From: Trichormus sp. M33_DOE_039
Lineage (GTDB): Bacteria > Cyanobacteriota > Cyanobacteriia > Cyanobacteriales > Nostocaceae
Assembly: GCA_015296085.1 (NCBI GenBank)
Contig: DVDT01000076.1
Span: 1-64,000, forward strand
Direction of reading: 5' to 3'
DNA: 64,000 bases
In this document: positions 1 to 64,000 of the stretch, in pieces
Layout of the letters: each line of letters starts with the position of its first letter
Numbering within the stretch: position 1 is the first letter of the stretch
Program-made: the position numbers and the translations under genes
The notes under the pieces: generated by a model
What the model was told of the DNA's origin: nothing
Database searches by the model: none
Seen by the model: the letters and a program-made list of their open reading frames with translations, nothing else

Positions 1-289
1 TCGTTTTAGTTCGGAAATGCAACCTATATGCAGGTATTTAAATGCTTCAAAACTTCTAACATCTGAAAACAGCTTTTTATACCACTGGCAATATTCGTCC
101 ACGAATTTGATTGTTTTCATGGGTGAACGAGGCTCTACCATTCTCTGTGCTTATGTTCTACGTTTTTTACGTTCTTATACTACCGCGAAAGTGACAAAAC
201 AGGGTTAGTCATTAGTTATTTTTTTCCCAGTTCTCTATCTCAAAAGTTCTGAATTTTGAATTGATTTGTTCTCCATCACACAAAAAACT
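1..289. other. Left-edge non-coding stretch
   Basis: No recognisable gene. A 63-codon open frame at 17-208 has no family resemblance. In particular, the C-terminus of a DevC permease, which would be expected just upstream of a devA gene, is not visible in any frame. Confidence 0.5.
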
Positions 290-1042
290 ATGCTGCAAGA
301 ATATACACCAGTAGTCGCTGATTCCTCACTCTCTATTTCAGAACCCGTGATTGCTGTAGAGAATCTAAATCACTACTTTGGGTCAAATGGACTGCGGAAA
401 CAAGTATTGTTTGACATTAATTTAGAGATTCAAGCTGGAGAAATTGTCATTATGACAGGCCCTTCTGGATCAGGGAAAACTACTCTTTTAACCCTCATGG
501 GTGGTTTGCGTTCAGCTCAAGAAGGGAGTATGAAAATTTTAGGTCAAGAAATCTGCGGTGCGAGTAAACAACAGCTAACTAAATTACGCCGCCAGATTGG
601 GTATATTTTCCAGGCGCACAACTTGATGACATTTTTAACAGCAAAAGAAAACGTGCGAATGTCTTTGGAACTGCACGATGAATATTTAAATGATGATCCC
701 AATGCTAAAGCGATCGCCATGTTAGAAACTGTTGGCTTAGGAGAGCGTGTAAATTACTACCCTGAAAATCTCTCTGGGGGACAAAAACAACGAGTTGCGA
801 TCGCTCGTGCTTTAGTTAGTCATCCTAAGATTGTGTTAGCAGATGAACCGACAGCCGCACTTGATAAAAAATCTGGACGTGATGTTGTAGAACTAATGCA
901 GAAACTAGCCAAAGAACAAGGTTGTACAATTTTGCTGGTGACTCATGACAATCGCATCTTAGATATTGCTGACCGCATTATATATATGGAAGATGGTCAA
1001 CTCAAAAATGATAATGTTGATATTGCTGCCAAAATGCACTAA
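290..1042 (+). CDS. DevA-type ABC transporter ATPase, unpaired
   Basis: Predicted 250-residue cytoplasmic ATPase of the DevA/MacB/LolD type, which powers export of glycolipids or other envelope material with a DevC permease and DevB adaptor. Visible motifs are Walker A GPSGSGKTT, Q-loop IFQAHN, signature LSGGQKQR, Walker B VLADEPTAALD and H-loop VTHD. ATG at 290 is chosen; a TTG at 266 would add eight residues. It closely resembles the second DevA at 18734-19438 but has a longer N-terminus. No devB or devC lies upstream in the window, so it is an orphan, or its partners are outside the left edge. The family call is firm; the substrate is unknown. Confidence 0.88.
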   Translation: MLQEYTPVVADSSLSISEPVIAVENLNHYFGSNGLRKQVLFDINLEIQAGEIVIMTGPSGSGKTTLLTLMGGLRSAQEGSMKILGQEICGASKQQLTKLRRQIGYIFQAHNLMTFLTAKENVRMSLELHDEYLNDDPNAKAIAMLETVGLGERVNYYPENLSGGQKQRVAIARALVSHPKIVLADEPTAALDKKSGRDVVELMQKLAKEQGCTILLVTHDNRILDIADRIIYMEDGQLKNDNVDIAAKMH

Positions 1043-1064
1043 ATTACCAGGAGAATAGCACTTA

Positions 1065-1089
1065 ACAGGGAACGGAGAAGATTCCCTGT
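1065..1089 (+). repeat. Hairpin after the devA-like gene
   Basis: Inverted repeat ACAGGGAA/TTCCCTGT with a 9-base loop, 22 bases after the stop codon. It is not followed by a T-run, so it is a weak terminator candidate at best. Confidence 0.35.
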
Positions 1090-1122
1090 AGCCATCTACA
1101 ATCAATATTAACGCCAACCTCA

Positions 1123-1869
1123 TTAATCTTGATGAAAGCTGCCCCTAAATCGGTTATTTAACTCTACTAATAACCATTTATCAAACAAATGATTGAGAAT
1201 TTCTTGATATTTTTCAGTTGTTAACTCGGCAGGGATAAATTCTTCTACCATGAGCAGATGATAACCTTGCTCAGTTTTCAAGGGGCCGATTAACTGTTGA
1301 GGTTGGTATTTGAATACAACATTAGCTATATCTCTTGGGAGATTAAAGCGGTAAACTTTACCCTCATAACCGCACTTATATCTGTGTGAAATATCTATAT
1401 TATAAAAATGAGCCGCCTCGTAAAAACTAATTTCACTATCTTCGATTTGATAATAAATTTCTTGCGCAAGTTTTTCAGAATCTACAATAATTTGATATAG
1501 AATAACTTGCTCAAAATCTAGTTTATTTTTGTTAAAAAAATCTTCTACTTCTGCCGCAAATAATACATTAGCTAATTTTTGAGACAACAGGCGATCGCGT
1601 ATTCCCATTTCCCAGTCATCTGTCGTCACTAATTCATTTTGCAACCATGCTATTGTATCGGTTGCTTTCTCCAAATGCTTGTCACGACGCTGGCGGTCAG
1701 CCTCAGCTTCAATTTCTGCGGACGTTATCATAATCCCCCGTTCCTCAGCAACTTGCCAAATCACTTTGTTAAATAAAACTTTTTGATAAACTTCCTTAAA
1801 ATTCATTTCTTTTTTCAGTAAGTTCACCACTTGTTCTGGTGTAATCAATTCTGGATTTGCTGCGCTCAT
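1123..1869 (-). CDS. PpiC/SurA-type peptidylprolyl isomerase
   Basis: 248-residue protein with a SurA-like helical N-terminal region (about residues 1-110) and a parvulin-type region (about 110-240). The parvulin ending is recognisable in IGPLKTEQGYHLLMVEEF. No signal peptide is visible, so it is probably cytosolic. In cyanobacteria such proteins often accompany C39-peptidase ABC exporters and HlyD adaptors. A C39-ABC transporter is present here at 12481 but not adjacent. The gene converges on the devA-like gene. The parvulin core is divergent, so catalytic activity is less certain than the family. Confidence 0.75.
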   Translation of the reverse strand: MSAANPELITPEQVVNLLKKEMNFKEVYQKVLFNKVIWQVAEERGIMITSAEIEAEADRQRRDKHLEKATDTIAWLQNELVTTDDWEMGIRDRLLSQKLANVLFAAEVEDFFNKNKLDFEQVILYQIIVDSEKLAQEIYYQIEDSEISFYEAAHFYNIDISHRYKCGYEGKVYRFNLPRDIANVVFKYQPQQLIGPLKTEQGYHLLMVEEFIPAELTTEKYQEILNHLFDKWLLVELNNRFRGSFHQD

Positions 1870-2209
1870 CTCTTCATCATTCTAGAAAGCTCAATAATAT
1901 ACTCATTTTCCCAAAATATGCACTAAGAAAGTTAGAATGAACTCAACTATGGACATTCTTTAAATCAAAGATTAGGTAGACGTAAAAAGCCTTACATCCC
2001 TTAAGATTATGGTTATGTTATCCCATTTTATAAATATCCTGATATACAAAGATTTTTCTGGGAATTTAGCGTTCTCAACTCTTACCAACATATTTGTATT
2101 CTGAACTAAAGCCAGAGTTATGATAACTATGAATGATCTAGTAGCATCATCCATTGTCTTTCTCTTTAGTGTGCTTTCAGAGTGCTGTCTGGTTAGACAC
2201 TTTAACGAA
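1870..2209. other. AT-rich intergenic region
   Basis: No convincing gene. The open frame at 1972-2154 on the minus strand has no family resemblance. The last part (about 2194-2209) is the sequence immediately outside the TnpB element and would be the guide of its omega RNA. Confidence 0.4.
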
Positions 2210-2290
2210 TTGACACTCCCCGAAATTCTATTTCGAGGATTCTTGGTTCACTGAGTCAACTTACCTGAACCTGTCACCAGATCGAGGCAG
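2210..2290 (-). ncRNA. Putative TnpB omega RNA scaffold (reRNA)
   Basis: The minus-strand sequence covering the 3' end of tnpB and its right end finishes with a 9-bp hairpin (2218-2238) and GGGGAGTGTCAA. This is how the scaffold of TnpB guide RNAs ends in this group. The flanking bases below 2210 would then be the guide. The 5' limit is approximate. Inferred from family knowledge and position. Confidence 0.5.
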
Positions 2291-3435
2291 AGGTCATTCT
2301 CTCCCCAAGCGTTAGTTCCGACGTGTCCCGCCGTACTTAATCCTTTAGCTAAAATATTCAGTGCTGCATTTACATCTCTGTCTAAAACAGTTCCGCAGTA
2401 GGTGCATTCATGAGTTCTGGTTGACAAAGTTTTGACAACAGTTTCCCCACAATTAGAACAGTTTTGACTTGTCCAATGTGGTGCTACTGCAATAGTTATT
2501 TTGCCGTATACCTTGCCAAAATATTCAAGCCAACACCGGAATTGATACCACGACCCATCACTAATACTTTTGGCTAACTTGTGATTTTTAACCATATTCC
2601 GCACTTGCAAGTCTTCATAGACAACCACATCGCTAGACTGGATTACGCACCTTGCCAACTTCAAAGCAAAGTCTTTACGCTGTCTACTCACTTTCAAGTG
2701 CTTTCTTGCTAGTTTATTCCTAGCTTTTTTATAGTTATTGGATTGGGGTTTACCTTTCCTAAATTTTTTAGAAACCCGTTTTTGTAGGTGTTTTAATGCC
2801 TTCTCAGATTTCCTCAAGAATCTAGGGTTTTCTACCTTATCTCCATTGGAATCAGTGTAGAAGTGGTTTAAGCCAACATCTAAACCAATAACTTTTTTGC
2901 TTGGTTCTACTTTAATTTCTCGGTCAACAGCAATACAAAATTGAGCGTAGTAACCATCTGCGCGTTTTACTAATCGGACACGCTTAATGTCCTTAATTTG
3001 ATAAAAATGCAGGTCATAAGTTCCTACTAATTTCATTCTCCCCATCTCAAAACCGTCAGTCAGGGTGAGATATTTTCTATCTTCTGACAACTTCCATCCT
3101 GTGGTTTTGTACTCCACTGAATGACCACGTTTTTTGAAATTCGGAAACCCTTTTTTATCTGGAACTTTTTTCTTGCAGTTGCTATAAAACCGAGAAATTG
3201 CCGCCCAAGCCCTATCTGCTGATGCTTGTCTTGCCATTGAGTTGAGCTTATTTGCCCACTCAAAGTTAGCTGCTAGCACCTTGCAGTATGCGCTGAGTCC
3301 ATATTTATCAACCTTTTGGTTATCCATCCAGTAACGAACACAAGAATTGCGGATAAACAAAGCAGTTCTGATTGCTTCATCAATCAGAGTGAACTGCTGT
3401 TGCTTACCCTTTAGCTTGAACTCGTATACTAGCAA
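2248..3435 (-). CDS. tnpB: TnpB RNA-guided nuclease (IS605/IS1341 family)
   Basis: 395 residues, full length for the family. The N-terminal helix-turn-helix/WED-type region is followed by a split RuvC domain with all three acidic motifs: IGLDVGLNHF (Asp), VVYEDLQVRN (Glu) and DRDVNAALN (Asp). A zinc finger (CSNC...CTYC) sits between the last two. The start is TTG at 3435, giving the usual MLVYEFK opening. TnpB is a cytoplasmic RNA-guided DNA endonuclease that helps retain its element at the donor site. All catalytic residues are present, so it may be active. It lies 0.26 kb downstream of tRNA-Cys on the same strand. Confidence 0.92.
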   Translation of the reverse strand: MLVYEFKLKGKQQQFTLIDEAIRTALFIRNSCVRYWMDNQKVDKYGLSAYCKVLAANFEWANKLNSMARQASADRAWAAISRFYSNCKKKVPDKKGFPNFKKRGHSVEYKTTGWKLSEDRKYLTLTDGFEMGRMKLVGTYDLHFYQIKDIKRVRLVKRADGYYAQFCIAVDREIKVEPSKKVIGLDVGLNHFYTDSNGDKVENPRFLRKSEKALKHLQKRVSKKFRKGKPQSNNYKKARNKLARKHLKVSRQRKDFALKLARCVIQSSDVVVYEDLQVRNMVKNHKLAKSISDGSWYQFRCWLEYFGKVYGKITIAVAPHWTSQNCSNCGETVVKTLSTRTHECTYCGTVLDRDVNAALNILAKGLSTAGHVGTNAWGENDLCLDLVTGSGKLTQ

Positions 3436-3548
3436 TTGATAAACTCTTACGCTGTAATATCAGCATAACTTATCTTGGAGAATTAAATATGAACACGCTA
3501 AGACCGAATAAATTCGCTTATTCGCTTATCTCCCCCAGCCATTAGGAC

Positions 3549-3586
3549 GTACAAGGCATAAAACTTATTGATTTTGTGCCTTGTAC
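3549..3586. repeat. Long hairpin upstream of tnpB
   Basis: GTACAAGGCATAAAA (3549-3563) pairs with TTTTGTGCCTTGTAC (3572-3586) over 15 positions with one wobble. Outer arms CCCCC (3532) and GGGGG (3589) extend it. It is either part of the element's left end or a terminator for the tRNA-Cys transcript. Confidence 0.55.
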
Positions 3587-3696
3587 TTGGGGGCTTTACA
3601 CGTCACGACTCGTAAACTTAACTTGTACGAGCAACTATTGACTATCTTTTGAATATTTGCTCCGGATAAACTTACCCCAATTTACCCTGAAATAAA

Positions 3697-3767
<71 letters not shown>

Positions 3768-4189
3768 GTACTCACAATTATCTATATTATCAGATTGTTA
3801 GGTAAATTGACATCCCTTACTAGAAAAATTTTCCATAATTTGTTCGTCAGGAAGCATTCGACGAAGCTCTGGTGAGTTGACCACAAGCCGCCAACACCTC
3901 TGTAATCCTTGCCTGAACCCCTTGTTTATACTTCTGCCAATAAGTGTCGTAAGATACAAAAAGCTGAAAATTTCTATCTTAGGATAGACCAAAAATCAAA
4001 AAATAGACTTAAAAAAGATAATTTATACAAAAAAATGACTTTTTTTGCTTATTCTTGCTCAAAAAAGAAAAAGTGTATTTTTGGCCGATTAACCTGACAA
4101 TCAAAAGCAAATAATGTTATTTATGCTCTTAAATATATATTGACGAACAAGCTAATTTTTTTACTTTCTTGAAAAAGGTTATTTTCCCC
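3768..4189. other. AT-rich intergenic region
   Basis: No gene recognised between tRNA-Cys and the metallophosphoesterase. Short open frames at 3798-3992 and 3909-4097 overlap on opposite strands and look like noise. Confidence 0.4.
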
Positions 4190-4196
4190 AAAGGAG
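4190..4196 (+). promoter_or_regulatory. Ribosome binding site supporting an ATT start
   Basis: AAAGGAG sits 9 bases before ATT at 4206, in the frame of the metallophosphoesterase. No ATG, GTG or TTG is found at this place in that frame. Confidence 0.5.
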
Positions 4197-4205
4197 AATC
4201 AAAAT

Positions 4206-5030
4206 ATTAATACTCACAAATCCCTAAACGTCAAAAAGAGTCAAGCTTCTCCTATATCAGTTGCTCAAGTAACGGATATACACCTGCTGGCAGTAGAAAG
4301 CCAACAACTACAAGGGATACACACTACAAATTCTTTCCAAGCAGTAATCGAACGGTTGCAAGAGATGAGAGAGGAACTTGATTTAATATTACTGACGGGA
4401 GATTTGTCTGAGGATGGTACACTCCAATCTTATGAGAATCTGCAATATCAGCTAAACATACTGAAAATACCAACTTATTGGCTACCAGGCAATCATGACT
4501 GTGCGATCGCAATGGATAAAGTTCTCAATCAAGGAATGCTTTCCCGACGCAAGTCTTTTCAACGGGGGGGTTGGAATTTTATCTTACTGGATTCTTGTTT
4601 ACCTGATCATTGGCATGGTTATCTGTCATCTATAACTTTAGAATGGCTAGACTCGGAATTACAAATCCTTGGCAACTGCCCCACTTTGGTAGCCTTACAT
4701 CATCCACCTTTTCCCGTCAATTCGGCTTGGTTAGATGCTAGTAGCCTACAAAACCCTGAAGAATTATTTGCCGTTTTAGATCGCTATCCCCAAGTTAAGT
4801 TAGTCCTATTTGGCCATATTCACCAAGAATTTCAGCACCAGCGTCATCAAGTTGACTATTTAGGTAGTCCCTCAACGTGTTTTCAGTTTCATTCCGAAAG
4901 TCCTACTTTTGCCATTAATCAAGATTGTCCCGGATTTCGCTTATTGAAACTCTACCCTGATGGTAGATGGGAAACTAGGGTAGAGCGAGTTGCTTATCCT
5001 TATCCACTCAAATCAGCAGCAACAATTTGA
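4206..5030 (+). CDS. Metallophosphoesterase, CpdA/Icc-like, with probable ATT start
   Basis: Calcineurin-like phosphoesterase resembling cyclic-AMP phosphodiesterase CpdA. Metal-binding motifs in order are VTDIHL, LTGDLSEDG, LPGNHD, ALHHPP and FGHIHQ. The first motif (VTDIHL) lies upstream of the first usable TTG at 4356, so a start at 4356 would delete an essential metal ligand. The frame is open from 4173. AAAGGAG followed nine bases later by ATT at 4206 gives a 274-residue product of normal family length. Either AUU is the true start, or a former ATG has mutated. It may hydrolyse cyclic or other phosphodiesters in the cytoplasm; the substrate is not certain. Confidence 0.8.
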   Translation: MNTHKSLNVKKSQASPISVAQVTDIHLLAVESQQLQGIHTTNSFQAVIERLQEMREELDLILLTGDLSEDGTLQSYENLQYQLNILKIPTYWLPGNHDCAIAMDKVLNQGMLSRRKSFQRGGWNFILLDSCLPDHWHGYLSSITLEWLDSELQILGNCPTLVALHHPPFPVNSAWLDASSLQNPEELFAVLDRYPQVKLVLFGHIHQEFQHQRHQVDYLGSPSTCFQFHSESPTFAINQDCPGFRLLKLYPDGRWETRVERVAYPYPLKSAATI

Positions 5031-5060
5031 GTGTTAGTCATCATTCCCATTCCCCATGCT

Positions 5061-5657
5061 TTACGAATTTAATACAACTTCATCGGCGAAACTCTGACAA
5101 CGGGCGAAGTTGAATGGCCCAGCGACAGAACCCCAAACAAGTTCATCTGTCTCTAAATCCCGCCCTCTATCAAGACTGAGAAATATTTCATCGTTTACCT
5201 CAAATTCGTTATCTAAATAGGTTTTTTGGTCTTTGCGAACAACAATACAGCCTTTACCTGGTTCAACTCTGCCTTTGAAGCTATGACCAGTCCACTCGAT
5301 AATCATGTCACAACCTGGCATTTTTTCTAAATCTTCAGCTGTGAGAGTTTTGAGGCGTTGTAGATCGCGGGATGCACCGTAGAAATTTTCCTCTTGCTTG
5401 ACAGTATAGTTTTCCAGGTGGATATGATCCCCAACAACCATTAACTTTAGCACCCGCAAGCGATAAGGCTGACTGAGCATAAAGTCATAAGCTTGTTCCA
5501 GAAATAATCCTACCCCTGATAATATATCCCAAGGCAAAGGACGCATACACACGCGAATATGAGCATAAAAAGGTGGATTTTCAAAAGCTTGCGCTTGATT
5601 GCTAAAGTCACCAGCCATCCAACGCGCTAAGGTGGCAATATCCTGAGAGTGAGTCAT
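5061..5657 (-). CDS. cpcT: Phycobiliprotein lyase, CpcT/CpeT family
   Basis: 198 residues, full length for the T-type chromophore lyases. These attach phycocyanobilin to Cys-153-type positions of phycocyanin or phycoerythrocyanin beta subunits. Recognisable blocks are LARWMAGDFSNQAQ near the N-terminus, PPFYAHIRVCMRPLP, the QPYRLRVLKL strand and the GCDMIIEW region, which fit the lipocalin-like barrel of the family. It is cytoplasmic and acts before phycobilisome assembly. It converges on the metallophosphoesterase with a 30-base gap. Assignment to the exact T subtype rests on recognised similarity to Anabaena CpcT. Confidence 0.9.
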   Translation of the reverse strand: MTHSQDIATLARWMAGDFSNQAQAFENPPFYAHIRVCMRPLPWDILSGVGLFLEQAYDFMLSQPYRLRVLKLMVVGDHIHLENYTVKQEENFYGASRDLQRLKTLTAEDLEKMPGCDMIIEWTGHSFKGRVEPGKGCIVVRKDQKTYLDNEFEVNDEIFLSLDRGRDLETDELVWGSVAGPFNFARCQSFADEVVLNS

Positions 5658-5822
5658 TACAGATTATCAATGGGTTGATTAAAAATATCTCCCAGTATTT
5701 TAAAGGTTATTGGTGATTGGAGTCTGGGTATTGGAGATTGGGGATAATTATCAAGGCTTGATACGTCAGATTAATTTGCAGTTAAAGTTGTTAGGCATAG
5801 ATGCCAAAATTTTAAAATAATT

Positions 5823-7073
5823 ATGCTAAAAGGCTTCAGTGCGATTATTGCAGCAGCTATACTCTGGCAATTTAGTAGTCCTTTGACGCTGGCGCAGAGT
5901 TACGATCCTCAACAGGCGGATAAATTCCCACCTAGTCCCTTAGAAATCACTACACCAGATCCACTTTTACCATCTGTACGCAATAAACAGCCTTTAAGTC
6001 TGACAGAAAAACTGAGACTTCAGGTGGCGTTGGATGAGTTAAATCAACAGGCGGAGGCGCAGCTACAAACTGGAGATAAGAAAGCTGCGTTTGAAATTTG
6101 GAATCGGGAATTGCGCTTGCGTCGCTACTTGGGTGCTGTGGCTGAGGTGCAAGCACTCTCTAGAGTGGGTGAGATTGCTTGGAATCAAAGCGATCGCCAA
6201 GAGATATACTACATTACACAAAGGTTACAAGCGATTCAAAAGCAGGCACAACCCAAGACTTCTAAAACCCAAACCACTGTGGATTTAGAACTCTGGAGTG
6301 CGTTAGGTGAAGCTTATCAGAAAGTGCGATCGCTTCAGCCTGCTATCGTAGTTTATCAGCAAGTTTTGGCAGTTGTCCGACAACAAAAAGATCCAATAGC
6401 GGAAATTGATACTCTTAAAACCTTGGGAAATTTAAATCTGATTTGGTTTAATTACCCCCAAGCCGCCGCTAGCTATGAGGAGTTGTTAAATTTAGCTACT
6501 TCTAGAGGTGAACGCCAGGATGAATTAACCTACTTACAACAGCTAGCTTATATTTATCAACAGGCGAAGCAGCCACAAAAATCAATTGATGTCTTGAGTA
6601 AGCTGAAAGAAATTTATTCCCAAGGTGATAATCAGGCACAATTGCCAACTTTGCAACTGGCGATCGCTACTAATTACGAAACTCTCGCCAAAGAAAATAC
6701 TACTTTACTACCAGAAGCCTTTAAAAACTACCAAGCAGCCTACACCACAGCTTGGCAATTACAACAGTATGCGCGTGCGGCGGAAGCTTTGCAGAAATTA
6801 ATTCCCTTATATCGTTCTCAAGGACAAGTAGATGCGGCTTTAGAAACTAGCAAAATTCTGCTAGAAACAGAAGCCAGAGGTGCTAATTATTATGGGATGA
6901 TGCAAGCCTATGATCAAATAGGACAATTGTATTTAGAAAATAAAGATTATCCACAAGCATTAGCCGCTTTTAAAGACGGGTTAGAATTAGCGCGACAACT
7001 CAAACATCAGGAGGCATACTTTACTCAGCAAGTGAAAAAAGTTTCATCTGTACCAGAGAACAAGGAAAATTAG
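5823..7073 (+). CDS. Secreted TPR-repeat protein
   Basis: 416 residues with an N-terminal signal peptide (MLKGFSAIIAAAILWQF, cleavage likely after LTLAQ). A mostly alpha-helical chain of tetratricopeptide-like repeats follows from about residue 60 to 405, seen in repeated A-x-Y patterns such as YQKVRSLQPAIVVYQQ and YPQALAAFKDGLELA. It probably acts as a periplasmic scaffold or binding protein. It is transcribed away from cpcT from its own promoter region. No enzymatic motif is seen. Confidence 0.8.
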   Translation: MLKGFSAIIAAAILWQFSSPLTLAQSYDPQQADKFPPSPLEITTPDPLLPSVRNKQPLSLTEKLRLQVALDELNQQAEAQLQTGDKKAAFEIWNRELRLRRYLGAVAEVQALSRVGEIAWNQSDRQEIYYITQRLQAIQKQAQPKTSKTQTTVDLELWSALGEAYQKVRSLQPAIVVYQQVLAVVRQQKDPIAEIDTLKTLGNLNLIWFNYPQAAASYEELLNLATSRGERQDELTYLQQLAYIYQQAKQPQKSIDVLSKLKEIYSQGDNQAQLPTLQLAIATNYETLAKENTTLLPEAFKNYQAAYTTAWQLQQYARAAEALQKLIPLYRSQGQVDAALETSKILLETEARGANYYGMMQAYDQIGQLYLENKDYPQALAAFKDGLELARQLKHQEAYFTQQVKKVSSVPENKEN

Positions 7074-7933
7074 GTTCATATAGTTGAAACTCATGACCAA
7101 ATAAAATGAAACCACAGATTTCAACAGATAATTTATCGGAGTTTGTCTGTGGTTTCAAACAACAAACCAGGATTTTTATAAAAATTGTAATTGTATAGAG
7201 CATATTTAACTGTAAGCCATGAGACAAAACTGGTTTGCACTAGTCAATAGTTTCCAAGCAGCAACAGCAACTGTTGTGTAGCAAGGCCAAGAGTATATAC
7301 TAATCAACTATTGATCTGTGGGAATTTCATTTAATTTTTGAAAAACTTCAGTTTACATTATCTTCAGATTTGCTGTTTTTCCTGTAACTTACCTTAGCAA
7401 ATACTTCTCTAAATCAAGATAGACTGTTCTTTTTCTATCAGAAATTCCCATTAATTGTTAGCAAATTCTGATAAGGAGATAGATAGAAATTGCAAGTATG
7501 TTCACATATAAAGAAATTATAAAGATATCTGGCTAAATATGTAATACTTGTTAAATTAGGAGTTATCTTTTTCAACAAAGCCGCCACACAACAAACAGGT
7601 GCAACCACAAACTTCATGAGATAACCCATCTATAACTTGATGAACTTTGCGTCTTAGATAAGCATTGTCAGAATCATCAGTGATGGGTAATTTAATCAAA
7701 ATCTATAATCTCAGCAGAGATGGTTGGTATACCATCACAAGTTTTGTTGGATTAAAAATCAGGGTGACATTAGCAACTGTAGGCGCACTACTGATTGAGA
7801 CGTGATGAATCGGCTCTCCAAATCATGAATTTTGTGTCGCTTTCAAAGATGCAATTGGTGCAATTTCTACTTTGACAACGTATTGAATTTCCTCATTACC
7901 TTTAACAAGTAAACCTATTAATCACGGTTGAAC
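7074..7933. other. Long intergenic region with an inverted repeat
   Basis: 860 bases without a convincing gene. It contains the hairpin GAAACCACAGA/TCTGTGGTTTC (7108-7118 with 7146-7156). A GAGACGTGATGAATCGGCTCTC motif near 7798-7819 resembles the palindromic repeat family found elsewhere in the window. The minus-strand open frame at 7438-7629 is not supported. Confidence 0.45.
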
Positions 7934-8737
7934 ATGAAATCAATAGCAGGTAAAACGGTTCTCTTAACAGGAGCGTCAGGCGGTATTGGTGTATTTATGG
8001 CTCGTGCTTTGGCGAAAGAGCAAGCAACCGTAATTTTAGTTTCTCGTTCTGAAGATAAACTGAATGATATATGTGCTGAAGTCAATGCTTTAGGTGGAAA
8101 AGGTATCAGTATTCCTTTTGATCTCAGTAAGTTGGACGAATTACCTAGTTTAGTTGATAAAATTCACCAAATTACTGGACACATTGATATTGTCATTAAC
8201 AATGCTGCGGTTGAAAAATATCGATGTTTTCAAGATTACACCTTAGAAGATATTCAATCGATATTGGTAACAAATTTGATCTCAGGTATGGAATTAACTC
8301 GCTTGATTCTACCTGGAATGATAGCACGCAATAGTGGTCATATTGTAAATATTGCTTCTGGTTCTGGAAAAAAAGGTGCGCCATATAACAGCATATATTC
8401 TGCAAGTAAAGCGGGATTAATTATGTGGACTGATGCTGTCAGACAAGAATTAGCTGATAGTCAAGTCAATATATCAGTAGTTTGTCCTGGTTATACTGCT
8501 GCTGGGATGTTTTTTGCCTTTGGCTTACCTGCACCGAAATTAGCGAAAGTTTCTCAACCCCAAGATGTGGCGATCGCAGTTATTAAAGCGATTAAACAAA
8601 ATCAGCCAGAAGTCATGTTAGATGGTGTTTTAACTAGACTTTTATTCTCTAATGTTCAGCTATTTCCAGAATTTGGAGATCACATTTTTCGCTGGATTGG
8701 TATTAGGGAATTAAATAAAAATCGCTCTGAACAGTAA
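7934..8737 (+). CDS. HetN-like short-chain dehydrogenase/reductase
   Basis: 267-residue SDR with the cofactor motif TGASGGIG (residues 12-19), the structural NNA motif and catalytic YSASK. The overall sequence strongly recalls HetN, the ketoacyl-reductase-like protein linked to heterocyst patterning and the glycolipid locus. Shared blocks include GKTVLLTGAS, ARALAKEQATV, YSASKAGLIMWTDA and NISVVCPGY. HetN's inhibitory RGSGR peptide (residues 132-136) is replaced here by RNSGH at the same numbered position. ATG at 7934 is chosen over TTG at 7928. It precedes the GMC oxidoreductase by 72 bases, probably as one operon. It likely reduces a keto or hydroxyacyl intermediate rather than acting as a patterning signal. 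Confidence 0.82.
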   Translation: MKSIAGKTVLLTGASGGIGVFMARALAKEQATVILVSRSEDKLNDICAEVNALGGKGISIPFDLSKLDELPSLVDKIHQITGHIDIVINNAAVEKYRCFQDYTLEDIQSILVTNLISGMELTRLILPGMIARNSGHIVNIASGSGKKGAPYNSIYSASKAGLIMWTDAVRQELADSQVNISVVCPGYTAAGMFFAFGLPAPKLAKVSQPQDVAIAVIKAIKQNQPEVMLDGVLTRLLFSNVQLFPEFGDHIFRWIGIRELNKNRSEQ

Positions 8738-8739
8738 AC

Positions 8740-8771
8740 TTATAGAGACGTGATTAATCGCGTCTTTATAA
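8740..8771. repeat. GAGACG-type palindrome
   Basis: Near-palindrome TATAGAGACG...CGTCTTTATA between the SDR and GMC genes. It belongs to a family also seen at 11544-11567 and 15652-15689. Confidence 0.65.
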
Positions 8772-8809
8772 ATTATTAATACTTCAATAATTACACAATA
8801 GATACGGAA

Positions 8810-10351
8810 ATGACGGATACTCATTATGATGTTATCATCATTGGCACTGGTGCTGGTGGTGGTACTTTAGCATACAAACTAGCAGCAAGTGGTAAGAAAA
8901 TTTTAATCCTAGAGCGTGGTAACTTTATCGCCAGAAATAAAAGTAATTGGGATTCCCGTGAAGTCATGCGAAAAGAAAGTTATCGTAACGCCGAAACCTG
9001 GTATGACAAAGACGATAAACCCCTATCTCCTAATGCACATTATTATGTTGGTGGTAACACTAAATTTTATGGTGGTGCGTTGTTTAGATTCCGTGAACAA
9101 GACTTTGAAAAAATAATTCATCAAGATGGTATTTCTCCTGAATGGCCATTAAAATATCAAGACTTTGCTCCTTATTATGATCAAGCAGAAAAACTCTACG
9201 AAGTACATGGTAAACGCGGTTTAGATCCAACTGAACCCCCCACAGATACAGAATACCCCTTTCCCGCTGTTAGTCACGAATCCTATATTCAAGAAATTTG
9301 TGATGCGTTAAAAGACCAAAACTTACATCCTTTTTATCTACCACTAGCTATTAAACTTAATGAAATAAATCGCCATTTAAGTGCTTGTATTCGTTGTGAT
9401 ACCTGTGACGGTTTTCCCTGTTTACTGAACGCTAAAGCTGATGCTGATGTTAATTGCGTTCGTCCAGCAATGGCTAGTAGTAATATTACCTTATTAACTA
9501 ATGCCAAAGTTGTGCGATTACACACAAATCCTTCTGGTCGAGAAGTAACAGGAGTAGAAGCAGAAATTGCCGGAAAACGGCAAATATTTGCTAGTGATAT
9601 AGTAGTTGTTGCTTGTGGTGCAGTTAACTCAGCTGCATTATTACTTAAATCTGCCAATGACCAACACCCAAACGGATTAGCTAATAGTTCTCATCTGGTG
9701 GGACGCAATTATATGGCACATAAATTTGCGGTGGTCATGACATTAAGTACAGAATTAAATGCTACCAATTTTCAAAAAACATTAGCCGTCACAGATTTTT
9801 ATTGGGGAGATACAAATTTTGCCTATCCGATGGGCAGCGTGCAGATGTTAGGTAATGTCAACAAAGATAAAATTGCTGCCTACGGGCCGCCCATGATGCC
9901 TAATATTGTAGCTCAAACCATCTCAAATCACTCTGTAGCTTGGCTATTAATTACTGAAGATTTACCGGATATTCAGAATCGAGTGCGGCTTGATGGTGAG
10001 AAAATCTTCCTCGAATATAGCAATAATAATGAATTAGCTTTTAATCACTTAATCAACCGTTGGACTCAAGTGTTAAAATCAATTGAATCACGCTCTCAAA
10101 CTAAACAATTTTCCATACAGATTCCGCAAAAGATGACCTTGAAAGAAGTTGGTCATCAGTCTGGAACTTGTCGGTTTGGTGAAGACCCAAAAACTTCAGT
10201 CCTGGATATCAACTGTCGCACCCACGATATTGATAATCTTTATGTTGTTGATGGGAGTTTTTTCCCTTCTAGTACCGCTTTAAATCCATCATTAACAATT
10301 ATCGCCAATGCTTTAAGGGTGGGTGAGCATTTGTTAGCAAGAATGGGCTAA
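8810..10351 (+). CDS. GMC-family FAD-dependent oxidoreductase
   Basis: 513 residues. The N-terminal dinucleotide fold VIIIGTGAGGGTLAY (about 8-22) binds FAD, GGNTKFYGGALFR is the substrate-side glycine-rich segment, and the C-terminal GMC domain has HQSGTCRFG and NPSLTIIANALR, which carry the catalytic His/Asn region. A CIRCDTCDGFPC cysteine cluster (near residue 198) resembles the iron-sulfur or metal site of long-chain alcohol and gluconate-type dehydrogenases. It probably oxidises an alcohol to an aldehyde or ketone in a lipid pathway. It is downstream of, and likely cotranscribed with, the HetN-like reductase. The substrate is inferred only. Confidence 0.85.
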   Translation: MTDTHYDVIIIGTGAGGGTLAYKLAASGKKILILERGNFIARNKSNWDSREVMRKESYRNAETWYDKDDKPLSPNAHYYVGGNTKFYGGALFRFREQDFEKIIHQDGISPEWPLKYQDFAPYYDQAEKLYEVHGKRGLDPTEPPTDTEYPFPAVSHESYIQEICDALKDQNLHPFYLPLAIKLNEINRHLSACIRCDTCDGFPCLLNAKADADVNCVRPAMASSNITLLTNAKVVRLHTNPSGREVTGVEAEIAGKRQIFASDIVVVACGAVNSAALLLKSANDQHPNGLANSSHLVGRNYMAHKFAVVMTLSTELNATNFQKTLAVTDFYWGDTNFAYPMGSVQMLGNVNKDKIAAYGPPMMPNIVAQTISNHSVAWLLITEDLPDIQNRVRLDGEKIFLEYSNNNELAFNHLINRWTQVLKSIESRSQTKQFSIQIPQKMTLKEVGHQSGTCRFGEDPKTSVLDINCRTHDIDNLYVVDGSFFPSSTALNPSLTIIANALRVGEHLLARMG

Positions 10352-10762
10352 TAGCTAGCAGAAAACAGCACATAGCCTTACAAAGTGCCAATTTTTTAAC
10401 CGATTGATTTGAAGATATTAACTGTTACACAACAGTAGCGGGATGGGTTACGCGATCGCATAACCCATCCCATCAATATTTAGAGATATTTATACATTAA
10501 GTATAGTTTTCATTCTACCCTTCGGTAAAAATGCTATGCGAACTCAGCCATATTCTTTCTTTTGAATGATGTGATTTTCTCCCCAAGATAGAATCTTCCA
10601 TGCGAATACAGCAGTTATTCTGAAGAATATTGCAGGTGGGGTTATCAATCAAAATATAAATCCCTTAGAGAGAACTACTATCTCATTTGCTTAAACTTTT
10701 TGTGTTTAAACTGCTTTATTTCTGCAACATCAAAATCAAATTGAGGAGTGAAATCCACAGCT
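10352..10762. other. Intergenic region with strong palindrome
   Basis: No gene seen. Apart from the palindrome at 10441-10470 it is AT-rich. CCCTTCGGTAAAAATGC near 10517 resembles degraded small dispersed repeats. Confidence 0.4.
10441..10470. repeat. GGATGGGTTA palindrome with HIP1 loop
   Basis: Perfect 10-bp arms GGATGGGTTA and TAACCCATCC enclose CGCGATCGCA. It lies 90 bases after the GMC gene. It may act as a transcription boundary, but no T-run follows. Confidence 0.7.
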
Positions 10763-11425
10763 ATGAATAATCCAAATGATCGCGAAATTGATAACAAAGA
10801 AGTTAGACAAGAATCGTACACAGATGCTAATGGTAATAGACACACACACGTAACACGAACCACATCAACAGACAACAACTCTTACCAAAGTGGTTATGTA
10901 CATGGACGTAATACAGAACGTAGATATCAGCAAGCTGATTTAGCTGAACGTGACGAAAATACAGCTAGTGGTTTGCTACTGGGAGTTTTACTTACCTCTT
11001 TGATAGGTTTAACCGTCGGCGCATTCTGGTACTTTAATCAGCAAAATGCTGCGGTTGATAGTACCACACCTGTAGAGACTCCAGCATCAACTAATATTAC
11101 TCCTACTCCTACTGCTACTATCACCGCTCAACCGCAACAAACCACAATTATTGAAAGAACCAGAGAAGTTCCAGTGGTAATTCCTCAACCTTCTGCGCCT
11201 ACTAATCCACAAATTAATGTGACTGTTCCACCCCAGCAGTCGAGAACAGAAACATCACCTAGTGTTGCACCCAGAAATGTCCCTAGCCTAAACAACAGGA
11301 ACAATACTTCTACTCAAACCCCAGCTACTAGTTCGACAACAAATCCGACTCCACAAGGTGAAGAATCAGATAGCAGTCCATCTAGTAGTGGGAATACTAA
11401 TCAAAATACTGATTCTGCTCAATGA
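10763..11425 (+). CDS. Single-pass membrane protein with Pro/Thr/Asn-rich tail
   Basis: 220 residues, function not recognised. A hydrophilic N-terminal part of about 70 residues contains YTDANGNRHTHVTR and a Tyr/His/Arg-rich stretch. One membrane segment follows (LLLGVLLTSLIGLTVGAFWY, about residues 72-91), then a low-complexity Pro/Thr/Gln/Ser tail of about 130 residues, probably exposed outside the membrane. GAGGAG ends 14 bases before the ATG at 10763; a GTG at 10748 overlaps this site, so the start is uncertain. Confidence 0.7.
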   Translation: MNNPNDREIDNKEVRQESYTDANGNRHTHVTRTTSTDNNSYQSGYVHGRNTERRYQQADLAERDENTASGLLLGVLLTSLIGLTVGAFWYFNQQNAAVDSTTPVETPASTNITPTPTATITAQPQQTTIIERTREVPVVIPQPSAPTNPQINVTVPPQQSRTETSPSVAPRNVPSLNNRNNTSTQTPATSSTTNPTPQGEESDSSPSSSGNTNQNTDSAQ

Positions 11426-12480
11426 TTATCAAGCCAACCATACATTTTAGTGACGCGACTCACCATGATGGTACTTTATGGTTAATTCCTCTCTCAAACG
11501 CTTAATTTTCTGACATAGCAGCAACACACCCTACTTAAATTTCAGAGACGTGATGTATCGCGTCTCTACAATATTTTTACTTTGAGACAATATAAAATTT
11601 TTATTAAATTTCTCCTTTTTGCCGTCCCTAAAATCACTTCTGCTCTAGCTAATTTGATTATTTCTAAAAATTTATGCTTTCCTTGGCATTTGTTTATAAC
11701 TGGATTTCAGAAATTAATTACACTGCTGAGGGGTGACAACTACCTTGGCAATTTTTCTAGTTTTGTTTTAGCAATATCTGTCAGAATTTTGTAACGGAAG
11801 ATACATAATACCTGTTTTAAATGCTTTAGTATCTCTCTCTTGGGCAGGAATCTGCCTAAAAAACAATACGAGCATTCACAATTTTTGGTTTGATTTTCCG
11901 GTTATTTAATCAATGGCAGGAAAATGTAACTAGGTTAAGAAAGTTCTCAAGACTTACAAACAGAAATTATTTTGTGTGCAGGTAGTAGTATTAATTTACC
12001 TAGTTAAAATATTACTAAAAGCAACAAAATTTTGTTCGTTATGAACATTTAAGGAGTGTAAAAATTACTTTTTAAAATTTTTTATTAAAAACACTGTTGT
12101 CATCTTTTCTCGACTGATAAGTTGTAGTAAATTTCCCCATGAATAACCACCAGATACCCAATGCTAAGTTCATGAATACTGGTTAAAGAATTAGTAAAAA
12201 TTTGATAAAATTGGCAAATCATCATTGATGCCAGTCATATACATCCAAAAACACATCATTTGTTATGTAGCCGTCATGAGCTGCGTACATAATAAAACAT
12301 GGAAAAGTCTTTCCCTTACACCCCTTTTTCAAGTCAGAATGCTGATGTATTGATGACTTGCTTGTGGTGAGAAAACAAACATGAATTAATGTCCATGATT
12401 CAAATCAACATCACCTGTTGGTAGTAGCAAGTTTTAGCTGAATCAAACCAAGAGTTTACACACCAATCTGAAATTAAACC
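11426..12480. other. 1-kb intergenic region
   Basis: AT-rich leader of the large ABC transporter gene. It contains the GAGACG palindrome at 11544-11567. The 70-codon frame at 11582-11794 (TTG start, no family resemblance) is not supported. No double-glycine leader peptide for the C39 transporter was recognised. Confidence 0.4.
11544..11567. repeat. GAGACG-type palindrome
   Basis: AGAGACGTGATGTATCGCGTCTCT pairs with itself around a short centre; same family as 8740-8771 and 15652-15689. Confidence 0.7.
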
Positions 12481-15400
12481 ATGAAACCCTCTTCGTCGTT
12501 AAGAGTTTCGGGAGGGCTGAATCAGTATGCTAGCAATCAGCCATCTTCCACTCCAGTCGCGCCTATCCTTAAATTGCTGAGGTTAGTTGCAGGGGACACG
12601 AGTCTAGTTTCAGAGTTTAGTCAAGCTTGGATAGTGCATGAATTCCAGCTAGGCGATGAGTTGGCTAGTTATGGATTAGATGGGGAATTTACAGATAGTA
12701 ATAATATTGTTTCTTTAGTTTGTCAAGGTCGAGTCCGGTTGTTGAGTTTTAACCATAAGTTAGGAAGAGAAGTTTCAGCTCAACTATTGGTGGATGGACA
12801 AGTTTTTGGGGCAGATCATTTATTTTGCCATCATAATTTATCATATCGAGCGATCGCAGCTAGTCCTGGGAGTGTAATTCAAATCTCCATCAGCGACCTA
12901 GAACAATGGTTAGAACGTCTACCCCAGCTTGAAGATTATTTACAGCAATTAACAAGTGAGCGACAAACACTAATTTTCTTTAAAAGCTACACTGAATTAC
13001 ATTCTCTCAACAGTACCAAACTGCGAGAGTTAGTACCTTTGTTTGTCACTAAGCAGATCCCCGCAGATACATCTTTATTAGCAGCAACTCCCCCAGAAGC
13101 CGGAAGGTTTTGGCTAGCGCGTGGTCAAGTTGAATCAATATCTGTAGGCAGTTTACCGCCAGCTATGGGTGATAGTTGGGGATATCCTGAACTGACACCC
13201 CCAGAGGGAAAAGCTCAAACAGACTTGTTAATTTATCACCTATCTATAGAAAACTGGGATGCAGCCAAAGCTTTAGCACCTAATTTCTGGACTAATTATC
13301 AACCAGTCACAGCAAAACCAGAAGTGAAAACTACGGAGAGTAAACCCAAAATTCTCCTGCCTAAACTCAATAATGTATCAGTACGCGACTCTCATACCCA
13401 TCATCCACCCACAGCAATCGCCGCCAACGAGACAGAAGCAATTGACTTTCCCCAAGGGGATGTACAACGCAGGTTTTGGTTTTCTTACCCCTTTATTCAG
13501 CAGCAAAGTTTATCTGATTGTGGGGTAGCTTGTTTGGCGATGATTAGCCAATACTGGGGTAAAAGATTGAGTTTTCCTACCCTGCGGAAATTAGCACAGG
13601 TAGATAGATTAGGCGCAACTCTAGAAAGTTTAGCCGCCACAGCTCAGACTTTGGGCTATGATGTCCTACCAGTCCGGGCAAGTTTGAATAAATTAGAATG
13701 GCAAACTAACCCGTGGATTGCCCACTGGCAAGGCATTCACTATATAGTAGTGTGGCAAATTAAGGGCGATCGCATCTTAATTTCTGACCCAGCTTTAGGT
13801 AGACGATGGCTCAAACGTGCCAAATTTATAGCTAATTGGACAGGTTACGCTCTTTTATTAAATCCCACTGATGTTTTTTACGCCCTCAAAAGTGAGAAAG
13901 TCTCACTGGGTCGCTATGGGCAGATATTGTGGCATTACCGTAAGTTAGTTAAGCAAATTATTCTTGCTGCTCTATTAATACAGGTGTTTGGGCTAGCTGC
14001 GCCCCTGTGCACTCAAATCGTTCTCGACCAATTAATTCCCTCCAAAAATTTAGAGACCTTAAATATATTTGCCATTGGCTATCTCTGTTTGGGGATTTGG
14101 CGTAACGTCTTAACAGTACAGCACCAATACTTACTCGATTATTTAGCCAGTCGCCTCGATCTGAATTTGGTTGGTAGTTTTATTCACTACACTTTGCAAT
14201 TACCCTGGCAATTTTTTGCTTCTCGCCCTGTGGAAGATATTGTGAGCCGCGTGCAAGAAAACCAGAGAATCCAGCAATTTATCACTCGGCGAGCAATTGG
14301 TGCAACTATCGATGCCTTGATGGTAATAATTTATCTGGGGCTGATGACTTATTACAACTGGCAACTGACTTTGTTGGTATTAAGTTGGATTTTAGCGATC
14401 GCATCTTTTACTTTAGGTGTCAGTCCTTATATTAAGCAAGCATCGAGAGAAGTCTGGCAAGAATCAGCCGGACAGCAAACAGCAATTGTAGACATGATTA
14501 GTGGGATTACCACCGTCAAAACTGCCACAGCAGAACGTGGATTGCAAAAATATTGGGAAGAACGCTTCCTGAAAATGTTGAAAGCACGATTGCAGGGACA
14601 GAAATTAACTAATCGGTTACAGCTAACTCGCAACATCATTAACCACATTAGCATTACCTTAATTTTCTGGTTTGGGGTGACGTTGGTAATTGGTAAGCAA
14701 ATCTCACTAGGTCAATTTGTCGCCTTTAATCTGCTGATTAGCAATATTACTAACCCAGTTTTAGCATTAGTAGGATTATGGGATGAGTTTCAACAAGTGC
14801 TAATTGCCGTAGAACGACTCAACGATGTCTTTGCTGTTGGTGCAGAAGAAAATCAGCAAACCACACTTTTGGTCATGCCTCCCATTCATGGTGAGGTACG
14901 GTTAGAAAATGTCTCTTTTCATTATCTTGTGGAGCAAGAACGTAAAATTCTGCAAAATATTTCTTTTACAGCCAAACCAGGACAAATTATTGGCATTATT
15001 GGCTACAGTGGCGCAGGGAAAAGTACCTTAGCCAATTTGCTAGCAGGTTTGTACGCTCCCAGTACTGGCAGAATTTTGATTGATGGTCATGATACGGCTG
15101 TCATGTCTTCTCAATCGTTACGGAGTCAGTTGGGATTAGTATCACAAGAGTTGTTTCTATTTTCGGGGACGATTTTAGACAACATTACCCTACATGATCC
15201 AGAGTTTAGCCGAGAACAGGCTGTGACGGCTGCCAAGTTAGCTAATGCCCATGAGTTTATTCAAGCATTACCCCTTGGCTACGAAACCCAAATCAGTGAA
15301 AGAGGTTTGGGACTTTCAGCCGGACAGAAACAAAAAATTGCGATCGCTCGCACGTTGATTAGAAATCCCAAAATTTTGATTTTCGATGAAGTGAGTATCC

Positions 15401-15609
15401 ACTCAGATACCGAAACAGACGCAGACTGGCAATACAACTTAGCTCTAATTACTCAAAACCGTACTACCTTTATCATCTCTCATCAGGCTACGACCGTGCG
15501 TCATGCGGACTACATCCTAGTATTAGACAGAGGTATGATTATTGAACAAGGCACACACAAAGAACTGATGAACATCGCAGGTATTTATCATCAGTTAGCT
15601 ATGAGGTAG
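12481..15609 (+). CDS. ABC exporter with cNMP-like, C39 peptidase, TM and ATPase domains
   Basis: 1042 residues in one chain. Residues about 40-270 contain cyclic-nucleotide-binding-like segments (QGRVRLLSFNHKLGREVSAQLL). Residues about 335-470 are a C39 peptidase with SDCGVAC (Cys 347), the HYIVVW histidine and DPA, so bacteriocin-type leader cleavage looks possible. Five or six membrane spans follow (about 490-790), then an ATPase with Walker A GYSGAGKST, signature LSAGQKQK, Walker B ILIFDE and H-loop ISH. The D-loop, normally SALD, reads IHSD. Such proteins export peptides through the inner membrane with a HlyD partner and TolC. No HlyD of the peptide type is adjacent; DevB at 20718 is the nearest adaptor. 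Confidence 0.9.
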   Translation: MKPSSSLRVSGGLNQYASNQPSSTPVAPILKLLRLVAGDTSLVSEFSQAWIVHEFQLGDELASYGLDGEFTDSNNIVSLVCQGRVRLLSFNHKLGREVSAQLLVDGQVFGADHLFCHHNLSYRAIAASPGSVIQISISDLEQWLERLPQLEDYLQQLTSERQTLIFFKSYTELHSLNSTKLRELVPLFVTKQIPADTSLLAATPPEAGRFWLARGQVESISVGSLPPAMGDSWGYPELTPPEGKAQTDLLIYHLSIENWDAAKALAPNFWTNYQPVTAKPEVKTTESKPKILLPKLNNVSVRDSHTHHPPTAIAANETEAIDFPQGDVQRRFWFSYPFIQQQSLSDCGVACLAMISQYWGKRLSFPTLRKLAQVDRLGATLESLAATAQTLGYDVLPVRASLNKLEWQTNPWIAHWQGIHYIVVWQIKGDRILISDPALGRRWLKRAKFIANWTGYALLLNPTDVFYALKSEKVSLGRYGQILWHYRKLVKQIILAALLIQVFGLAAPLCTQIVLDQLIPSKNLETLNIFAIGYLCLGIWRNVLTVQHQYLLDYLASRLDLNLVGSFIHYTLQLPWQFFASRPVEDIVSRVQENQRIQQFITRRAIGATIDALMVIIYLGLMTYYNWQLTLLVLSWILAIASFTLGVSPYIKQASREVWQESAGQQTAIVDMISGITTVKTATAERGLQKYWEERFLKMLKARLQGQKLTNRLQLTRNIINHISITLIFWFGVTLVIGKQISLGQFVAFNLLISNITNPVLALVGLWDEFQQVLIAVERLNDVFAVGAEENQQTTLLVMPPIHGEVRLENVSFHYLVEQERKILQNISFTAKPGQIIGIIGYSGAGKSTLANLLAGLYAPSTGRILIDGHDTAVMSSQSLRSQLGLVSQELFLFSGTILDNITLHDPEFSREQAVTAAKLANAHEFIQALPLGYETQISERGLGLSAGQKQKIAIARTLIRNPKILIFDEVSIHSDTETDADWQYNLALITQNRTTFIISHQATTVRHADYILVLDRGMIIEQGTHKELMNIAGIYHQLAMR

Positions 15610-15651
15610 GAATTAGGAAGAAAGAAGATTAGCGAGAAAAATAACTAATAA

Positions 15652-15689
15652 CTATAGTAGAAACGCGATTAATCACGTCTCTACTATAG
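15652..15689. repeat. GAGACG-type palindrome beside a MITE
   Basis: CTATAGTAGAAACGCG...CGTCTCTACTATAG forms a nearly perfect hairpin. Its right edge overlaps the target duplication of the MITE-like element starting at 15693. Confidence 0.7.
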
Positions 15690-15692
15690 ACT

Positions 15693-16023
15693 CTGACTTT
15701 TCACGTTATGTGAAAAAGCTAACGTAAAACCTAACCCCCTTCCCTGCCAGGGAAGCTACGGTGTACACACATCTCTAGGCTAGGTGCAGAATGTGGTTAG
15801 ATCCCCCCTACTGCCCTTAAAAAGGGGGGAATTAAAATTCAAGTCCCCCTTTTTAAGGGGGATTTAGGGGGATCAAAACGATGTGGGATAAGGTAATTAG
15901 ACTTCTGTGTACACTGTAGGGCAGGGAAGGGGGAAAAATTAAAGCCTCTCTCCTTGTAAGGGAGAGGTACCCTGCGGGAAGCAAGCTATGGAGAGGGGTT
16001 TTCCAGATCCTGTGAAAAGTCAG
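15693..16023. mobile_element. MITE-like element, copy 1, with a nested insertion
   Basis: Ends are CTGACTTTTCACG and TGTGAAAAGTCAG (12 of 13 match as inverted repeats). It is flanked by perfect 10-base direct repeats ACTATAGACT at 15683-15692 and 16024-16033. The body is related to the copy at 47655-47800 but is interrupted by a second element (15756-15919). No protein is encoded. Confidence 0.8.
15756..15919. mobile_element. Nested MITE-like element
   Basis: A 164-base insertion inside the previous element. Its ends CTACGGTGTACACA and TGTGTACACTGTAG are inverted repeats (13 of 14). It is flanked by near-identical 10-base repeats GCCAGGGAAG and GGCAGGGAAG. Its interior contains AAAAAGGGGG/CCCCCTTTTT complementary arms around 15819-15865. 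Confidence 0.75.
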
Positions 16024-16033
16024 ACTATAGACT

Positions 16034-16939
16034 CAGCACTCAATAGATTTGCGAAAAGTTTTTTGGATAAATTGAATCACATTTATAGTCAAATGCTTAA
16101 ACACATTTATTAGCTGCAAAGATTAAATTTTATATTTATTTTATTTTTGTGCAACTAGATAATCAATATTCGTCAATACGTAGCCGTAATCTACATTTTG
16201 CACCAACGATTGCTAATGAATAGCTACGCATCTCGATGATATTCATTGGCAAATAACTTGTACTATCTTCATCAATTCACCTATCTAGGGAAACTTTTGA
16301 TTTTTGAATTGGTATCACCTGTAGAGTAAGTTTTGCCTCCGTAAGCCAATGATAGTTACATAGAGGGTTTCCTCTACGTAGCTGTCACTGGCTTACCCGT
16401 CGTCTACTTCCAGTAAACAGGGTTACACCCCTCACCCAAAAAGTTATTTAATGAGCTTTTATACAGTAGTAATTCTGATTTTTAATTGTTGCCTATCACC
16501 CTATTTAATGGTAAATTCTCTTAGTGGGTTTAAAGGTCAAAACGCTCAGTAGGCGAGGGGTTACACCCCTCGTTACTCAGTCAAAACTAGTTAATATGAA
16601 AAACAGTACAGCAAAAAAATCGACATTGAAAATATTCCGTAAATTTAATGGTTAAATTCCCAGATTCGTAGATGACATTCATGAAAAAAAATAGTATAAA
16701 TACGAATATCAACCTTGATATCGTAAGTATGGATAAATAATTTTTCTATACCATACTTAAAAACACTGAAGAGCATCAATGTTTTATTTCTCCAGCGAAT
16801 AAAATATCATACAATGAATATATCAGGGTAAAAATCATCAGGAAGTTAGACAGTTAAGCACAAAAAAACTGTATCTACCAAGAACAAAATGAAGACTTTT
16901 GTCTGCCAGTCAAAATAAATGACAAGGAGCAGTTAAAAG
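16034..16939. other. Intergenic region with several hairpins
   Basis: No gene before 16940. It holds the long hairpin at 16341-16396, a short perfect hairpin CGAGGGGT/ACCCCTCG at 16554-16572, and AAGTATGG/CCATACTT arms around 16724-16758, which may act in regulation of the downstream small genes. Confidence 0.45.
16341..16396 (-). repeat. 26-bp stem hairpin with 4-base loop
   Basis: GTAAGCCAATGATAG... (16341-16366) faces ...GCTGTCACTGGCTTAC (16371-16396) across GTTT. The four non-Watson-Crick positions are A-C on the plus strand but become G-U on the minus strand, so the minus-strand RNA can form an unbroken 26-bp stem. Confidence 0.75.
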
Positions 16940-17314
16940 ATGACACAAGATAATATTGACCGTGACGATGATGTAGTCATGAAAACGATAAAAATTAGGA
17001 GTAGCGATCGCGTTGTTAAAGTAACATCAACTTTACTAGACATGTCCATAAACATAGAAAATGCTATATCTAACATTCAGTTATTTATTACAAAGCCGCC
17101 AGTATATATTGGGCAGATATTATCTGCACTTACGTATTTAATCTCCTTTAAAAATTTACTTTTATTTGTCAAGGTATGGCGCAACATATGGACACGTAAA
17201 ATTACGCAAACGAGTCCACCTCCATATCAAAGATGTAGCGATTTCTGTGTACATTTTTTAATTCAGTTATTTATCCTTGCAATATCTGCTAATACAGCAT
17301 TTTCACTAAGTTAA
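16940..17314 (+). CDS. Small protein of unknown function
   Basis: 124 residues, not recognised. AAGGAG sits 11 bases upstream of the ATG, which supports translation. The N-terminus is acidic (DRDDDVV), the middle is amphipathic ([19 protein letters not shown]), and a hydrophobic stretch [16 protein letters not shown] lies at the C-terminus, so it is probably membrane-associated. It is 80 bases upstream of the HetP-like gene and could be cotranscribed with it. Confidence 0.55.
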
Positions 17315-17394
17315 TCCAGTGGTACTTGACCACACTGAATGGTCGTATTAACCATCACACAAACGAAGTAGTATTTTTGCAGACAACAACCACT

Positions 17395-17838
17395 ATGAAT
17401 CAACAGATCACAGGCATGAGCAACACCAACAAAGCAGTTAACCCTCAACAATTTGACAAAGTAGTTGAAGCAATCCTGGCAGGAAAATATTCTTGGGCTT
17501 GTGTTTTAATGCTACGTATTGCTGGTTATAACCCCTTACATTACATTCCCTACCGCACCTATAACCGACTACTCAAAGAAAACTCGGAATCTAACAGAAC
17601 GCAACAATCACATCAAAACAATACCACAATGGGTAATTCATCTGAAGCCCATACTTCTTCTAGTTGTTTAAGCAAAATCAAAGACCTAGCATACTTTGAA
17701 GTAGTAGGTAAACAAAAAACTGAAATTCGTGGTGGTGGTATAGATTCTTGGTTTGCTCAAGAAATTTACGAGACTCAACCTCTACAATTTGATTCGCAAT
17801 CTCTGACTTTGAGTGAGCTGAATCTCATAAATAATTAA
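17395..17838 (+). CDS. HetP-family protein
   Basis: 147 residues with the hallmark HetP core at about residues 20-63: [38 protein letters not shown] and LLKEN. HetP and its paralogs control commitment to, and timing of, heterocyst differentiation. The C-terminal half ([20 protein letters not shown]) matches the pattern of the longer family members. ATG at 17395 is chosen because upstream in-frame TTG codons add a sequence unlike the family. It sits between the C39 transporter and the devBCA/lipid cluster. The family is recognised with good confidence; which paralog it is cannot be told. Confidence 0.85.
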
Positions 17839-18733
17839 AAGCCAGTAAGTTTTTATATAAGCTAATGCGTGGTTAAATTTGCTGTAGTTAATTGTTAACT
17901 GTTGACAGTCAACACTGAGATAGTGCTTTCCTGTCGCCTTGCGTCGGGAGGCAACTATCGCTAGCATAGCACTAGCGACCTGGGAGCTTCACCCATCAAA
18001 GTCAATAGTCAATTCCAAAGTCAAGGTAATGTAATTTCCTGTAGGGTTAATAGTTCGGTATTTCTACAAACCTGCAACACCTTAAATGTTAGGAATTACA
18101 GAATTAATTGCTAAATTCTGCCAAAATGGCAAATATTGAGCCAGGAAATCTTATACATTAGATGTAACGACTCAAACAAGGGTAATTAGCTGGCTGGCTC
18201 AATTTCCAGAGTAAAATCAGTGATTAACCGACTATGAGATATACCCAACTGATGACTTTTGCTGAAGTAATCAGTTACTAAAAATAACATGACAAATTAA
18301 CTATTGCTACTAGTCGTTCTAATTCTCAGGAAATTGTAGCAGGTGAAATTGGAGTGCTGGCTCTCTCTATTTCGCACAATAAATGCTTTCTATCAAGTTT
18401 CCCAATGGTGGAGGAAATGTAGATAAATTTCCTAACTTTAACTGGTTTATGTGGAGTATAAATACTCTATTTATAGTTATATCAGCTAAAGTAAGAATAG
18501 ACTCAGTAATCATTTATTTTTTGTCATGAATTGTAGAACCTGTAGTTCTTACACTTTGTTTCAAAAACTGTAATCCTCGTCCTCCCAGATAGGATTACTT
18601 CTACTTGATAAATTTCTAACTTATACAACAAATTGAACTAAAGCAGGATGTTGACTATCAACACCTCCTGCTTTTTTATTTTTTCAGGTGAAATAAGTTT
18701 AATATAAAACTTATATTTGATTTCTAAATCAAG
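17839..18733. other. Intergenic region between convergent genes
   Basis: About 0.9 kb with no supported gene between the HetP-like gene and devA. TTGCGTCGGGAGGCAAC near 17939 looks like a degraded small repeat. A terminator-like hairpin lies at 18640-18682. Confidence 0.4.
18640..18682 (+). terminator. Hairpin plus T-run, downstream of devA
   Basis: Arms AAGCAGGATGTTGA and TCAACACCTCCTGCTT pair with a small bulge and are followed on the plus strand by TTTTTTATTTTTTC. It would end plus-strand transcripts and may also shield the end of the minus-strand devBCA operon. Confidence 0.6.
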
Positions 18734-19438
18734 TCAAGAAACTTGTTGCGTCAGTCGTCCATCTTCCATATGAATTATTCGGTCTGCAATATCTAAAATT
18801 CTGTTATCATGAGTAACCATTAAAATGGAACAATGTTGCTCATAAGCTAATTGCTGCATCAGGTTGACAACATCTCTTCCGGTTTTACTATCTAAAGCAG
18901 CAGTAGGTTCATCGGCTAAAACTAGCTTGGGACGACTGACTAAAGCACGAGCGATCGCCACGCGTTGTTTTTGTCCACCTGAGAGATCAGATGGATAATA
19001 ATCAACCCTATTACTTAATTTAACAGCAGCAAGCATAGCTTCTGATTGGCTACAAGCCTCTTTTTCAGAAATATCTTTGTGTAATTCCATTGACATTTGC
19101 ACATTCTGCCTAGCTGTTAAGAAATCAAGCAAATTGTGAGCCTGGAAAATATATCCAATATGGCGGCGTATGTGTACTAATTCTTGATTACTAGCACCCT
19201 TAAGTTCCTGCCCTAAAAATTTAAGGCTGCCCTGCTGAACAGAACGTAAACCTCCTATCAACGTCAGCAGAGTCGTTTTACCAGACCCAGATGGCCCAGT
19301 CATAATTACAATTTCTCTAGAGTAAATTGAGAAATTAATATCAAATAATATTTGGCTTTTTAATGTTTTACTACCAAAAAAATGGTTCAGACTACGTATG
19401 TCAACGATACAATTGTCTCTTGTGACGTTATCAAGCAT
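18734..19438 (-). CDS. devA: DevA-type ABC transporter ATPase
   Basis: 234 residues with Walker A GPSGSGKTT, signature LSGGQKQR, Walker B VLADEPTAALD and H-loop VTHD. It is the ATPase of a DevBCA exporter, which with TolC-like HgdD moves heterocyst glycolipids or similar envelope material outwards. It is the last gene of devB-devC-devA, 16 bases after devC. It is about two-thirds identical by eye to the orphan DevA at 290-1042. Anabaena PCC 7120 carries several devBCA paralogs, one beside its hgl genes; the symbol here denotes the family, not the founding alr3712 copy. Confidence 0.9.
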   Translation of the reverse strand: MLDNVTRDNCIVDIRSLNHFFGSKTLKSQILFDINFSIYSREIVIMTGPSGSGKTTLLTLIGGLRSVQQGSLKFLGQELKGASNQELVHIRRHIGYIFQAHNLLDFLTARQNVQMSMELHKDISEKEACSQSEAMLAAVKLSNRVDYYPSDLSGGQKQRVAIARALVSRPKLVLADEPTAALDSKTGRDVVNLMQQLAYEQHCSILMVTHDNRILDIADRIIHMEDGRLTQQVS

Positions 19439-19454
19439 ATTTCATGATTTTTAT

Positions 19455-20627
19455 CTAAAAAATATCTGCGGGATCTACATTACGTAATTTATTAGTAGAC
19501 AAGAAACCTGAAATTAAACACATGAAAATTGTAAAACTGAATATTAAAACAGCCTTATCCAAACTCATAATTACTGGTAATTCAGTTGCATCCTTTGCTA
19601 CGTCATACAAAATAATAGAAATTAAGTAACCAGGAATATAACCTAGAGTTGCTAAGATTAGAGCTTGTTTAAAAACCACATTCAATAAATATTTGTTTTT
19701 GAAACCCATTGCTTTTAAGGTTGCATATTCAGGTAAGTGGTTAGAAATATTGCTATAAAGTATTTGATAAACAACAATTACTCCAACTACAAAACCCATA
19801 ATCACCATAAGATTAAACACAAATCCAATTGGTGTTCTGAGAGTCCAATAACTTTTTTCTAAAGCAATAAATTCTTTGCGGGTGATAACTTTGACATCTT
19901 TAGGTAATGTAGCTGATAACTTCGCCAAAGTTTCTTGAGGATTAGTATTAGGTTTGAGATTAATCAAGCCTACATCTATATTTTGTGCCGAACGATCTTG
20001 AAATATACGAAGGAAAGTTGATGAACTAACAATTAAATTTCCATCAACTCCAAAAGAAGGGCCTAGGCTAAATAAGCCACCAACTTTAACTTTATATCCA
20101 ACTAGTGTATGATAATTAAATATTTCTATACTAACATTATCACCTTGTGAGAATTTTTGAGCAATAGGGCCAAACTCTGGACGAGATGCGTAATCAAAAA
20201 AAACTATATTAGGAAGTTGAAGTAATTTTAGTCCCTTTTGAATTTGTGGTAATTGGAAAATTGATTTAACTGGGTCAAATCCAATGACATATATAGGAAA
20301 TTTCAAACCATTAATCGGATTTTTCAATTTAGCAAATTGCAAATATACAGAGCTAACAGATTCTACATTATTAACAGCTAATGCCTGGTATAAACGCCAG
20401 CGCGGAAAGCTTTGATTAGATGTCAAGGATTTATATTGCGCGCTAATCAAAATTAAATCTGCCTGGAGGTTACTATGTACTTGTGTAGCACTTGCATAGA
20501 GAGCATCTTGGAATCCAATTTGCATAAACATTAAAACTACTACAAAAGCAATTCCAGCTAACGCTACAAGAAAACGAACTTTTTGTCGAGCTAGTTGTAA
20601 CCAAGCTAGAGGAATATTAAGAATCAT
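19455..20627 (-). CDS. devC: DevC-type ABC transporter permease
   Basis: 390 residues of the MacB/DevC permease type. One N-terminal membrane span (LVALAGIAFVVVLMFMQIGF) is followed by a large periplasmic region and three C-terminal spans (FNLMVIMGFVVGVIVVYQIL, ILATLGYIPGYLISIILY, VLIFSFTIFMCLISGFL). It ends with the family-typical RNVDPADIF. It forms the inner-membrane channel partner of DevA and DevB, lies 90 bases after devB, and is translated just ahead of devA. Confidence 0.92.
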   Translation of the reverse strand: MILNIPLAWLQLARQKVRFLVALAGIAFVVVLMFMQIGFQDALYASATQVHSNLQADLILISAQYKSLTSNQSFPRWRLYQALAVNNVESVSSVYLQFAKLKNPINGLKFPIYVIGFDPVKSIFQLPQIQKGLKLLQLPNIVFFDYASRPEFGPIAQKFSQGDNVSIEIFNYHTLVGYKVKVGGLFSLGPSFGVDGNLIVSSSTFLRIFQDRSAQNIDVGLINLKPNTNPQETLAKLSATLPKDVKVITRKEFIALEKSYWTLRTPIGFVFNLMVIMGFVVGVIVVYQILYSNISNHLPEYATLKAMGFKNKYLLNVVFKQALILATLGYIPGYLISIILYDVAKDATELPVIMSLDKAVLIFSFTIFMCLISGFLSTNKLRNVDPADIF

Positions 20628-20717
20628 CTTTACAGCCTAAATGAGTCAAAGTTAGAATGCTTGATAGAATATTGTTATGACTAACTATAGTTAGTAAATC
20701 AATCCTTTTTTGATGCC

Positions 20718-21929
20718 TTATATATTAATGAGTACATCAACTTGTAAACCAGTAAGAGCAGTAACCTTCTGACTATCGGTTGGTCTATCAATGCGGATTT
20801 TGACATCAATAACTTTGTTATCCCTATCTGCTCCAGGATTGTTATTGAAAATATTTTGTTGCCCAACTTGCAAACCAATTTCTGCAACTGTCCCGTATAT
20901 TTCTCCTGCAAAAGCAGAGCCAGTAATAATAGCCGATTGACCTAGGCGTACTTTTTTAATATCAGTTTCATAGACTTCTGCAACCACATACATTTGCTGG
21001 GTGTGGCCTAATTCAGCTATTCCCGTACTCCCAATAATTTCTCCTGGTTTAGTATGAATTTCCAAAACTCGTCCATTGATAGGCGATCGCACAATGCTTA
21101 ATTCCAGATCCGCTTGAGCTTGCTTGACAGAGGCCTTTGCAGTGTCAATATTAGTTTGCGCTGCTTGCACATCAGTAGGGCGGATTTCAGCAATACTATT
21201 GAGTCTGGCGTAAGCCTCGGATAATTGCTTTTGGGTAGTTTCTACAGTTCGATTAAAAGAAGCCATAGCCTCATTGAGCTGCTGTTGAACTGTATCAACT
21301 CGCAAACGTTTAGTATCAAAGTCTGATGCTGAGATTGCACCTTCTTTATATAACTGCTGATACCGTTGATTTTCACTTTTTGCATTACGCAACTCTGCTT
21401 GTAGGCGAGCAATTGTTGCTTGCTGTACAGATACTTCTCCTCGCAACTCTGCTTGTAGACGAGCGATCGTTGCTTGTTGTGCAAAGATATCTCCGGCTTT
21501 TGCCCCTGCTTGGACTTGATCGAGACTAGCTTGAGCTACTAGAACTTGTTTTTGGGCTTTTTCTAAAGCTGTAAAACGGAGATTGTAACTGTCAAGAATT
21601 GCAACCACTTGCCCCTGTTGCACTTGGTCTCCTTTTTTGACCAAGAGTTTTGCTACTCGCAAACCTACACCTCCTTGAGAGTCTGCTGTTGATAGCCGAA
21701 TAACTTCTCCTTGAGGTTCTAAACGTCCTAACGCAGCAACAGCAGTTACAGCAGGAGAAGTTTTTGGAGCTTCTTGTTGAGCATCTCGCAGCTGTAATTT
21801 AGATAACAATTGAAATCGTAAAATGCTGTCGAGAGAAACGACACCAGGAACTATAGCCATAAAAATTACTAAAATTACTGTCCACCAACCAAAAGGTTTG
21901 ATGAATGTTTGTCTTTGTTTTTGTACCAT
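20718..21929 (-). CDS. devB: DevB-type periplasmic adaptor (membrane fusion protein)
   Basis: 403 residues with an N-terminal membrane anchor (WWTVILVIFMAIVPGVVSL), lipoyl-like halves (ALGRLEPQGEVIRLS and SPINGRVLEIHTKPGE), a long coiled-coil hairpin (about 130-270) and a beta-barrel region. DevB links the DevCA pump to the outer membrane channel. Start ATG at 21929 gives a normal family N-terminus; an earlier in-frame start at 22001 adds 24 residues without resemblance. The coiled coil contains an 18-codon tandem duplication (QQATIARLQAELR appears twice). First gene of the operon, divergent from the lipid cluster. Confidence 0.9.
   Translation of the reverse strand: MVQKQRQTFIKPFGWWTVILVIFMAIVPGVVSLDSILRFQLLSKLQLRDAQQEAPKTSPAVTAVAALGRLEPQGEVIRLSTADSQGGVGLRVAKLLVKKGDQVQQGQVVAILDSYNLRFTALEKAQKQVLVAQASLDQVQAGAKAGDIFAQQATIARLQAELRGEVSVQQATIARLQAELRNAKSENQRYQQLYKEGAISASDFDTKRLRVDTVQQQLNEAMASFNRTVETTQKQLSEAYARLNSIAEIRPTDVQAAQTNIDTAKASVKQAQADLELSIVRSPINGRVLEIHTKPGEIIGSTGIAELGHTQQMYVVAEVYETDIKKVRLGQSAIITGSAFAGEIYGTVAEIGLQVGQQNIFNNNPGADRDNKVIDVKIRIDRPTDSQKVTALTGLQVDVLINI
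21389..21496 (-). repeat. 54-base tandem duplication inside devB
   Basis: Two copies of a 54-base unit (starting with GCAACTCTGCTTGTAG on the plus strand at 21389 and 21443) encode QQATIARLQAELR twice in the coiled coil, so the duplication is in frame and would lengthen the helical hairpin by 18 residues. Confidence 0.75.
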
Positions 21930-23179
21930 AATTGTGGTTTTTAGTTGAATGATGGATACTGAGGTGTTTAATTTGTAAACAGGAATAATCTCAACTACCA
22001 ATCTTCATCATTTGAGAGGATTGAATTAATAACTGCAAAGTCAATCATCTTCTGCTTATTTTATTTTTATATTTACGTAGTTTCGCAATCTAACGGTATG
22101 CAGTTCAATTATTCAAAGCATACGATAAATGTTTTAATAAGCAATTACAACTCATATGCAACAGATTGAAAGTAATTTATACATAGCTAACTAATCGAAA
22201 CTGTTCTACATAGTTACAAAACATTAAAATCATTGTGATACGAGCGTCACCAAGAGGAAGTACCTATATTTTAAAAACATTCATTCCTATTGTATTTTAT
22301 TTAACTTATAACTAGTATCTCTTGATAATTTTCATTCTTAGGGTAGAGATACTTATGCCTAATATAACTTTGATATTTTTCTAAAATTAATGTGTTGCAC
22401 AATATATACAAGCTTTCTTAAATAATCAACCCTAGGTTAGATGTATAACTGGGTTTATGCAATCTAATTTGGAAACCTAGTCCGATTTCATCGACAATTA
22501 ATCTTAAAATTAAACCTAAAAAATCTGCTGAAATCGAGATTACTGTAAATGGTTTTGCTCATTACCTATGAGATACTGATCCGTATCAAGTAATGATCAA
22601 TCAGGAAAATGCCAACCATAATCTAGAGCCAAATGCTGTAGATTGTAATTTATGTACCAAACTCAAACATTCAATGACTGACCAAAAACGTAAGTGTCCG
22701 AATCAGTATCTGAATGAGATTAAACTCAGTTTTTGTGATAATACTAGTGCTATATAAAAGAGGAAATATCTTTTAATAAAATATTTCTGGCTACTTTACA
22801 GTGGTAATAAAATCAGTCGAAATACATGGATTCTGCTAATAAATATATTCTGCTTCATATAAGTTGCATATGAATTGCGATTAGAAATGAATTAATTTAA
22901 AATACTGACAATTCTCAAGGATACAGGATATTAAAGAACAAGATAAATAAGCAGTAAAAACTAACCTAGTTAGAAGTTTTTATCACCTTGGATTGCAATA
23001 TTTATCTTTTCCTAATAAGTCTTGTATAAGTAATAATTTGTTACTCTAACTGCGGAACATGGAGTTCTTTTTCAGTGTTATGACAGGTATTTATAGAGCT
23101 TTCTATACTAGTAAGGCATGCTGGATTCCATAGGTAAATTATTTCAAATTTAAGGATTTCCCGCTACTTGAAAACCGCT
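21930..23179. other. Divergent control region between devB and the lipid cluster
   Basis: About 1.25 kb, AT-rich, without a supported gene. Both operons must start from here. No exact GTA-N8-TAC NtcA site was found by eye. The length is large for two promoters alone and leaves room for regulatory or small RNA elements. Confidence 0.45.
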
Positions 23180-26100
23180 ATGTTATTTGAACATAGCAGT
23201 ATTCTCTCTAATATTGAATGCTTATTATCCCTATGCACAGAGAAAATTTATTTCTCAAGAAATCTAACATTAACGAATACTAAAGATGAAATCATGGCTG
23301 CTTCTAGAATCGAAGCTAGCTTGGCACAGTTGCAAGATGAAGTGAGCAACTGTGAAAAGGCTCTGCTGAAACTAATAAACGTGAGAAAAACTATGATTGA
23401 CAACACATCACTCAATAAGAAAACAAATATACAAACCCTAAAGCCTAATATGACTTTCCAGCATCCACAAACCAATATTGCTATTATTGGGATGGCATCT
23501 ATATTCCCTCAATCTAAAAATTTGCAGGAATATTGGGAACAAATAATTCACAAAGTAGATTGTATTACTGATGTTCCTCCTTCACGTTGGAGTATAGATG
23601 ATTATTATGATCCCGACCCCAAAAAACCAGATAAAACCTACAGCAAGCGGGGTGGATTTATTCCAGATATTGATTTTAATCCTATGGAATTTGGATTGCC
23701 ACCCAACATTCTAGAAGTTACTGATATTTCACAGTTGTTAGGTTTGGTAGTTGCTAAAGCCGCAATGGAAGATGCCGGCTATGGTGAATCCCGTCAGTTT
23801 AATAGTGATATCTATGATGAACTGCGTCAACGCACAGGAGTAGTATTAGGCGTAGCTATAGGTAGGCAGCTGGCGATTCCCCTCAGTAGCAGATTACAGT
23901 ACCCCATTTGGGAAAAAGTTCTCAAAAGTAGTGGCTTATCGGATGAACATATCCAAACAATCATCGAGAAAATCAAAGCTGCATATGTGCAGTGGGATGA
24001 GAATGCTTTCCCCGGAATGTTAGCCAATGTGATTGCTGGACGAATTGCCAACCGTCTTGATTTGGGGGGCATGAACTGTGTAGTTGATGCTGCCTGTGCT
24101 AGTTCTTTGGGTGCGCTGAAAATAGCAATTAGTGAGCTAGTTGAAGGTCGAGCCGACATGATGATTACAGGCGGCGTTGACACAGATAACTCTATTATGG
24201 CGTATATGTGTTTCAGCAAGACTCCTGCTGTTTCCGCCGGACAAAATGTTAAACCTTTCGATGCTGAATCCGATGGCATGATGTTAGGTGAAGGTGTCGG
24301 GATGTTAGTGCTGAAGCGTTTGGAAGATGCTAAACGAGATAACGATCGCATTTATGCAGTCATCAAAGGTATCGGCAGTTCTAGTGATGGTCGCTATAAA
24401 AGCATCTATGCACCTCGCTCCGAAGGCCAAATCACAGCGTTACGTCGAGCTTATGAAGATGCAGGATTTTCACCTACCAGTGTTGGTTTAATGGAAGCAC
24501 ACGGTACAGGGACAATGGTAGGAGATCCCACCGAATTTACTTCCATTAAAGAGTTTTTTGGCGAAAATAACCCTAAAAAGCAATATATTGCCCTTGGCAG
24601 TGTTAAATCACAGATTGGTCATACAAAAGCGGCTGCGGGTGCGGCAAGTCTAATCAAAACAGCTTTGGCTTTGCACCATAAAGTCTTGCCACCAACAATT
24701 AACATCACCAAACCGCATCCTAAGCTTGATATTGATAATTCTGCATTTTATTTAAATACAGAAACTAGACCTTGGATTAGCACCGATCACCAGCCAAGAC
24801 GGGCTGGAGTCAGTTCTTTTGGCTTTGGTGGCACAAATTATCATGTTGTCTTAGAAGAATATAAACAGGAACACAACCTGCCCTATCGTTTACACAAAAC
24901 AGCCCAACCGATACTGATATTTGCATCCACAACTGAGCAGTTGTTGGTACGCTGTCAAGAAATCAGCCAGCAATTGCAATCTGATGTCGCAGAGCGGCAT
25001 TATATAGAACTAATTTCCGCATCTCAATCTGGAGAAATTCCTGCTGCTAATGCCAGAGTTGGGTTTGTTGCCGATTCCATCACCCAGGCTGGTGAATTAT
25101 TACAACTAGCTATTGAATTACTGAAGAATAAACCACAAGCAGAATCTTGGGAGCATCCCCAAGGAATTTACTACCGCAAAACAGGCGTACCTATTAAGAA
25201 AGTAGTCGCTCTATTCTCAGGACAAGGCTCACAATACTTAGAAATGGGTCGAGAACTGGTAATTAACTTCCCTTGTTTGCGCCAGACCTATGCTCAGATG
25301 GATAGTCTGTTGTCTCAAGACGGTTTACAACCCCTTTCAGAAGTTGTGTTTCCGCCTCCTGTATTTGATGCTGCTCAAAAAGCTGCCCAATTAGAAAAAT
25401 TACAGCTAACGGAATATGCACAGCCAGCAATTGGGGCTTTTAGTGCTGGTTTGTACAAGATATTACAACAAGCAGGATTAAAGCCTGATTTTGTGGCCGG
25501 ACATAGCTTTGGAGAACTCACAGCCCTTTGGGCAGCAGGGGTTTTGAGCGAAAGAGATTACTGTTTCCTGGTCAAAGCTAGGGGTCAAGCTATGGCTGCA
25601 CCTAAAGATCCGCAATTTGATGCTGGAGCTATGCTAGCGGTGAAAGGGGATGTGAATCAGATTAGAGAACTAATCAAAAATGATTCTCAAGTCAGCATTG
25701 CTAACTTGAATTCTCATCATCAGGTGGTGTTAGCAGGTAAAAAAGCTGAAATTGCCAAAGTAGAAGAGGTTCTCAAAGCAAAAGGTTTCTCTACCGTCTT
25801 GCTTGGTGTTTCCGCAGCTTTTCATACTTCCTTGGTAGCTCATGCACAGAAACCTTTTGCTGAAGCGATTGAGACAGTTACCTTCAAGCAACCGCAAGTC
25901 CCAGTTTATAGTAATCTTACAGCCAAACCTTACCCAACCGAACCACAAGCTATTCAAAACATTCTCAAAGAACACCTGATGAGTCAGGTGCTGTTTCAGC
26001 AGGAGATTGAAAATATTTATGCTGAAGGTGGTGATTGCTTTATTGAATTTGGGCCGCGCAAAGTTCTCACCAATCTAGTTAAAGAGATTCTGAGCGATCG

Positions 26101-28726
26101 CCCCCATATAGCTGTAGCCCTAAATGCCAATCCTGCTAAAGATAGCGATCGCACTCTGCAAGAAGCTGTTGTACAGTTGCGCGTTGCTGGGTTAGCTTTG
26201 CAAAACATAGATGCTTATCAACTAGAACACAAAATTCCAGAAGTTAGTACCAACAAAGTCCTGAAGATTCGCTTAAATTGTACTAACTATGTTTCGGAAA
26301 AAACGAAACAAGCCTTTGAAAAAGCTCTACAAAGTGAGAAGCCAATGACATCGGCTCTGAGTAATGGGAATCAACTCGAAAAAGTTACCCAATCTCAGCC
26401 AGAAATATCAAACCTCCTGACCTCCAAGCCTGCAAATCCTCAATATCAAAGTACATTCAACGATTCTATTCCCCATAACTCTGACTCAGAAAACAGGACA
26501 GCCGTCAATCATGGAGTGACGATGACATCAGTTCAAAATGGGCAAGCGGACAAATCGCTAATCCAGCCTCTGCCAGCTAGTTCAGAACTATCTATGAATT
26601 ATCAAAAAATTATAGATAGCTTAGAGTACGCACTCATAGAATTTAATCGCCATCAACGCAGCGTCTTACAGGTGCATGAGCAATCTTTAAAATATCAGAC
26701 AGAATATACCAAAACCTTCTTCCAACTAATGCAGCAACAGCAATCGCTGTGGGAAAATACTAGATTCACTGAGCAACAAGCACAAACACAACAACTTGTA
26801 ATCTCCAGTTCAGAACGCAGCATCATGCGGTTCCACACCCATCAAGCTGAAAGCCTCCGCATCCATGAACAATATCTGAACTATCAGCAGGAATACACTA
26901 ATCAATTTTTACGGTTGCTCCAGCAACAATATAATGTACCCATTTCTCACAATGACACTCAACATCGTCCCATACCACTGGTTAATGATCAAGAAAATTA
27001 TGTTGCACCATTATCGTTAAATGATCATCCAGTTCTGGTGACAAACGCCTCGATTTCTGTACCAAGTAACGGTGTTTTCAGCAAATCTGAGCCGATATCA
27101 ACTAATGGTAACGGTAATGGTAATGGTCATAGTAACGGTAACGGTCATAGCATCAGTAATGGGGCAAACTATCAAACAAAATCAGTGGTAGATGTGATTG
27201 CAACGCAGGAACATCATCTTGCCACCGCGACAGTAGCATCTCCATTACCAGTATTTATTGATACGGCAACCCTAAGCCAAACTCTGCTCAACGTCGTTAG
27301 TGATAAAACTGGCTACCCAATTGAGATGCTAGAACTATCGATGGATATTGAGGCAGATTTGGGGATTGATTCTATCAAACGTGTGGAAATTCTCGGAGGA
27401 TTGCTCGAACTTTACCCTGATTTACCTAAACCCAATCCCGAAGAACTAGGACAGCTACGTACTTTGGGCCAAATAGTTGAGTATATGGGGTCTTTAGTAT
27501 CGGGAATAGTAACGAAGCAAGTAGATGCGGAAGTCACATCTGATTCTGATTTATCTTCCATCCTGCCAGAAGTTAACGTTACTTCCCTGACATCCTCCAC
27601 ACTTCTCACCCTGCACGAAATAGAAGCTACATCTCCTCCACTCTCCATCGACTTAGCTAATCTGAGTCCCACGCTACTCAACATAGTGAGCGATAAGACA
27701 GGCTACCCAACTGAGATGTTAGATATGTCGATGGATATCGAGGCAGATTTGGGGATTGATTCCATCAAACGTGTAGAAATCTTGGGAGCATTGCTAGAAG
27801 CATATCCTGAACTGCCCAAACCCAATCCAGAAGAACTAGGTCAATTGCGAACTTTAGGAGAGATTGTTGCATATATAGAACAGCAGGTTGGAGAGGCTGA
27901 AAAAAAAATGCTGTTGATAGAGACGCAACACAAGACCTCTTGGCAAAATCAGCCATCTGAAATGCCGGAACTTGGGGAAATCTCTGTCCCATCCCCCACT
28001 TCTAATTTTCAACTACCAATTTTTCGCAATCCTGTTAAACTCAAGTTTCTTCCTGAACCCGATGTTTTAGAGTTTACCTTACCTGCGCAACATATTGCTG
28101 TGTTAACTGATGATGGTTCACCGAAAACAACCAAACTAGCCGAAGCTCTTAGTCAGCGTGGTTGGAAGACCGTTGTCTTGACTTTCCCGCCCACCCTGAT
28201 TTCTCAAAAATCTGCTTTACCTGAAGGTATAAATCGGGTAGTGCTGACAGATGTGAGCGAGCAGCATCTGCAACAACAGTTAGCAGCGATCGCCACTGAA
28301 TATGGCCAGATTGGTGCTTTTATCTATCTAAATCCTGCCAACCACGCAGATATAGGTAATGTCAATTATTTGGAATCAGAAAAAGCCCTCTTACGCCACG
28401 TCTTCCTGATTGCTAAACATCTCAAAGAGCCATTGAATCAAGCAGCACTCTTAGGACGCAGTTGTTTTCTCACTGTTGCTCACCTGGATGGGGAGTTGGG
28501 ACTAGGGCAGAAAACTAACTTTGGTGCGATCGGTGGTGGGTTGTTCGGACTGACTAAAACTTTGAACCAGGAATGGGAATCTGTATTTTGTCGAGCTATA
28601 GACCTTAGCCCAGATTTAGATGACCAGACATCGGTGGAGTCTATCCTGACAGAACTTTATGACCCCAATAGATTGGTTGTGGAAGTGGGCTATAGCTCAC
28701 AGGGACGAGTAACTTTAGTTTGTTAA
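23180..28726 (+). CDS. PfaA/HglE-like synthase: KS-AT-ACP-ACP-KR(N half)
   Basis: 1848 residues; iterative type I synthase of the PUFA-synthase/heterocyst-glycolipid group. The ketosynthase (about 100-560) has all three motifs: DAACASSL (active Cys near 306), EAHGTGT and GHTKAAAG. The acyltransferase (about 660-960) has GQGSQ and GHSFGE (Ser near 775) with AAFHTS, which suggests malonyl specificity. A Gln-rich helical linker and an NGNGNG hinge precede two nearly identical ACPs, each with LGIDSIKRVEIL (Ser near 1397 and 1528). The last 230 residues match only the structural half of a ketoreductase and stop at RVTLVC. The catalytic half is in the next gene. Starts at 23180 or 23294 are both possible. 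Confidence 0.9.
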   Translation: MLFEHSSILSNIECLLSLCTEKIYFSRNLTLTNTKDEIMAASRIEASLAQLQDEVSNCEKALLKLINVRKTMIDNTSLNKKTNIQTLKPNMTFQHPQTNIAIIGMASIFPQSKNLQEYWEQIIHKVDCITDVPPSRWSIDDYYDPDPKKPDKTYSKRGGFIPDIDFNPMEFGLPPNILEVTDISQLLGLVVAKAAMEDAGYGESRQFNSDIYDELRQRTGVVLGVAIGRQLAIPLSSRLQYPIWEKVLKSSGLSDEHIQTIIEKIKAAYVQWDENAFPGMLANVIAGRIANRLDLGGMNCVVDAACASSLGALKIAISELVEGRADMMITGGVDTDNSIMAYMCFSKTPAVSAGQNVKPFDAESDGMMLGEGVGMLVLKRLEDAKRDNDRIYAVIKGIGSSSDGRYKSIYAPRSEGQITALRRAYEDAGFSPTSVGLMEAHGTGTMVGDPTEFTSIKEFFGENNPKKQYIALGSVKSQIGHTKAAAGAASLIKTALALHHKVLPPTINITKPHPKLDIDNSAFYLNTETRPWISTDHQPRRAGVSSFGFGGTNYHVVLEEYKQEHNLPYRLHKTAQPILIFASTTEQLLVRCQEISQQLQSDVAERHYIELISASQSGEIPAANARVGFVADSITQAGELLQLAIELLKNKPQAESWEHPQGIYYRKTGVPIKKVVALFSGQGSQYLEMGRELVINFPCLRQTYAQMDSLLSQDGLQPLSEVVFPPPVFDAAQKAAQLEKLQLTEYAQPAIGAFSAGLYKILQQAGLKPDFVAGHSFGELTALWAAGVLSERDYCFLVKARGQAMAAPKDPQFDAGAMLAVKGDVNQIRELIKNDSQVSIANLNSHHQVVLAGKKAEIAKVEEVLKAKGFSTVLLGVSAAFHTSLVAHAQKPFAEAIETVTFKQPQVPVYSNLTAKPYPTEPQAIQNILKEHLMSQVLFQQEIENIYAEGGDCFIEFGPRKVLTNLVKEILSDRPHIAVALNANPAKDSDRTLQEAVVQLRVAGLALQNIDAYQLEHKIPEVSTNKVLKIRLNCTNYVSEKTKQAFEKALQSEKPMTSALSNGNQLEKVTQSQPEISNLLTSKPANPQYQSTFNDSIPHNSDSENRTAVNHGVTMTSVQNGQADKSLIQPLPASSELSMNYQKIIDSLEYALIEFNRHQRSVLQVHEQSLKYQTEYTKTFFQLMQQQQSLWENTRFTEQQAQTQQLVISSSERSIMRFHTHQAESLRIHEQYLNYQQEYTNQFLRLLQQQYNVPISHNDTQHRPIPLVNDQENYVAPLSLNDHPVLVTNASISVPSNGVFSKSEPISTNGNGNGNGHSNGNGHSISNGANYQTKSVVDVIATQEHHLATATVASPLPVFIDTATLSQTLLNVVSDKTGYPIEMLELSMDIEADLGIDSIKRVEILGGLLELYPDLPKPNPEELGQLRTLGQIVEYMGSLVSGIVTKQVDAEVTSDSDLSSILPEVNVTSLTSSTLLTLHEIEATSPPLSIDLANLSPTLLNIVSDKTGYPTEMLDMSMDIEADLGIDSIKRVEILGALLEAYPELPKPNPEELGQLRTLGEIVAYIEQQVGEAEKKMLLIETQHKTSWQNQPSEMPELGEISVPSPTSNFQLPIFRNPVKLKFLPEPDVLEFTLPAQHIAVLTDDGSPKTTKLAEALSQRGWKTVVLTFPPTLISQKSALPEGINRVVLTDVSEQHLQQQLAAIATEYGQIGAFIYLNPANHADIGNVNYLESEKALLRHVFLIAKHLKEPLNQAALLGRSCFLTVAHLDGELGLGQKTNFGAIGGGLFGLTKTLNQEWESVFCRAIDLSPDLDDQTSVESILTELYDPNRLVVEVGYSSQGRVTLVC

Positions 28727-28754
28727 ACATAGACCTTGGCTAAGAAGGTGAACC

Positions 28755-30458
28755 ATGATTGATCAAACATCTGTTTTTCTTGTCAGTGGTGGTGCAAAGG
28801 GGATAACAGCTGATTGTGTCATCAAACTAGCACAGCGTTATCAATGCAAATTTATTCTCTTAGGCCGTTCTAAGCCCGAACCTGAGCCTGTATGGACTGA
28901 GGGTTGTGAGGATGAAGCGGAATTGAAAAAGCGCATTATGGAGTATTTCCTCGCCAAAGGAGAAAAGCCAACACCTGCAATGGTGCAGAAGAATTTCAAA
29001 GAGATTTCATCTCAGCGAGCTATTAAAAGAACGCTCAAAGCGATTGAGCAGCGGGGTGGAAAAGCAGAGTATTTGAGTGTGGATGTCACCGATGCAGTCA
29101 CCTTATCAGAACAACTGGCTGGTGCAGTTGAGCGTGTGGGTGCGGTGACAGGTGTAATTCATGGGGCTGGAAATCTTGCAGATAAACGTATTGAGAAAAA
29201 ATCTGTCCAGGATTTTGAAACGGTTTATGCTACCAAAGTTAAAGGTTTAGAAAACATACTGCGGTGTGTACCAACAAGCCAACTGCATCATTTAATACTG
29301 TTTTCTTCTGTAGTGGGTTTTTATGGTAACGTAGGCCAGGCCGATTATGCGATCGCCAATGAAATCCTCAACAAATCAGCTCATCTTCTCAAGCTCAACC
29401 ATCCTAATTGTCATGTAGTAGCAATTAATTGGGGGCCTTGGGAAAGTGGTATGGTATCTCCAGAGTTAAAGAAAGCTTTTGCTGAACGCAATATTCACAC
29501 CATTCCTATTGAGATGGGAACGCAAATGCTAGTTGATGAATTAGCTCCCATAAATCAAGAAACTGTACAAGCAGTCATTGGTAGCCCTCTTACTTATACG
29601 CCAACAGTATTAGCTCCTGAGTTAAAAACCTATCGTATTAAGCGACAGTTAAAATTAGCAGCTAATCCCTTTTTACAAGACCATGTGATAGTCGGTAATC
29701 CAGTTCTACCAGCCACCTGTGCCTTTTCTTGGATTGCTCATAGCTGTGAACAACTATATCCAGGCTACCAATTCTTTAGTTGTCTAAATTTTAAAGTTTT
29801 AAAGGGAATTATCTTTGATGGGCAACAGGCAAATGAATATACTTTAGATCTAGAAGAAATCAGTAAATCAGATGCTAATGAAATTGAATTTAAAGCTAAA
29901 ATATGGAGTAATCATCTAGGAAAAAATCGATATCATTTCAGTGCTAATATCAAACTCAAGCGAACAATACCCTTAGCTCCCAACTATGAGTTTTTTAACC
30001 CAGAAATAACCACTTCAGATTTCAATCAGTCGTTTTATCAAAACGGCACATCCAGCTTATTTCATGGTACAGCTTTTCAGGGCATCAAAAAGATTTTTAA
30101 TATTAGTTCTGAAAAAATAACCATAGAATGCCTGTTAGCTAATTTAACAGCTAGACAACAAGGACAATTTCCAGTACAAACATTCAACCCTTATATTGTG
30201 GATGTTCAAATTCATCCTTTGTGGATATGGACACAGCATTTTTACCAACTTAGTTGTTTACCTTCAGAAATTAAATATTTTGAACAGTTTACACCTGTGC
30301 CATTTGACGAAAAGTTCTATATTTCCTGTGAAATAAAATCAAAAACAGACTCATATTTAATAGCTGATGTCATAACCCATGATTTTCAAGGAAAAATATA
30401 TTCTCAAATGCTTGGTGCTAAAGGGACTATTTTACCCAAACAATTAGCCCAACTCTAA
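28755..30458 (+). CDS. Ketoreductase (catalytic half) plus dehydratase
   Basis: 567 residues. It opens directly with the nucleotide-binding motif SGGAKGITADC (about 11-21) and contains the KR active site SSVVGFYGNVGQADYAIAN (Ser and Tyr). From about residue 300 there is a hotdog-type dehydratase with DHVIVGNPVLPAT (catalytic His) and a later VDVQIHPLW motif (Asp). It continues the domain order of the preceding protein, so the two together equal a PfaA with KS-AT-ACP2-KR-DH. AAGAAGG before the ATG supports independent translation after a 28-base gap. The frame differs from the upstream gene, and both frames carry stops in the gap. Confidence 0.87.
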   Translation: MIDQTSVFLVSGGAKGITADCVIKLAQRYQCKFILLGRSKPEPEPVWTEGCEDEAELKKRIMEYFLAKGEKPTPAMVQKNFKEISSQRAIKRTLKAIEQRGGKAEYLSVDVTDAVTLSEQLAGAVERVGAVTGVIHGAGNLADKRIEKKSVQDFETVYATKVKGLENILRCVPTSQLHHLILFSSVVGFYGNVGQADYAIANEILNKSAHLLKLNHPNCHVVAINWGPWESGMVSPELKKAFAERNIHTIPIEMGTQMLVDELAPINQETVQAVIGSPLTYTPTVLAPELKTYRIKRQLKLAANPFLQDHVIVGNPVLPATCAFSWIAHSCEQLYPGYQFFSCLNFKVLKGIIFDGQQANEYTLDLEEISKSDANEIEFKAKIWSNHLGKNRYHFSANIKLKRTIPLAPNYEFFNPEITTSDFNQSFYQNGTSSLFHGTAFQGIKKIFNISSEKITIECLLANLTARQQGQFPVQTFNPYIVDVQIHPLWIWTQHFYQLSCLPSEIKYFEQFTPVPFDEKFYISCEIKSKTDSYLIADVITHDFQGKIYSQMLGAKGTILPKQLAQL

Positions 30459-30740
30459 CCAGATATCTCTCTTAAAAAAGGAAGTGGATTTAGGGAAGTA
30501 TTTTTCATCTTTGGCTGTGAAACAGGTCAGTTTTTTCTTTGGTATGCAATAGCAGTAGCCTTTGGCAGAGAAAGATTTTTCTAGCGTGTAGCTTGTTTCT
30601 TCATAGGAGTATGTTAGTAAAACGTTAACGACATAGCAGCCTCACACGGAGAGTAAAACACGTTTCATTGAGACTGCCAACTTTAATTCATAGTACGAGA
30701 TATAAAAAATACGTGAACCAAAAATATGAGGAGTTAGTTG
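30459..30740. other. Gap inside the lipid cluster
   Basis: 282 bases with no gene or clear hairpin; GAGGAG near 30728 is the likely ribosome binding site of the next gene. Confidence 0.4.
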
Positions 30741-33700
30741 ATGCCACAATTTATCGATAATGACATTCCTAAAATAGCAATTGTTGGGATGGATTGCTGT
30801 TTGGGGAGCAGATGCAAAGATTTAGATAATTTTGAACGTAGTATTTATGAGGGAAAACAACACTTTACTCCGCTGAATGATAAAAAATGTCCAGATAAAT
30901 CAATCGATGAAAGCCAATTTGCTAGTAAGGTATCATCATTAAGTACATATATTCAAGATTGGGAAATTGATACTTTACAGTTACAAATATCACCTCAGGA
31001 ATTAGAAAATTTTCATGCTCATGAACTGTTGATGTTGAAGGTATTGAATAATGCCATCAAAGATGCAGGTCTACCTCAAGGCATGAAAATCGCAATAGTT
31101 ATCACTACTTCTAAAGATATTGCTCCATCTCAATTGCAAAGTCACAGACAATTTTTACCCACTATCAACAGCAGTGAATCCCCAATTTATCTGGAAAAAA
31201 CAATCTCTGAACAGATTAATAAATTGTGGAATTTTACTATAAATACATTTATACTTACATCTGAACAAAACTCCGCTTTTAAAGCTTTAGAAATAGCCCA
31301 AAAACTACTCACTATTCAAGAATTAGATGCTATTTTGGTGGGCGCAGTGGAGTTAAATGAGAGTAGTTCTGGCATTTTAAGTCCGGATCAAATTACACAA
31401 ATCAATACAGGTGTAAACACCCTTAGTTATGATCAAAACGTCAATGGCTGGATGATAGGTGAAGGTGCGGCGGCTGTAGTGTTAAAACTCCACAAAACTG
31501 CCAAACAAGATCACAATCGCATCTATGCAGTGATTGATGCTCTCAGTCTGATAGAAGATTCCAAATCTAAAATTTACTCAATTCCTACTACCCCAAACGC
31601 AGAAGCGATAACACAAGCTTGTCAAAGAGCTTTTGGCTTGGCAAACATCCAACCCGCAGACATCAACTATTTAGAAGTTGTGGGTAGTGGCATTCCCCAA
31701 CAAGATGAGTCAGAAATTCAGGGTTTGCTTCGCGCATATCAGACGGATAAGCCAAGTCTGACTTGTGCAATAGGTAGTGTTAAAGCCAATATTGGTCATA
31801 CTTTCGCTGTGTCGGGAATAGTCAGTTTAATTAAAACAGCACTCTGTTTATATCATCGTTATATTCCCGCAGTTCCCAAGTGGTCTAGTCCTAAAATGCC
31901 AGAGGTTTGGCATGGAAGTCCTTTTTATGTGGCGACGGAATCGAAACCTTGGTTTTTAGAAACAGGTGCTAACAGAAGAATAGCAGCTATTAACGGCATA
32001 GAAATGGATGGGGGTTATGCTCATGTAATTTTGTCAGAGGAAATTATTAAGACAAATTACAGCAGCCGATATTTAGAGCAAATGCCTTATTATATGTTTG
32101 CGATCGCTGCTGATGATCAAGCTACCCTATTAGAGAAAATCCATACTCTTCAACAAACTATCGAGGATTCTTATTCTCTATCAGCTGCTGCCAGCCTCAC
32201 TTTCATAGCTTATCAAGAATGTCAATACGCAACTTATGCCCTAGCGATTCTTGGACGCAATCAAGATGAATTAATACGAGAAATTAAACGGGCAATTGAG
32301 GGTGTCGCAGTTGCTTTCGAGACTGGTAAAGACTGGCAAACTCCCGTAGGCAGCTATTTTACAGGCAAACCATTAGGTAAACGAGGTAAAGTAAGTTTTG
32401 TTTACCCTGGTTCTTTCAGTTCCTATATAGGAATGGCTCGCGATCTCTTCCGCTTATTTCCTAACACTTATGATGACCCAGGCATTAAAGGTATTTACAA
32501 TCGCGTCGCCAATATCGAGAAAATTTTCTATCCTAGAAGTTTGAAAAAACTTTCTAAAAAGCAGTTGGAAATCCTGGAACAGCAATTGCTAGACGATCCC
32601 GTAACAATACTCGAATCTGAAGTCGGTATTGCCGGACTAATGACGAGCATTATGAGAAATTATTTCCAACTGCAACCACAGGCTGTATTCGGCTATAGCT
32701 TTGGTGAAAATAGCATGATGTTTGCTCAAGGTGTTTGGACTGAATTTAACCAAAGTAGTGAAGGGTTAAATACATCTCCGCTGTTTAAAACTCGGCTAGC
32801 TGGCCCCAAAAATGCAGTGCGTGAATATTGGGGTTTGCCTTTAATGCCAGATGATTATCAAGACAAAACATTGTGGAGTAACTTTGTACTTTTATGCCCA
32901 GTATCGCGTATTCAAGAAGCTCTCAAACACGAAAAGCATGTTTATTTGATTTTAATTAATACACCAGAGGAAGTTGTAATTGCGGGTGAGACAGAAGCTT
33001 GCCAGAGAGTGATTAAAGCCCTAAATTGTCATGCTCACCATATGCCTATCAACCATGTGATCCATTGTGAGCCAATGCAATCTGAGTACAATGAACTCGT
33101 TAGAATCAACTCTTTGCCTGTTCAAACAGTATCAAATACTGTTTTTTATTCAGCAGCAGAATATGCGCCTATTGCCCTTAACAGCTCGTCTATTGGGCAT
33201 AAAATTGCTAGAAGTCTGTGTCAATGTTTAGACTTTCCCAAGTTAGTTAACCGCGTCTACAATGATGGTTGCCGAATATTTATTGAAGTAGGTGTTGGTA
33301 GTAGCTGTTCAAGATGGATTGACGAAACTCTCAAGCAAAAAGAACATCTCACAGTGTCTCTGAATAGAAGAGGTGTGGATGCTCATACGTCTATTATTAA
33401 AACACTAGCAAAACTGTTTAGTCATCGGGTGAGTCTAAATTTATCGCCGCTATATTGTCTTTCGCAAGTAAATTCTCAGCCACAACGCTTAACTATACAT
33501 TTAGATAATCATAAAACTCCTATCATGTCTTTAGAGGCAGAATATCAAACAATTACCGAACGTGAACTGTCCAGCTTGACCATGAATAACAACAGTACAA
33601 AAGCCATACGACATAATATGAAATTCAATTTAGATTATGAAGGTGTGCAAGACCAAAATTGTAGCCAATCTATTAGTACATCAATGTGCGATCGCACATT

Positions 33701-33983
33701 GGAACATCATACAAATATACAACAGAAAGAATTTGTGCTAGCAGATAAAAACGATAAAAATCTTACAAGTTATGATTTGAATATGCACAACTTTATTAAT
33801 GAACAGCACTTACCTGATTTACGTAGACCTTACTATGAGAAACTCAAGGAAAATTTGGAGAATATGACTAAGAATCATGCCATTTTTCTGCATAATAGGC
33901 AAGAATCCCTCAAACAAATTAGTAACATTATTCAGCAACAGCTAGCTTTGTCAGCAGAAATATTGGAATCAGAACCAAATTAA
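30741..33983 (+). CDS. Chain-length-factor/acyltransferase protein, PfaB/HglD-like
   Basis: 1080 residues. The first 440 are a degenerate ketosynthase: the nucleophile region reads ILTSEQNSAFKAL instead of DAACASS, and the HGTGT histidine motif is replaced by EVVGSGI, while ANIGHTFAVSG is kept. This is the pattern of chain-length factors. An acyltransferase follows (about 560-900) with GYSFGE around the nucleophile Ser and HCEPMQ. The C-terminal 180 residues are helical and Gln/Asn-rich. In PUFA and heterocyst glycolipid systems such proteins control chain length and load or off-load acyl groups. ATG at 30741 with GAGGAG upstream is preferred over TTG at 30738. Confidence 0.85.
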   Translation: MPQFIDNDIPKIAIVGMDCCLGSRCKDLDNFERSIYEGKQHFTPLNDKKCPDKSIDESQFASKVSSLSTYIQDWEIDTLQLQISPQELENFHAHELLMLKVLNNAIKDAGLPQGMKIAIVITTSKDIAPSQLQSHRQFLPTINSSESPIYLEKTISEQINKLWNFTINTFILTSEQNSAFKALEIAQKLLTIQELDAILVGAVELNESSSGILSPDQITQINTGVNTLSYDQNVNGWMIGEGAAAVVLKLHKTAKQDHNRIYAVIDALSLIEDSKSKIYSIPTTPNAEAITQACQRAFGLANIQPADINYLEVVGSGIPQQDESEIQGLLRAYQTDKPSLTCAIGSVKANIGHTFAVSGIVSLIKTALCLYHRYIPAVPKWSSPKMPEVWHGSPFYVATESKPWFLETGANRRIAAINGIEMDGGYAHVILSEEIIKTNYSSRYLEQMPYYMFAIAADDQATLLEKIHTLQQTIEDSYSLSAAASLTFIAYQECQYATYALAILGRNQDELIREIKRAIEGVAVAFETGKDWQTPVGSYFTGKPLGKRGKVSFVYPGSFSSYIGMARDLFRLFPNTYDDPGIKGIYNRVANIEKIFYPRSLKKLSKKQLEILEQQLLDDPVTILESEVGIAGLMTSIMRNYFQLQPQAVFGYSFGENSMMFAQGVWTEFNQSSEGLNTSPLFKTRLAGPKNAVREYWGLPLMPDDYQDKTLWSNFVLLCPVSRIQEALKHEKHVYLILINTPEEVVIAGETEACQRVIKALNCHAHHMPINHVIHCEPMQSEYNELVRINSLPVQTVSNTVFYSAAEYAPIALNSSSIGHKIARSLCQCLDFPKLVNRVYNDGCRIFIEVGVGSSCSRWIDETLKQKEHLTVSLNRRGVDAHTSIIKTLAKLFSHRVSLNLSPLYCLSQVNSQPQRLTIHLDNHKTPIMSLEAEYQTITERELSSLTMNNNSTKAIRHNMKFNLDYEGVQDQNCSQSISTSMCDRTLEHHTNIQQKEFVLADKNDKNLTSYDLNMHNFINEQHLPDLRRPYYEKLKENLENMTKNHAIFLHNRQESLKQISNIIQQQLALSAEILESEPN

Positions 33984-34176
33984 TTAAATAACTGTAATTC
34001 ATAACTGTTAATTTAATTGGCACTGATCACAGTAGTTGAAACTCTAGAACAGTAACTGACTAGATATCAGAGTAATTTTGCTGCTGTATTTTGCTAAAGC
34101 TCCTAAAAAAAACCATTCTCAAGCATTATTGTCATAATTTTCGGATAATTATTTTCAAAATTCGAGGTCTAAAAAC

Positions 34177-35841
34177 GTGATTGTCACCAATAATTCCTCA
34201 CAACACTATGATAACCACTTAAAACTACTCAATTCTTTTGATGGCAAAAAACAATTTTGGCAAGGTTCTTTAGATACTTTGGTCTTTGATGAAGCAGGGA
34301 TAAAAGTAAAGCTTTTAAATTTAGATCAACCGTGTTACATTGTTAGAGTTCAAGGCAAAATAGGTGTTACTAATGAAGGCTATTTAATTCATCCTAATAA
34401 TGGTAAAATTGGAAATATAGAATTACTGATAGAGATTCCCCCTCTGACGATTCAACAGTTAGGTGATCCCAACTTCTTGAGTTTTCATAATGTGAAGTAT
34501 GCTTATGCCTGCGGTGCAATGGCGCATGGAATTGCTTCAGAAGAACTGGTGATTGCTCTCGGCAAAAAAAGCATCTTGAGTTCTTTTGGTGCTGGTGGAT
34601 TAGCTCCTATTCGTGTAGAAACTGCTATTAATCGTATTCAACAAGCTCTACCCCAGGGGCCTTACGCTTTTAATTTACTCCACAGTCCCAGCGAACCGGC
34701 TATTGAGCGCAAAGTTGTAGATTTGTATCTTCAATATCAAGTTAGAACAATAGAAGCATCTGCTTTTTTAGATTTGACTGATAATATTATCTACTACCGA
34801 GCTGCTGGACTAAGTCTAAATTCAGCCCATCAAATCGTTATCAACAATAAAATTATTGCCAAAATCTCTCGGAGAGAAGTAGCCACTAAATTTTTACAAC
34901 CTGCTCCTAGAAAAATTCTGAAACAATTAGTAGAGCAAGGTCTAATTAGTGAATTACAGGCGAATCTAGCAGAAAAAGTCCCAGTTGCTGATGATATCAC
35001 CATTGAAGCGGATTCTGGTGGACATACAGATAATCGTCCTCTAGTTTGTCTATTACCCTCCATCTTGGAATTGAGAGATCAAATTCAAAGCAAATATGGT
35101 TATGAGCAACCAGTAAGAATTGGAGCAGCCGGAGGAATTGCAACTCCACAGTCAGCACTAGCAGCTTTTATGATGGGTGCTGCTTATGTCGTCACCGGCT
35201 CTATTAACCAATCCTGCATTGAAGCAGGTACGTCTCAACACACCAAGCAATTGTTAGCTCAAGCTGAGATGGCTGATGTAATGATGGCACCCGCCGCAGA
35301 TATGTTTGAAATGGGAGTAAAAGTTCAAGTTCTTAAAAGAGGAACTTTCTTTCCTTTACGAGCGCAAAAGCTGTTTGATTTATACAAAAGCTATGAATCA
35401 ATTGAAGATATACCATTGGCCGAGAGAGAAAAATTAGAAAAACAAGTTTTCAAAAAAAGTTTAGAAGCAGTTTGGCAGGAGACAGTAGCTTATCTTTCTC
35501 AACGCAATCCAATCAAACTAGCCCAAGCAGCTAATAACCCTAAATTGAAAATGGCTTTGATTTTTCGCTGGTATCTTGGCTTATCATCTCGTTGGTCGAA
35601 TTCTGGGGAAAAAGACCGAGAAACCGATTATCAAATTTGGTGTGGCCCTGCGATGGGTAGTTTTAATGATTGGGTAAGGGGTTCATATTTAGAAGTATCA
35701 AGTAATCGGCAAGTCGTAGATGTTGCTCATCATATTATGACGGGTGCAGCGTTTTTATATCGTATTCAAAGTTTAAAACTGCAAGGGTTACAAATGCCGA
35801 ATGAATATAGTCAATATTCCCCTGTTAGTAAATTTATTTAA
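34177..35841 (+). CDS. PfaD-type FMN enoyl reductase
   Basis: 554 residues of the PfaD/2-nitropropane-dioxygenase-like group, the trans-acting enoyl reductase of PUFA synthases. Recognisable segments are the N-terminal PfaD region, SSFGAGGLAPIRVETAI, ADDITIEADSGGHTDNRPL (FMN site), IGAAGGIATPQS and AAYVVTGSINQSCIEAGTS. The C-terminal helical part WCGPAMGSFNDWV is also typical. Start is GTG at 34177 with GAGG ten bases before it. It allows full reduction of the growing chain, so the product may be saturated in places. Confidence 0.92.
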   Translation: MIVTNNSSQHYDNHLKLLNSFDGKKQFWQGSLDTLVFDEAGIKVKLLNLDQPCYIVRVQGKIGVTNEGYLIHPNNGKIGNIELLIEIPPLTIQQLGDPNFLSFHNVKYAYACGAMAHGIASEELVIALGKKSILSSFGAGGLAPIRVETAINRIQQALPQGPYAFNLLHSPSEPAIERKVVDLYLQYQVRTIEASAFLDLTDNIIYYRAAGLSLNSAHQIVINNKIIAKISRREVATKFLQPAPRKILKQLVEQGLISELQANLAEKVPVADDITIEADSGGHTDNRPLVCLLPSILELRDQIQSKYGYEQPVRIGAAGGIATPQSALAAFMMGAAYVVTGSINQSCIEAGTSQHTKQLLAQAEMADVMMAPAADMFEMGVKVQVLKRGTFFPLRAQKLFDLYKSYESIEDIPLAEREKLEKQVFKKSLEAVWQETVAYLSQRNPIKLAQAANNPKLKMALIFRWYLGLSSRWSNSGEKDRETDYQIWCGPAMGSFNDWVRGSYLEVSSNRQVVDVAHHIMTGAAFLYRIQSLKLQGLQMPNEYSQYSPVSKFI

Positions 35842-36175
35842 CTCAGGGAATTCTCCATTTTGAGTTCTTATATCAACGAGAGGATTTAGATTTTGTACTT
35901 GTTCATCAATAGGCTGCTAATTTGGATTAATTTTCTAGTCACCAAATTCATATGATTCACGACAAAAAGTTGGGATGTTCGAGCAAGCTATGAAACTTTT
36001 AAATCCTCATTTTACAAAGTTGAATTTAGTTACTAGTAGTCGGATTAGGGGGACTATTAATGAATATATGCTCAGACAATGCAATGGGAATTTAAAATTT
36101 TATGCTAACAATCTAAGACATTCAGAGTCTAGATAAATACTGTTACCACTGACCAATTAATTTCGAGGTACATGA
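35842..36175. other. Gap inside the lipid cluster
   Basis: 334 bases without a gene. TCGAGG before 36176 may be the ribosome binding site for the ACP gene. Confidence 0.4.
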
Positions 36176-36469
36176 ATGAGTCAGTCAACTAATAATCTGC
36201 ATTACACAACGGAAGAAATTCAAATGTGGTTAATCTCTAATATTGCTGCACAGATGGAAATTAACCCAGATGTGATAGATATTCGAGAGCCTTTAGACAG
36301 CTATGGTTTAGATTCTGTACAGGCAATTATACTTGCAAAAAAAGCAGAGAAATTATTGGGATTTAAGCTTTCTCCTATGTTACTTTGGCATTATCCCACC
36401 ATTGAATTGCTAGCTGAACGATTAGCTGAAGAATTGGAAACTTCGGAATTAGAAAGTTTTCAAATTTAA
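36176..36469 (+). CDS. Free-standing acyl carrier protein
   Basis: 97 residues with one phosphopantetheine site, YGLDSVQA (Ser near 43), in the four-helix ACP layout. The motif differs from the LGIDSIKR sites of the synthase, so it is a different ACP class, closer to discrete or AMP-ligase-linked carriers. It sits between the enoyl reductase and the docking-domain protein and may carry the finished chain to tailoring enzymes. Confidence 0.9.
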   Translation: MSQSTNNLHYTTEEIQMWLISNIAAQMEINPDVIDIREPLDSYGLDSVQAIILAKKAEKLLGFKLSPMLLWHYPTIELLAERLAEELETSELESFQI

Positions 36470-36510
36470 ATACTGCAAATAATTTGAACAATTAGATGAT
36501 TTTTGCAACT

Positions 36511-38376
36511 ATGAACGCATCAAAATTACTCGAAACTCTTAGTCAACAAGGTGTTCATCTGTGGGTTGATCAAGATAAACTCAATATTCGTTCTCCTAAA
36601 GGAGTAATTACACCTGAAATTCAGGAAAAATTGGTTGTTCATAAAGCAGAGATTTTGGCTTTCGTACGAGAAATGAATATTGTTAAAAACTCTGCATCTA
36701 TAATATTAAATCAAGGATTAAGCCTGCAAACTATTGGATATTTAATTGGAGGAGTAATTGATGGTAATCAGCCGCCAATTATTGATGCTGAAATTATGGC
36801 TCAAAATCTGAAGGTGACGTTTAAACCTTTACCGCATACTTACAAAAATCAAGAAGTATTAAAGTTTCGCCAAGAATTGGAGAACATACTTAGAAATCAT
36901 GGTGTTAAAATTTTGGCATGGGAAGAAGCAACACGAGAATTTAATTATGATATATCTCTTCCGGTAATTAATCAAAAAATAACCGTTAATCTCAGAGGAG
37001 TTAAAGCTGAAATCAATGCTGTTATTGATGTAGAGAATCCTCCTTCATGCTTCAGAAAATTAGGAATTGCGGTAGCCGAAAACTTTTATAAATTTTATTC
37101 CCAAATAATTTTAAAAAATCGTAATGTTCCTGTCGTGAAAATTGCAAAACTGAGCAGTTGGGCTGAGGAACACGCTGCTAAATACGTCGAAGATCCTACC
37201 AATACACAAGTGATAATTATTACTGATATTGACGAAAATTTTATTAACCCTAGTATATCCTATAAGCAAAAAATAAATATTGGATTAAAAACTTTAGTTA
37301 GGACATTTTCAGAAATTGTCATTGGAGTCTCAAGTGATAAAATTTCCATATTAAACATGAATCTTTGTGACTCTATTTTTTCCAAGAATGAGATAGAAGA
37401 GTTTGTTAAAAAATCATTGATTCCTAAAGTATTTGTTCCAATTACCCCACTATTATTGAGCCAATTTGAGTTAGGATTATATAATCCTCAAGAATCTATT
37501 TACGCTGCAAATTTAGTTAGATTAGGACAGGATTTGGCATCAACTGGTTTATTTCCATCTGGCTTTAAACTAGATGATGTTATTAAAAGAAAATCCCATA
37601 GAGATATTGTCAATGTCATAGTGAATGGCAGAACTGGTGTTTCTTATGGGTTTGTTGCTTATGCTGAACCCCCACAATATATAGGCTCACCAGAAATTAC
37701 TGCTAGCGAATGGGAAAATCTTGCACCGATTCAGGGATTAAGTAGTGATGAAATCAGGAAGAATCATAATAATAGACGTTATCTTAAAATCAAGATTGGC
37801 GAAGAATATTTCTTTAAGCAAATTCCTGATATTTGGTTGGTAAGTTCTCGATCAGGTGCAAATAAAACTGATTTAAATCTTGCTAGTGATATTGTCCGTA
37901 TTGGATTGAAAGAGAAATTATTGCTAGAACTGCCAGAAGGTATTCAAGCAGAGGTAGTAGATATCAAGCCCTCTTATGATCTTTATGTCATGCTTGCTAT
38001 TAGTTTAGCTGCTGCTTTGTATACACCTGAATTGATTCAAAATGGTGCGCCTGTTGTTCATTTTCATGGCTATCCGGCGTTTGATTGGTTTAATACTAAT
38101 GAATATTGTGTTGGTGTTAACAATCCTTCTGTACCATGTGGAACTTATGAATCTGGAGTGTTTAACTTTTTAGGAATTTCTAGTTTAGCTAGAAATTCTC
38201 AGGGAACTATAAATTTAGTTGGATTAGTAGAACCAGATCATGGCACAAATTTTATAGCCAGTGATATGGACTATTTAGTCTCAAGATTGAAAGCTGGATG
38301 TGCAGAAGGTCAAATTGAGTTGGGTGGAAAACATTTTGCATCCTTGAAGACAAACTTAAATAAATGCGAAGCTTAG
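36511..38376 (+). CDS. Unrecognised protein with N-terminal TubC-type docking domain
   Basis: About 621 residues. The first 50 (LLETLSQQGVHLWVDQDKL, SPKGVITPEIQEKL, HKAEILAF) match the TubC N-terminal docking domain that joins PKS and NRPS subunits. The remaining 570 residues match nothing I recognise. Features there are a helical region, a basic centre, and a C-terminal block rich in conserved-looking Cys, His, Asp and Glu (PVVHFHGYP, FDWF, VPCGTYESGVFNFLG, EPDHGTNF) that could be a metal site or active centre. No NRPS condensation or adenylation motifs are seen. ATG at 36511 fits the docking domain; 36496 is also possible. Likely a trans-acting partner of the ACP or synthase. Confidence 0.75.
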   Translation: MNASKLLETLSQQGVHLWVDQDKLNIRSPKGVITPEIQEKLVVHKAEILAFVREMNIVKNSASIILNQGLSLQTIGYLIGGVIDGNQPPIIDAEIMAQNLKVTFKPLPHTYKNQEVLKFRQELENILRNHGVKILAWEEATREFNYDISLPVINQKITVNLRGVKAEINAVIDVENPPSCFRKLGIAVAENFYKFYSQIILKNRNVPVVKIAKLSSWAEEHAAKYVEDPTNTQVIIITDIDENFINPSISYKQKINIGLKTLVRTFSEIVIGVSSDKISILNMNLCDSIFSKNEIEEFVKKSLIPKVFVPITPLLLSQFELGLYNPQESIYAANLVRLGQDLASTGLFPSGFKLDDVIKRKSHRDIVNVIVNGRTGVSYGFVAYAEPPQYIGSPEITASEWENLAPIQGLSSDEIRKNHNNRRYLKIKIGEEYFFKQIPDIWLVSSRSGANKTDLNLASDIVRIGLKEKLLLELPEGIQAEVVDIKPSYDLYVMLAISLAAALYTPELIQNGAPVVHFHGYPAFDWFNTNEYCVGVNNPSVPCGTYESGVFNFLGISSLARNSQGTINLVGLVEPDHGTNFIASDMDYLVSRLKAGCAEGQIELGGKHFASLKTNLNKCEA

Positions 38377-38733
38377 ATTAATGATCAGAAGCCGCATTTA
38401 TCGCTAGTAAAAAGGGCGCGTTGAGTGGGATATTCATGAATTATCACTTATTCATATTTGTCAACTCGCCCTTACGACCTCTACACATACAGAAAACCTT
38501 GGTTCAGAAATCCGGGGGACGTTATTTAAGTATTACCAACATTTTGAATATGGCATTCATCGCACTTCAAAATCCAAAATATCCTTCGGCAAAGGCAAAG
38601 TCTACAAACTTCAAAATTAATAAATCTAGATTTAATCAACGTTTCTGAATGTAGAACTGTTAAAAAGTTTTCCAGAATTGATATTAACCGTATGCAGTGT
38701 AAATTAATTTAAGTTCTAAAAACCATACATAAC
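38377..38733. other. Gap with a large hairpin
   Basis: An imperfect inverted repeat AGGGCGCGTTGA/TCAACTCGCCCT spans about 38412-38472. The 75-codon frame at 38421-38648 overlaps it and has no family resemblance, so it is not called. Confidence 0.4.
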
Positions 38734-39870
38734 ATGATGCAAATAACTAAAAAATCTCCATCTTTAAATCATTTATTCACAAATATTAATCAGGTATGTA
38801 TAGTTACAAATAATTGTGATGAAACAGTTCGTTGCCTTTCTAAATACCTGGGAATCGGCCCTTTTAAGTGTTGGTATCATCAATCTCCAAGACTTTTTAA
38901 TACCAAAGTTTATGGTAAAAAAGTGGATTGGAAAATGAAAATAGCTATTGCTTGGATTGGTAATATCCAGTTAGAAGTAGTTGAAAATATAGAAGGGAAT
39001 ACTATTTATAGTGAATATCTTAAAACTAAAGGTGAAGGTGTTCAACACTTACTTTTTGATACTGGTAATCTAAGTTTAGAACAATCCATTAACCAATTAG
39101 CTAAACTAGATTGTTCTGTCACTCAAGAGGGTATGCTCAATATTCCAGTTCAGTTGGGATTTATTAATCTTCCCCCTACCCCTCGTTTTTTGTCCAATTT
39201 ATTAATTCCAAAATTTGCATATCTTGATACAGAAAATTTAGCTAAAACCACATTTGAACTGTTAAAGCTACCTCCTTTTTTACCTTTAAAAAGTGGAATT
39301 AGTATTACTAAGCCAGACTATTGGATTCCAGAGGGAAATAAAAACATTAATAGTTCATTGCCTAATAGTTTTATCAATCAAATATTTAAGGTTGGTATTT
39401 TAACTTATGACATTGATAAAACTGTGCGTAATTATGTCAAAACTCTAGGAATTGGCCCTTGGAAAATATATACTCTTCAAGAGCCAAGGCTTTTACAAAC
39501 TAAAGTTCGTGGAAAAAACGTTAGTTTATCTGTGCGAATGGCAGTCACTTATATTGGCAATACCTTATTGGAACTTGTTCAGCCATTGGATGGCGAAAGT
39601 ATATATCATGAGTTACTTTCTACCCAAGGTGAAGGAGTTCATTATATCGGAGTGAGTAGCGATAAGCTGAATTTTTCGGAATTGCTAGAACATTTTAGTA
39701 AATTAGGGTGTCCCGTTGCTATGGAAGGAAAACTAGAAAATATATATCAGTTTGCCTATTTGGACACAAAGCCTTTAGCTAAGATGATGATGGAAGTGGT
39801 ATCTATTCCGGTGAATAAAATTTCGTTAGCTTTGGAGTCCCTTCAACCTGATGAAATATATCCTAACTGA
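38734..39870 (+). CDS. Tandem vicinal-oxygen-chelate (glyoxalase-like) protein
   Basis: 378 residues made of two related halves. Each half has the VOC pattern: INQVCIVTNNCDETVRCL, LGIGPFKCW, LEVVE, GEGVQHL in the first, and FINQIFKVGILTYDIDKTV, LGIGPWKIY, LELVQ, GEGVHYIG in the second. The Glu and His positions fit a metal-binding methylmalonyl-CoA-epimerase/glyoxalase-type site. Family members are epimerases, isomerases or dioxygenases. In this cluster it may act on an oxidised acyl intermediate, which is inference. Confidence 0.82.
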   Translation: MMQITKKSPSLNHLFTNINQVCIVTNNCDETVRCLSKYLGIGPFKCWYHQSPRLFNTKVYGKKVDWKMKIAIAWIGNIQLEVVENIEGNTIYSEYLKTKGEGVQHLLFDTGNLSLEQSINQLAKLDCSVTQEGMLNIPVQLGFINLPPTPRFLSNLLIPKFAYLDTENLAKTTFELLKLPPFLPLKSGISITKPDYWIPEGNKNINSSLPNSFINQIFKVGILTYDIDKTVRNYVKTLGIGPWKIYTLQEPRLLQTKVRGKNVSLSVRMAVTYIGNTLLELVQPLDGESIYHELLSTQGEGVHYIGVSSDKLNFSELLEHFSKLGCPVAMEGKLENIYQFAYLDTKPLAKMMMEVVSIPVNKISLALESLQPDEIYPN

Positions 39871-40019
39871 GAAAAATTAACGTTATCTTATCGCTTTTGC
39901 AAACTGCTTTATCCTAATCATCAATATTCATTCAAAGCGACATACTTAAATTTGTATGTAAGCAGATTAGGCAACATTATATCAACCTGAGTATTTGATA
40001 GCTGAGTGTAAGTTTAATC

Positions 40020-41717
40020 ATGACAAAAATAGTTAATAATGAAATTGTCTCATCTATTCAGACCACTTCTTTTGAGAGAGCTAACGCATTAATCTCTCGG
40101 TTAGCTCAATCCAAAAACACTTGGATTCAGATAGGAATTCCAGAGCGAATTGCTTATCTACGCCGTTGCTTAGAGGGAGTTCAGAAAATAGCTGCAAGGT
40201 CTGTGGAAGTTACTTGTCAGGCAAAAGGAATTGATCCAATTGAGCCTTTAGCCGGCGAGGAGTGGTTGTCTGGGCCAATGATTGTCATGCGAAATTTGCG
40301 GTTGCTCATTCAAGCTTTGGAAGCTGGTGGTCAACCCAAGCCTAAACTTTGGCGTACCCGTCCTGATGGACAGGCGATCGCTCAAGTACTTCCTGAAAGT
40401 TTAATGGACAAAATTTTATGGAGGGGATTTACTGCTGAGGTATGGATAGAACCTGGTAAGCCAACCACTCAAGGGGCCATCTACAGAGAAAAACATAGCG
40501 ATGGCAAGGTTGCACTGATATTGGAAGCAGGAAACAACTGGTCACTTAGTCTGACAGACACATTACATAAGTTATTTGTCGAAGACCAAGTTGTGATTCT
40601 CAAGATGAGTCAGATTAACGAATATGATAGTCCTTTCATTGAAGAAGCATTTCAGTCACTGGTGCAACATGGATTTTTAGCTGTGGTTTGTGGTGACGCT
40701 CAACTAGGTAGCTATCTTTGCCATCATCCTGAAGTTGATACTATCCATATTACAGGTTCAGATCGCACCCATGATGCCATTGTTTGGGGAAACACATTGG
40801 AAGAACAATTAAAGCGGAAGGCAGTAAATCAACCTTTGCTGGCAAAGCCGATAACTTCACAGCTAGGATGTGTTACTCCTGTGTTTGTCGTTCCTGGATT
40901 GTGGTCTGAATCTGATCTACTGTTTCAGGCTCGTCATGTAGCCAGCATGGTCACTCATAATGCTAGCTTTAACTGTGATGCTGCCAAAGTGTTAGTGACT
41001 GCTAAAGGCTGGGAGCAACGGGAGGCTTTTTTGACTCTTTTACACCAAGAGTTAGCTGCTATTCCTAATCGTAAAGCATATTACCCTGGTGCTAAACAAA
41101 GATATCAAGCCTTTTTAGATCATTATCCGCAAGCTCAACCATTGACTTGTGCCGATGAAGAGAGCATACCCTGGACAGTAATTCCTGATATAGCTCCAAC
41201 ACTAGGAGAGTATGCCCTTAACCACGAAGCATTTTGCGGATTATTAGCAGAGGTTTCTTTAGATGCCTATGAGGCAGGGGAATTTTTAGCCAAAGCCGTT
41301 AATTTTGCCAATCAAAAAGTTAAGGGGACACTTTCTTGTGTCTTATTGGTGCATCCCGCAACTGAAAAAGCCTATTCATCCGAGATAGATCAAGCGATCG
41401 CTGATCTACGCTATGGTGGCATCGGCGTTAATGTTTGGTCAGGAATCATTTATGCTCTGGGGTCAACAACTTGGGGTGCTTTCCCTGGTAATCCTTTAAC
41501 AAATATTGGTTCTGGTTGTGGGGTAGTTCACAATACATATTTATTTGATCATCCACAAAAATCAGTTGTGCGCGCACCATTTCGCATTTTCCCCACGCCA
41601 GCATGGTTCGCAACCCATAAAAACTTATTAGAACTCGGTAAGCGCGTTACTGCTTTCGAGGCCAATCCTCAATGGCACAGACTTCCAAACCTCATTTTGG
41701 CAGCACTCAAAGGATGA
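40020..41717 (+). CDS. Aldehyde-dehydrogenase-superfamily enzyme
   Basis: 565 residues. It has an NAD(P)-binding region with HITGSDRTHDAIVWG and a catalytic-cysteine region HNASFNCDAAKVLV (Cys 319). EAGNNW (about 170) lies in the earlier half. The arrangement recalls acyl-thioester reductase-like and coniferyl-type members. It could release the ACP-bound chain as an aldehyde, or oxidise an aldehyde to an acid. It follows the VOC gene and precedes the oxygenase by 27 bases, which implies cotranscription with the latter. Confidence 0.82.
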   Translation: MTKIVNNEIVSSIQTTSFERANALISRLAQSKNTWIQIGIPERIAYLRRCLEGVQKIAARSVEVTCQAKGIDPIEPLAGEEWLSGPMIVMRNLRLLIQALEAGGQPKPKLWRTRPDGQAIAQVLPESLMDKILWRGFTAEVWIEPGKPTTQGAIYREKHSDGKVALILEAGNNWSLSLTDTLHKLFVEDQVVILKMSQINEYDSPFIEEAFQSLVQHGFLAVVCGDAQLGSYLCHHPEVDTIHITGSDRTHDAIVWGNTLEEQLKRKAVNQPLLAKPITSQLGCVTPVFVVPGLWSESDLLFQARHVASMVTHNASFNCDAAKVLVTAKGWEQREAFLTLLHQELAAIPNRKAYYPGAKQRYQAFLDHYPQAQPLTCADEESIPWTVIPDIAPTLGEYALNHEAFCGLLAEVSLDAYEAGEFLAKAVNFANQKVKGTLSCVLLVHPATEKAYSSEIDQAIADLRYGGIGVNVWSGIIYALGSTTWGAFPGNPLTNIGSGCGVVHNTYLFDHPQKSVVRAPFRIFPTPAWFATHKNLLELGKRVTAFEANPQWHRLPNLILAALKG

Positions 41718-41744
41718 CAAATTTTCAATTTCTTGTTCAAAGTA

Positions 41745-42755
41745 ATGAAAATTAACAAAAGCACTTTATTTGGTTATCAATCTCCTTGTGTAATCAGCCC
41801 TAAAGTTGACAGTGAAAATGCTCATTTAGACGAGATAGTATCTTGGTTGTCTCAAGAGCGTCAATCGCTAGAAAAAGAACTCCAACTCAAAGGTGCTATC
41901 CTTTTGCGTGGCTTCAAAGCCATTCATGGAGTAGAAGCATTTAAATCTGTGATGTCAGTGTTTTCTTCACAGACTGCAAGTGATCAGGGCAGCACATCAC
42001 CGCGAACGTTAGTTCACAATGGGATTTATACTTCCACAAATGCTCCGCCTTATTTACCAATTGAACTACATCAAGAGCGGAGTTTTCATACAGAGTTCCC
42101 CGAAAAAATCGCTTTTTTCTGTGATGTTGCTCCCATTAAAGGTGGAGAAACTCCAATAGCAGATATGCGAGCAGTCTATAAAGCCTTACCGCTAGACCTG
42201 ATTAAGCGTTTTGAAAAGCGGGGGGTCAAGCTGTGTCGGAGGCTACCTACGAAGAATTGGACTGGTAATCAGGCAGTTAGAACATGGCAAGAAACCTTTG
42301 AGACAGATAATCGCCGTGAAGTTGAGCATATTGCAGAAAAACTAGGCTGGCAACTGAAATGGAATCCATTTTATTTAGAAGTTGATAACTGTGTATGCCC
42401 TGCGTCTATTACTCATCCAGTTACAGGAGAAAAAGTTTGGTTTAACCAAGCCCATGTCTTACACAAAAGTAATTTATTACATTGGGCGAAGCGTTACGGG
42501 GGTTTTCAACTTTGGACTATTGCCCTGCTTGCACCGATATTTTCGCAACTTTATTACTATCATCACGTTTTCGGGGACAACTCAGAGATTAACAGTGTAG
42601 ATCTGGATGTGATACGCCAAGTTATTTCCAGTCAGCAAATTCGGTTTAGCTGGCAGCAGGGCGATATTTTATTACTTGACAATATAATCATGGCTCACGG
42701 CAGGTGCATATTTAAGGGAAAAAGACGAATATTAGTGACGCTAATCAATAGCTAA
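41745..42755 (+). CDS. TauD/TfdA (SyrP-like) 2-oxoglutarate/Fe(II) oxygenase
   Basis: 336 residues. The facial triad is visible: IELHQERSFH (His, Glu), the distal DNIIMAHGR (His) and the 2-oxoglutarate-binding Arg in RRILVTL. GAILLRGF near the N-terminus is a typical opening of the family. It is expected to hydroxylate, desaturate or chlorinate an unactivated carbon. The triad position reads H-x-E, and carboxylate retention suggests hydroxylation rather than halogenation. ATG at 41745 is preferred over TTG at 41733. It is the likely last step of the ALDH-oxygenase pair. Confidence 0.87.
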   Translation: MKINKSTLFGYQSPCVISPKVDSENAHLDEIVSWLSQERQSLEKELQLKGAILLRGFKAIHGVEAFKSVMSVFSSQTASDQGSTSPRTLVHNGIYTSTNAPPYLPIELHQERSFHTEFPEKIAFFCDVAPIKGGETPIADMRAVYKALPLDLIKRFEKRGVKLCRRLPTKNWTGNQAVRTWQETFETDNRREVEHIAEKLGWQLKWNPFYLEVDNCVCPASITHPVTGEKVWFNQAHVLHKSNLLHWAKRYGGFQLWTIALLAPIFSQLYYYHHVFGDNSEINSVDLDVIRQVISSQQIRFSWQQGDILLLDNIIMAHGRCIFKGKRRILVTLINS

Positions 42756-42959
42756 TTTTAGCAAATCTGACTTTCACAACCAAACTGTGATTTTTATAAG
42801 TAGACTTCTATAAAAATGTGGTTTTGACCTTTGTTTGACAAGGGTTTAATACTTATTTGCGGTTGAGGATTGCCATATTATAGCTAATACAAATGGCAAT
42901 TACCCCTACTGTGCAAAAAACTTGAAAGATCATAGTTGTTGACACTCTATAAATTACCT

Positions 42960-43970
42960 ATGAAGCTATCGAATTGCACACTTTTAATTTCTGGAATTGA
43001 TGGGTTTATTGGTTTCCGTAGTGCTGAATTAGCTATTGCACAGGGAATGAAAGTTAGGGGGTTAAAAAGTTCCAATTATAATACCGAGAAACTGCAAAAT
43101 TTAGGTGTTGAGGTAATAGTTGGTAGTATTACTGATCCTGCGATCGCTCAAAAAGTTTGTCAGGGAGTTGATATTGTTTTACATGCAGCTGAATTAGCTG
43201 AAGAAGTTGGCTCAATTAAAAAGTTTCGGGAAATAAATGTTGACGGGACTATCAATCTTGCTAAAGCTGCCGAAAATGCGGGAGTTAAAAGCTTTGTACA
43301 TCTTTCTAGTGTGATGGTTTATGGTTTTAACTATCCTAACTATGTCACAGAAGCAGCTCCACTTCATACTCAGAATAATCCTTACTGTCAAACCAAAATA
43401 GAAGCGGAAGCAGCGTTGTTAAAACTCCATACCTCCCCAGATTTTGGCATTATTATTATTAGAGCAGGCGATGTTTATGGGCCAGAGAGTCTTCCTTGGA
43501 TCATCCGACCATTGCAGTTGATGCGCCAAAAATTGTTTGCCTATATCAATGATGGTAAAGGAATCAGTAACCACGTATATATAGATAACTTAATTGATGC
43601 TATATTTCTTGCCGTAGAAAAAGAAGTGCATGGAGAAATTTTTAATATTACTGATGGCATAGAAACTTCTTGGAAAGATTATTTTACTTATTTAGCAGAA
43701 ATTGCTGGTTTACCTGTAGATTATCCTTCTTTTCCCAAGGACGAACTTAAACTTTTAGTGAAACTACGTTATCAAGGACAGAAACTATTTGGCAAAAAAG
43801 CTGATATTGTCCCTGAATCTCTAGATTTTATCAGTCGCCCTTATGCTTATTCGATTGCTAAAGCCAAAGCAATGTTGAATTATCAACCTAAGATTGCTTT
43901 GCCAGAAGGAATGCGACGCACCCAGGAATGGCTGCTGGCAAACGAGATCAATATAGTAAACAGTAAATAA
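42960..43970 (+). CDS. NAD-dependent epimerase/3-beta-HSD-like reductase
   Basis: 336 residues of the extended SDR family. The N-terminal motif ISGIDGFIG is a slightly altered GxxGxxG (first Gly kept, GIDGFIG), and the active site is SSVMVYG...YCQTK (Ser, Tyr, Lys). HVYIDNLIDAIFLAVE is typical of the NAD-dependent epimerase or 3-beta-hydroxysteroid dehydrogenase branch. ATG at 42960 is chosen over TTG at 42936. It is the last plus-strand gene of the lipid cluster and may reduce or epimerise a keto group or a sugar. Confidence 0.82.
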   Translation: MKLSNCTLLISGIDGFIGFRSAELAIAQGMKVRGLKSSNYNTEKLQNLGVEVIVGSITDPAIAQKVCQGVDIVLHAAELAEEVGSIKKFREINVDGTINLAKAAENAGVKSFVHLSSVMVYGFNYPNYVTEAAPLHTQNNPYCQTKIEAEAALLKLHTSPDFGIIIIRAGDVYGPESLPWIIRPLQLMRQKLFAYINDGKGISNHVYIDNLIDAIFLAVEKEVHGEIFNITDGIETSWKDYFTYLAEIAGLPVDYPSFPKDELKLLVKLRYQGQKLFGKKADIVPESLDFISRPYAYSIAKAKAMLNYQPKIALPEGMRRTQEWLLANEINIVNSK

Positions 43971-44035
43971 TACCAATTTTTTATGAAGTTGCACCAAATA
44001 AATGATGTAGAGACGTTACATGCAACGTTTCTACA
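43971..44035 (+). repeat. Dispersed repeat, copy A
   Basis: A 65-base sequence (TACCAATTTTTTATGAAG...GCAACGTTTCTACAG) repeated in the opposite orientation at 46399-46462. The pair brackets the symporter operon. Confidence 0.8.
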
Positions 44036-44080
44036 GTCCAGAATAAAGCGCATCTTCATTAAAAGCTCAATTGATTCTAC

Positions 44081-44109
44081 AAAAAGGGACACAGTATACC
44101 TGTGTCCCT
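44081..44109 (-). terminator. Terminator of the symporter operon
   Basis: Ten-base arms AGGGACACAG and CTGTGTCCCT are followed, on the minus strand, by TTTTT. It lies 24 bases after the stop codon of the minus-strand symporter gene. Confidence 0.85.
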
Positions 44110-44132
44110 CTAATACTTTGAATTGTGGATGC

Positions 44133-45809
44133 TTAGTGCATCAGTATTTCAGATTCATCTTCAATTGTTGGAGAACGTAATTCTTCTACCATCGCCTGAA
44201 TCTCTGCTGGGGGTGGAGGGGTGAGACGAGAAACTACTAGTGTCACCACCAAGTTAATTAGCATTCCCAACGTACCGATACCTTCGGGAGATACGCCAAA
44301 AAACCAAGGCTGCACACCTGCAAACTTGACACTAACAATGTAGATGATGGTAAAAATTAACCCTGTTAACATCCCTGCGATCGCACCTTGAGAATTAGTA
44401 CGCTTATCGAAAATCCCTAAGACGATCACGGGAAAGAAACTAGCAGCAGCTAACCCAAAGGCAAAAGCTACCACTTCACTCACAAATCCCGGCGGATTAA
44501 CACCAAAGTAACCAGCTAGTACCAAGGATAAACCTACCATGATCCGCCCGACAAACACCCGTTTGCTTTCTGAGGCGGAAGAATCGACAATACGATAGTA
44601 AATATCATGGGCAATGGAACTAGATATTACTAGTAACAAACCCGATGCTGTAGATAAAGCCGCTGCTAACCCACCAGCCGCTACCAAAGCAATTACCCAA
44701 GGCGCAAGTTTGGCTATCTCTGGGGTAGACAGAACAATAATATCCCTGTCAATTTTAATTTCGTTAGTGTCTTTGCTGGGGGTTAACTGATAACGTCCGT
44801 CTTGGTTTTTATCCTCAAATGCCAGCAATCCCGTTTTTTCCCATTTTTTTGCCCAGTCTAACTGCTGTACTTCTGCAACTGTTTGATTGTGCAGAGAAGT
44901 AATCAGGTTATAACGGGCAAACATGGAAAGTGCTGGTGCTGTGGTGTACAAAATGGCAATGAATAATAATGCCCAACCAGCAGAAAATCTCGCGGCGCGT
45001 ACACTAGGAACTGTGTAAAACCTGACAATAATGTGAGGTAAACCAGCCGTTCCTACCATCAAAGCAATTGTGGTGAACAGTACATCTAACATGGACTTGT
45101 TCACAAATGGCTTAGTATATTCTTGAAACCCTAAATCAACCTGAACTTGATTGAGTTTAGTGGCAACGTCACTAAAGGTAAAGGCTAATTGAGGAATAGG
45201 ATTACCTGTGAGTATCCAGGCGATCGCGATCGCGGGAATTAAATAAGCGACAATTAACACACCATACTGAGCTACTTGTGTCCAGGTGATTCCTTTCATT
45301 CCTCCCAACACAGAGAAAAAGCCGACAATCACCATCCCGATGATTACGCCAGTGTTGATGTCTACTTGTAAAAAACGGCTGAATACAATACCCACACCGC
45401 GCATTTGCCCTGCGACGTAAGTGAGGGAGACAAAAATTGCTGCCACTACCGCCACCAGACGGGCAATATTAGAATAATAGCGATCGCCTACAAAATCCGG
45501 CACTGTATACTTACCAAATTTCCGCAGATATGGGGCAAGTAATAAAGCCAGTAGGACGTAACCACCAGTCCAACCCATCAAATAGATAGAACCGTCGTAG
45601 CCCAAAAAAGAAATCAGCCCCGCCATTGAAATAAATGAAGCAGCAGACATCCAATCAGCGGCGGTGGCCGCACCATTAGCAATAGAGGGGATATCTTGGC
45701 CTGCTACGTAGAAGTCTTTGCTACTTTTGACTCGTGATTGCCAACCAATGTAAATGTAAGCAACAAAAGACAGGCCTACTATTAAAATTGTCCAAAGTTC
45801 AACTGACAC
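44133..45809 (-). CDS. Sodium/solute symporter, acetate (ActP) type
   Basis: 558-residue inner membrane protein of the SSS family, with about 13 predicted spans. FYVAGQDIPSIANGAATAADWMSAASF near the start and GGLAAALSTASGLLLVISSS are hallmark segments. It probably takes up acetate, pyruvate or a related small carboxylate with sodium. It is preceded by the small DUF4212 gene by nine bases, the usual arrangement for this subgroup, and ends at a clear terminator. Confidence 0.9.
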   Translation of the reverse strand: MSVELWTILIVGLSFVAYIYIGWQSRVKSSKDFYVAGQDIPSIANGAATAADWMSAASFISMAGLISFLGYDGSIYLMGWTGGYVLLALLLAPYLRKFGKYTVPDFVGDRYYSNIARLVAVVAAIFVSLTYVAGQMRGVGIVFSRFLQVDINTGVIIGMVIVGFFSVLGGMKGITWTQVAQYGVLIVAYLIPAIAIAWILTGNPIPQLAFTFSDVATKLNQVQVDLGFQEYTKPFVNKSMLDVLFTTIALMVGTAGLPHIIVRFYTVPSVRAARFSAGWALLFIAILYTTAPALSMFARYNLITSLHNQTVAEVQQLDWAKKWEKTGLLAFEDKNQDGRYQLTPSKDTNEIKIDRDIIVLSTPEIAKLAPWVIALVAAGGLAAALSTASGLLLVISSSIAHDIYYRIVDSSASESKRVFVGRIMVGLSLVLAGYFGVNPPGFVSEVVAFAFGLAAASFFPVIVLGIFDKRTNSQGAIAGMLTGLIFTIIYIVSVKFAGVQPWFFGVSPEGIGTLGMLINLVVTLVVSRLTPPPPAEIQAMVEELRSPTIEDESEILMH

Positions 45810-45818
45810 TGTTTTTCC

Positions 45819-46073
45819 TTACTGTTTATTATTATACTTGCGGTCTAACTTGTCCATTTGAAAAGCGTAAATGAAAATCAACGCTACAAAGACTAGGATT
45901 GATCCTTGCTGTGCCATCCAAAACCCGAAAGGCACACCAAAAAAGCGCAATTGATTTAAGGGTTGAACCAACAAAATACTAAAAACTAGAGATACTAATC
46001 CCCAAATAATTAAAAGATTGCGAATTAAAGCAGTATTAGCACGCCAGTAGGATTGACGTTGATGTTCATTCAT
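45819..46073 (-). CDS. DUF4212 small membrane subunit of the symporter
   Basis: 84 residues with two membrane spans (LLIIWGLVSLVFSILLV and ILVFVALIFIYAFQM) and the family-typical QSYWRANTALIRNLL. ATG at 46073 is chosen over an upstream start at 46112. Such small proteins always precede an acetate-type symporter and are probably its accessory subunit. Confidence 0.85.
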   Translation of the reverse strand: MNEHQRQSYWRANTALIRNLLIIWGLVSLVFSILLVQPLNQLRFFGVPFGFWMAQQGSILVFVALIFIYAFQMDKLDRKYNNKQ

Positions 46074-46948
46074 ATTTGTTGAACGTAAGTGCATCAAAAA
46101 TATTACCAGCAAGCCGTGATTACACTTGACGATATTGTATATTTATTTATATTTTTTAGTAAATTTTATATTTTTTAGATAGACAAAATTTTTACAAATT
46201 CATCAATATTATGTGGCTATCAGGCGATGTCTGTCCAAGAGCTATTTTGCATCGACACAATTTGAACAACTGTATTGAATGAGCGATGTTTAGCGGTAAG
46301 ACGCAGAGCTTATGCGCATTTCTGATGATGGGGTGAATGTCGGCGATAACCAAAGCTTAAGCCTTCAGCGATCGCCCTACTCTTTTTACAAAACCATTGT
46401 AGAGACGTTGTATGCAACCTCTTTACATCATTTATTTGGTGCAACTTCATAGAGAATTGGTATCACACTGAAATTATGCAACAATTCCATCGAACTTTAC
46501 AAATAACTCGTGATATGAGTGATGCTGCATGCGATCGCTTGAGGCTGAGTCTGTAAGCAATTTGCGGGTATTCTTGGTGATTTTTCCCCCAGAAGTGCAT
46601 GAGTTGATTTTGCTGACATCTATAAAAATATGGAAGCCAAGCTGATTAATACTGAGCTTGACTAAATCCAGGAAAATATCATTTTAACGAGAGAAGGAGT
46701 TGAATTGAGAATTTTATTAGGCGATAGCACTTCTGATGATGGTGTTAATTAAACACTCCGAGATAAAGATTTTTGTGTGGAATAGCAAAAGATCACAAAT
46801 TAGAAATGCTGTACCTGATAACAAAGGGTAAAAATAATCAACTACCACGTTCTAAATATTACTGAGATTAGCATCATATTCCATGCTAGTCACATTTTCA
46901 GCAAGCTCAAATTTAGCCTTATCACTACGTAAAAAAGGAAAAATAATC
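46074..46948. other. Intergenic region with degenerate repeats
   Basis: Nearly 0.9 kb without a gene. It holds repeat copy B (46399-46462) and a member of a degenerate family (GCGATGTTTAGCGGTAAGAC... at 46283-46378) that recurs at 47400-47530, 48320-48390 and 49185-49230. From about 46720 onwards it is the upstream half of the cyanovirin-like segmental duplication. Confidence 0.5.
46399..46462 (-). repeat. Dispersed repeat, copy B
   Basis: Inverted counterpart of 43971-44035, about 80 percent identical by eye, sharing GATGTA, TTATTTGGTGCAACTTCAT and ATTGGTA in reverse complement. Confidence 0.8.
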
Positions 46949-47266
46949 ATGAAGCCAGTAATTTTTGTTTGTTCTATATTTGCTGCTCAGATAGCGTTAG
47001 CACCAGCTTTTGCGATTCCAGCAGGAAGCTACACTCGGTCTTGTATAGGTATTGTAGAATCAACGTATCGTCAATATGGGCAAAAAATCGGTAGGTTGTC
47101 AGCACTTTGTCGAGATCAAAATGGTAACCCAGTAAATGCACATTTAGACAATTATCGTACTTGTTCAGATATTTCTAACAATAATGGGCAATTAGTTTGT
47201 ATTCGCTCAAATCCACGTTCCCCAGGGGTTCGCTCAAATCCACCTTACCGGGGAGGTAGGTATTAA
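46949..47266 (+). CDS. Secreted cyanovirin-N-like (CVNH) protein
   Basis: 105 residues: a signal peptide (VFVCSIFAAQIALAPAFA) followed by one CVNH-type repeat, seen as GSYTRSCIGI, ALCRDQNGN, YRTCSDI and NNNGQLVC, with four cysteines in the usual spacing. CVNH proteins bind carbohydrates. The ATG at 46949 follows AAAAAAGGAAAAA. A paralog lies at 47885-48154 with a closely similar leader and upstream region. The C-terminal tail is Arg/Pro-rich (NPRSPGVRSNPPYRGG). Confidence 0.75.
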   Translation: MKPVIFVCSIFAAQIALAPAFAIPAGSYTRSCIGIVESTYRQYGQKIGRLSALCRDQNGNPVNAHLDNYRTCSDISNNNGQLVCIRSNPRSPGVRSNPPYRGGRY

Positions 47267-47884
47267 TAGCTTGAGAGATAATACTTAAAAAATTCTTGAA
47301 ACAAAGGCATTGTGAAAGCTGATTTGTAGTTAGCGTCAGGAGAGTCATTATTAATTACACATGAGATTCATGTAGGCAATATCTACGATGGTCACTTTGT
47401 GCAATAAGCAAAGCTTAAGCCTTCAGCTATCTCACTCTTAGGAATTGCGCCAAATCAGCGATCGCATTTTTACATTTTTGATAATGGGGTTGATGTTGGC
47501 AATAAGCAAAGCTTCAGCCTTTAGTGATCGCACTGTTAATGATGGTGATTAATCACTATTAATATCTAGGGATTTTTGTGTGGAATGGTAAGTACTCACG
47601 AGTTAAAAGTGCTGCACCTGATAGCAAATTTATAAATATCACTGAGATGCTATCCTGACTTTTCACGTTATGTGGAAAAGCTAACATGAAACCTAACCCC
47701 CTAACCCCCTTCCCTACGAGGGAAGGGGGAAAAATTAAAGCCTCTCTCCTTGCAGGGGAGAGGTTTGGAGAGGGGTTTTCCAGATCCCGTGAAAAGTCAG
47801 ATGACTATCAAGTTTCGTGTAAATCATATTTTCTGCAAGCTAAACCTTAGCAATCTCACCAAGTAAAAAAAAGGAAAAATCATC
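47267..47884. other. Intergenic region between the CVNH paralogs
   Basis: Contains degenerate repeat members (about 47400-47530), a second copy of the CVNH upstream region (from about 47540), and a MITE-like element (47655-47800) inserted in it. No gene. Confidence 0.55.
47655..47800. mobile_element. MITE-like element, copy 2
   Basis: 146 bases bounded by perfect 13-base inverted ends CTGACTTTTCACG and CGTGAAAAGTCAG. The interior (CCTAACCCCCT... AAGCCTCTCTCC...GGAGAGGGGTTTTCC) matches the element at 15693-16023. The flanks are ATGCTATC and ATGACTATC, an imperfect target duplication. It lies 84 bases before the second CVNH gene. Confidence 0.8.
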
Positions 47885-48154
47885 ATGAAGCAAGTGATTT
47901 TAATCTGTTCTATATTTGCTGCTCAGATAATGTTTACGCCAGCTTTTGCTATTCCGTCAGGAAGTTACATCCGGTCTTGTAAAAATATTAGAGAAATAAA
48001 ACCTGTGCGTCGTGGTTCTCCTTTAGCCTACATCTTGATAGCAAATTGTCGAAATAGGAATGGTAAATTGGTAAGTACACAATTAACAGGTTATACTGCT
48101 TGCAAACCGGGTACAATTAATAATGATGATGGGAGATTAGTTTGCCAAAAATAA
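47885..48154 (+). CDS. Secreted cyanovirin-N-like (CVNH) protein, paralog
   Basis: 89 residues with a signal peptide nearly identical to the first paralog (ICSIFAAQIMFTPAFA) and a CVNH-like repeat (GSYIRSCKNI, ANCRNRNGK, TACKPG, DDGRLVC). It lacks the Arg/Pro tail of the first copy and has a slightly longer basic loop (PVRRGSPLAYIL). The conserved ribosome site AAAAAGGAAAAATC precedes the ATG. A MITE-like element has entered its upstream region, which may have altered its expression. Confidence 0.72.
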   Translation: MKQVILICSIFAAQIMFTPAFAIPSGSYIRSCKNIREIKPVRRGSPLAYILIANCRNRNGKLVSTQLTGYTACKPGTINNDDGRLVCQK

Positions 48155-48501
48155 TCATCAATAACTGAGAAGCTTTTTTCTTGATATAGTCTACTAAAGA
48201 CAGTATGACAAACTAGAGATTCACCTTCAAAAGATGATGTGAAATTTATATTTGCTCACTGATCACATCTGATACCTTACTCAAAAGTATCGCATTCTAT
48301 CCACCTGTTGCAAAAAAGTGATCTCTAGCGACAAGAAGCAAAGTTTCTACGCACTTCTAGTAATAAGGTTACAGTAAGCGATCGCAAATAATAAAATTCA
48401 TCTAGAGAAAAAACTGCGATCGCTAAGTGCGTAATTACAAATTTTCTGCTCAAGCCGATGTCTAGCGACAGGAAGCAGAGTTTATAAGCAATATTTGCAA
48501 T
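48155..48501. other. Repeat-rich intergenic region
   Basis: 347 bases without a gene, containing GCGATCGC motifs and degenerate copies of the TCTAGCGACAAGAAGCA repeat (about 48325 and 48462). Confidence 0.4.
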
Positions 48502-48870
48502 TTACGGTTGCTGTGAACTAGAAGTTGACGACTCACCTCGCAGTCCCTTGCGACGTTGATTTTTAGGAATTCCTCCCGCCATACCATACTCTACACTGCT
48601 TTTACCATATACAACGCCCACTCCCATCAGCATATGTTCTGTCATATCTCCTAATTCACGCTCTGTTTCCAGCATTTCGCGGTACAACTTATCTAAGTTA
48701 GCAAGCGCGCTATTGTACGCATTCTCTTTAGTTTGCATTGTCTCAATTAGAGTTGAAAAAACAGGTAGGGTGAGTCCATTGCCCACATCTAAATTTGGGT
48801 TAATTGAGTTCATACCAGCTGCACGACGCACTGCTTTTTTTAATACTAGAGAGCTTCTCTTTCTACGCAT
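48502..48870 (-). CDS. Conserved-looking hypothetical protein
   Basis: 122 residues, function not recognised. It has a basic N-terminus (MRRKRSSLVLKKAVRRAAG), a central helical segment with coiled-coil character (TLIETMQTKENAYNSALAN...LDKLYREMLETERELGD) and a C-terminal GGIPKNQRRKG motif followed by a Ser-rich tail. ATG at 48870 is preferred over 48888. It stands alone between repeat-rich regions. Confidence 0.6.
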   Translation of the reverse strand: MRRKRSSLVLKKAVRRAAGMNSINPNLDVGNGLTLPVFSTLIETMQTKENAYNSALANLDKLYREMLETERELGDMTEHMLMGVGVVYGKSSVEYGMAGGIPKNQRRKGLRGESSTSSSQQP

Positions 48871-49477
48871 AATACTCACTTGGTACAATAGTACGGTTAA
48901 TATTCTTTACCTTAAAAAATAACCGTATCAATCAGCCTGAGAGAATTTTGGCAAATCTGCAATAACTTTTGCTACAAGCGATAGTTGTTATAAATGCGGA
49001 AACTACCCAAATGAGAAAGCAAACTCCAGTTTGCTTGCGGAAAACACCAAAATGAGAAAGCATTTCAGCTAAATGAGCTAACAAACTCCAGTTTGCTTGC
49101 GGAAAACACCAAAATGAGAAAGCATTTCAGCTAAATGAGCTAACAAACTCCGGTTTGCTAACTAAATTTACTGCAATGAGTAAAGATACTGCGATCATAC
49201 TTTTGATGATGGACTTGATGTTGGCGATCGCTCTTATTTGTTTACGAAAGCCTTAAGTTGAAATTAACTTGCTAAAGTTGCCTTGTGTGAGTAAGGAAAA
49301 ACACGCAAACTATAGATACCTAACCGGGTAAAAGTATCGAATATCTTCAGTTTACACACAATTTGAATAACTGTGACTTAGAAGAAAAATAAGCCTAACA
49401 TCAACAAGGACATCGAATATATTATTTTCTCTGCCTCAAGTTTAAACGGTAAACGTGATTGATAAAAGGAATGATTT
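48871..49477. other. Intergenic region with a tandem repeat
   Basis: Contains a 62-base tandem repeat at about 48996-49160 and a degenerate dispersed repeat near 49185-49232. AAAGGAA before 49478 is the ribosome site of the next gene. Confidence 0.5.
48996..49160. repeat. 62-base tandem repeat, about 2.5 copies
   Basis: Unit starts with CAAACTCCAGTTTG at 49020, 49082 and 49144 (the last with one change), each followed by CTTGCGGAAAACACC and AATGAGAAAGCATTTCAG. CAAACT/AGTTTG is itself a small palindrome. A partial copy precedes 49020. Confidence 0.9.
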
Positions 49478-50377
49478 ATGACTGTTAAAGTTTATATTTG
49501 GAAAGGGACAAATCCTGATCTTTCAGTTTATAACGCTCCAAATAATGTAGGTCATGTAGCGATGCACATTATTGATGATACTAAATTAAACAAAGATATA
49601 TACATAAGTCATAGGCCCGGTAAAGGAGATAAGAAAAGCGATAAGAATCTCGCTCAATGGATATATGTTTTCTTACCTCCTGTTGCAAAAGCTGGAGATA
49701 TTGAATTTAACGAAGATTGTAAAAAAAGAACAGATAAGGATAACCCCAATGGTTATCCTCATGCTGAAATTGAAATTCAAGGTCTAGATGAAGCCCAAAT
49801 GAGAGCCTTGTGGGAAGAGTATGATTCTAATAAGTTAGAAATTTCTAAATATCATATTAAATCTTCTAATTGTTCTAGGGCTGTTGTTACTTTTTTAAAA
49901 GCAGGTCTAAAATGTCCTGGAAATAAGATGTGTCGTTTTTGCGCTCCAACTGAAAATGTAAGTAAGCATAGAGCTAGAAGAGCTTTAATAGTCATAGTTG
50001 TTATAAGTCCTATAGTGTTTTTATTTAGGTCTTATGTTTCGTCAAATCGTATTGACTATGCAACAAAAAGCCGAGCAGATTATTTCAGAGAACAGTTTCA
50101 AAAACCTGTAGACCCAAATACTGGTTATCGTAGAATTGAACTACCACCTCCAAATCAATTTGATGGATGGACTCCAATCTTTATATTCCTAGCTATACTA
50201 GGAAGTGTTCTGTATGCTGCTAACATTTTTTTTGATATAGAACTACTTGGTGCTGGTTGGGCAAAAATGAAACTTTGGTCGCCTCAGACAGTTGAAATCT
50301 TTGCAAATAAAGTACGCGATCACGTTTCTCAAAAACCCAAAAAATTATGTAAAAAGAAAAGATTTTTATTTTTTTAA
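49478..50377 (+). CDS. Papain-fold-like protein with two membrane spans
   Basis: 299 residues. The first 160 have features of a circularly permuted NlpC/P60 or LRAT-like cysteine peptidase: NVGHVAMHI (candidate His 26) early, and SSNCSRAVVTFLKAG (candidate Cys near 131) later, with a second Cys cluster GNKMCRFC. Two hydrophobic spans follow (IVIVVISPIVFLF and PIFIFLAILGSVLYAANIF), then a basic C-terminus. AAAGGAA precedes the ATG. The next gene starts 16 bases later, so they form a pair. The fold call is by motif only and the function is unknown. Confidence 0.6.
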   Translation: MTVKVYIWKGTNPDLSVYNAPNNVGHVAMHIIDDTKLNKDIYISHRPGKGDKKSDKNLAQWIYVFLPPVAKAGDIEFNEDCKKRTDKDNPNGYPHAEIEIQGLDEAQMRALWEEYDSNKLEISKYHIKSSNCSRAVVTFLKAGLKCPGNKMCRFCAPTENVSKHRARRALIVIVVISPIVFLFRSYVSSNRIDYATKSRADYFREQFQKPVDPNTGYRRIELPPPNQFDGWTPIFIFLAILGSVLYAANIFFDIELLGAGWAKMKLWSPQTVEIFANKVRDHVSQKPKKLCKKKRFLFF

Positions 50378-50393
50378 ACTGGATTATTAAATA

Positions 50394-50876
50394 ATGAAAT
50401 TACAGCTTAGTGATGTTCTTTCCATATTAGCTCTAATAGCTTCTCTTTTTAGTATATGGATACAAGACAGAGGCGTTCGCAAACAATTATTAGTAGCAAA
50501 CGTTAGTGAATATACAAAACGGTATCAAGAAATTATTTTGAATTTACCAAAAAGTGTAATATTTGATGATTTTAATCTTGAATCTTTAGATGGGGAAGAA
50601 CGAGATAAAATCTTGCGTTATATGTGGATATATTTTGATTTATGCTATGAAGAGTTTTCAATATATTATGATTTAAGACTTATTAATAAAACATTATGGA
50701 GAAGATGGAAATCTGGTATGGCATCAAGTTTTGATAGACCAGCGTTTCAGCAATCCTGGTATCTAATTTCTAATAATACTAGTTATCCCCAACCTTTTGT
50801 TAACTTTATAAATTCTCTTATAAAGAAGCAAAAATTTATTAATGAAGATAGCTTGAGAAAAATTTCAAAAAATTAA
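50394..50876 (+). CDS. Small membrane-anchored protein, partner of the papain-like gene
   Basis: 160 residues, not recognised. One N-terminal hydrophobic segment (LSDVLSILALIASLFSIWI) is followed by a hydrophilic, aromatic-rich region (MWIYFDLCYEEFSIYYDL, WRRWKSGMASSF) with the look of a DUF4760-like or similar membrane-associated helical protein. It is 16 bases downstream of the papain-like gene and converges on the WD40 gene. Confidence 0.6.
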   Translation: MKLQLSDVLSILALIASLFSIWIQDRGVRKQLLVANVSEYTKRYQEIILNLPKSVIFDDFNLESLDGEERDKILRYMWIYFDLCYEEFSIYYDLRLINKTLWRRWKSGMASSFDRPAFQQSWYLISNNTSYPQPFVNFINSLIKKQKFINEDSLRKISKN

Positions 50877-50899
50877 AAAAGATCACCCTCATCCAAAAC

Positions 50900-53800
50900 C
50901 TACCCCACGCCATCCGCAGCCCCCAAAGCTAAAAGAGCCGATCGCTGTGCTGCTGTTAACCTAGTTACACCCCTGATGTTCATCCCTTCATAAAGGCGAT
51001 CAACTTTCAGGGTTTTAATGCACTCACCTGTTTCCACATCCCACAGCTTAATTCCCTTATCTTGACTAGTATGAACCAAGATATTACCAACAGAATTAAA
51101 GCTAACAGAGCATCCTCCACTACTATGACTATGCAAGACTCTGACACAAGTAAAGTTATTGATATCCCATAAGCGAATTGTTTGGTCAGAACTGGCGGAT
51201 GCTAAGATGTAACCAACTCCTTCGGAGAACGCTGCGCGAACAGGGCTAAAACTGACTGACCATACAGTAGTAGTATGCCCTTGCAACACCTTTACACAAG
51301 TAAAGTTACTAGTATCCCACAATCGAATTGAGCCATCATTACTACCGCTAGCGAGCATTTTACCATCTGGACTAAAACTCAATGGCCAGACTAAATCAGT
51401 GTGACCTGGCAAAGTTGTTATACATTTACTTTCACTCACATCCCACAATTTAATCAAGCAATCCCCACTACCTGTAGCTAAAATATTGCCATCTGGACTA
51501 AAGCAAACTGACCAAATTGCATCTGTGTGACCTTCTAGTGTTTTTACACACTTATGCTCATAAATATCCCACAACTTCACGCTCTTGTCCCTACTAGCAC
51601 TAGCCAAGGTTCGACCATCTGGACTAAAGGTCACTGATGTTAATTCACTACTATGACCGTTAATGGTTGTAATACAATCACCAGAAATAACATCCCACAA
51701 CTTAATGCTTTTATCATCACTGCCACTCGCTAGTATAGAACCATCAGGACTAAAGCAAACTGACCATACCCAACCTGTGTGACCTTGTAAGATTTTAGTA
51801 CAGTACCCAGACGCAATATCCCATAGCCTAAGCAAACCATCACAACTACCTGTCGCCAACATACAATCATCAGGGTTAAAACTGATCGAACGCACCCCAC
51901 TAGAATGACCCTGTAAAGTTCTCATGCACACACCTTTACTTACATCCCATAAACGCACGCTGGAATCTCTACTACCACTAACCAAGATGCGATCATCCAA
52001 ACTAAAAGTGATTGAGTAAACTTCACTGGTATGTCCGTGGAAAATTTTAACGCACGTACCTTGCTGCACATTCCACAACCTCACACTGGAGTCATGACTA
52101 CCCGTGGCTATAGTTTGACCATCTGAACTAAAGCAAACAGACCACACGCAATTTTTATGACCGTGAAATGTTTTGATGCAAGTCCCTTTAGTCACATCCC
52201 ATAACCGAACACAATGGTCACTACTGGCACTGGCAAGAGTTTTACCATCTGGACTGAAGCAAACCGAGCATACCTTGCCAACGTGACCTTGCAAAGTTTC
52301 TATACAGATACCTGTACTGATATCCCACAAGCGAATGTCGCAATCTTCACTACCACTTGCCAGACTAGAACCATCTGGATTAAACCTGACTGAAGATATT
52401 CCACTACTATGACCATGCAATACGTTAAAACACATACCTAGACGGATATCCCACAACCGGATTGAAGTGTCTAGACTACCACTTGCAAGAATTTGACCAT
52501 CTGGACTAAAGCTGACAGACCAAACAATACCTGTGTGTTTATCTAAAGTTTTTAGACAATCTCCTGTTCGTGTATCCCACAATTTGATTAATCCGTCATG
52601 GCCACCACTTGCCAAGGTTTGCCCATCTGGGCTAAAGGCGACTGTCCAAACCAAATCTTCATGTCCTTGAAATGTTAACAAGTTTTTTCCATCAGCCATT
52701 TGCCACAGATGAATTTGCCCATCAATATCACCTGTAGCCAACAGTTTTCCATCTGGACTCAAGGCAAGGGAAAAAACACTCTTCAAGCTTTTAGCAAATA
52801 CAGACTGATCAAAAGCACTATTTTGGAAATTAACCCCAGCTAAATTTACACGCTGTAAGTCTGCTTGCCTAATCCTCAAATTTGAGAAGTCATACCCCTG
52901 TAAATTTATTTGCAAATGCGCTAACAGGTTGAGGACATTGCCCCCCGCATATCCTGTTAGTATTGGAGCTTGATGTCTTTGCTGCTCCACTAAATCCTGC
53001 AACAAAAATACCAGATGTTGTTGAGAGCCTATCTCTAACAACAATTGCTCTACCAATGGTTGTACAATTAATTGCTTTTGTGTTTGCCTGATATAGTCTT
53101 TAGCTGTTGCCTTAATCAAAGCATGGGTTTGAAACAAGCGTAAACGGACAGACTTTTCTCCTACTAATTCTTGACAAACTTGTTTAACCAATCGCTGTGT
53201 CGTATATTCCATCACGACTGGTTGCAAAAAGAAATGCTCTCCACTTTTTTCAATTAATGACCGTTGCAATAAAGATTTAATTGCTGGCGGTAATTGACGC
53301 TGGGAGGAAGATGTCACTACATCAACAGCTAACTCAGTCAAGGATACTGGCTCTCGATTAATTGCCAGCCAATACATTACTTCTGCTTCTACTGCTGACA
53401 ATCGCTGAAACTGACATTCCAACAAGTTGCCGATGTCGTCAAAAATTTGTACGCCTTGTTCTACATACTCTAAAACGGAAGCAATCTTACCGTTGAAAAG
53501 CTCTTGAGTCCCGGCTGCTACCATCTTGAGTGCTAAGGGATTTCCCCCGTAATGTTCAATGAGTTCTTGCCATTCTTGTCCTGTACCCGTAAACTCTCCT
53601 TTTTGCTGGAATAACTGTTGTCCCTCGTTAGGATTTAATCCCTTTAAGGGGAGCGACTTCACTCCTGTTTTGTCTCCTTCTAACAACGCAATTTCTCGTG
53701 GTTTTTCTCTGGAAGTAAGCAAAACACAACTTTGATGCGGTACTTCCGCAACGCGCTTGAGTAATTGACCATATCCTTCATAACCAGGACGATATTGTCC

Positions 53801-54502
53801 AGCTGTACCGCTACCAAAGAGAATCGTCTCAACGTTGTCTAATATCAGCAGACATCGGTTTGACTGCAAACATTCCATCAGCTTTGATAGTTTGCCGTCA
53901 AAACTTTCAGGGATTACCATCTCCTTTTGCAACGTCCACAGCACAAATTGCAGTATATTTGTCAGTTGCTCCTCTACTGGTGGTGCGTTTTGCAGACTGC
54001 GCCACACCACTACCTCAAATTCGCTTTGAATTTGCCATCCTAACTTTACTGCTAACGTACTTTTGCCAATACCGCCAATTCCTATTAGTCCGACTAACCG
54101 ACACTGTTCTTCTAATATCCAATGTCGTAGCTGCAATAACTCTCCACTGCGACCATAAAATATAGATATATCCGGTGCTTCTTGCCAGTCATACTGAGGA
54201 TTTGCGCTGCGGAGTTCCAATTCGGGCGAATTGGGTCGAGTATAATCGCTTTTACCGAATTCTAATCCAAAGCTAGTAAAAGCAGACTGCAACGAACTTT
54301 TATCTACAGGTTCTTCTCGTCCCAGTATCCTAGAGATGGTGTGTAAAGATAAACCTGTGCGATCGCTAAGTTCTTCTAATGAAAAGCTATCTCCTGCATT
54401 TTCAGCAAACTCGGCTTGAGTTTTGGCAGCCTTTAATCTATCCCAGCCTTTCAGAGTGAGGATTACACCCCGTTTGCGTCTGTTTGGTTGCTGTTTCATC
54501 AA
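50900..54502 (-). CDS. NB-ARC STAND protein with 14 WD40 repeats
   Basis: 1200 residues. The N-terminal region (1-90) has a helix-turn-helix ([20 protein letters not shown]). An NB-ARC ATPase follows with P-loop GIGGIGKST (141-149) and LLILDNVE. A short pentapeptide-like stretch ([16 protein letters not shown]) leads to 14 WD40 units (about 575-1165), enough for two seven-bladed propellers. Such STAND proteins act as signal-sensing switches that oligomerise on ligand binding. WD unit 13 carries an in-frame insertion of about eight residues (VRAAFSEG) encoded by a small dispersed repeat at about 51216-51241. Partner unknown; some relatives serve in defence or signalling. Confidence 0.93.
51216..51241 (-). 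repeat. Small dispersed repeat inside the WD40 gene
   Basis: The minus strand reads GTTCGCGCAGCGTTCTCCGA..., a form of the roughly 24-base small dispersed repeats of Nostoc genomes. It is inserted in frame after FSP in WD unit 13. Confidence 0.7.
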
Positions 54503-55214
54503 CTTTATCTCAAACCGAGTAGGTAATTATTATCGTTTTTGGGAACTTTAAGTCTTTGATTGGAAATAATCAAGAAAGTCTAGGGGGAACATCACCGTAG
54601 ACATTGCTAAGTGCATTAAAAATATTACCATTTAACCGTAATTACACTTGACAATGTTGTATATTTATTTTTTTATTTAATTGTATTAAATGATTAAGTA
54701 TTCAAAATCACTCTTCAGTCTTTGAGGTGTAAAATTGACATGAGTATATTTTCGATTTTTATCGATTAAATAAAAATCTTATACAGAAAAAACAAAGTTA
54801 ATTAAGTATTTATCATTAAGAGTTATACCCTTTTAAATACTTAACTAATTCAGTTTTTAAAGATAAAAGTCTAGTTGCTGTATTTTAATCAGCAAATAGT
54901 TATAAAAAAAATATACCAAAAAATACTATAGCAACTCAGTAACTTTCTAGTTAAAATTTGTATCAAATAGATATGGTTGCATAGATGGGGCATCACCAAA
55001 ATATAGTAACTATGTATAAAACATTCATGTAGACATGAGCAAATAATCCTGCGTAAAAGCTTGGCTTTTTGTCGCTAGACATTGCTTATTTCCAGGTTTT
55101 TAAATTACTGAATATTTAGTGTTTAGCTTCATTGCAGCTTGATTACCCTTAGTTTGTATCTTCTAAGGGGCGAGTAATAATGCACATTCACGGAAATCAT
55201 ACTACGAGAAAATT
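54503..55214. other. AT-rich intergenic region
   Basis: About 0.7 kb with no supported gene. CTTGGCTTTTTGTCGCTAGA near 55061 is an inverted member of the degenerate repeat family seen at 46-49 kb. Confidence 0.4.
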
Positions 55215-55823
55215 ATGTTTATTACAACACTGCTCACTGAACCAGTTCTTTTCTTTCGCATTGTTGTCATCGTGATATTGTCTATTACTTTACATGAATT
55301 GGCTCACGGCTGGGCTGCTATGAGTCAAGGAGATAATACCCCAGAAAAAAGTGGTCATCTAACTCTTAATCCTGTAGTTCATATGGGATTAGAATCGATA
55401 GTTTTTCTTTGTCTCACAGGTATAGCTTGGGGACAAATGCCTGTTAATCCGGCTAAATTTCGTTATCCTAAACTGAGCAACATTATAGTATCTGCGGCCG
55501 GGCCACTATCCAATCTGGCTTTAGGTATTTTATTTATTATTTTACTTAAACTTTTTGCTAACCCTGATAGTTCAGGAATTCTCAGTTTTGAGTTTCTTTA
55601 TTTAGCATCTCGAATTAATCTGACTTTGTTTCTCTTTAATCTGTTACCAATTCCACCCCTTGATGGCTTTCATGTTTTTAGCGAAATTTTTCCCCAATTA
55701 AAGCAACTGCAATATACACACTTTGGAGTTTTTGCCATGATGCTTTTATTTACAGTTCCTGGTTTTGGTAGAGGGTTAAGAATGGTAGCTGAATTATTTA
55801 TTTCTGTGACAGTTGGAATTTAA
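55215..55823 (+). CDS. M50-family membrane metalloprotease
   Basis: 202 residues. Zinc site HELAH (residues 27-31) lies in the first membrane region. A second site LLPIPPLDG near the third span supplies the family's NPDG-like aspartate. About four to five membrane spans are present. Site-2 proteases cut membrane-spanning regulators. It is 32 bases upstream of the small membrane protein at 55856, probably cotranscribed. Confidence 0.87.
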   Translation: MFITTLLTEPVLFFRIVVIVILSITLHELAHGWAAMSQGDNTPEKSGHLTLNPVVHMGLESIVFLCLTGIAWGQMPVNPAKFRYPKLSNIIVSAAGPLSNLALGILFIILLKLFANPDSSGILSFEFLYLASRINLTLFLFNLLPIPPLDGFHVFSEIFPQLKQLQYTHFGVFAMMLLFTVPGFGRGLRMVAELFISVTVGI

Positions 55824-55855
55824 TTAGCCACGTATATAGCTATGAAGGGTGTAAG

Positions 55856-56299
55856 ATGATATCGGCAAAAAAGAATGCCACTATAATAGTAGTTGCAATG
55901 TGCTATTTTACTCTATTTGCGGGTACAGATAAATTAGGAGCAAGTCAAGACTTAAATAGTCAATTCCAGTATAAAAATATTTTAGTAATTCATCATAATT
56001 GGAGTAGTTTAAAAATTAAAGATGAGGAGGCATTTTTTTTAATAAAAACGGTCAACCAATCAGGTTTAAAACCGGAAAGTTTGAGCTTTGTGCAACAGCG
56101 ATCGCTCCTGGGCAGTGCAGTTAATTTATTAATGAGACTGCTGATTATTATTGGCTGTGGAACTTTGGGTGTGAGAGGAAATTATTCTTTGATTCAGCGT
56201 TACATTCAAATACTGAATCAGGATTTAGTATTAATTGTAGGCTGTATTGTTTTATTATTAATATTTTGGACAGTAATTGATATAATAATTTTGTTTTAA
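55856..56299 (+). CDS. Small membrane protein of unknown function
   Basis: 147 residues, not recognised. It has an N-terminal signal or anchor (ATIIVVAMCYFTLFAG) and two C-terminal hydrophobic spans (LLMRLLIIIGCGTLGV and LVLIVGCIVLLLIFWTVIDI). It follows the M50 protease by 32 bases, so it could be its substrate or partner. Confidence 0.65.
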   Translation: MISAKKNATIIVVAMCYFTLFAGTDKLGASQDLNSQFQYKNILVIHHNWSSLKIKDEEAFFLIKTVNQSGLKPESLSFVQQRSLLGSAVNLLMRLLIIIGCGTLGVRGNYSLIQRYIQILNQDLVLIVGCIVLLLIFWTVIDIIILF

Positions 56300-56369
56300 A
56301 AATATTATTTATTATTATCAAATCTTGATAGAGTGGATTAAGCTGTTGCTAACCCACTCTACACGTTAA

Positions 56370-57767
56370 TTAATAAAGTGGAATTTTTGGATCGATACTA
56401 GTCTGCTTGGAATAATAAGCAGGTTGGGCATATATACTAATGACACTATCACCAACTACAAAGAACTGACCTGCTTTTTCATACTTAGAAAACTGTAAAT
56501 CAGGATATTTTTTTGCCAGGTCTATTGCATTCATAACTGGTGTAGACATTTTTTCTGGTGGCATGCCAACAACACCAATATAAAATACCAGAGGAGAAAT
56601 ATTTTCTTGGAAAATTTTATCTGCATATTGTTCTAACTTAGTTTTAGCATCAGCTAAAGCTGCCACCACTGTTTCTTTGCTTAGATTATGATTAAAAAAT
56701 TTATCTTGCAACAACTGAGCCAAACTGCTAGCACCAACTTTAGATAACATTGCTACTACTATTCCGTAATTTTCGATACCTAAAAAATCATCAAAAATTA
56801 CTTTCATAAACTCATCGACTTTGGTGATTTTGACACGAGATGATAGTAGTTTATGTCTAAAGGCAAGATTATTATCAAAAGCCATTTTAAAATTAGGCTT
56901 AGTGAAAATTTCACCTGTATATTTGTCATAAACCCGATACATCTTATCAAGAAACTTGTTAGCTGAATAAAACTTGCTGAGATTCAAAATGTCCTTACTA
57001 CCGATATCAATATGATAAATGGTTTGTAAGTCAATAGTGCCATCTGCTAACGCTGCTTGGCGACTTGTATATTCGTTAGTTGTGGGAAAATTAAGATAGA
57101 CATTACTAGAAATATAGTGGTTCTTTAATTCATCTAGTTGCGGTTCTACGAATATCTCTGATTCTCCTTTAAGGTGAGCAGCAATAATACTAGAAATTAC
57201 CTTAGCTTTTGCTAACTCATCGAATAAACCATCAATAGCTGGATACTGAATATCCTCTGTGACTAAAGGTATTTTATCTAGTTGCAGAGTATATTCTCGA
57301 TGAAAATCAAATTCTGCTGTATCTAAAACATCTTTGAGTAATTCCAAAACTTTTTTGCTACTGATTTTAATTTTTAAGCAAGGGATATTAATCTTACCGT
57401 TGCTAACAATTGTGTAATTGTTGAATGTATGTAAATCATTAACTAGCAACCCAGCCACTTCTAAAATCGGAGTTTTATCCTCAGATTTGACTAGCTTAAC
57501 CTGACGCTTAACTAGCATATTGATTGTGGCAATATGGCGATTAAATTCAAATTTATTTATGCGAATATATTCTGCGTTATCTATATACTCTGTTCGCAAC
57601 CAAGGTTGTATTAGTTCTCCATTGCTATCTCTTACGCCATGAATCCGTTTGATACCTGTTCTTTGATAATTTTCTTGCAAATGTTTGATATTGATAATGA
57701 TATGGTTTTTGTTGGCTGTTAAAATTTCAATAACTTTTAACAGAGAAATCTGAGCATTATTTGTCAT
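56370..57767 (-). CDS. Hypothetical protein of 465 residues
   Basis: Not recognised. A soluble, mixed alpha/beta chain without signal peptide or membrane span. There are no obvious catalytic motifs. The region ISKVVEL-like KKVLELLKDVLDTAEF and the C-terminal SPLVFYIGVVGMPPEKMSTP are its most distinctive segments. It stands alone, convergent with the preceding gene. Confidence 0.7.
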   Translation of the reverse strand: MTNNAQISLLKVIEILTANKNHIIINIKHLQENYQRTGIKRIHGVRDSNGELIQPWLRTEYIDNAEYIRINKFEFNRHIATINMLVKRQVKLVKSEDKTPILEVAGLLVNDLHTFNNYTIVSNGKINIPCLKIKISSKKVLELLKDVLDTAEFDFHREYTLQLDKIPLVTEDIQYPAIDGLFDELAKAKVISSIIAAHLKGESEIFVEPQLDELKNHYISSNVYLNFPTTNEYTSRQAALADGTIDLQTIYHIDIGSKDILNLSKFYSANKFLDKMYRVYDKYTGEIFTKPNFKMAFDNNLAFRHKLLSSRVKITKVDEFMKVIFDDFLGIENYGIVVAMLSKVGASSLAQLLQDKFFNHNLSKETVVAALADAKTKLEQYADKIFQENISPLVFYIGVVGMPPEKMSTPVMNAIDLAKKYPDLQFSKYEKAGQFFVVGDSVISIYAQPAYYSKQTSIDPKIPLY

Positions 57768-58275
57768 ACTGCTTCCTCTTGATTAAACACAACAAATTTT
57801 CGGCTGATAATTACTCACTCGAACTACTTAAGCCATTTACTATCAGCACTCACGGAGAATAAATTTTTGTACAAGCTTTACGCGTATAGTACAATTGTAT
57901 CACAAAAATGTCAACTTACGCACTTCTAACACCATATTTTTGGGTAAACGCTACTGCATAGCAAAGACAATTCAGAAACCCCATCTCAATCAGTTGCTCA
58001 ACTTTTCAGACAGTCCCGATGAAGCAAGTTTCACAGTCAAGGGGGAAAAGTGTCTTTCCCCTACACCCCTATACCCTTACACCCCTACACCCCTTTCGAG
58101 TCAGAGGTAAGCGCGGAGAATTTATGCCTTTTTAACCTGTCTCTCATCCAGGTGGCTTATTCTAGTGGAAGGTGAGGAGAAAAAATTGAAAATTCAGGAA
58201 TTTCTGGCTTTTTAAGTGTTTTCCTCAAAATAGCCTTGAATTATTGGATAGAAACGGTAACATTTAGGTCATCCC
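57768..58275. other. Intergenic region with heptamer-like repeats
   Basis: No gene supported; a 71-codon frame at 57895-58110 runs into the low-complexity CCCCTACACCCCTATACCC stretch at 58055-58096, so it is discounted. Confidence 0.45.
58055..58096. repeat. CCCCTACA short tandem repeat
   Basis: CCCCTACACCCCTATACCC and variants, the short tandemly repeated type of heterocystous cyanobacteria. Similar runs are at 61423-61446 and 63284-63310. Confidence 0.85.
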
Positions 58276-59046
58276 ATGATTCCCAAGTATCAACCGCGAT
58301 TCAATGGTAAGCTCAAACTGCTGCTGTTATTTATTTCAGTAGTCTTATTAATAATTGCTGCTCAACAATTGAACTTTGCAGTTCTTTTGCAAACATTAGT
58401 CTCAAGAGTGAATAGTTGGGGGATTTGGGGTGCGATCGCCTATATAATTATTTACAACTTAGCAACTTTATTATTCATTCCCGGTTCGTTACTCACGCTG
58501 AAAGCTGGATGTTTATTCGGCGTTGTTTGGGGTTCAATTTATGTGTTAATTGCTGCGCTTGTCGGTGCAACTTTAGCTTTTTTTATTGGCAGATATTTAT
58601 CACGCGATTGGGTTGCTCGCCTACTAGAAAAATATCCTAAATTTAAAGCGATTGATCAAGCTGTAGCTCAACAGGGTTGGAAAATTGTCTTATTAACGCG
58701 ATTATCTCCAATTTTCCCGTTCAATTTGTTGAATTATGCCTTTGGAGTCACACAAATATCCCTAAAAGACTATCTTTTAGGTTCTTTTGGGATTTTTCCG
58801 GGAACTGTAATGTATGTTTATATCGGCTCTTTAGCTACTAATTTAGCAACGCTTGATACTACTCATCAACTAGTTACACCAGAAACTAGAATGCTACAGT
58901 TAACAATGCAAATTATCGGTTTAATTGCAACTATTGGTGTCACTATATATATAACTAAAATCGCTCAAAAAGCTCTGGCGAAAAGTGTGGTGATCGAGGT
59001 AGAGGGTAGGGAGCAGGGGGAAAGAGTTAGGAAGAAAGATTTATAG
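58276..59046 (+). CDS. TVP38/TMEM64 (DedA-like) membrane protein
   Basis: 256 residues with the SNARE-associated/DedA signature: FIPGSLLTLKAG, FGVVWGSIYVLIAALVGATLAFFIGRYLSRDWV and LLTRLSPIFPFNLLNYAFG, ending GSLATNL. Several membrane spans and reentrant loops are expected. Such proteins are thought to handle lipid or proton movement. Twelve bases separate it from its paralog at 59059. Confidence 0.87.
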   Translation: MIPKYQPRFNGKLKLLLLFISVVLLIIAAQQLNFAVLLQTLVSRVNSWGIWGAIAYIIIYNLATLLFIPGSLLTLKAGCLFGVVWGSIYVLIAALVGATLAFFIGRYLSRDWVARLLEKYPKFKAIDQAVAQQGWKIVLLTRLSPIFPFNLLNYAFGVTQISLKDYLLGSFGIFPGTVMYVYIGSLATNLATLDTTHQLVTPETRMLQLTMQIIGLIATIGVTIYITKIAQKALAKSVVIEVEGREQGERVRKKDL

Positions 59047-59058
59047 GGTAATAAATTA

Positions 59059-59811
59059 ATGGGAAATATATTTAATTACAAGATTGTTAAATTATTTAGT
59101 TTAATATTTTTGACAGTGGCGATTTCTTTGTTGGTGAATACGGATTTTGCTGTAGCCCAAGCCACAAATGATGTTAATCTCTGGAATCCTCAAACTCTTT
59201 TACGCCATGCTTTGCAGTGGATTGATAGTTTGGGAACAGTCGGTGCGATCGCTTTTATTGCACTATATATGATTGCTACTGTTGCTTTCTTACCTGGCTC
59301 AATCCTCACCTTGGGTGCTGGTGTAGTGTTTGGCGTAGTTTGGGGCGCAATTTACGTTTTCATTGGTGCAACCTTGGGGGCAACGGCTGCTTTCTTGGTG
59401 GGACGTTATCTAGCGCGGGGTTGGGTAGCCAAGAAAATCGCTGATAACAAAAAATTTGCCGCCATTGACAGGGCTGTGGGTAGAGAGGGTTTAAAAATTG
59501 TTCTTTTAACCCGACTTTCCCCAGTATTCCCCTTTAATCTCTTAAATTACGCTTTTGGGATTACAGGGGTTGCACTTACTGACTATTTTATTGGCTCTGT
59601 GGGCATGATTCCGGGAACTATCATGTATGTTTACATTGGTTCACTTGCCGGAAACCTCGCTATGATTGGGACTGAAGGTCAACCTACCAATCCCACAGCA
59701 CAATGGATAATTCGGATTGTGGGTTTTATCGCTACTGTCGCTGTTACCATCTATGTCACCCGCATTGCTCAAAAAGCTTTAGAAGAGGAAGTATTGGAAG
59801 ATAGTCAATAA
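59059..59811 (+). CDS. TVP38/TMEM64 (DedA-like) membrane protein, paralog
   Basis: 250 residues, clearly related to the preceding gene (FLPGSILTLGAGVVFGVVWG, VGRYLARGWVAKK, LLTRLSPVFPFNLLNYAFG, GSLAGNL). It differs in having an N-terminal hydrophobic leader (LIFLTVAISLLVNTDFAVAQ) that looks like a signal peptide. It is 60 bases before the flavin disulfide reductase. The three genes probably form one operon. Confidence 0.87.
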   Translation: MGNIFNYKIVKLFSLIFLTVAISLLVNTDFAVAQATNDVNLWNPQTLLRHALQWIDSLGTVGAIAFIALYMIATVAFLPGSILTLGAGVVFGVVWGAIYVFIGATLGATAAFLVGRYLARGWVAKKIADNKKFAAIDRAVGREGLKIVLLTRLSPVFPFNLLNYAFGITGVALTDYFIGSVGMIPGTIMYVYIGSLAGNLAMIGTEGQPTNPTAQWIIRIVGFIATVAVTIYVTRIAQKALEEEVLEDSQ

Positions 59812-59818
59812 TTCTTCC

Positions 59819-59846
59819 CCTGCACTCAATCCCCAGTCCCCAGTCC
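59819..59846. repeat. CCCCAGT short tandem repeat
   Basis: CCCCTGCACTCAATCCCCAG then CCCCAGTCC, heptamer-type repeat between the two operon genes. Confidence 0.7.
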
Positions 59847-59871
59847 AATCGTATCGGAGGATATCTCATCA

Positions 59872-61422
59872 ATGTCTAATTCTGAGTTAGAGAGAGTTAT
59901 TGTTCGCCCAGTGGATGAGTATAACCAGAAATTAGTGGCTTATGTACATCCGCCTAATTGGGTGAATCCTCAACCTGCTGATTGTTATGACTTGGTGGTA
60001 ATCGGTGCAGGAACTGCGGGGTTAGTGGTAGCTGCTGGTGCGGCTGGCTTGGGTTTGGGGTTGAAAGTGGCATTAATCGAAAAGCATCTCATGGGTGGAG
60101 ATTGCTTGAATGTGGGTTGTGTCCCATCTAAGACGATAATTCGGTCGGCGCGAGTAGTTGGGGAAATCTGGAATGCAAAGAATTTGGGGATTAATATTCC
60201 CAAACAACAAATCGAAATTGATTTTCCCACCGTCATGCAAAGGATGCGCCGCATCAGGGCGGGAATTAGTCGTCATGACTCAGCAGAACGTTTTTCATCC
60301 TTGGGTGTGGATGTGTTCTTGGGTAGTGGTCGTTTTGCTAGCAAAGATACGGTAGAAGTCGGCGGTAAAATCCTCAAGTTTAAAAAAGCAGTCATTGCAA
60401 CTGGTGCGAGGGCGGCAAAACCAGCAATTCGGGGATTAGAAGCGGCGGGTTATTTGACGAATGAAACAGTGTTTTCTCTCATCCAAAAGCCGGAACGATT
60501 AGCGGTAATTGGTGGTGGGCCTATCGGTTGCGAATTGGCACAAGCATTTCGGCGTTTAGGGTGCGAGGTGGTGCTATTCCATAACGGTTCTCATGTTCTT
60601 AATAAGGAAGATGGGGACGCGGCACAAGTTGTGCAGCAAGCGTTAATTCGAGAAGGAATTCGCTTAGTATTGAATTGCAAATTAGAAGAAGTAGTGACAG
60701 TCACGGAAGGTAAGCGACTGTATTTTTCTGTGAATGGCTATCGAGATTCGGTAACAGTGGATGAAATTCTGGTGGGTGCGGGGCGTGCGCCAAATGTGGA
60801 AGGACTGAATTTAGAAGGTGTGGGGGTAGATTACGACAAGCACCAAGGTGTGAAAGTGAATGATTATCTGCAAACCACTAACCCTAAAATCTATGCGGCT
60901 GGGGATATCTGCATGAATTGGAAATTTACCCATGCAGCAGATGCAGCCGCGAGGATTGTGATTAAGAATACCTTGTTTTCGCCCTTTGGGTTGGGAAGGT
61001 CAAGACTGAGTAGTTTGGTAATGCCGTGGGTGACATACACTGACCCAGAAATTGCTCATGTTGGGATGTCAGAACGTCAAGCCAAGGAAAAGGGAATTGA
61101 TGTAGCGACAATTAAAATTCCTTTTAGTAGTGTAGACCGAGCGATCGCAGATGGGCAAGAAGAGGGATTCTTGAAAATTCACCACAAAAAAGGCTCTGAT
61201 GAAATTATCGGGGCAACAATTGTTGCTAACCATGCAGGTGAGATGATTTCCGAAGTGACAACAGCAATTATTTATAAAATCGGTTTAAGCAAACTTAGCA
61301 GTGTAATTCATCCCTACCCCACCCAAGCGGAAGCAATTAAGAAAGCCGCCGACGCTTATCGGCGTACACTGCTGACACCAAAGACTAAAAAATTATTAGG
61401 ATTTTTAACTAAATTTTCTTAA
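59872..61422 (+). CDS. FAD-dependent pyridine-nucleotide disulfide reductase (MerA-like)
   Basis: 516 residues. FAD-binding VIGAGTAGLVVAAG (about 43-56), redox-active disulfide GGDCLNVGCVPSK (about 74-86), NAD(P) fold VIGGGPIGCELAQAF, C-terminal dimerisation part with HPYPTQAEA. This is the mercuric reductase/dihydrolipoamide dehydrogenase group. The paired cysteines and the C-terminal HPYPTQ motif are present, but the extra C-terminal cysteines of true MerA are absent, so mercury reduction is not supported. Follows two TVP38-like genes, an association seen in other cyanobacteria. Confidence 0.9.
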   Translation: MSNSELERVIVRPVDEYNQKLVAYVHPPNWVNPQPADCYDLVVIGAGTAGLVVAAGAAGLGLGLKVALIEKHLMGGDCLNVGCVPSKTIIRSARVVGEIWNAKNLGINIPKQQIEIDFPTVMQRMRRIRAGISRHDSAERFSSLGVDVFLGSGRFASKDTVEVGGKILKFKKAVIATGARAAKPAIRGLEAAGYLTNETVFSLIQKPERLAVIGGGPIGCELAQAFRRLGCEVVLFHNGSHVLNKEDGDAAQVVQQALIREGIRLVLNCKLEEVVTVTEGKRLYFSVNGYRDSVTVDEILVGAGRAPNVEGLNLEGVGVDYDKHQGVKVNDYLQTTNPKIYAAGDICMNWKFTHAADAAARIVIKNTLFSPFGLGRSRLSSLVMPWVTYTDPEIAHVGMSERQAKEKGIDVATIKIPFSSVDRAIADGQEEGFLKIHHKKGSDEIIGATIVANHAGEMISEVTTAIIYKIGLSKLSSVIHPYPTQAEAIKKAADAYRRTLLTPKTKKLLGFLTKFS

Positions 61423-61547
61423 TTAGGGGTGTAGGGGTGTAGGGGAAAAAGATTTTCGTGTTTGATTATAAACCTTCAACTAGCACAGCGATGCACTAGG
61501 AACAGATGAAAACGCCCCTTACCTGTTCACTGTCACCTGTCACCTAA
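61423..61547. repeat. GGGGTGTA short tandem repeat region
   Basis: AGGGGTGTAGGGGTGTAGGGG at 61425-61445 is the reverse of the CCCCTACA repeats. CTGTCACCTGTCACCT near 61529 is another heptamer pair. Confidence 0.75.
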
Positions 61548-62279
61548 CTAATCCCCTTGCGGATACTCATTCCATAAAGTGGTAATATCTCGTAAACTTT
61601 GGTGATTGCCGTTCCCCAAAATTAAATGATCTAACAACGGTATACCCAATAATTGCGCCCCGGCTAACAGTTGGCGAGTTAATTCAATATCTTCTGGACT
61701 CGGTTCTACATTTCCTGAAGGGTGATTATGCGCAACTATCGCCCGTGTTGCGCCTTGACGAATCACTTCCCGAAAAATCTCACGGGGAGAGGCTAAGGTT
61801 TCGGTGGCTGTACCAATGCTAATTACTTGTGTACCTAGTAGGCGATTTTTCACATCTAATAATAAGACAGCAAACTTTTCTTGTGCTTGCCACATTAAGT
61901 CTTGACTTAAAGCCGCCGCCGCGGCCATTGGGCTATCAATCGGTGTACGGTCTAAAGGACGAGACTGAAAGGCGCGTTTACCCAACTCGATCGCAGCTAA
62001 AATAGTTGTGGCTTTAGCTGGGCCAATTCCCGGTATCTGCATTAACTCCGCAGGTGTGACTTCTCTCAACACTGCTAAAGGGTCACGTTGATGTTTGCTT
62101 AATTCTTGTAAGATATATTGCCCTAAACCTACGGCTGAAAGTTTACCAGGCCCTTGTCCTGTGCCTAAAAGAATTGCTATTAACTCAGCTGTAGCGAGAA
62201 TTTTGGGGCCATAGGTCATTAATCGTTCACGAGGACGTTCATTTTCTGGTATATCAGCAATTCTCAGGCAATAGGTCAT
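61548..62279 (-). CDS. radC: RadC-family JAB/MPN-domain protein
   Basis: 243 residues. An N-terminal UPF0758 helix-hairpin-helix-like part ([24 protein letters not shown]) precedes a JAMM/MPN domain with the metal motif [17 protein letters not shown] at 62279 begins [20 protein letters not shown], the usual family start; an upstream start at 62312 adds 11 residues of no resemblance. The role of RadC proteins in recombination is unproven; the name is by family. Confidence 0.9.
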
Positions 62280-62501
62280 AAAACAACTAAAAAATAGCCA
62301 TCGTAGATGCAACTATTTTTATTTATCCCTATTTGCGATCGCAATTACCTTATCTTGAGTAAATCTTTAAGTTTCAACATTAATACCCCCCTTCTCAGAG
62401 GACTAGAAGGGAGACAGTCCTCAGTATGGTTCACCCTGCGTGAAGCTCTCTACATATCCAGCTTATAATTATGAGTAAAAAGTTTAAATATTGTCAATTC
62501 G

Positions 62502-62918
62502 ATGTCTGCTAAAGATATTTTTCATGATGCTGTTAGGAAAGGGCTTGAAAAAGAAGATTGGGTGATCACAGATGACCCTTTGAGGATTCGCTCAGGTAGG
62601 GTTGATATGCAAATTGATTTAGGAGCGGAAAGAATCATTGCTGCTGAGAGAGGAGAAGAAAAAATCGCAGTTGAGATTAAAAGCTTTATTAGTTCCTCAA
62701 ATATTTCGGAATTTCATACAGCCTTGGGTCAATTTCTTAACTATCGTGTTGCTTTGGAAGAACAGCAACCTGACCGTGTTTTATATTTAGCAGTGCCGCA
62801 GGGAGCTTATCAAACATTTTTTAACCTGCCATTTGTGCAAACCATTACTCAGCGTTTTCAACTCAGTTTGCTCATTTATGACCCAAACAATGAGGTGATT
62901 TTAACATGGAAAAAATAG
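62502..62918 (+). CDS. xisH: XisH family protein
   Basis: 138 residues matching XisH, first described with the fdxN excision element of Anabaena. It carries a PD-(D/E)XK nuclease-like core: VDMQIDLGAE, then KIAVEIKSF. It overlaps the start of xisI by 13 bases. Many cyanobacterial genomes have several xisH-xisI pairs away from any excision element, so this copy need not serve element excision. Confidence 0.92.
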   Translation: MSAKDIFHDAVRKGLEKEDWVITDDPLRIRSGRVDMQIDLGAERIIAAERGEEKIAVEIKSFISSSNISEFHTALGQFLNYRVALEEQQPDRVLYLAVPQGAYQTFFNLPFVQTITQRFQLSLLIYDPNNEVILTWKK

Positions 62919-63241
62919 AACAATATCGTACATATATTCAACATTTATTAAGTGAATATGCCAAGGGAAGTCCATCAGACGATGAAGTGGAAACACAGCT
63001 GGTTTTCGACAGGGAACGGGATCATTATCAGGTTGTTTACACAGGTTGGAAAAATCGCCGACCGATGTATGGTTGTGTTTTACATCTCGACATTAAAAAT
63101 GGCAAGATTTGGATACAGCATGATGGAACTGAGATTGGACTAGCAGATGAGTTAGTTAAATTAGGAGTGCCAAAGGAAGATATTGTTTTAGCATTTCATG
63201 AGCCTTTGGTCAGGCAATATACAGGTTTTGCCGTTAGTTAA
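62906..63241 (+). CDS. xisI: XisI family protein
   Basis: 111 residues with the family segments YRTYIQHLLSEYA, HYQVVYTGWKNRRPMYGC and KIWIQHDGTEIGLADEL. It always follows xisH and overlaps it here. The pair is likely cotranslated. Function of the family outside fdxN-element excision is not established. Confidence 0.93.
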   Translation: MEKIEQYRTYIQHLLSEYAKGSPSDDEVETQLVFDRERDHYQVVYTGWKNRRPMYGCVLHLDIKNGKIWIQHDGTEIGLADELVKLGVPKEDIVLAFHEPLVRQYTGFAVS

Positions 63242-63283
63242 GTTACGTCTCATACGAATTTTAGATTCAAACCTTGCTTACCC

Positions 63284-63310
63284 TCACACCCCTATACCCT
63301 TACACCCCTT
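63284..63310. repeat. CCCCTATA/CCCTTACA short tandem repeat
   Basis: CACCCCTATACCCTTACACC between xisI and the convergent kinase gene; same family as 58055-58096. Confidence 0.8.
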
Positions 63311-64000
63311 TCAAAGAGGTAGCTCTATGTAAAAACTACTGCCTACTCCTACCGTACTCTCAGCCCACATTTTGCCGTTGTGTTGCTCTACAATAGAGCG
63401 GCAAATCGCTAGACCTAAACCAGTTCCCCCTTGCTTGCGGGAATCGGAGGCATCTACTTGATGAAAACGCTCAAAAATATCTTCTATTTTGTCAATAGGA
63501 ATACCTCTACCCTGGTCTTGTACCTTAAATAAGGCAAATGCTCCTTGAGTATCTTTGGCTGGTATTTCTTCTACTGTCATCCATACAGTAGAATCTGGAG
63601 GTGAAAACTTAACAGCATTACTCAAGAGATTTGTCAGGACTTGAATGATCCGGTCTTTATCAACTAACAATTCTATTGATTGAGAAGATACTGATAAATT
63701 AATTTCAGATTTCTGGAAAATCAATTGCATCAAATCAGCTGCTTTGAATAATAACTCACTAGCATCGACTTTTTCTTTACTTAAATTAATTTTACCAGAT
63801 TTTAACCTCTCTAAATCTAGAATATCATTAACTAATCTTACTAAGCGTTCGGCATTATCTGAGGCAATTTGAATAATGCGCTTACCTTTATCGGAATCAA
63901 GTTTTACTAAACCTTTCGCTAATAAGTTTAACCCCCCTTGGATTGAGGTCATAGGAGTACGGAGTTCATGGCTAACAACTGAGACAAACTCATTTTTAAT
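63311..64000 (-). CDS. Sensor histidine kinase, C-terminal part, cut by window edge
   Basis: The kinase core is visible from the H-box VVSHELRTPMTS (His near 63967) through the N-box LLSNAVKF, the G1 box VQDQGRGIP and G2 GGTGLGLAICRS. The frame is open to base 64000, so the sensor part lies beyond the window. A start at 63952 would remove the phosphorylated His, so it is not the true start. Confidence 0.93.
   Translation of the reverse strand: MKNEFVSVVSHELRTPMTSIQGGLNLLAKGLVKLDSDKGKRIIQIASDNAERLVRLVNDILDLERLKSGKINLSKEKVDASELLFKAADLMQLIFQKSEINLSVSSQSIELLVDKDRIIQVLTNLLSNAVKFSPPDSTVWMTVEEIPAKDTQGAFALFKVQDQGRGIPIDKIEDIFERFHQVDASDSRKQGGTGLGLAICRSIVEQHNGKMWAESTVGVGSSFYIELPL

Follow-up and report, generated by a model that had tools for sequence, protein, structure and literature searches.

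An hgl-like synthase island of Trichormus sp. M33_DOE_039 ends in a free carrier protein paired with a docking protein of predicted aldolase-like fold

Introduction

A stretch of 64,000 nucleotides from Trichormus sp. M33_DOE_039 (GCA_015296085.1, DVDT01000076.1, positions 1-64,000, forward strand; hereafter the window) carries at 18734-43970 the genes of a lipid synthase and an exporter. Is this the heterocyst glycolipid (HG) locus or a separate system, and how might its chain be brought to an end? A sequence-only reading had proposed a second hgl-like system, with a set of five tailoring proteins and a possible role in heterocysts, akinetes or hormogonia. Saito and Awai reportedly concluded in 2020 that HglE2 does not make HGs. 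The main text of Perez Gallego et al. 2025 (PMC11804610) describes compact second islands with hgdCB and hglE-A-F-G-C-A that are widespread and of unknown product. At least one additional hgl island is counted there in 259 of the 494 Cyanobacteriia that possess such an island, and the main text links no HG type to the hgl-like ones.

Results

Gene content of the locus

All ORFs of the locus are intact and follow the order described earlier (Table 1). The profile scan of the locus proteins returned Pfam E-values as low as 9e-64, which excludes chance matches. All three DevBCA subunits passed their curated NCBIfam families, and the proposed divergence of devBCA from a PUFA/hgl-type synthase with tailoring-type genes was borne out by profiles and ORFs. 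Position 43970 is a fair end of the locus, since the next gene (44133-45809, minus strand) is reversed and is present in 0/29 relative loci.

Table 1. Features of the locus, with positions in the window.
Feature	Position	Strand	Evidence
DevA-family ABC exporter ATPase	18734..19438	-	TIGR02982, 372.7 bits, above cut-off
DevC permease	19455..20627	-	TIGR01185, 461.9 bits, above cut-off
DevB membrane-fusion protein	20718..22001	-	TIGR02971, 356.5 bits, above cut-off
PfaA/HglE-type synthase, KS-AT-ACP-ACP	23168..28726	+	56% identity to own HglE
KR-DH protein	28755..30458	+	57% identity to own canonical KR-DH
HglC-like chain-length factor (Cys to Gln) with PfaB-type AT	30738..33983	+	46% to own HglC
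PfaD/HglA enoyl reductase	34177..35841	+	TIGR02814, 662 bits; tree
PapA-type acyltransferase relic	35948..36076	+	43 aa against G094 protein
Free ACP with C-terminal tail	36176..36469	+	53% identity to ACP domain of own HglB
TubX	36496..38376	+	TubC_N 10-59; middle about 70-320; predicted class II aldolase-like about 318-626
Tandem VOC protein, two Glyoxalase_4/VOC stretches	38734..39870	+	Pfam; found only in own strain's island
ALDH-family protein	40020..41717	+	Weak Pfam match, 1.5e-6; found only in own strain's island
TauD-family oxygenase, HxE motif	41733..42755	+	Found only in own strain's island
Extended SDR (Epimerase/3Beta_HSD; HpnA/OleD-like)	42936..43970	+	Pfam

The synthase protein scored 1754 bits with TIGR02813 (PfaA; cut-off 1010). 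The domain order given by the sequence-only reading stood for KS-AT-ACP-ACP and KR-DH; the first KR half, which we infer at the C-terminal end of this protein, gave no Pfam match. In many relatives the PfaA-type and KR-DH genes form a single ORF. Alignment revealed that the first KS retains its active-site Cys and that the chain-length factor has Gln at the same position. We also found the AT motifs GHSFG and GYSFG, two LGIDS ACPs and the DH motif HxxxGxxxxP. Canonical HG islands have the glycosyltransferase gene hglT nearby; no glycosyltransferase family was found among the ten locus proteins scanned. NtcA-type GTAN8TAC sites occurred at chance level (12 observed, 11.5 expected), and the gap between devB and the synthase (22002-23167) contains none.

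The 626-aa docking-domain protein is here called TubX; the earlier reading had given it 621 residues, five fewer than from the first ATG. Relatives of the locus were analyzed in two sets that overlap by at least four loci: 29 loci drawn from the 35 further genomes in which TubX had a long match (one of the six omitted is partial), and the best 80 of 118 confirmed TubX loci, 56 of which are synthase loci. The latter set spans about 10 kb on each side, so that devBCA and PfaA mostly lie beyond it. Within the former, devB is present in 26/29 loci; its flank varies and is sometimes on the opposite side of the cluster.

The island is distinct from the canonical hgl island

The canonical hgl cluster was sought elsewhere in the genome and found on contig C67, with HglB, PfaD, HglC, HglD, KR-DH and HglE. 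In a tree of PfaD, the sole synthase gene treed, the window falls in a clade (support 99/94) separate from the canonical clade (100/99). In this tree a row is labelled canonical if it is a genome's other PfaD copy (for G035, its sole copy), and gene content was checked for the C67 island only; the tree omits L109 (stop), L138, L214, L206 and L133 (short), and the window's duplicate. Because the C67 island exists and the window's PfaD groups apart, the locus is not a lone hgl island grouping with hgl orthologs, and the proposal of a second hgl-like system alongside the canonical one holds. It is not new, since such islands are already in print in PMC11804610. The window has the features of an hgl-like island: its homologues are clustered, they are additional to an extended hgl island, and their PfaD clade is separate. 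This assignment rests on homologues of DevB/DevC, HglE, KR-DH, HglC and PfaD, with the strain's own canonical proteins as the reference for the synthase parts.

Identity with the canonical hgl locus is excluded by the PfaD tree together with the missing HglB reductase and HglD. Indeed, the reductase part of the strain's own HglB found no match at 1e-20 in 18001-46500 of the window, and the best match to HglD in the window was the KS of the PfaA-type protein (34%). We also considered that the island might be a redundant or decaying second HG synthase with TubX as a minor accessory. It does have hgl core genes, with 46-71% identity to the strain's own canonical proteins, and a few TubX loci have their synthases inside the canonical PfaD clade (L153) or beside it (L128-L130, L135). 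Moreover, Gloeocapsopsis crepidinum has one PfaD match, in an island with both TubX and a thioester reductase, and makes C24 1,3-diols and their glycosides according to the main text of PMC11804610; this island goes with HG-like diols, which need no aldolase. The presence of the synthase motifs, the lack of the HglB reductase and HglD, the separate clade and the lack of an HG type tied to hgl-like islands in that main text all speak against redundancy, and we regard it as improbable. The suggested heterocyst or akinete role is likewise argued against by the island distribution in the main text of PMC11804610, where some akinete formers lack hgl-like islands and strains whose heterocysts were lost have no island of another type.

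The tailoring genes do not form a conserved set

The sequence-only reading had grouped five tailoring proteins, of which the docking protein alone proved general. The SDR was found in 6/29 relative loci and in 18/56 synthase loci (from the best 80 of 118); it matched Epimerase (112.8 bits) better than NAD_binding_4 (50.9 bits). VOC, ALDH and TauD were found in 0/29 and in 0/80 loci (best 80 of 118; the sets overlap), nor were they found in the nearest relative, G296. The VOC protein had one weak match (28% over part) among 147 other genomes. TauD had matches at E <= 0.001 in 44/147, the long ones at 39% identity or less. Relatives of the ALDH (53-58%) occur in 9/194 other genomes, all from one other genus, and no synthase was found in the stretches inspected around five of them. 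A single conserved five-gene set was rejected as a general feature, since VOC, ALDH and TauD are absent from these relative loci. For the same reason, added to the lack of a synthase near the ALDH relatives in those five genomes, it is very improbable that VOC, ALDH, TauD and SDR form one dedicated conserved pathway with the synthase, even though the genes share one orientation and lie close together.

A free ACP and TubX form the conserved tail of the island

The pairing of a free ACP with TubX is the conserved tail of the island, and it is new here. As the earlier reading had called for, we searched for co-occurrence of synthase and docking protein: TubX was found in 60/65 genomes of the family that carry a second PfaD, and in 15/80 others (counts that ignore relatedness). 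The carrier upstream of TubX has a similar acidic, hydrophobic C-terminal tail throughout. Among the best 80 of 118 loci a carrier was found in 79; a loose tail pattern, picked post hoc from these tails, matched 79/79 and the strict pattern F-E/Q-I/L matched 56/79, and either pattern occurred in 2/789 other forward ORFs of at least 150 aa. A tail of this kind was also seen beside PKS genes unrelated to the hgl-type synthase.

Just upstream of the ACP, the PapA relic aligns with residues 2-42 of the G094 protein at 46% identity (E 2.4e-5). The gene is whole in G094 and in G296 (a match of 454 aa), and PapA-type acyltransferases occur in 45/56 synthase loci (from the best 80 of 118). The best NCBIfam model for the PapA of relatives is PapA5, whose score of 70 bits falls short of the cut-off (396). 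A PapA-family match on the strain's own contig C3 was rejected as an intact PapA; it is a 27% paralogue.

HglB-like thioester reductases were found beside ACP-TubX in 4/56 synthase loci (from the best 80 of 118) and in 7/29 relative loci, four being shared. Because both coexist in several loci, TubX is not simply a replacement of the HglB reductase, and the idea of a plain substitute is weakened. ACP-TubX also occurs in loci of a second type, with PKS genes: among 18 such loci (from the best 80 of 118), a fatty acyl-AMP ligase-like (FAAL-like) gene was found in 7 and an AurF/CylC-like gene in 12. In the two that were scanned, the PKS proteins showed no thioesterase or thioester-reductase domain; near one locus of the second type, L233, lies a gene annotated as an alpha/beta hydrolase. 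TubX was present on two plasmid records (Nostoc UHCC 0926 and Gloeothece PCC 7822), and a search of plasmid records for the chain-length factor gave distant matches only, in 5 records. No description of the ACP-TubX module was apparent among the matches listed from the open-licence literature, where all1646 gave no match either.

TubX has a docking domain and a predicted aldolase-like fold

The TubC_N domain of TubX is well supported (PF18563, 66.7 bits against a cut-off of 26, E 2e-18), is matched by 65/65 members, and corresponds to the AerJ docking structure. The C-terminal domain was modelled (pLDDT 85.5, pTM 0.85) from an alignment of 57 loci plus the window; the alignment for folding the whole protein held 64 of the 80 loci plus the window. 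Foldseek matches of this model at ranks 1-41 belong to the class II aldolase superfamily (E 5e-6 to 0.019; TM to target 0.40-0.56, then a gap to 0.33). This includes oxime dioxygenases, 6btd, YgbL, 2z7b and 1pvt, which we take to be members, and the others were assigned by entry title. The predicted fold of this C-terminal domain is therefore class II aldolase-like, a similarity (TM about 0.5, rmsd 5-12 A) that holds for the model at the fold level only. Pfam detected no aldolase among the 65 members and the PDB profile search none in TubX, and hhalign against an aldolase was not significant (P 0.33).

D495, H522, H524 and H582 are invariant in 65/65 alignment rows, and the hhalign path, at that same P of 0.33, places them opposite PTSE, HCH and FHG of E. 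coli RhaD. The 80-locus scan used the stretches SVPCGTYE and [KQN][IF]SILNMN, whose conservation is therefore built in; the four residues lie outside both. These residues may bind a metal at the predicted site.

Discussion

We consider it close to an even chance that TubX of this hgl-like island docks on the ACP and performs metal-dependent C-C chemistry, most likely chain release. The PUFA-type iterative synthase would build a long chain in mostly reduced form; a lipid made from it would be the presumed cargo of DevBCA. Canonical hgl islands join the last carrier to a thioester reductase in one protein, HglB, and the related ACP of the window stands free and has a short acidic tail that TubC_N would grip. 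The aldolase-like, putatively metal-dependent domain would then act on a C-C bond of the ACP-bound chain, most likely as the releasing step. Release could be decarboxylative or retro-aldol, leading to a ketone, or could proceed by an aldol-type reaction that joins the chain to a small carbonyl compound; a resulting ketone may then be reduced by the SDR. In relatives the product is perhaps esterified by PapA, with sugars or sulfate added. The end product in the window should differ because PapA was lost and VOC, ALDH and TauD were gained. Points that weigh against this reading are the failure of sequence profiles to show an aldolase in TubX, the limit of the structural match to the fold level, the thioester reductases beside ACP-TubX in several loci, the diols of Gloeocapsopsis crepidinum, the occurrence of TubX outside the PfaD clade of the window, and the hydrolase near L233.

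Several reactions are possible for TubX, as its fold family also spans epimerases, a decarboxylase and dioxygenases. It might instead be a tailoring enzyme that epimerises, dehydrates, decarboxylates or oxidises the ACP-bound chain, with a stand-alone thioesterase or acyltransferase elsewhere as the releasing enzyme. The AerJ halogenase offers a precedent, being a docked tailoring enzyme with the same docking domain, and both the epimerases and dioxygenases of the fold family and the thioester reductase alongside TubX in some islands would suit such a role. PapA, where present, could also take the chain directly off the ACP. On the other hand, the window keeps ACP-TubX though PapA is lost, and the PKS proteins of the two scanned second-type loci lack another release domain. 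This makes a purely tailoring role rather unlikely, and release by TubX is the reading that we follow here.

More broadly, we put forward, tentatively and with somewhat less confidence, that ACP-TubX might be a portable and apparently undescribed chain-termination module, in which a carrier with a conserved docking tail and a docked, metal-dependent aldolase-fold enzyme, releasing or extending the chain through C-C chemistry, serve both PUFA/hgl-type synthases and modular PKS (often with FAAL and CylC-like genes), and which could be key to the hgl-like product. As a conserved tail, the pair offers a single gene and enzyme to target; docking between carrier and TubX and a metal site are predicted from it. 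If TubX does release chains, this would be an off-loading chemistry unlike that of thioesterases and reductases.

Comparison with known systems

Among known systems, the closest are the hgl-like islands of PMC11804610, with which the window shares homologues of hgdCB and hglE-A-F-G-C-A and a canonical island alongside. The words tailoring, acyltransferase and aldolase do not appear in that main text, whose supplement may show flanking genes; what is described here beyond it is the pairing of ACP and TubX, the tail of the carrier, PapA and the predicted aldolase-like fold.

With canonical hgl (Anabaena PCC 7120 type; own C67) the window shares HglE, KR-DH, HglC and PfaD, but canonical hgl has the HglB thioester reductase and the HglD KS, and the window instead has a free ACP and TubX. 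With the PUFA synthase PfaABCD it shares PfaA (above the TIGR02813 cut-off), PfaB-type and PfaD-type parts. PfaC has a layout of its own, which served for comparison with the window: the latter has two ACPs and other terminal genes, and no PfaC-type protein was found among the genes scanned. Class II aldolases (RhaD, FucA, AraD and the decarboxylase HMPDdc) share with TubX the predicted fold and the HxH, H and acid motifs. In contrast to them, TubX shows no significant sequence similarity, has docking and middle domains, and adjoins PKS genes.

The mycobacterial PDIM/phthiocerol pathway combines PKS, a PapA5-type acyltransferase, ketone reduction and ABC export. The likeness lies in the PKS, the PapA5-type acyltransferase (of relatives), a possible ketone reduction and the ABC export, and is an analogy only: the PapA of the window is a relic, and the proposed release enzyme would be unrelated. 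Finally, TubX loci of the second type often resemble the FAAL-CylC-type PKS clusters of cyanobacteria (PMC8406957) in having FAAL-like, AurF/CylC-like and PKS genes. The window has neither of the two genes, and the carrier-TubX pair alone is what it has in common with the second-type loci.

Gene content of the island and its separation from the hgl set

The open reading frames that the sequence-only reading had listed for the island are present as described, and the island is real and functional-looking. DevA, DevC and DevB each scored above curated NCBIfam cut-offs. Domain scans gave the synthase order KS-AT-ACP-ACP, KR-DH, CLF (a KS-like chain-length factor joined to an AT of the PfaB type), then PfaD and a free ACP; a first KR half probably lies at the end of the KS-AT-ACP-ACP protein. 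The active Cys is kept in the first KS, Gln occupies that position in the CLF, and AT, ACP and DH motifs were all found. The split between synthase and KR-DH also occurs in the strain's own canonical island and in some relatives, and many relatives carry a single ORF.

The genome (7.0 Mb, 116 contigs, 18 ketosynthase matches) was searched for a canonical hgl set, which was found on contig C67: HglB ACP-reductase, PfaD, HglC, HglD, KR-DH and HglE, named from domain layout. Proteins of the island share 46-71% identity with this set, and HglB reductase and HglD, both looked for in the window, were missing. In a PfaD tree of 79 rows, the window copy falls within a 47-row clade (support 99/94) and the canonical copy in a separate 8-row clade (100/99). 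These results indicate a second, distinct island, as had been proposed.

Coordinates of the island and of features discussed in the text
Feature	Location	Observation
Island	window 18734-43970	devBCA to SDR
Synthase/KR-DH break	window 28726-28755	two ORFs in different frames
PapA relic	window 35948-36076	43 residues, all that remains of PapA
TubX	window 36496-38376 (+)	626 aa
PfaD match in G142	G142:C1:2267546-2269181	hgl-like island; split, 7 stops, beside an open TubX
Gene between PfaD and ACP	L091 6119-7417	about 432 aa; also in similar Nostoc loci

Genes that recur with TubX

In 29 homologous loci picked for holding TubX, synthase genes and PfaD were found in 27, devB in 26 and SDR in six. 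VOC, ALDH and TauD were found in none of the 29. Of the five-protein tailoring set proposed earlier, the docking-domain protein TubX recurs, SDR does so occasionally and the other three do not. In the closest relative found (G296), the PapA acyltransferase gene is whole and VOC, ALDH, TauD and SDR were absent from the 37 kb examined. Relatives of the window ALDH (54-56%) occur in five loci of one genus of another family; the stretches examined around them held no VOC, TauD or synthase genes.

A PapA-type acyltransferase, a family call for which one member was domain-scanned, is present in 18/29 homologous loci, and the HHxxxDG motif was seen in that of the relative G094. Among the best 80 of 118 TubX loci, 56 lie beside a PfaD/CLF synthase, 18 beside a different modular PKS and six are unclear; PapA occurs in 45, none and three of these, respectively.

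We also counted 145 genomes of the family, a set that, unlike the 29 loci, does not start from TubX. TubX was present in 60 of the 65 genomes with at least two PfaD copies and in 15 of the 80 without a second PfaD (Fisher p 4e-20, relatedness ignored). TubX extends beyond the window's PfaD clade: PfaD of L153 lies inside the canonical clade, that of L128-L130 and L135 adjoins it, and a number of loci from non-heterocystous strains diverge earlier in the tree. An HglD-like KS is also present in L128, L129, L135 and L153.

Several loci vary in content. Two Scytonema loci (L151, L152) have ACP-TubX-PapA and devBC with no synthase within about 10 kb. The G142 island may be decaying, or its sequence may contain a frameshift, because its PfaD match is interrupted. 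The L091 product, the sole one of its kind scanned, had no Pfam match. In the Fischerella group (L109, L112, L117, L155), an AurF/CylC-like gene lies between PfaD and ACP of hgl-like islands; these islands possibly correspond to the CylC clusters that PMC8406957 terms 'nitronate monooxygenase-containing'.

The ACP-TubX pair

The free ACP shares 53% identity with the ACP domain of HglB, yet it ends in a short acidic stretch followed by Phe/Ile/Leu, Glu/Gln and usually Ile. Among 80 loci examined, one of which (L160) lacks a carrier, a loose form of this pattern was found in 79/79 carriers upstream of TubX and the strict form F-E/Q-I/L in 56/79; among the 789 remaining forward ORFs that reach 150 aa, 2 match either form. 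These counts describe rather than test the pattern, because it was picked after the tails were seen. The N-terminus of TubX is a TubC_N docking domain, matched by the AerJ and TubC structures, and beta-hairpin docking domains of this type bind such carrier tails. At these loci ACP and TubX occur as a pair.

Twenty-two of the carriers score closest to the modular-PKS carrier. In the TubX tree, the loci with modular PKS form one group (support 100/99), which suggests that the pair has moved between machines rarely. In ten such loci (L141, L143-L145, L147, L156, L158, L166, L170 and L233, the last on a Gloeothece PCC 7822 plasmid), TubX comes after a modular PKS that is accompanied by an AurF/CylC-like gene, and most also encode a fatty acyl-AMP ligase-like protein, an SDR, and one or the other of glycosyltransferases and sulfotransferase. 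The HT-58-2 TubX locus (L167) falls in an antiSMASH region listed as T1PKS/carbamidocyclophanes (PMC8073705, Table 2).

Predicted fold of TubX and chain release

Pfam and PDB profile searches of TubX returned the docking domain only, and NCBIfam returned nothing. An AlphaFold model (pLDDT 82.8) matched L-rhamnulose-phosphate aldolases. With the C-terminal part modelled alone (pLDDT 85.5), ranks 1-41 belong to the class II aldolase superfamily, as read in part from entry titles, and a gap follows. The TM of about 0.5 for this predicted structure supports the fold, not a function. An hhalign comparison with 22 class II aldolases was not significant (P 0.33); its path places PSYD, HFH and DHG of TubX opposite PTSE, HCH and FHG of RhaD. 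D495, H522, H524 and H582 are invariant in 65/65 rows and are putative metal ligands and catalytic acid, by analogy with the roles of the corresponding residues in FucA and RhaD.

We propose that the synthase would pass its chain to the ACP, onto whose tail TubX would dock; metal-assisted C-C chemistry by TubX would terminate the chain, SDR would then reduce it and DevBCA would export it. In the modular-PKS loci scanned (G220, L233), the last PKS protein is KS-AT-ACP and the PKS proteins contain no thioesterase or thioester-reductase domains, so TubX would meet a beta-keto chain and be the obvious last enzyme. Against release by TubX, an HglB-like thioester reductase adjoins ACP-TubX in 4/56 PfaD/CLF loci and 7/29 homologous loci, the four being among the seven. 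One reductase-bearing locus is that of Gloeocapsopsis crepidinum LEGE 06123, for which PMC11804610 reports C24 1,3-diols with the corresponding glycosides and raises the island as a speculative source. On balance, release by TubX is the best reading at somewhat less than an even chance, followed by one in which TubX tailors the chain while it is on the carrier.

Comparison with hgl-like islands

PMC11804610 has already named compact second islands hgl-like and found them widespread, and it makes the case against a function in heterocysts or akinetes, two of the three roles suggested from sequence alone. What is new here, and can be tested, is the module formed by ACP and TubX; the locus itself is an hgl-like island, of a known kind, with an unusual, derived tail.
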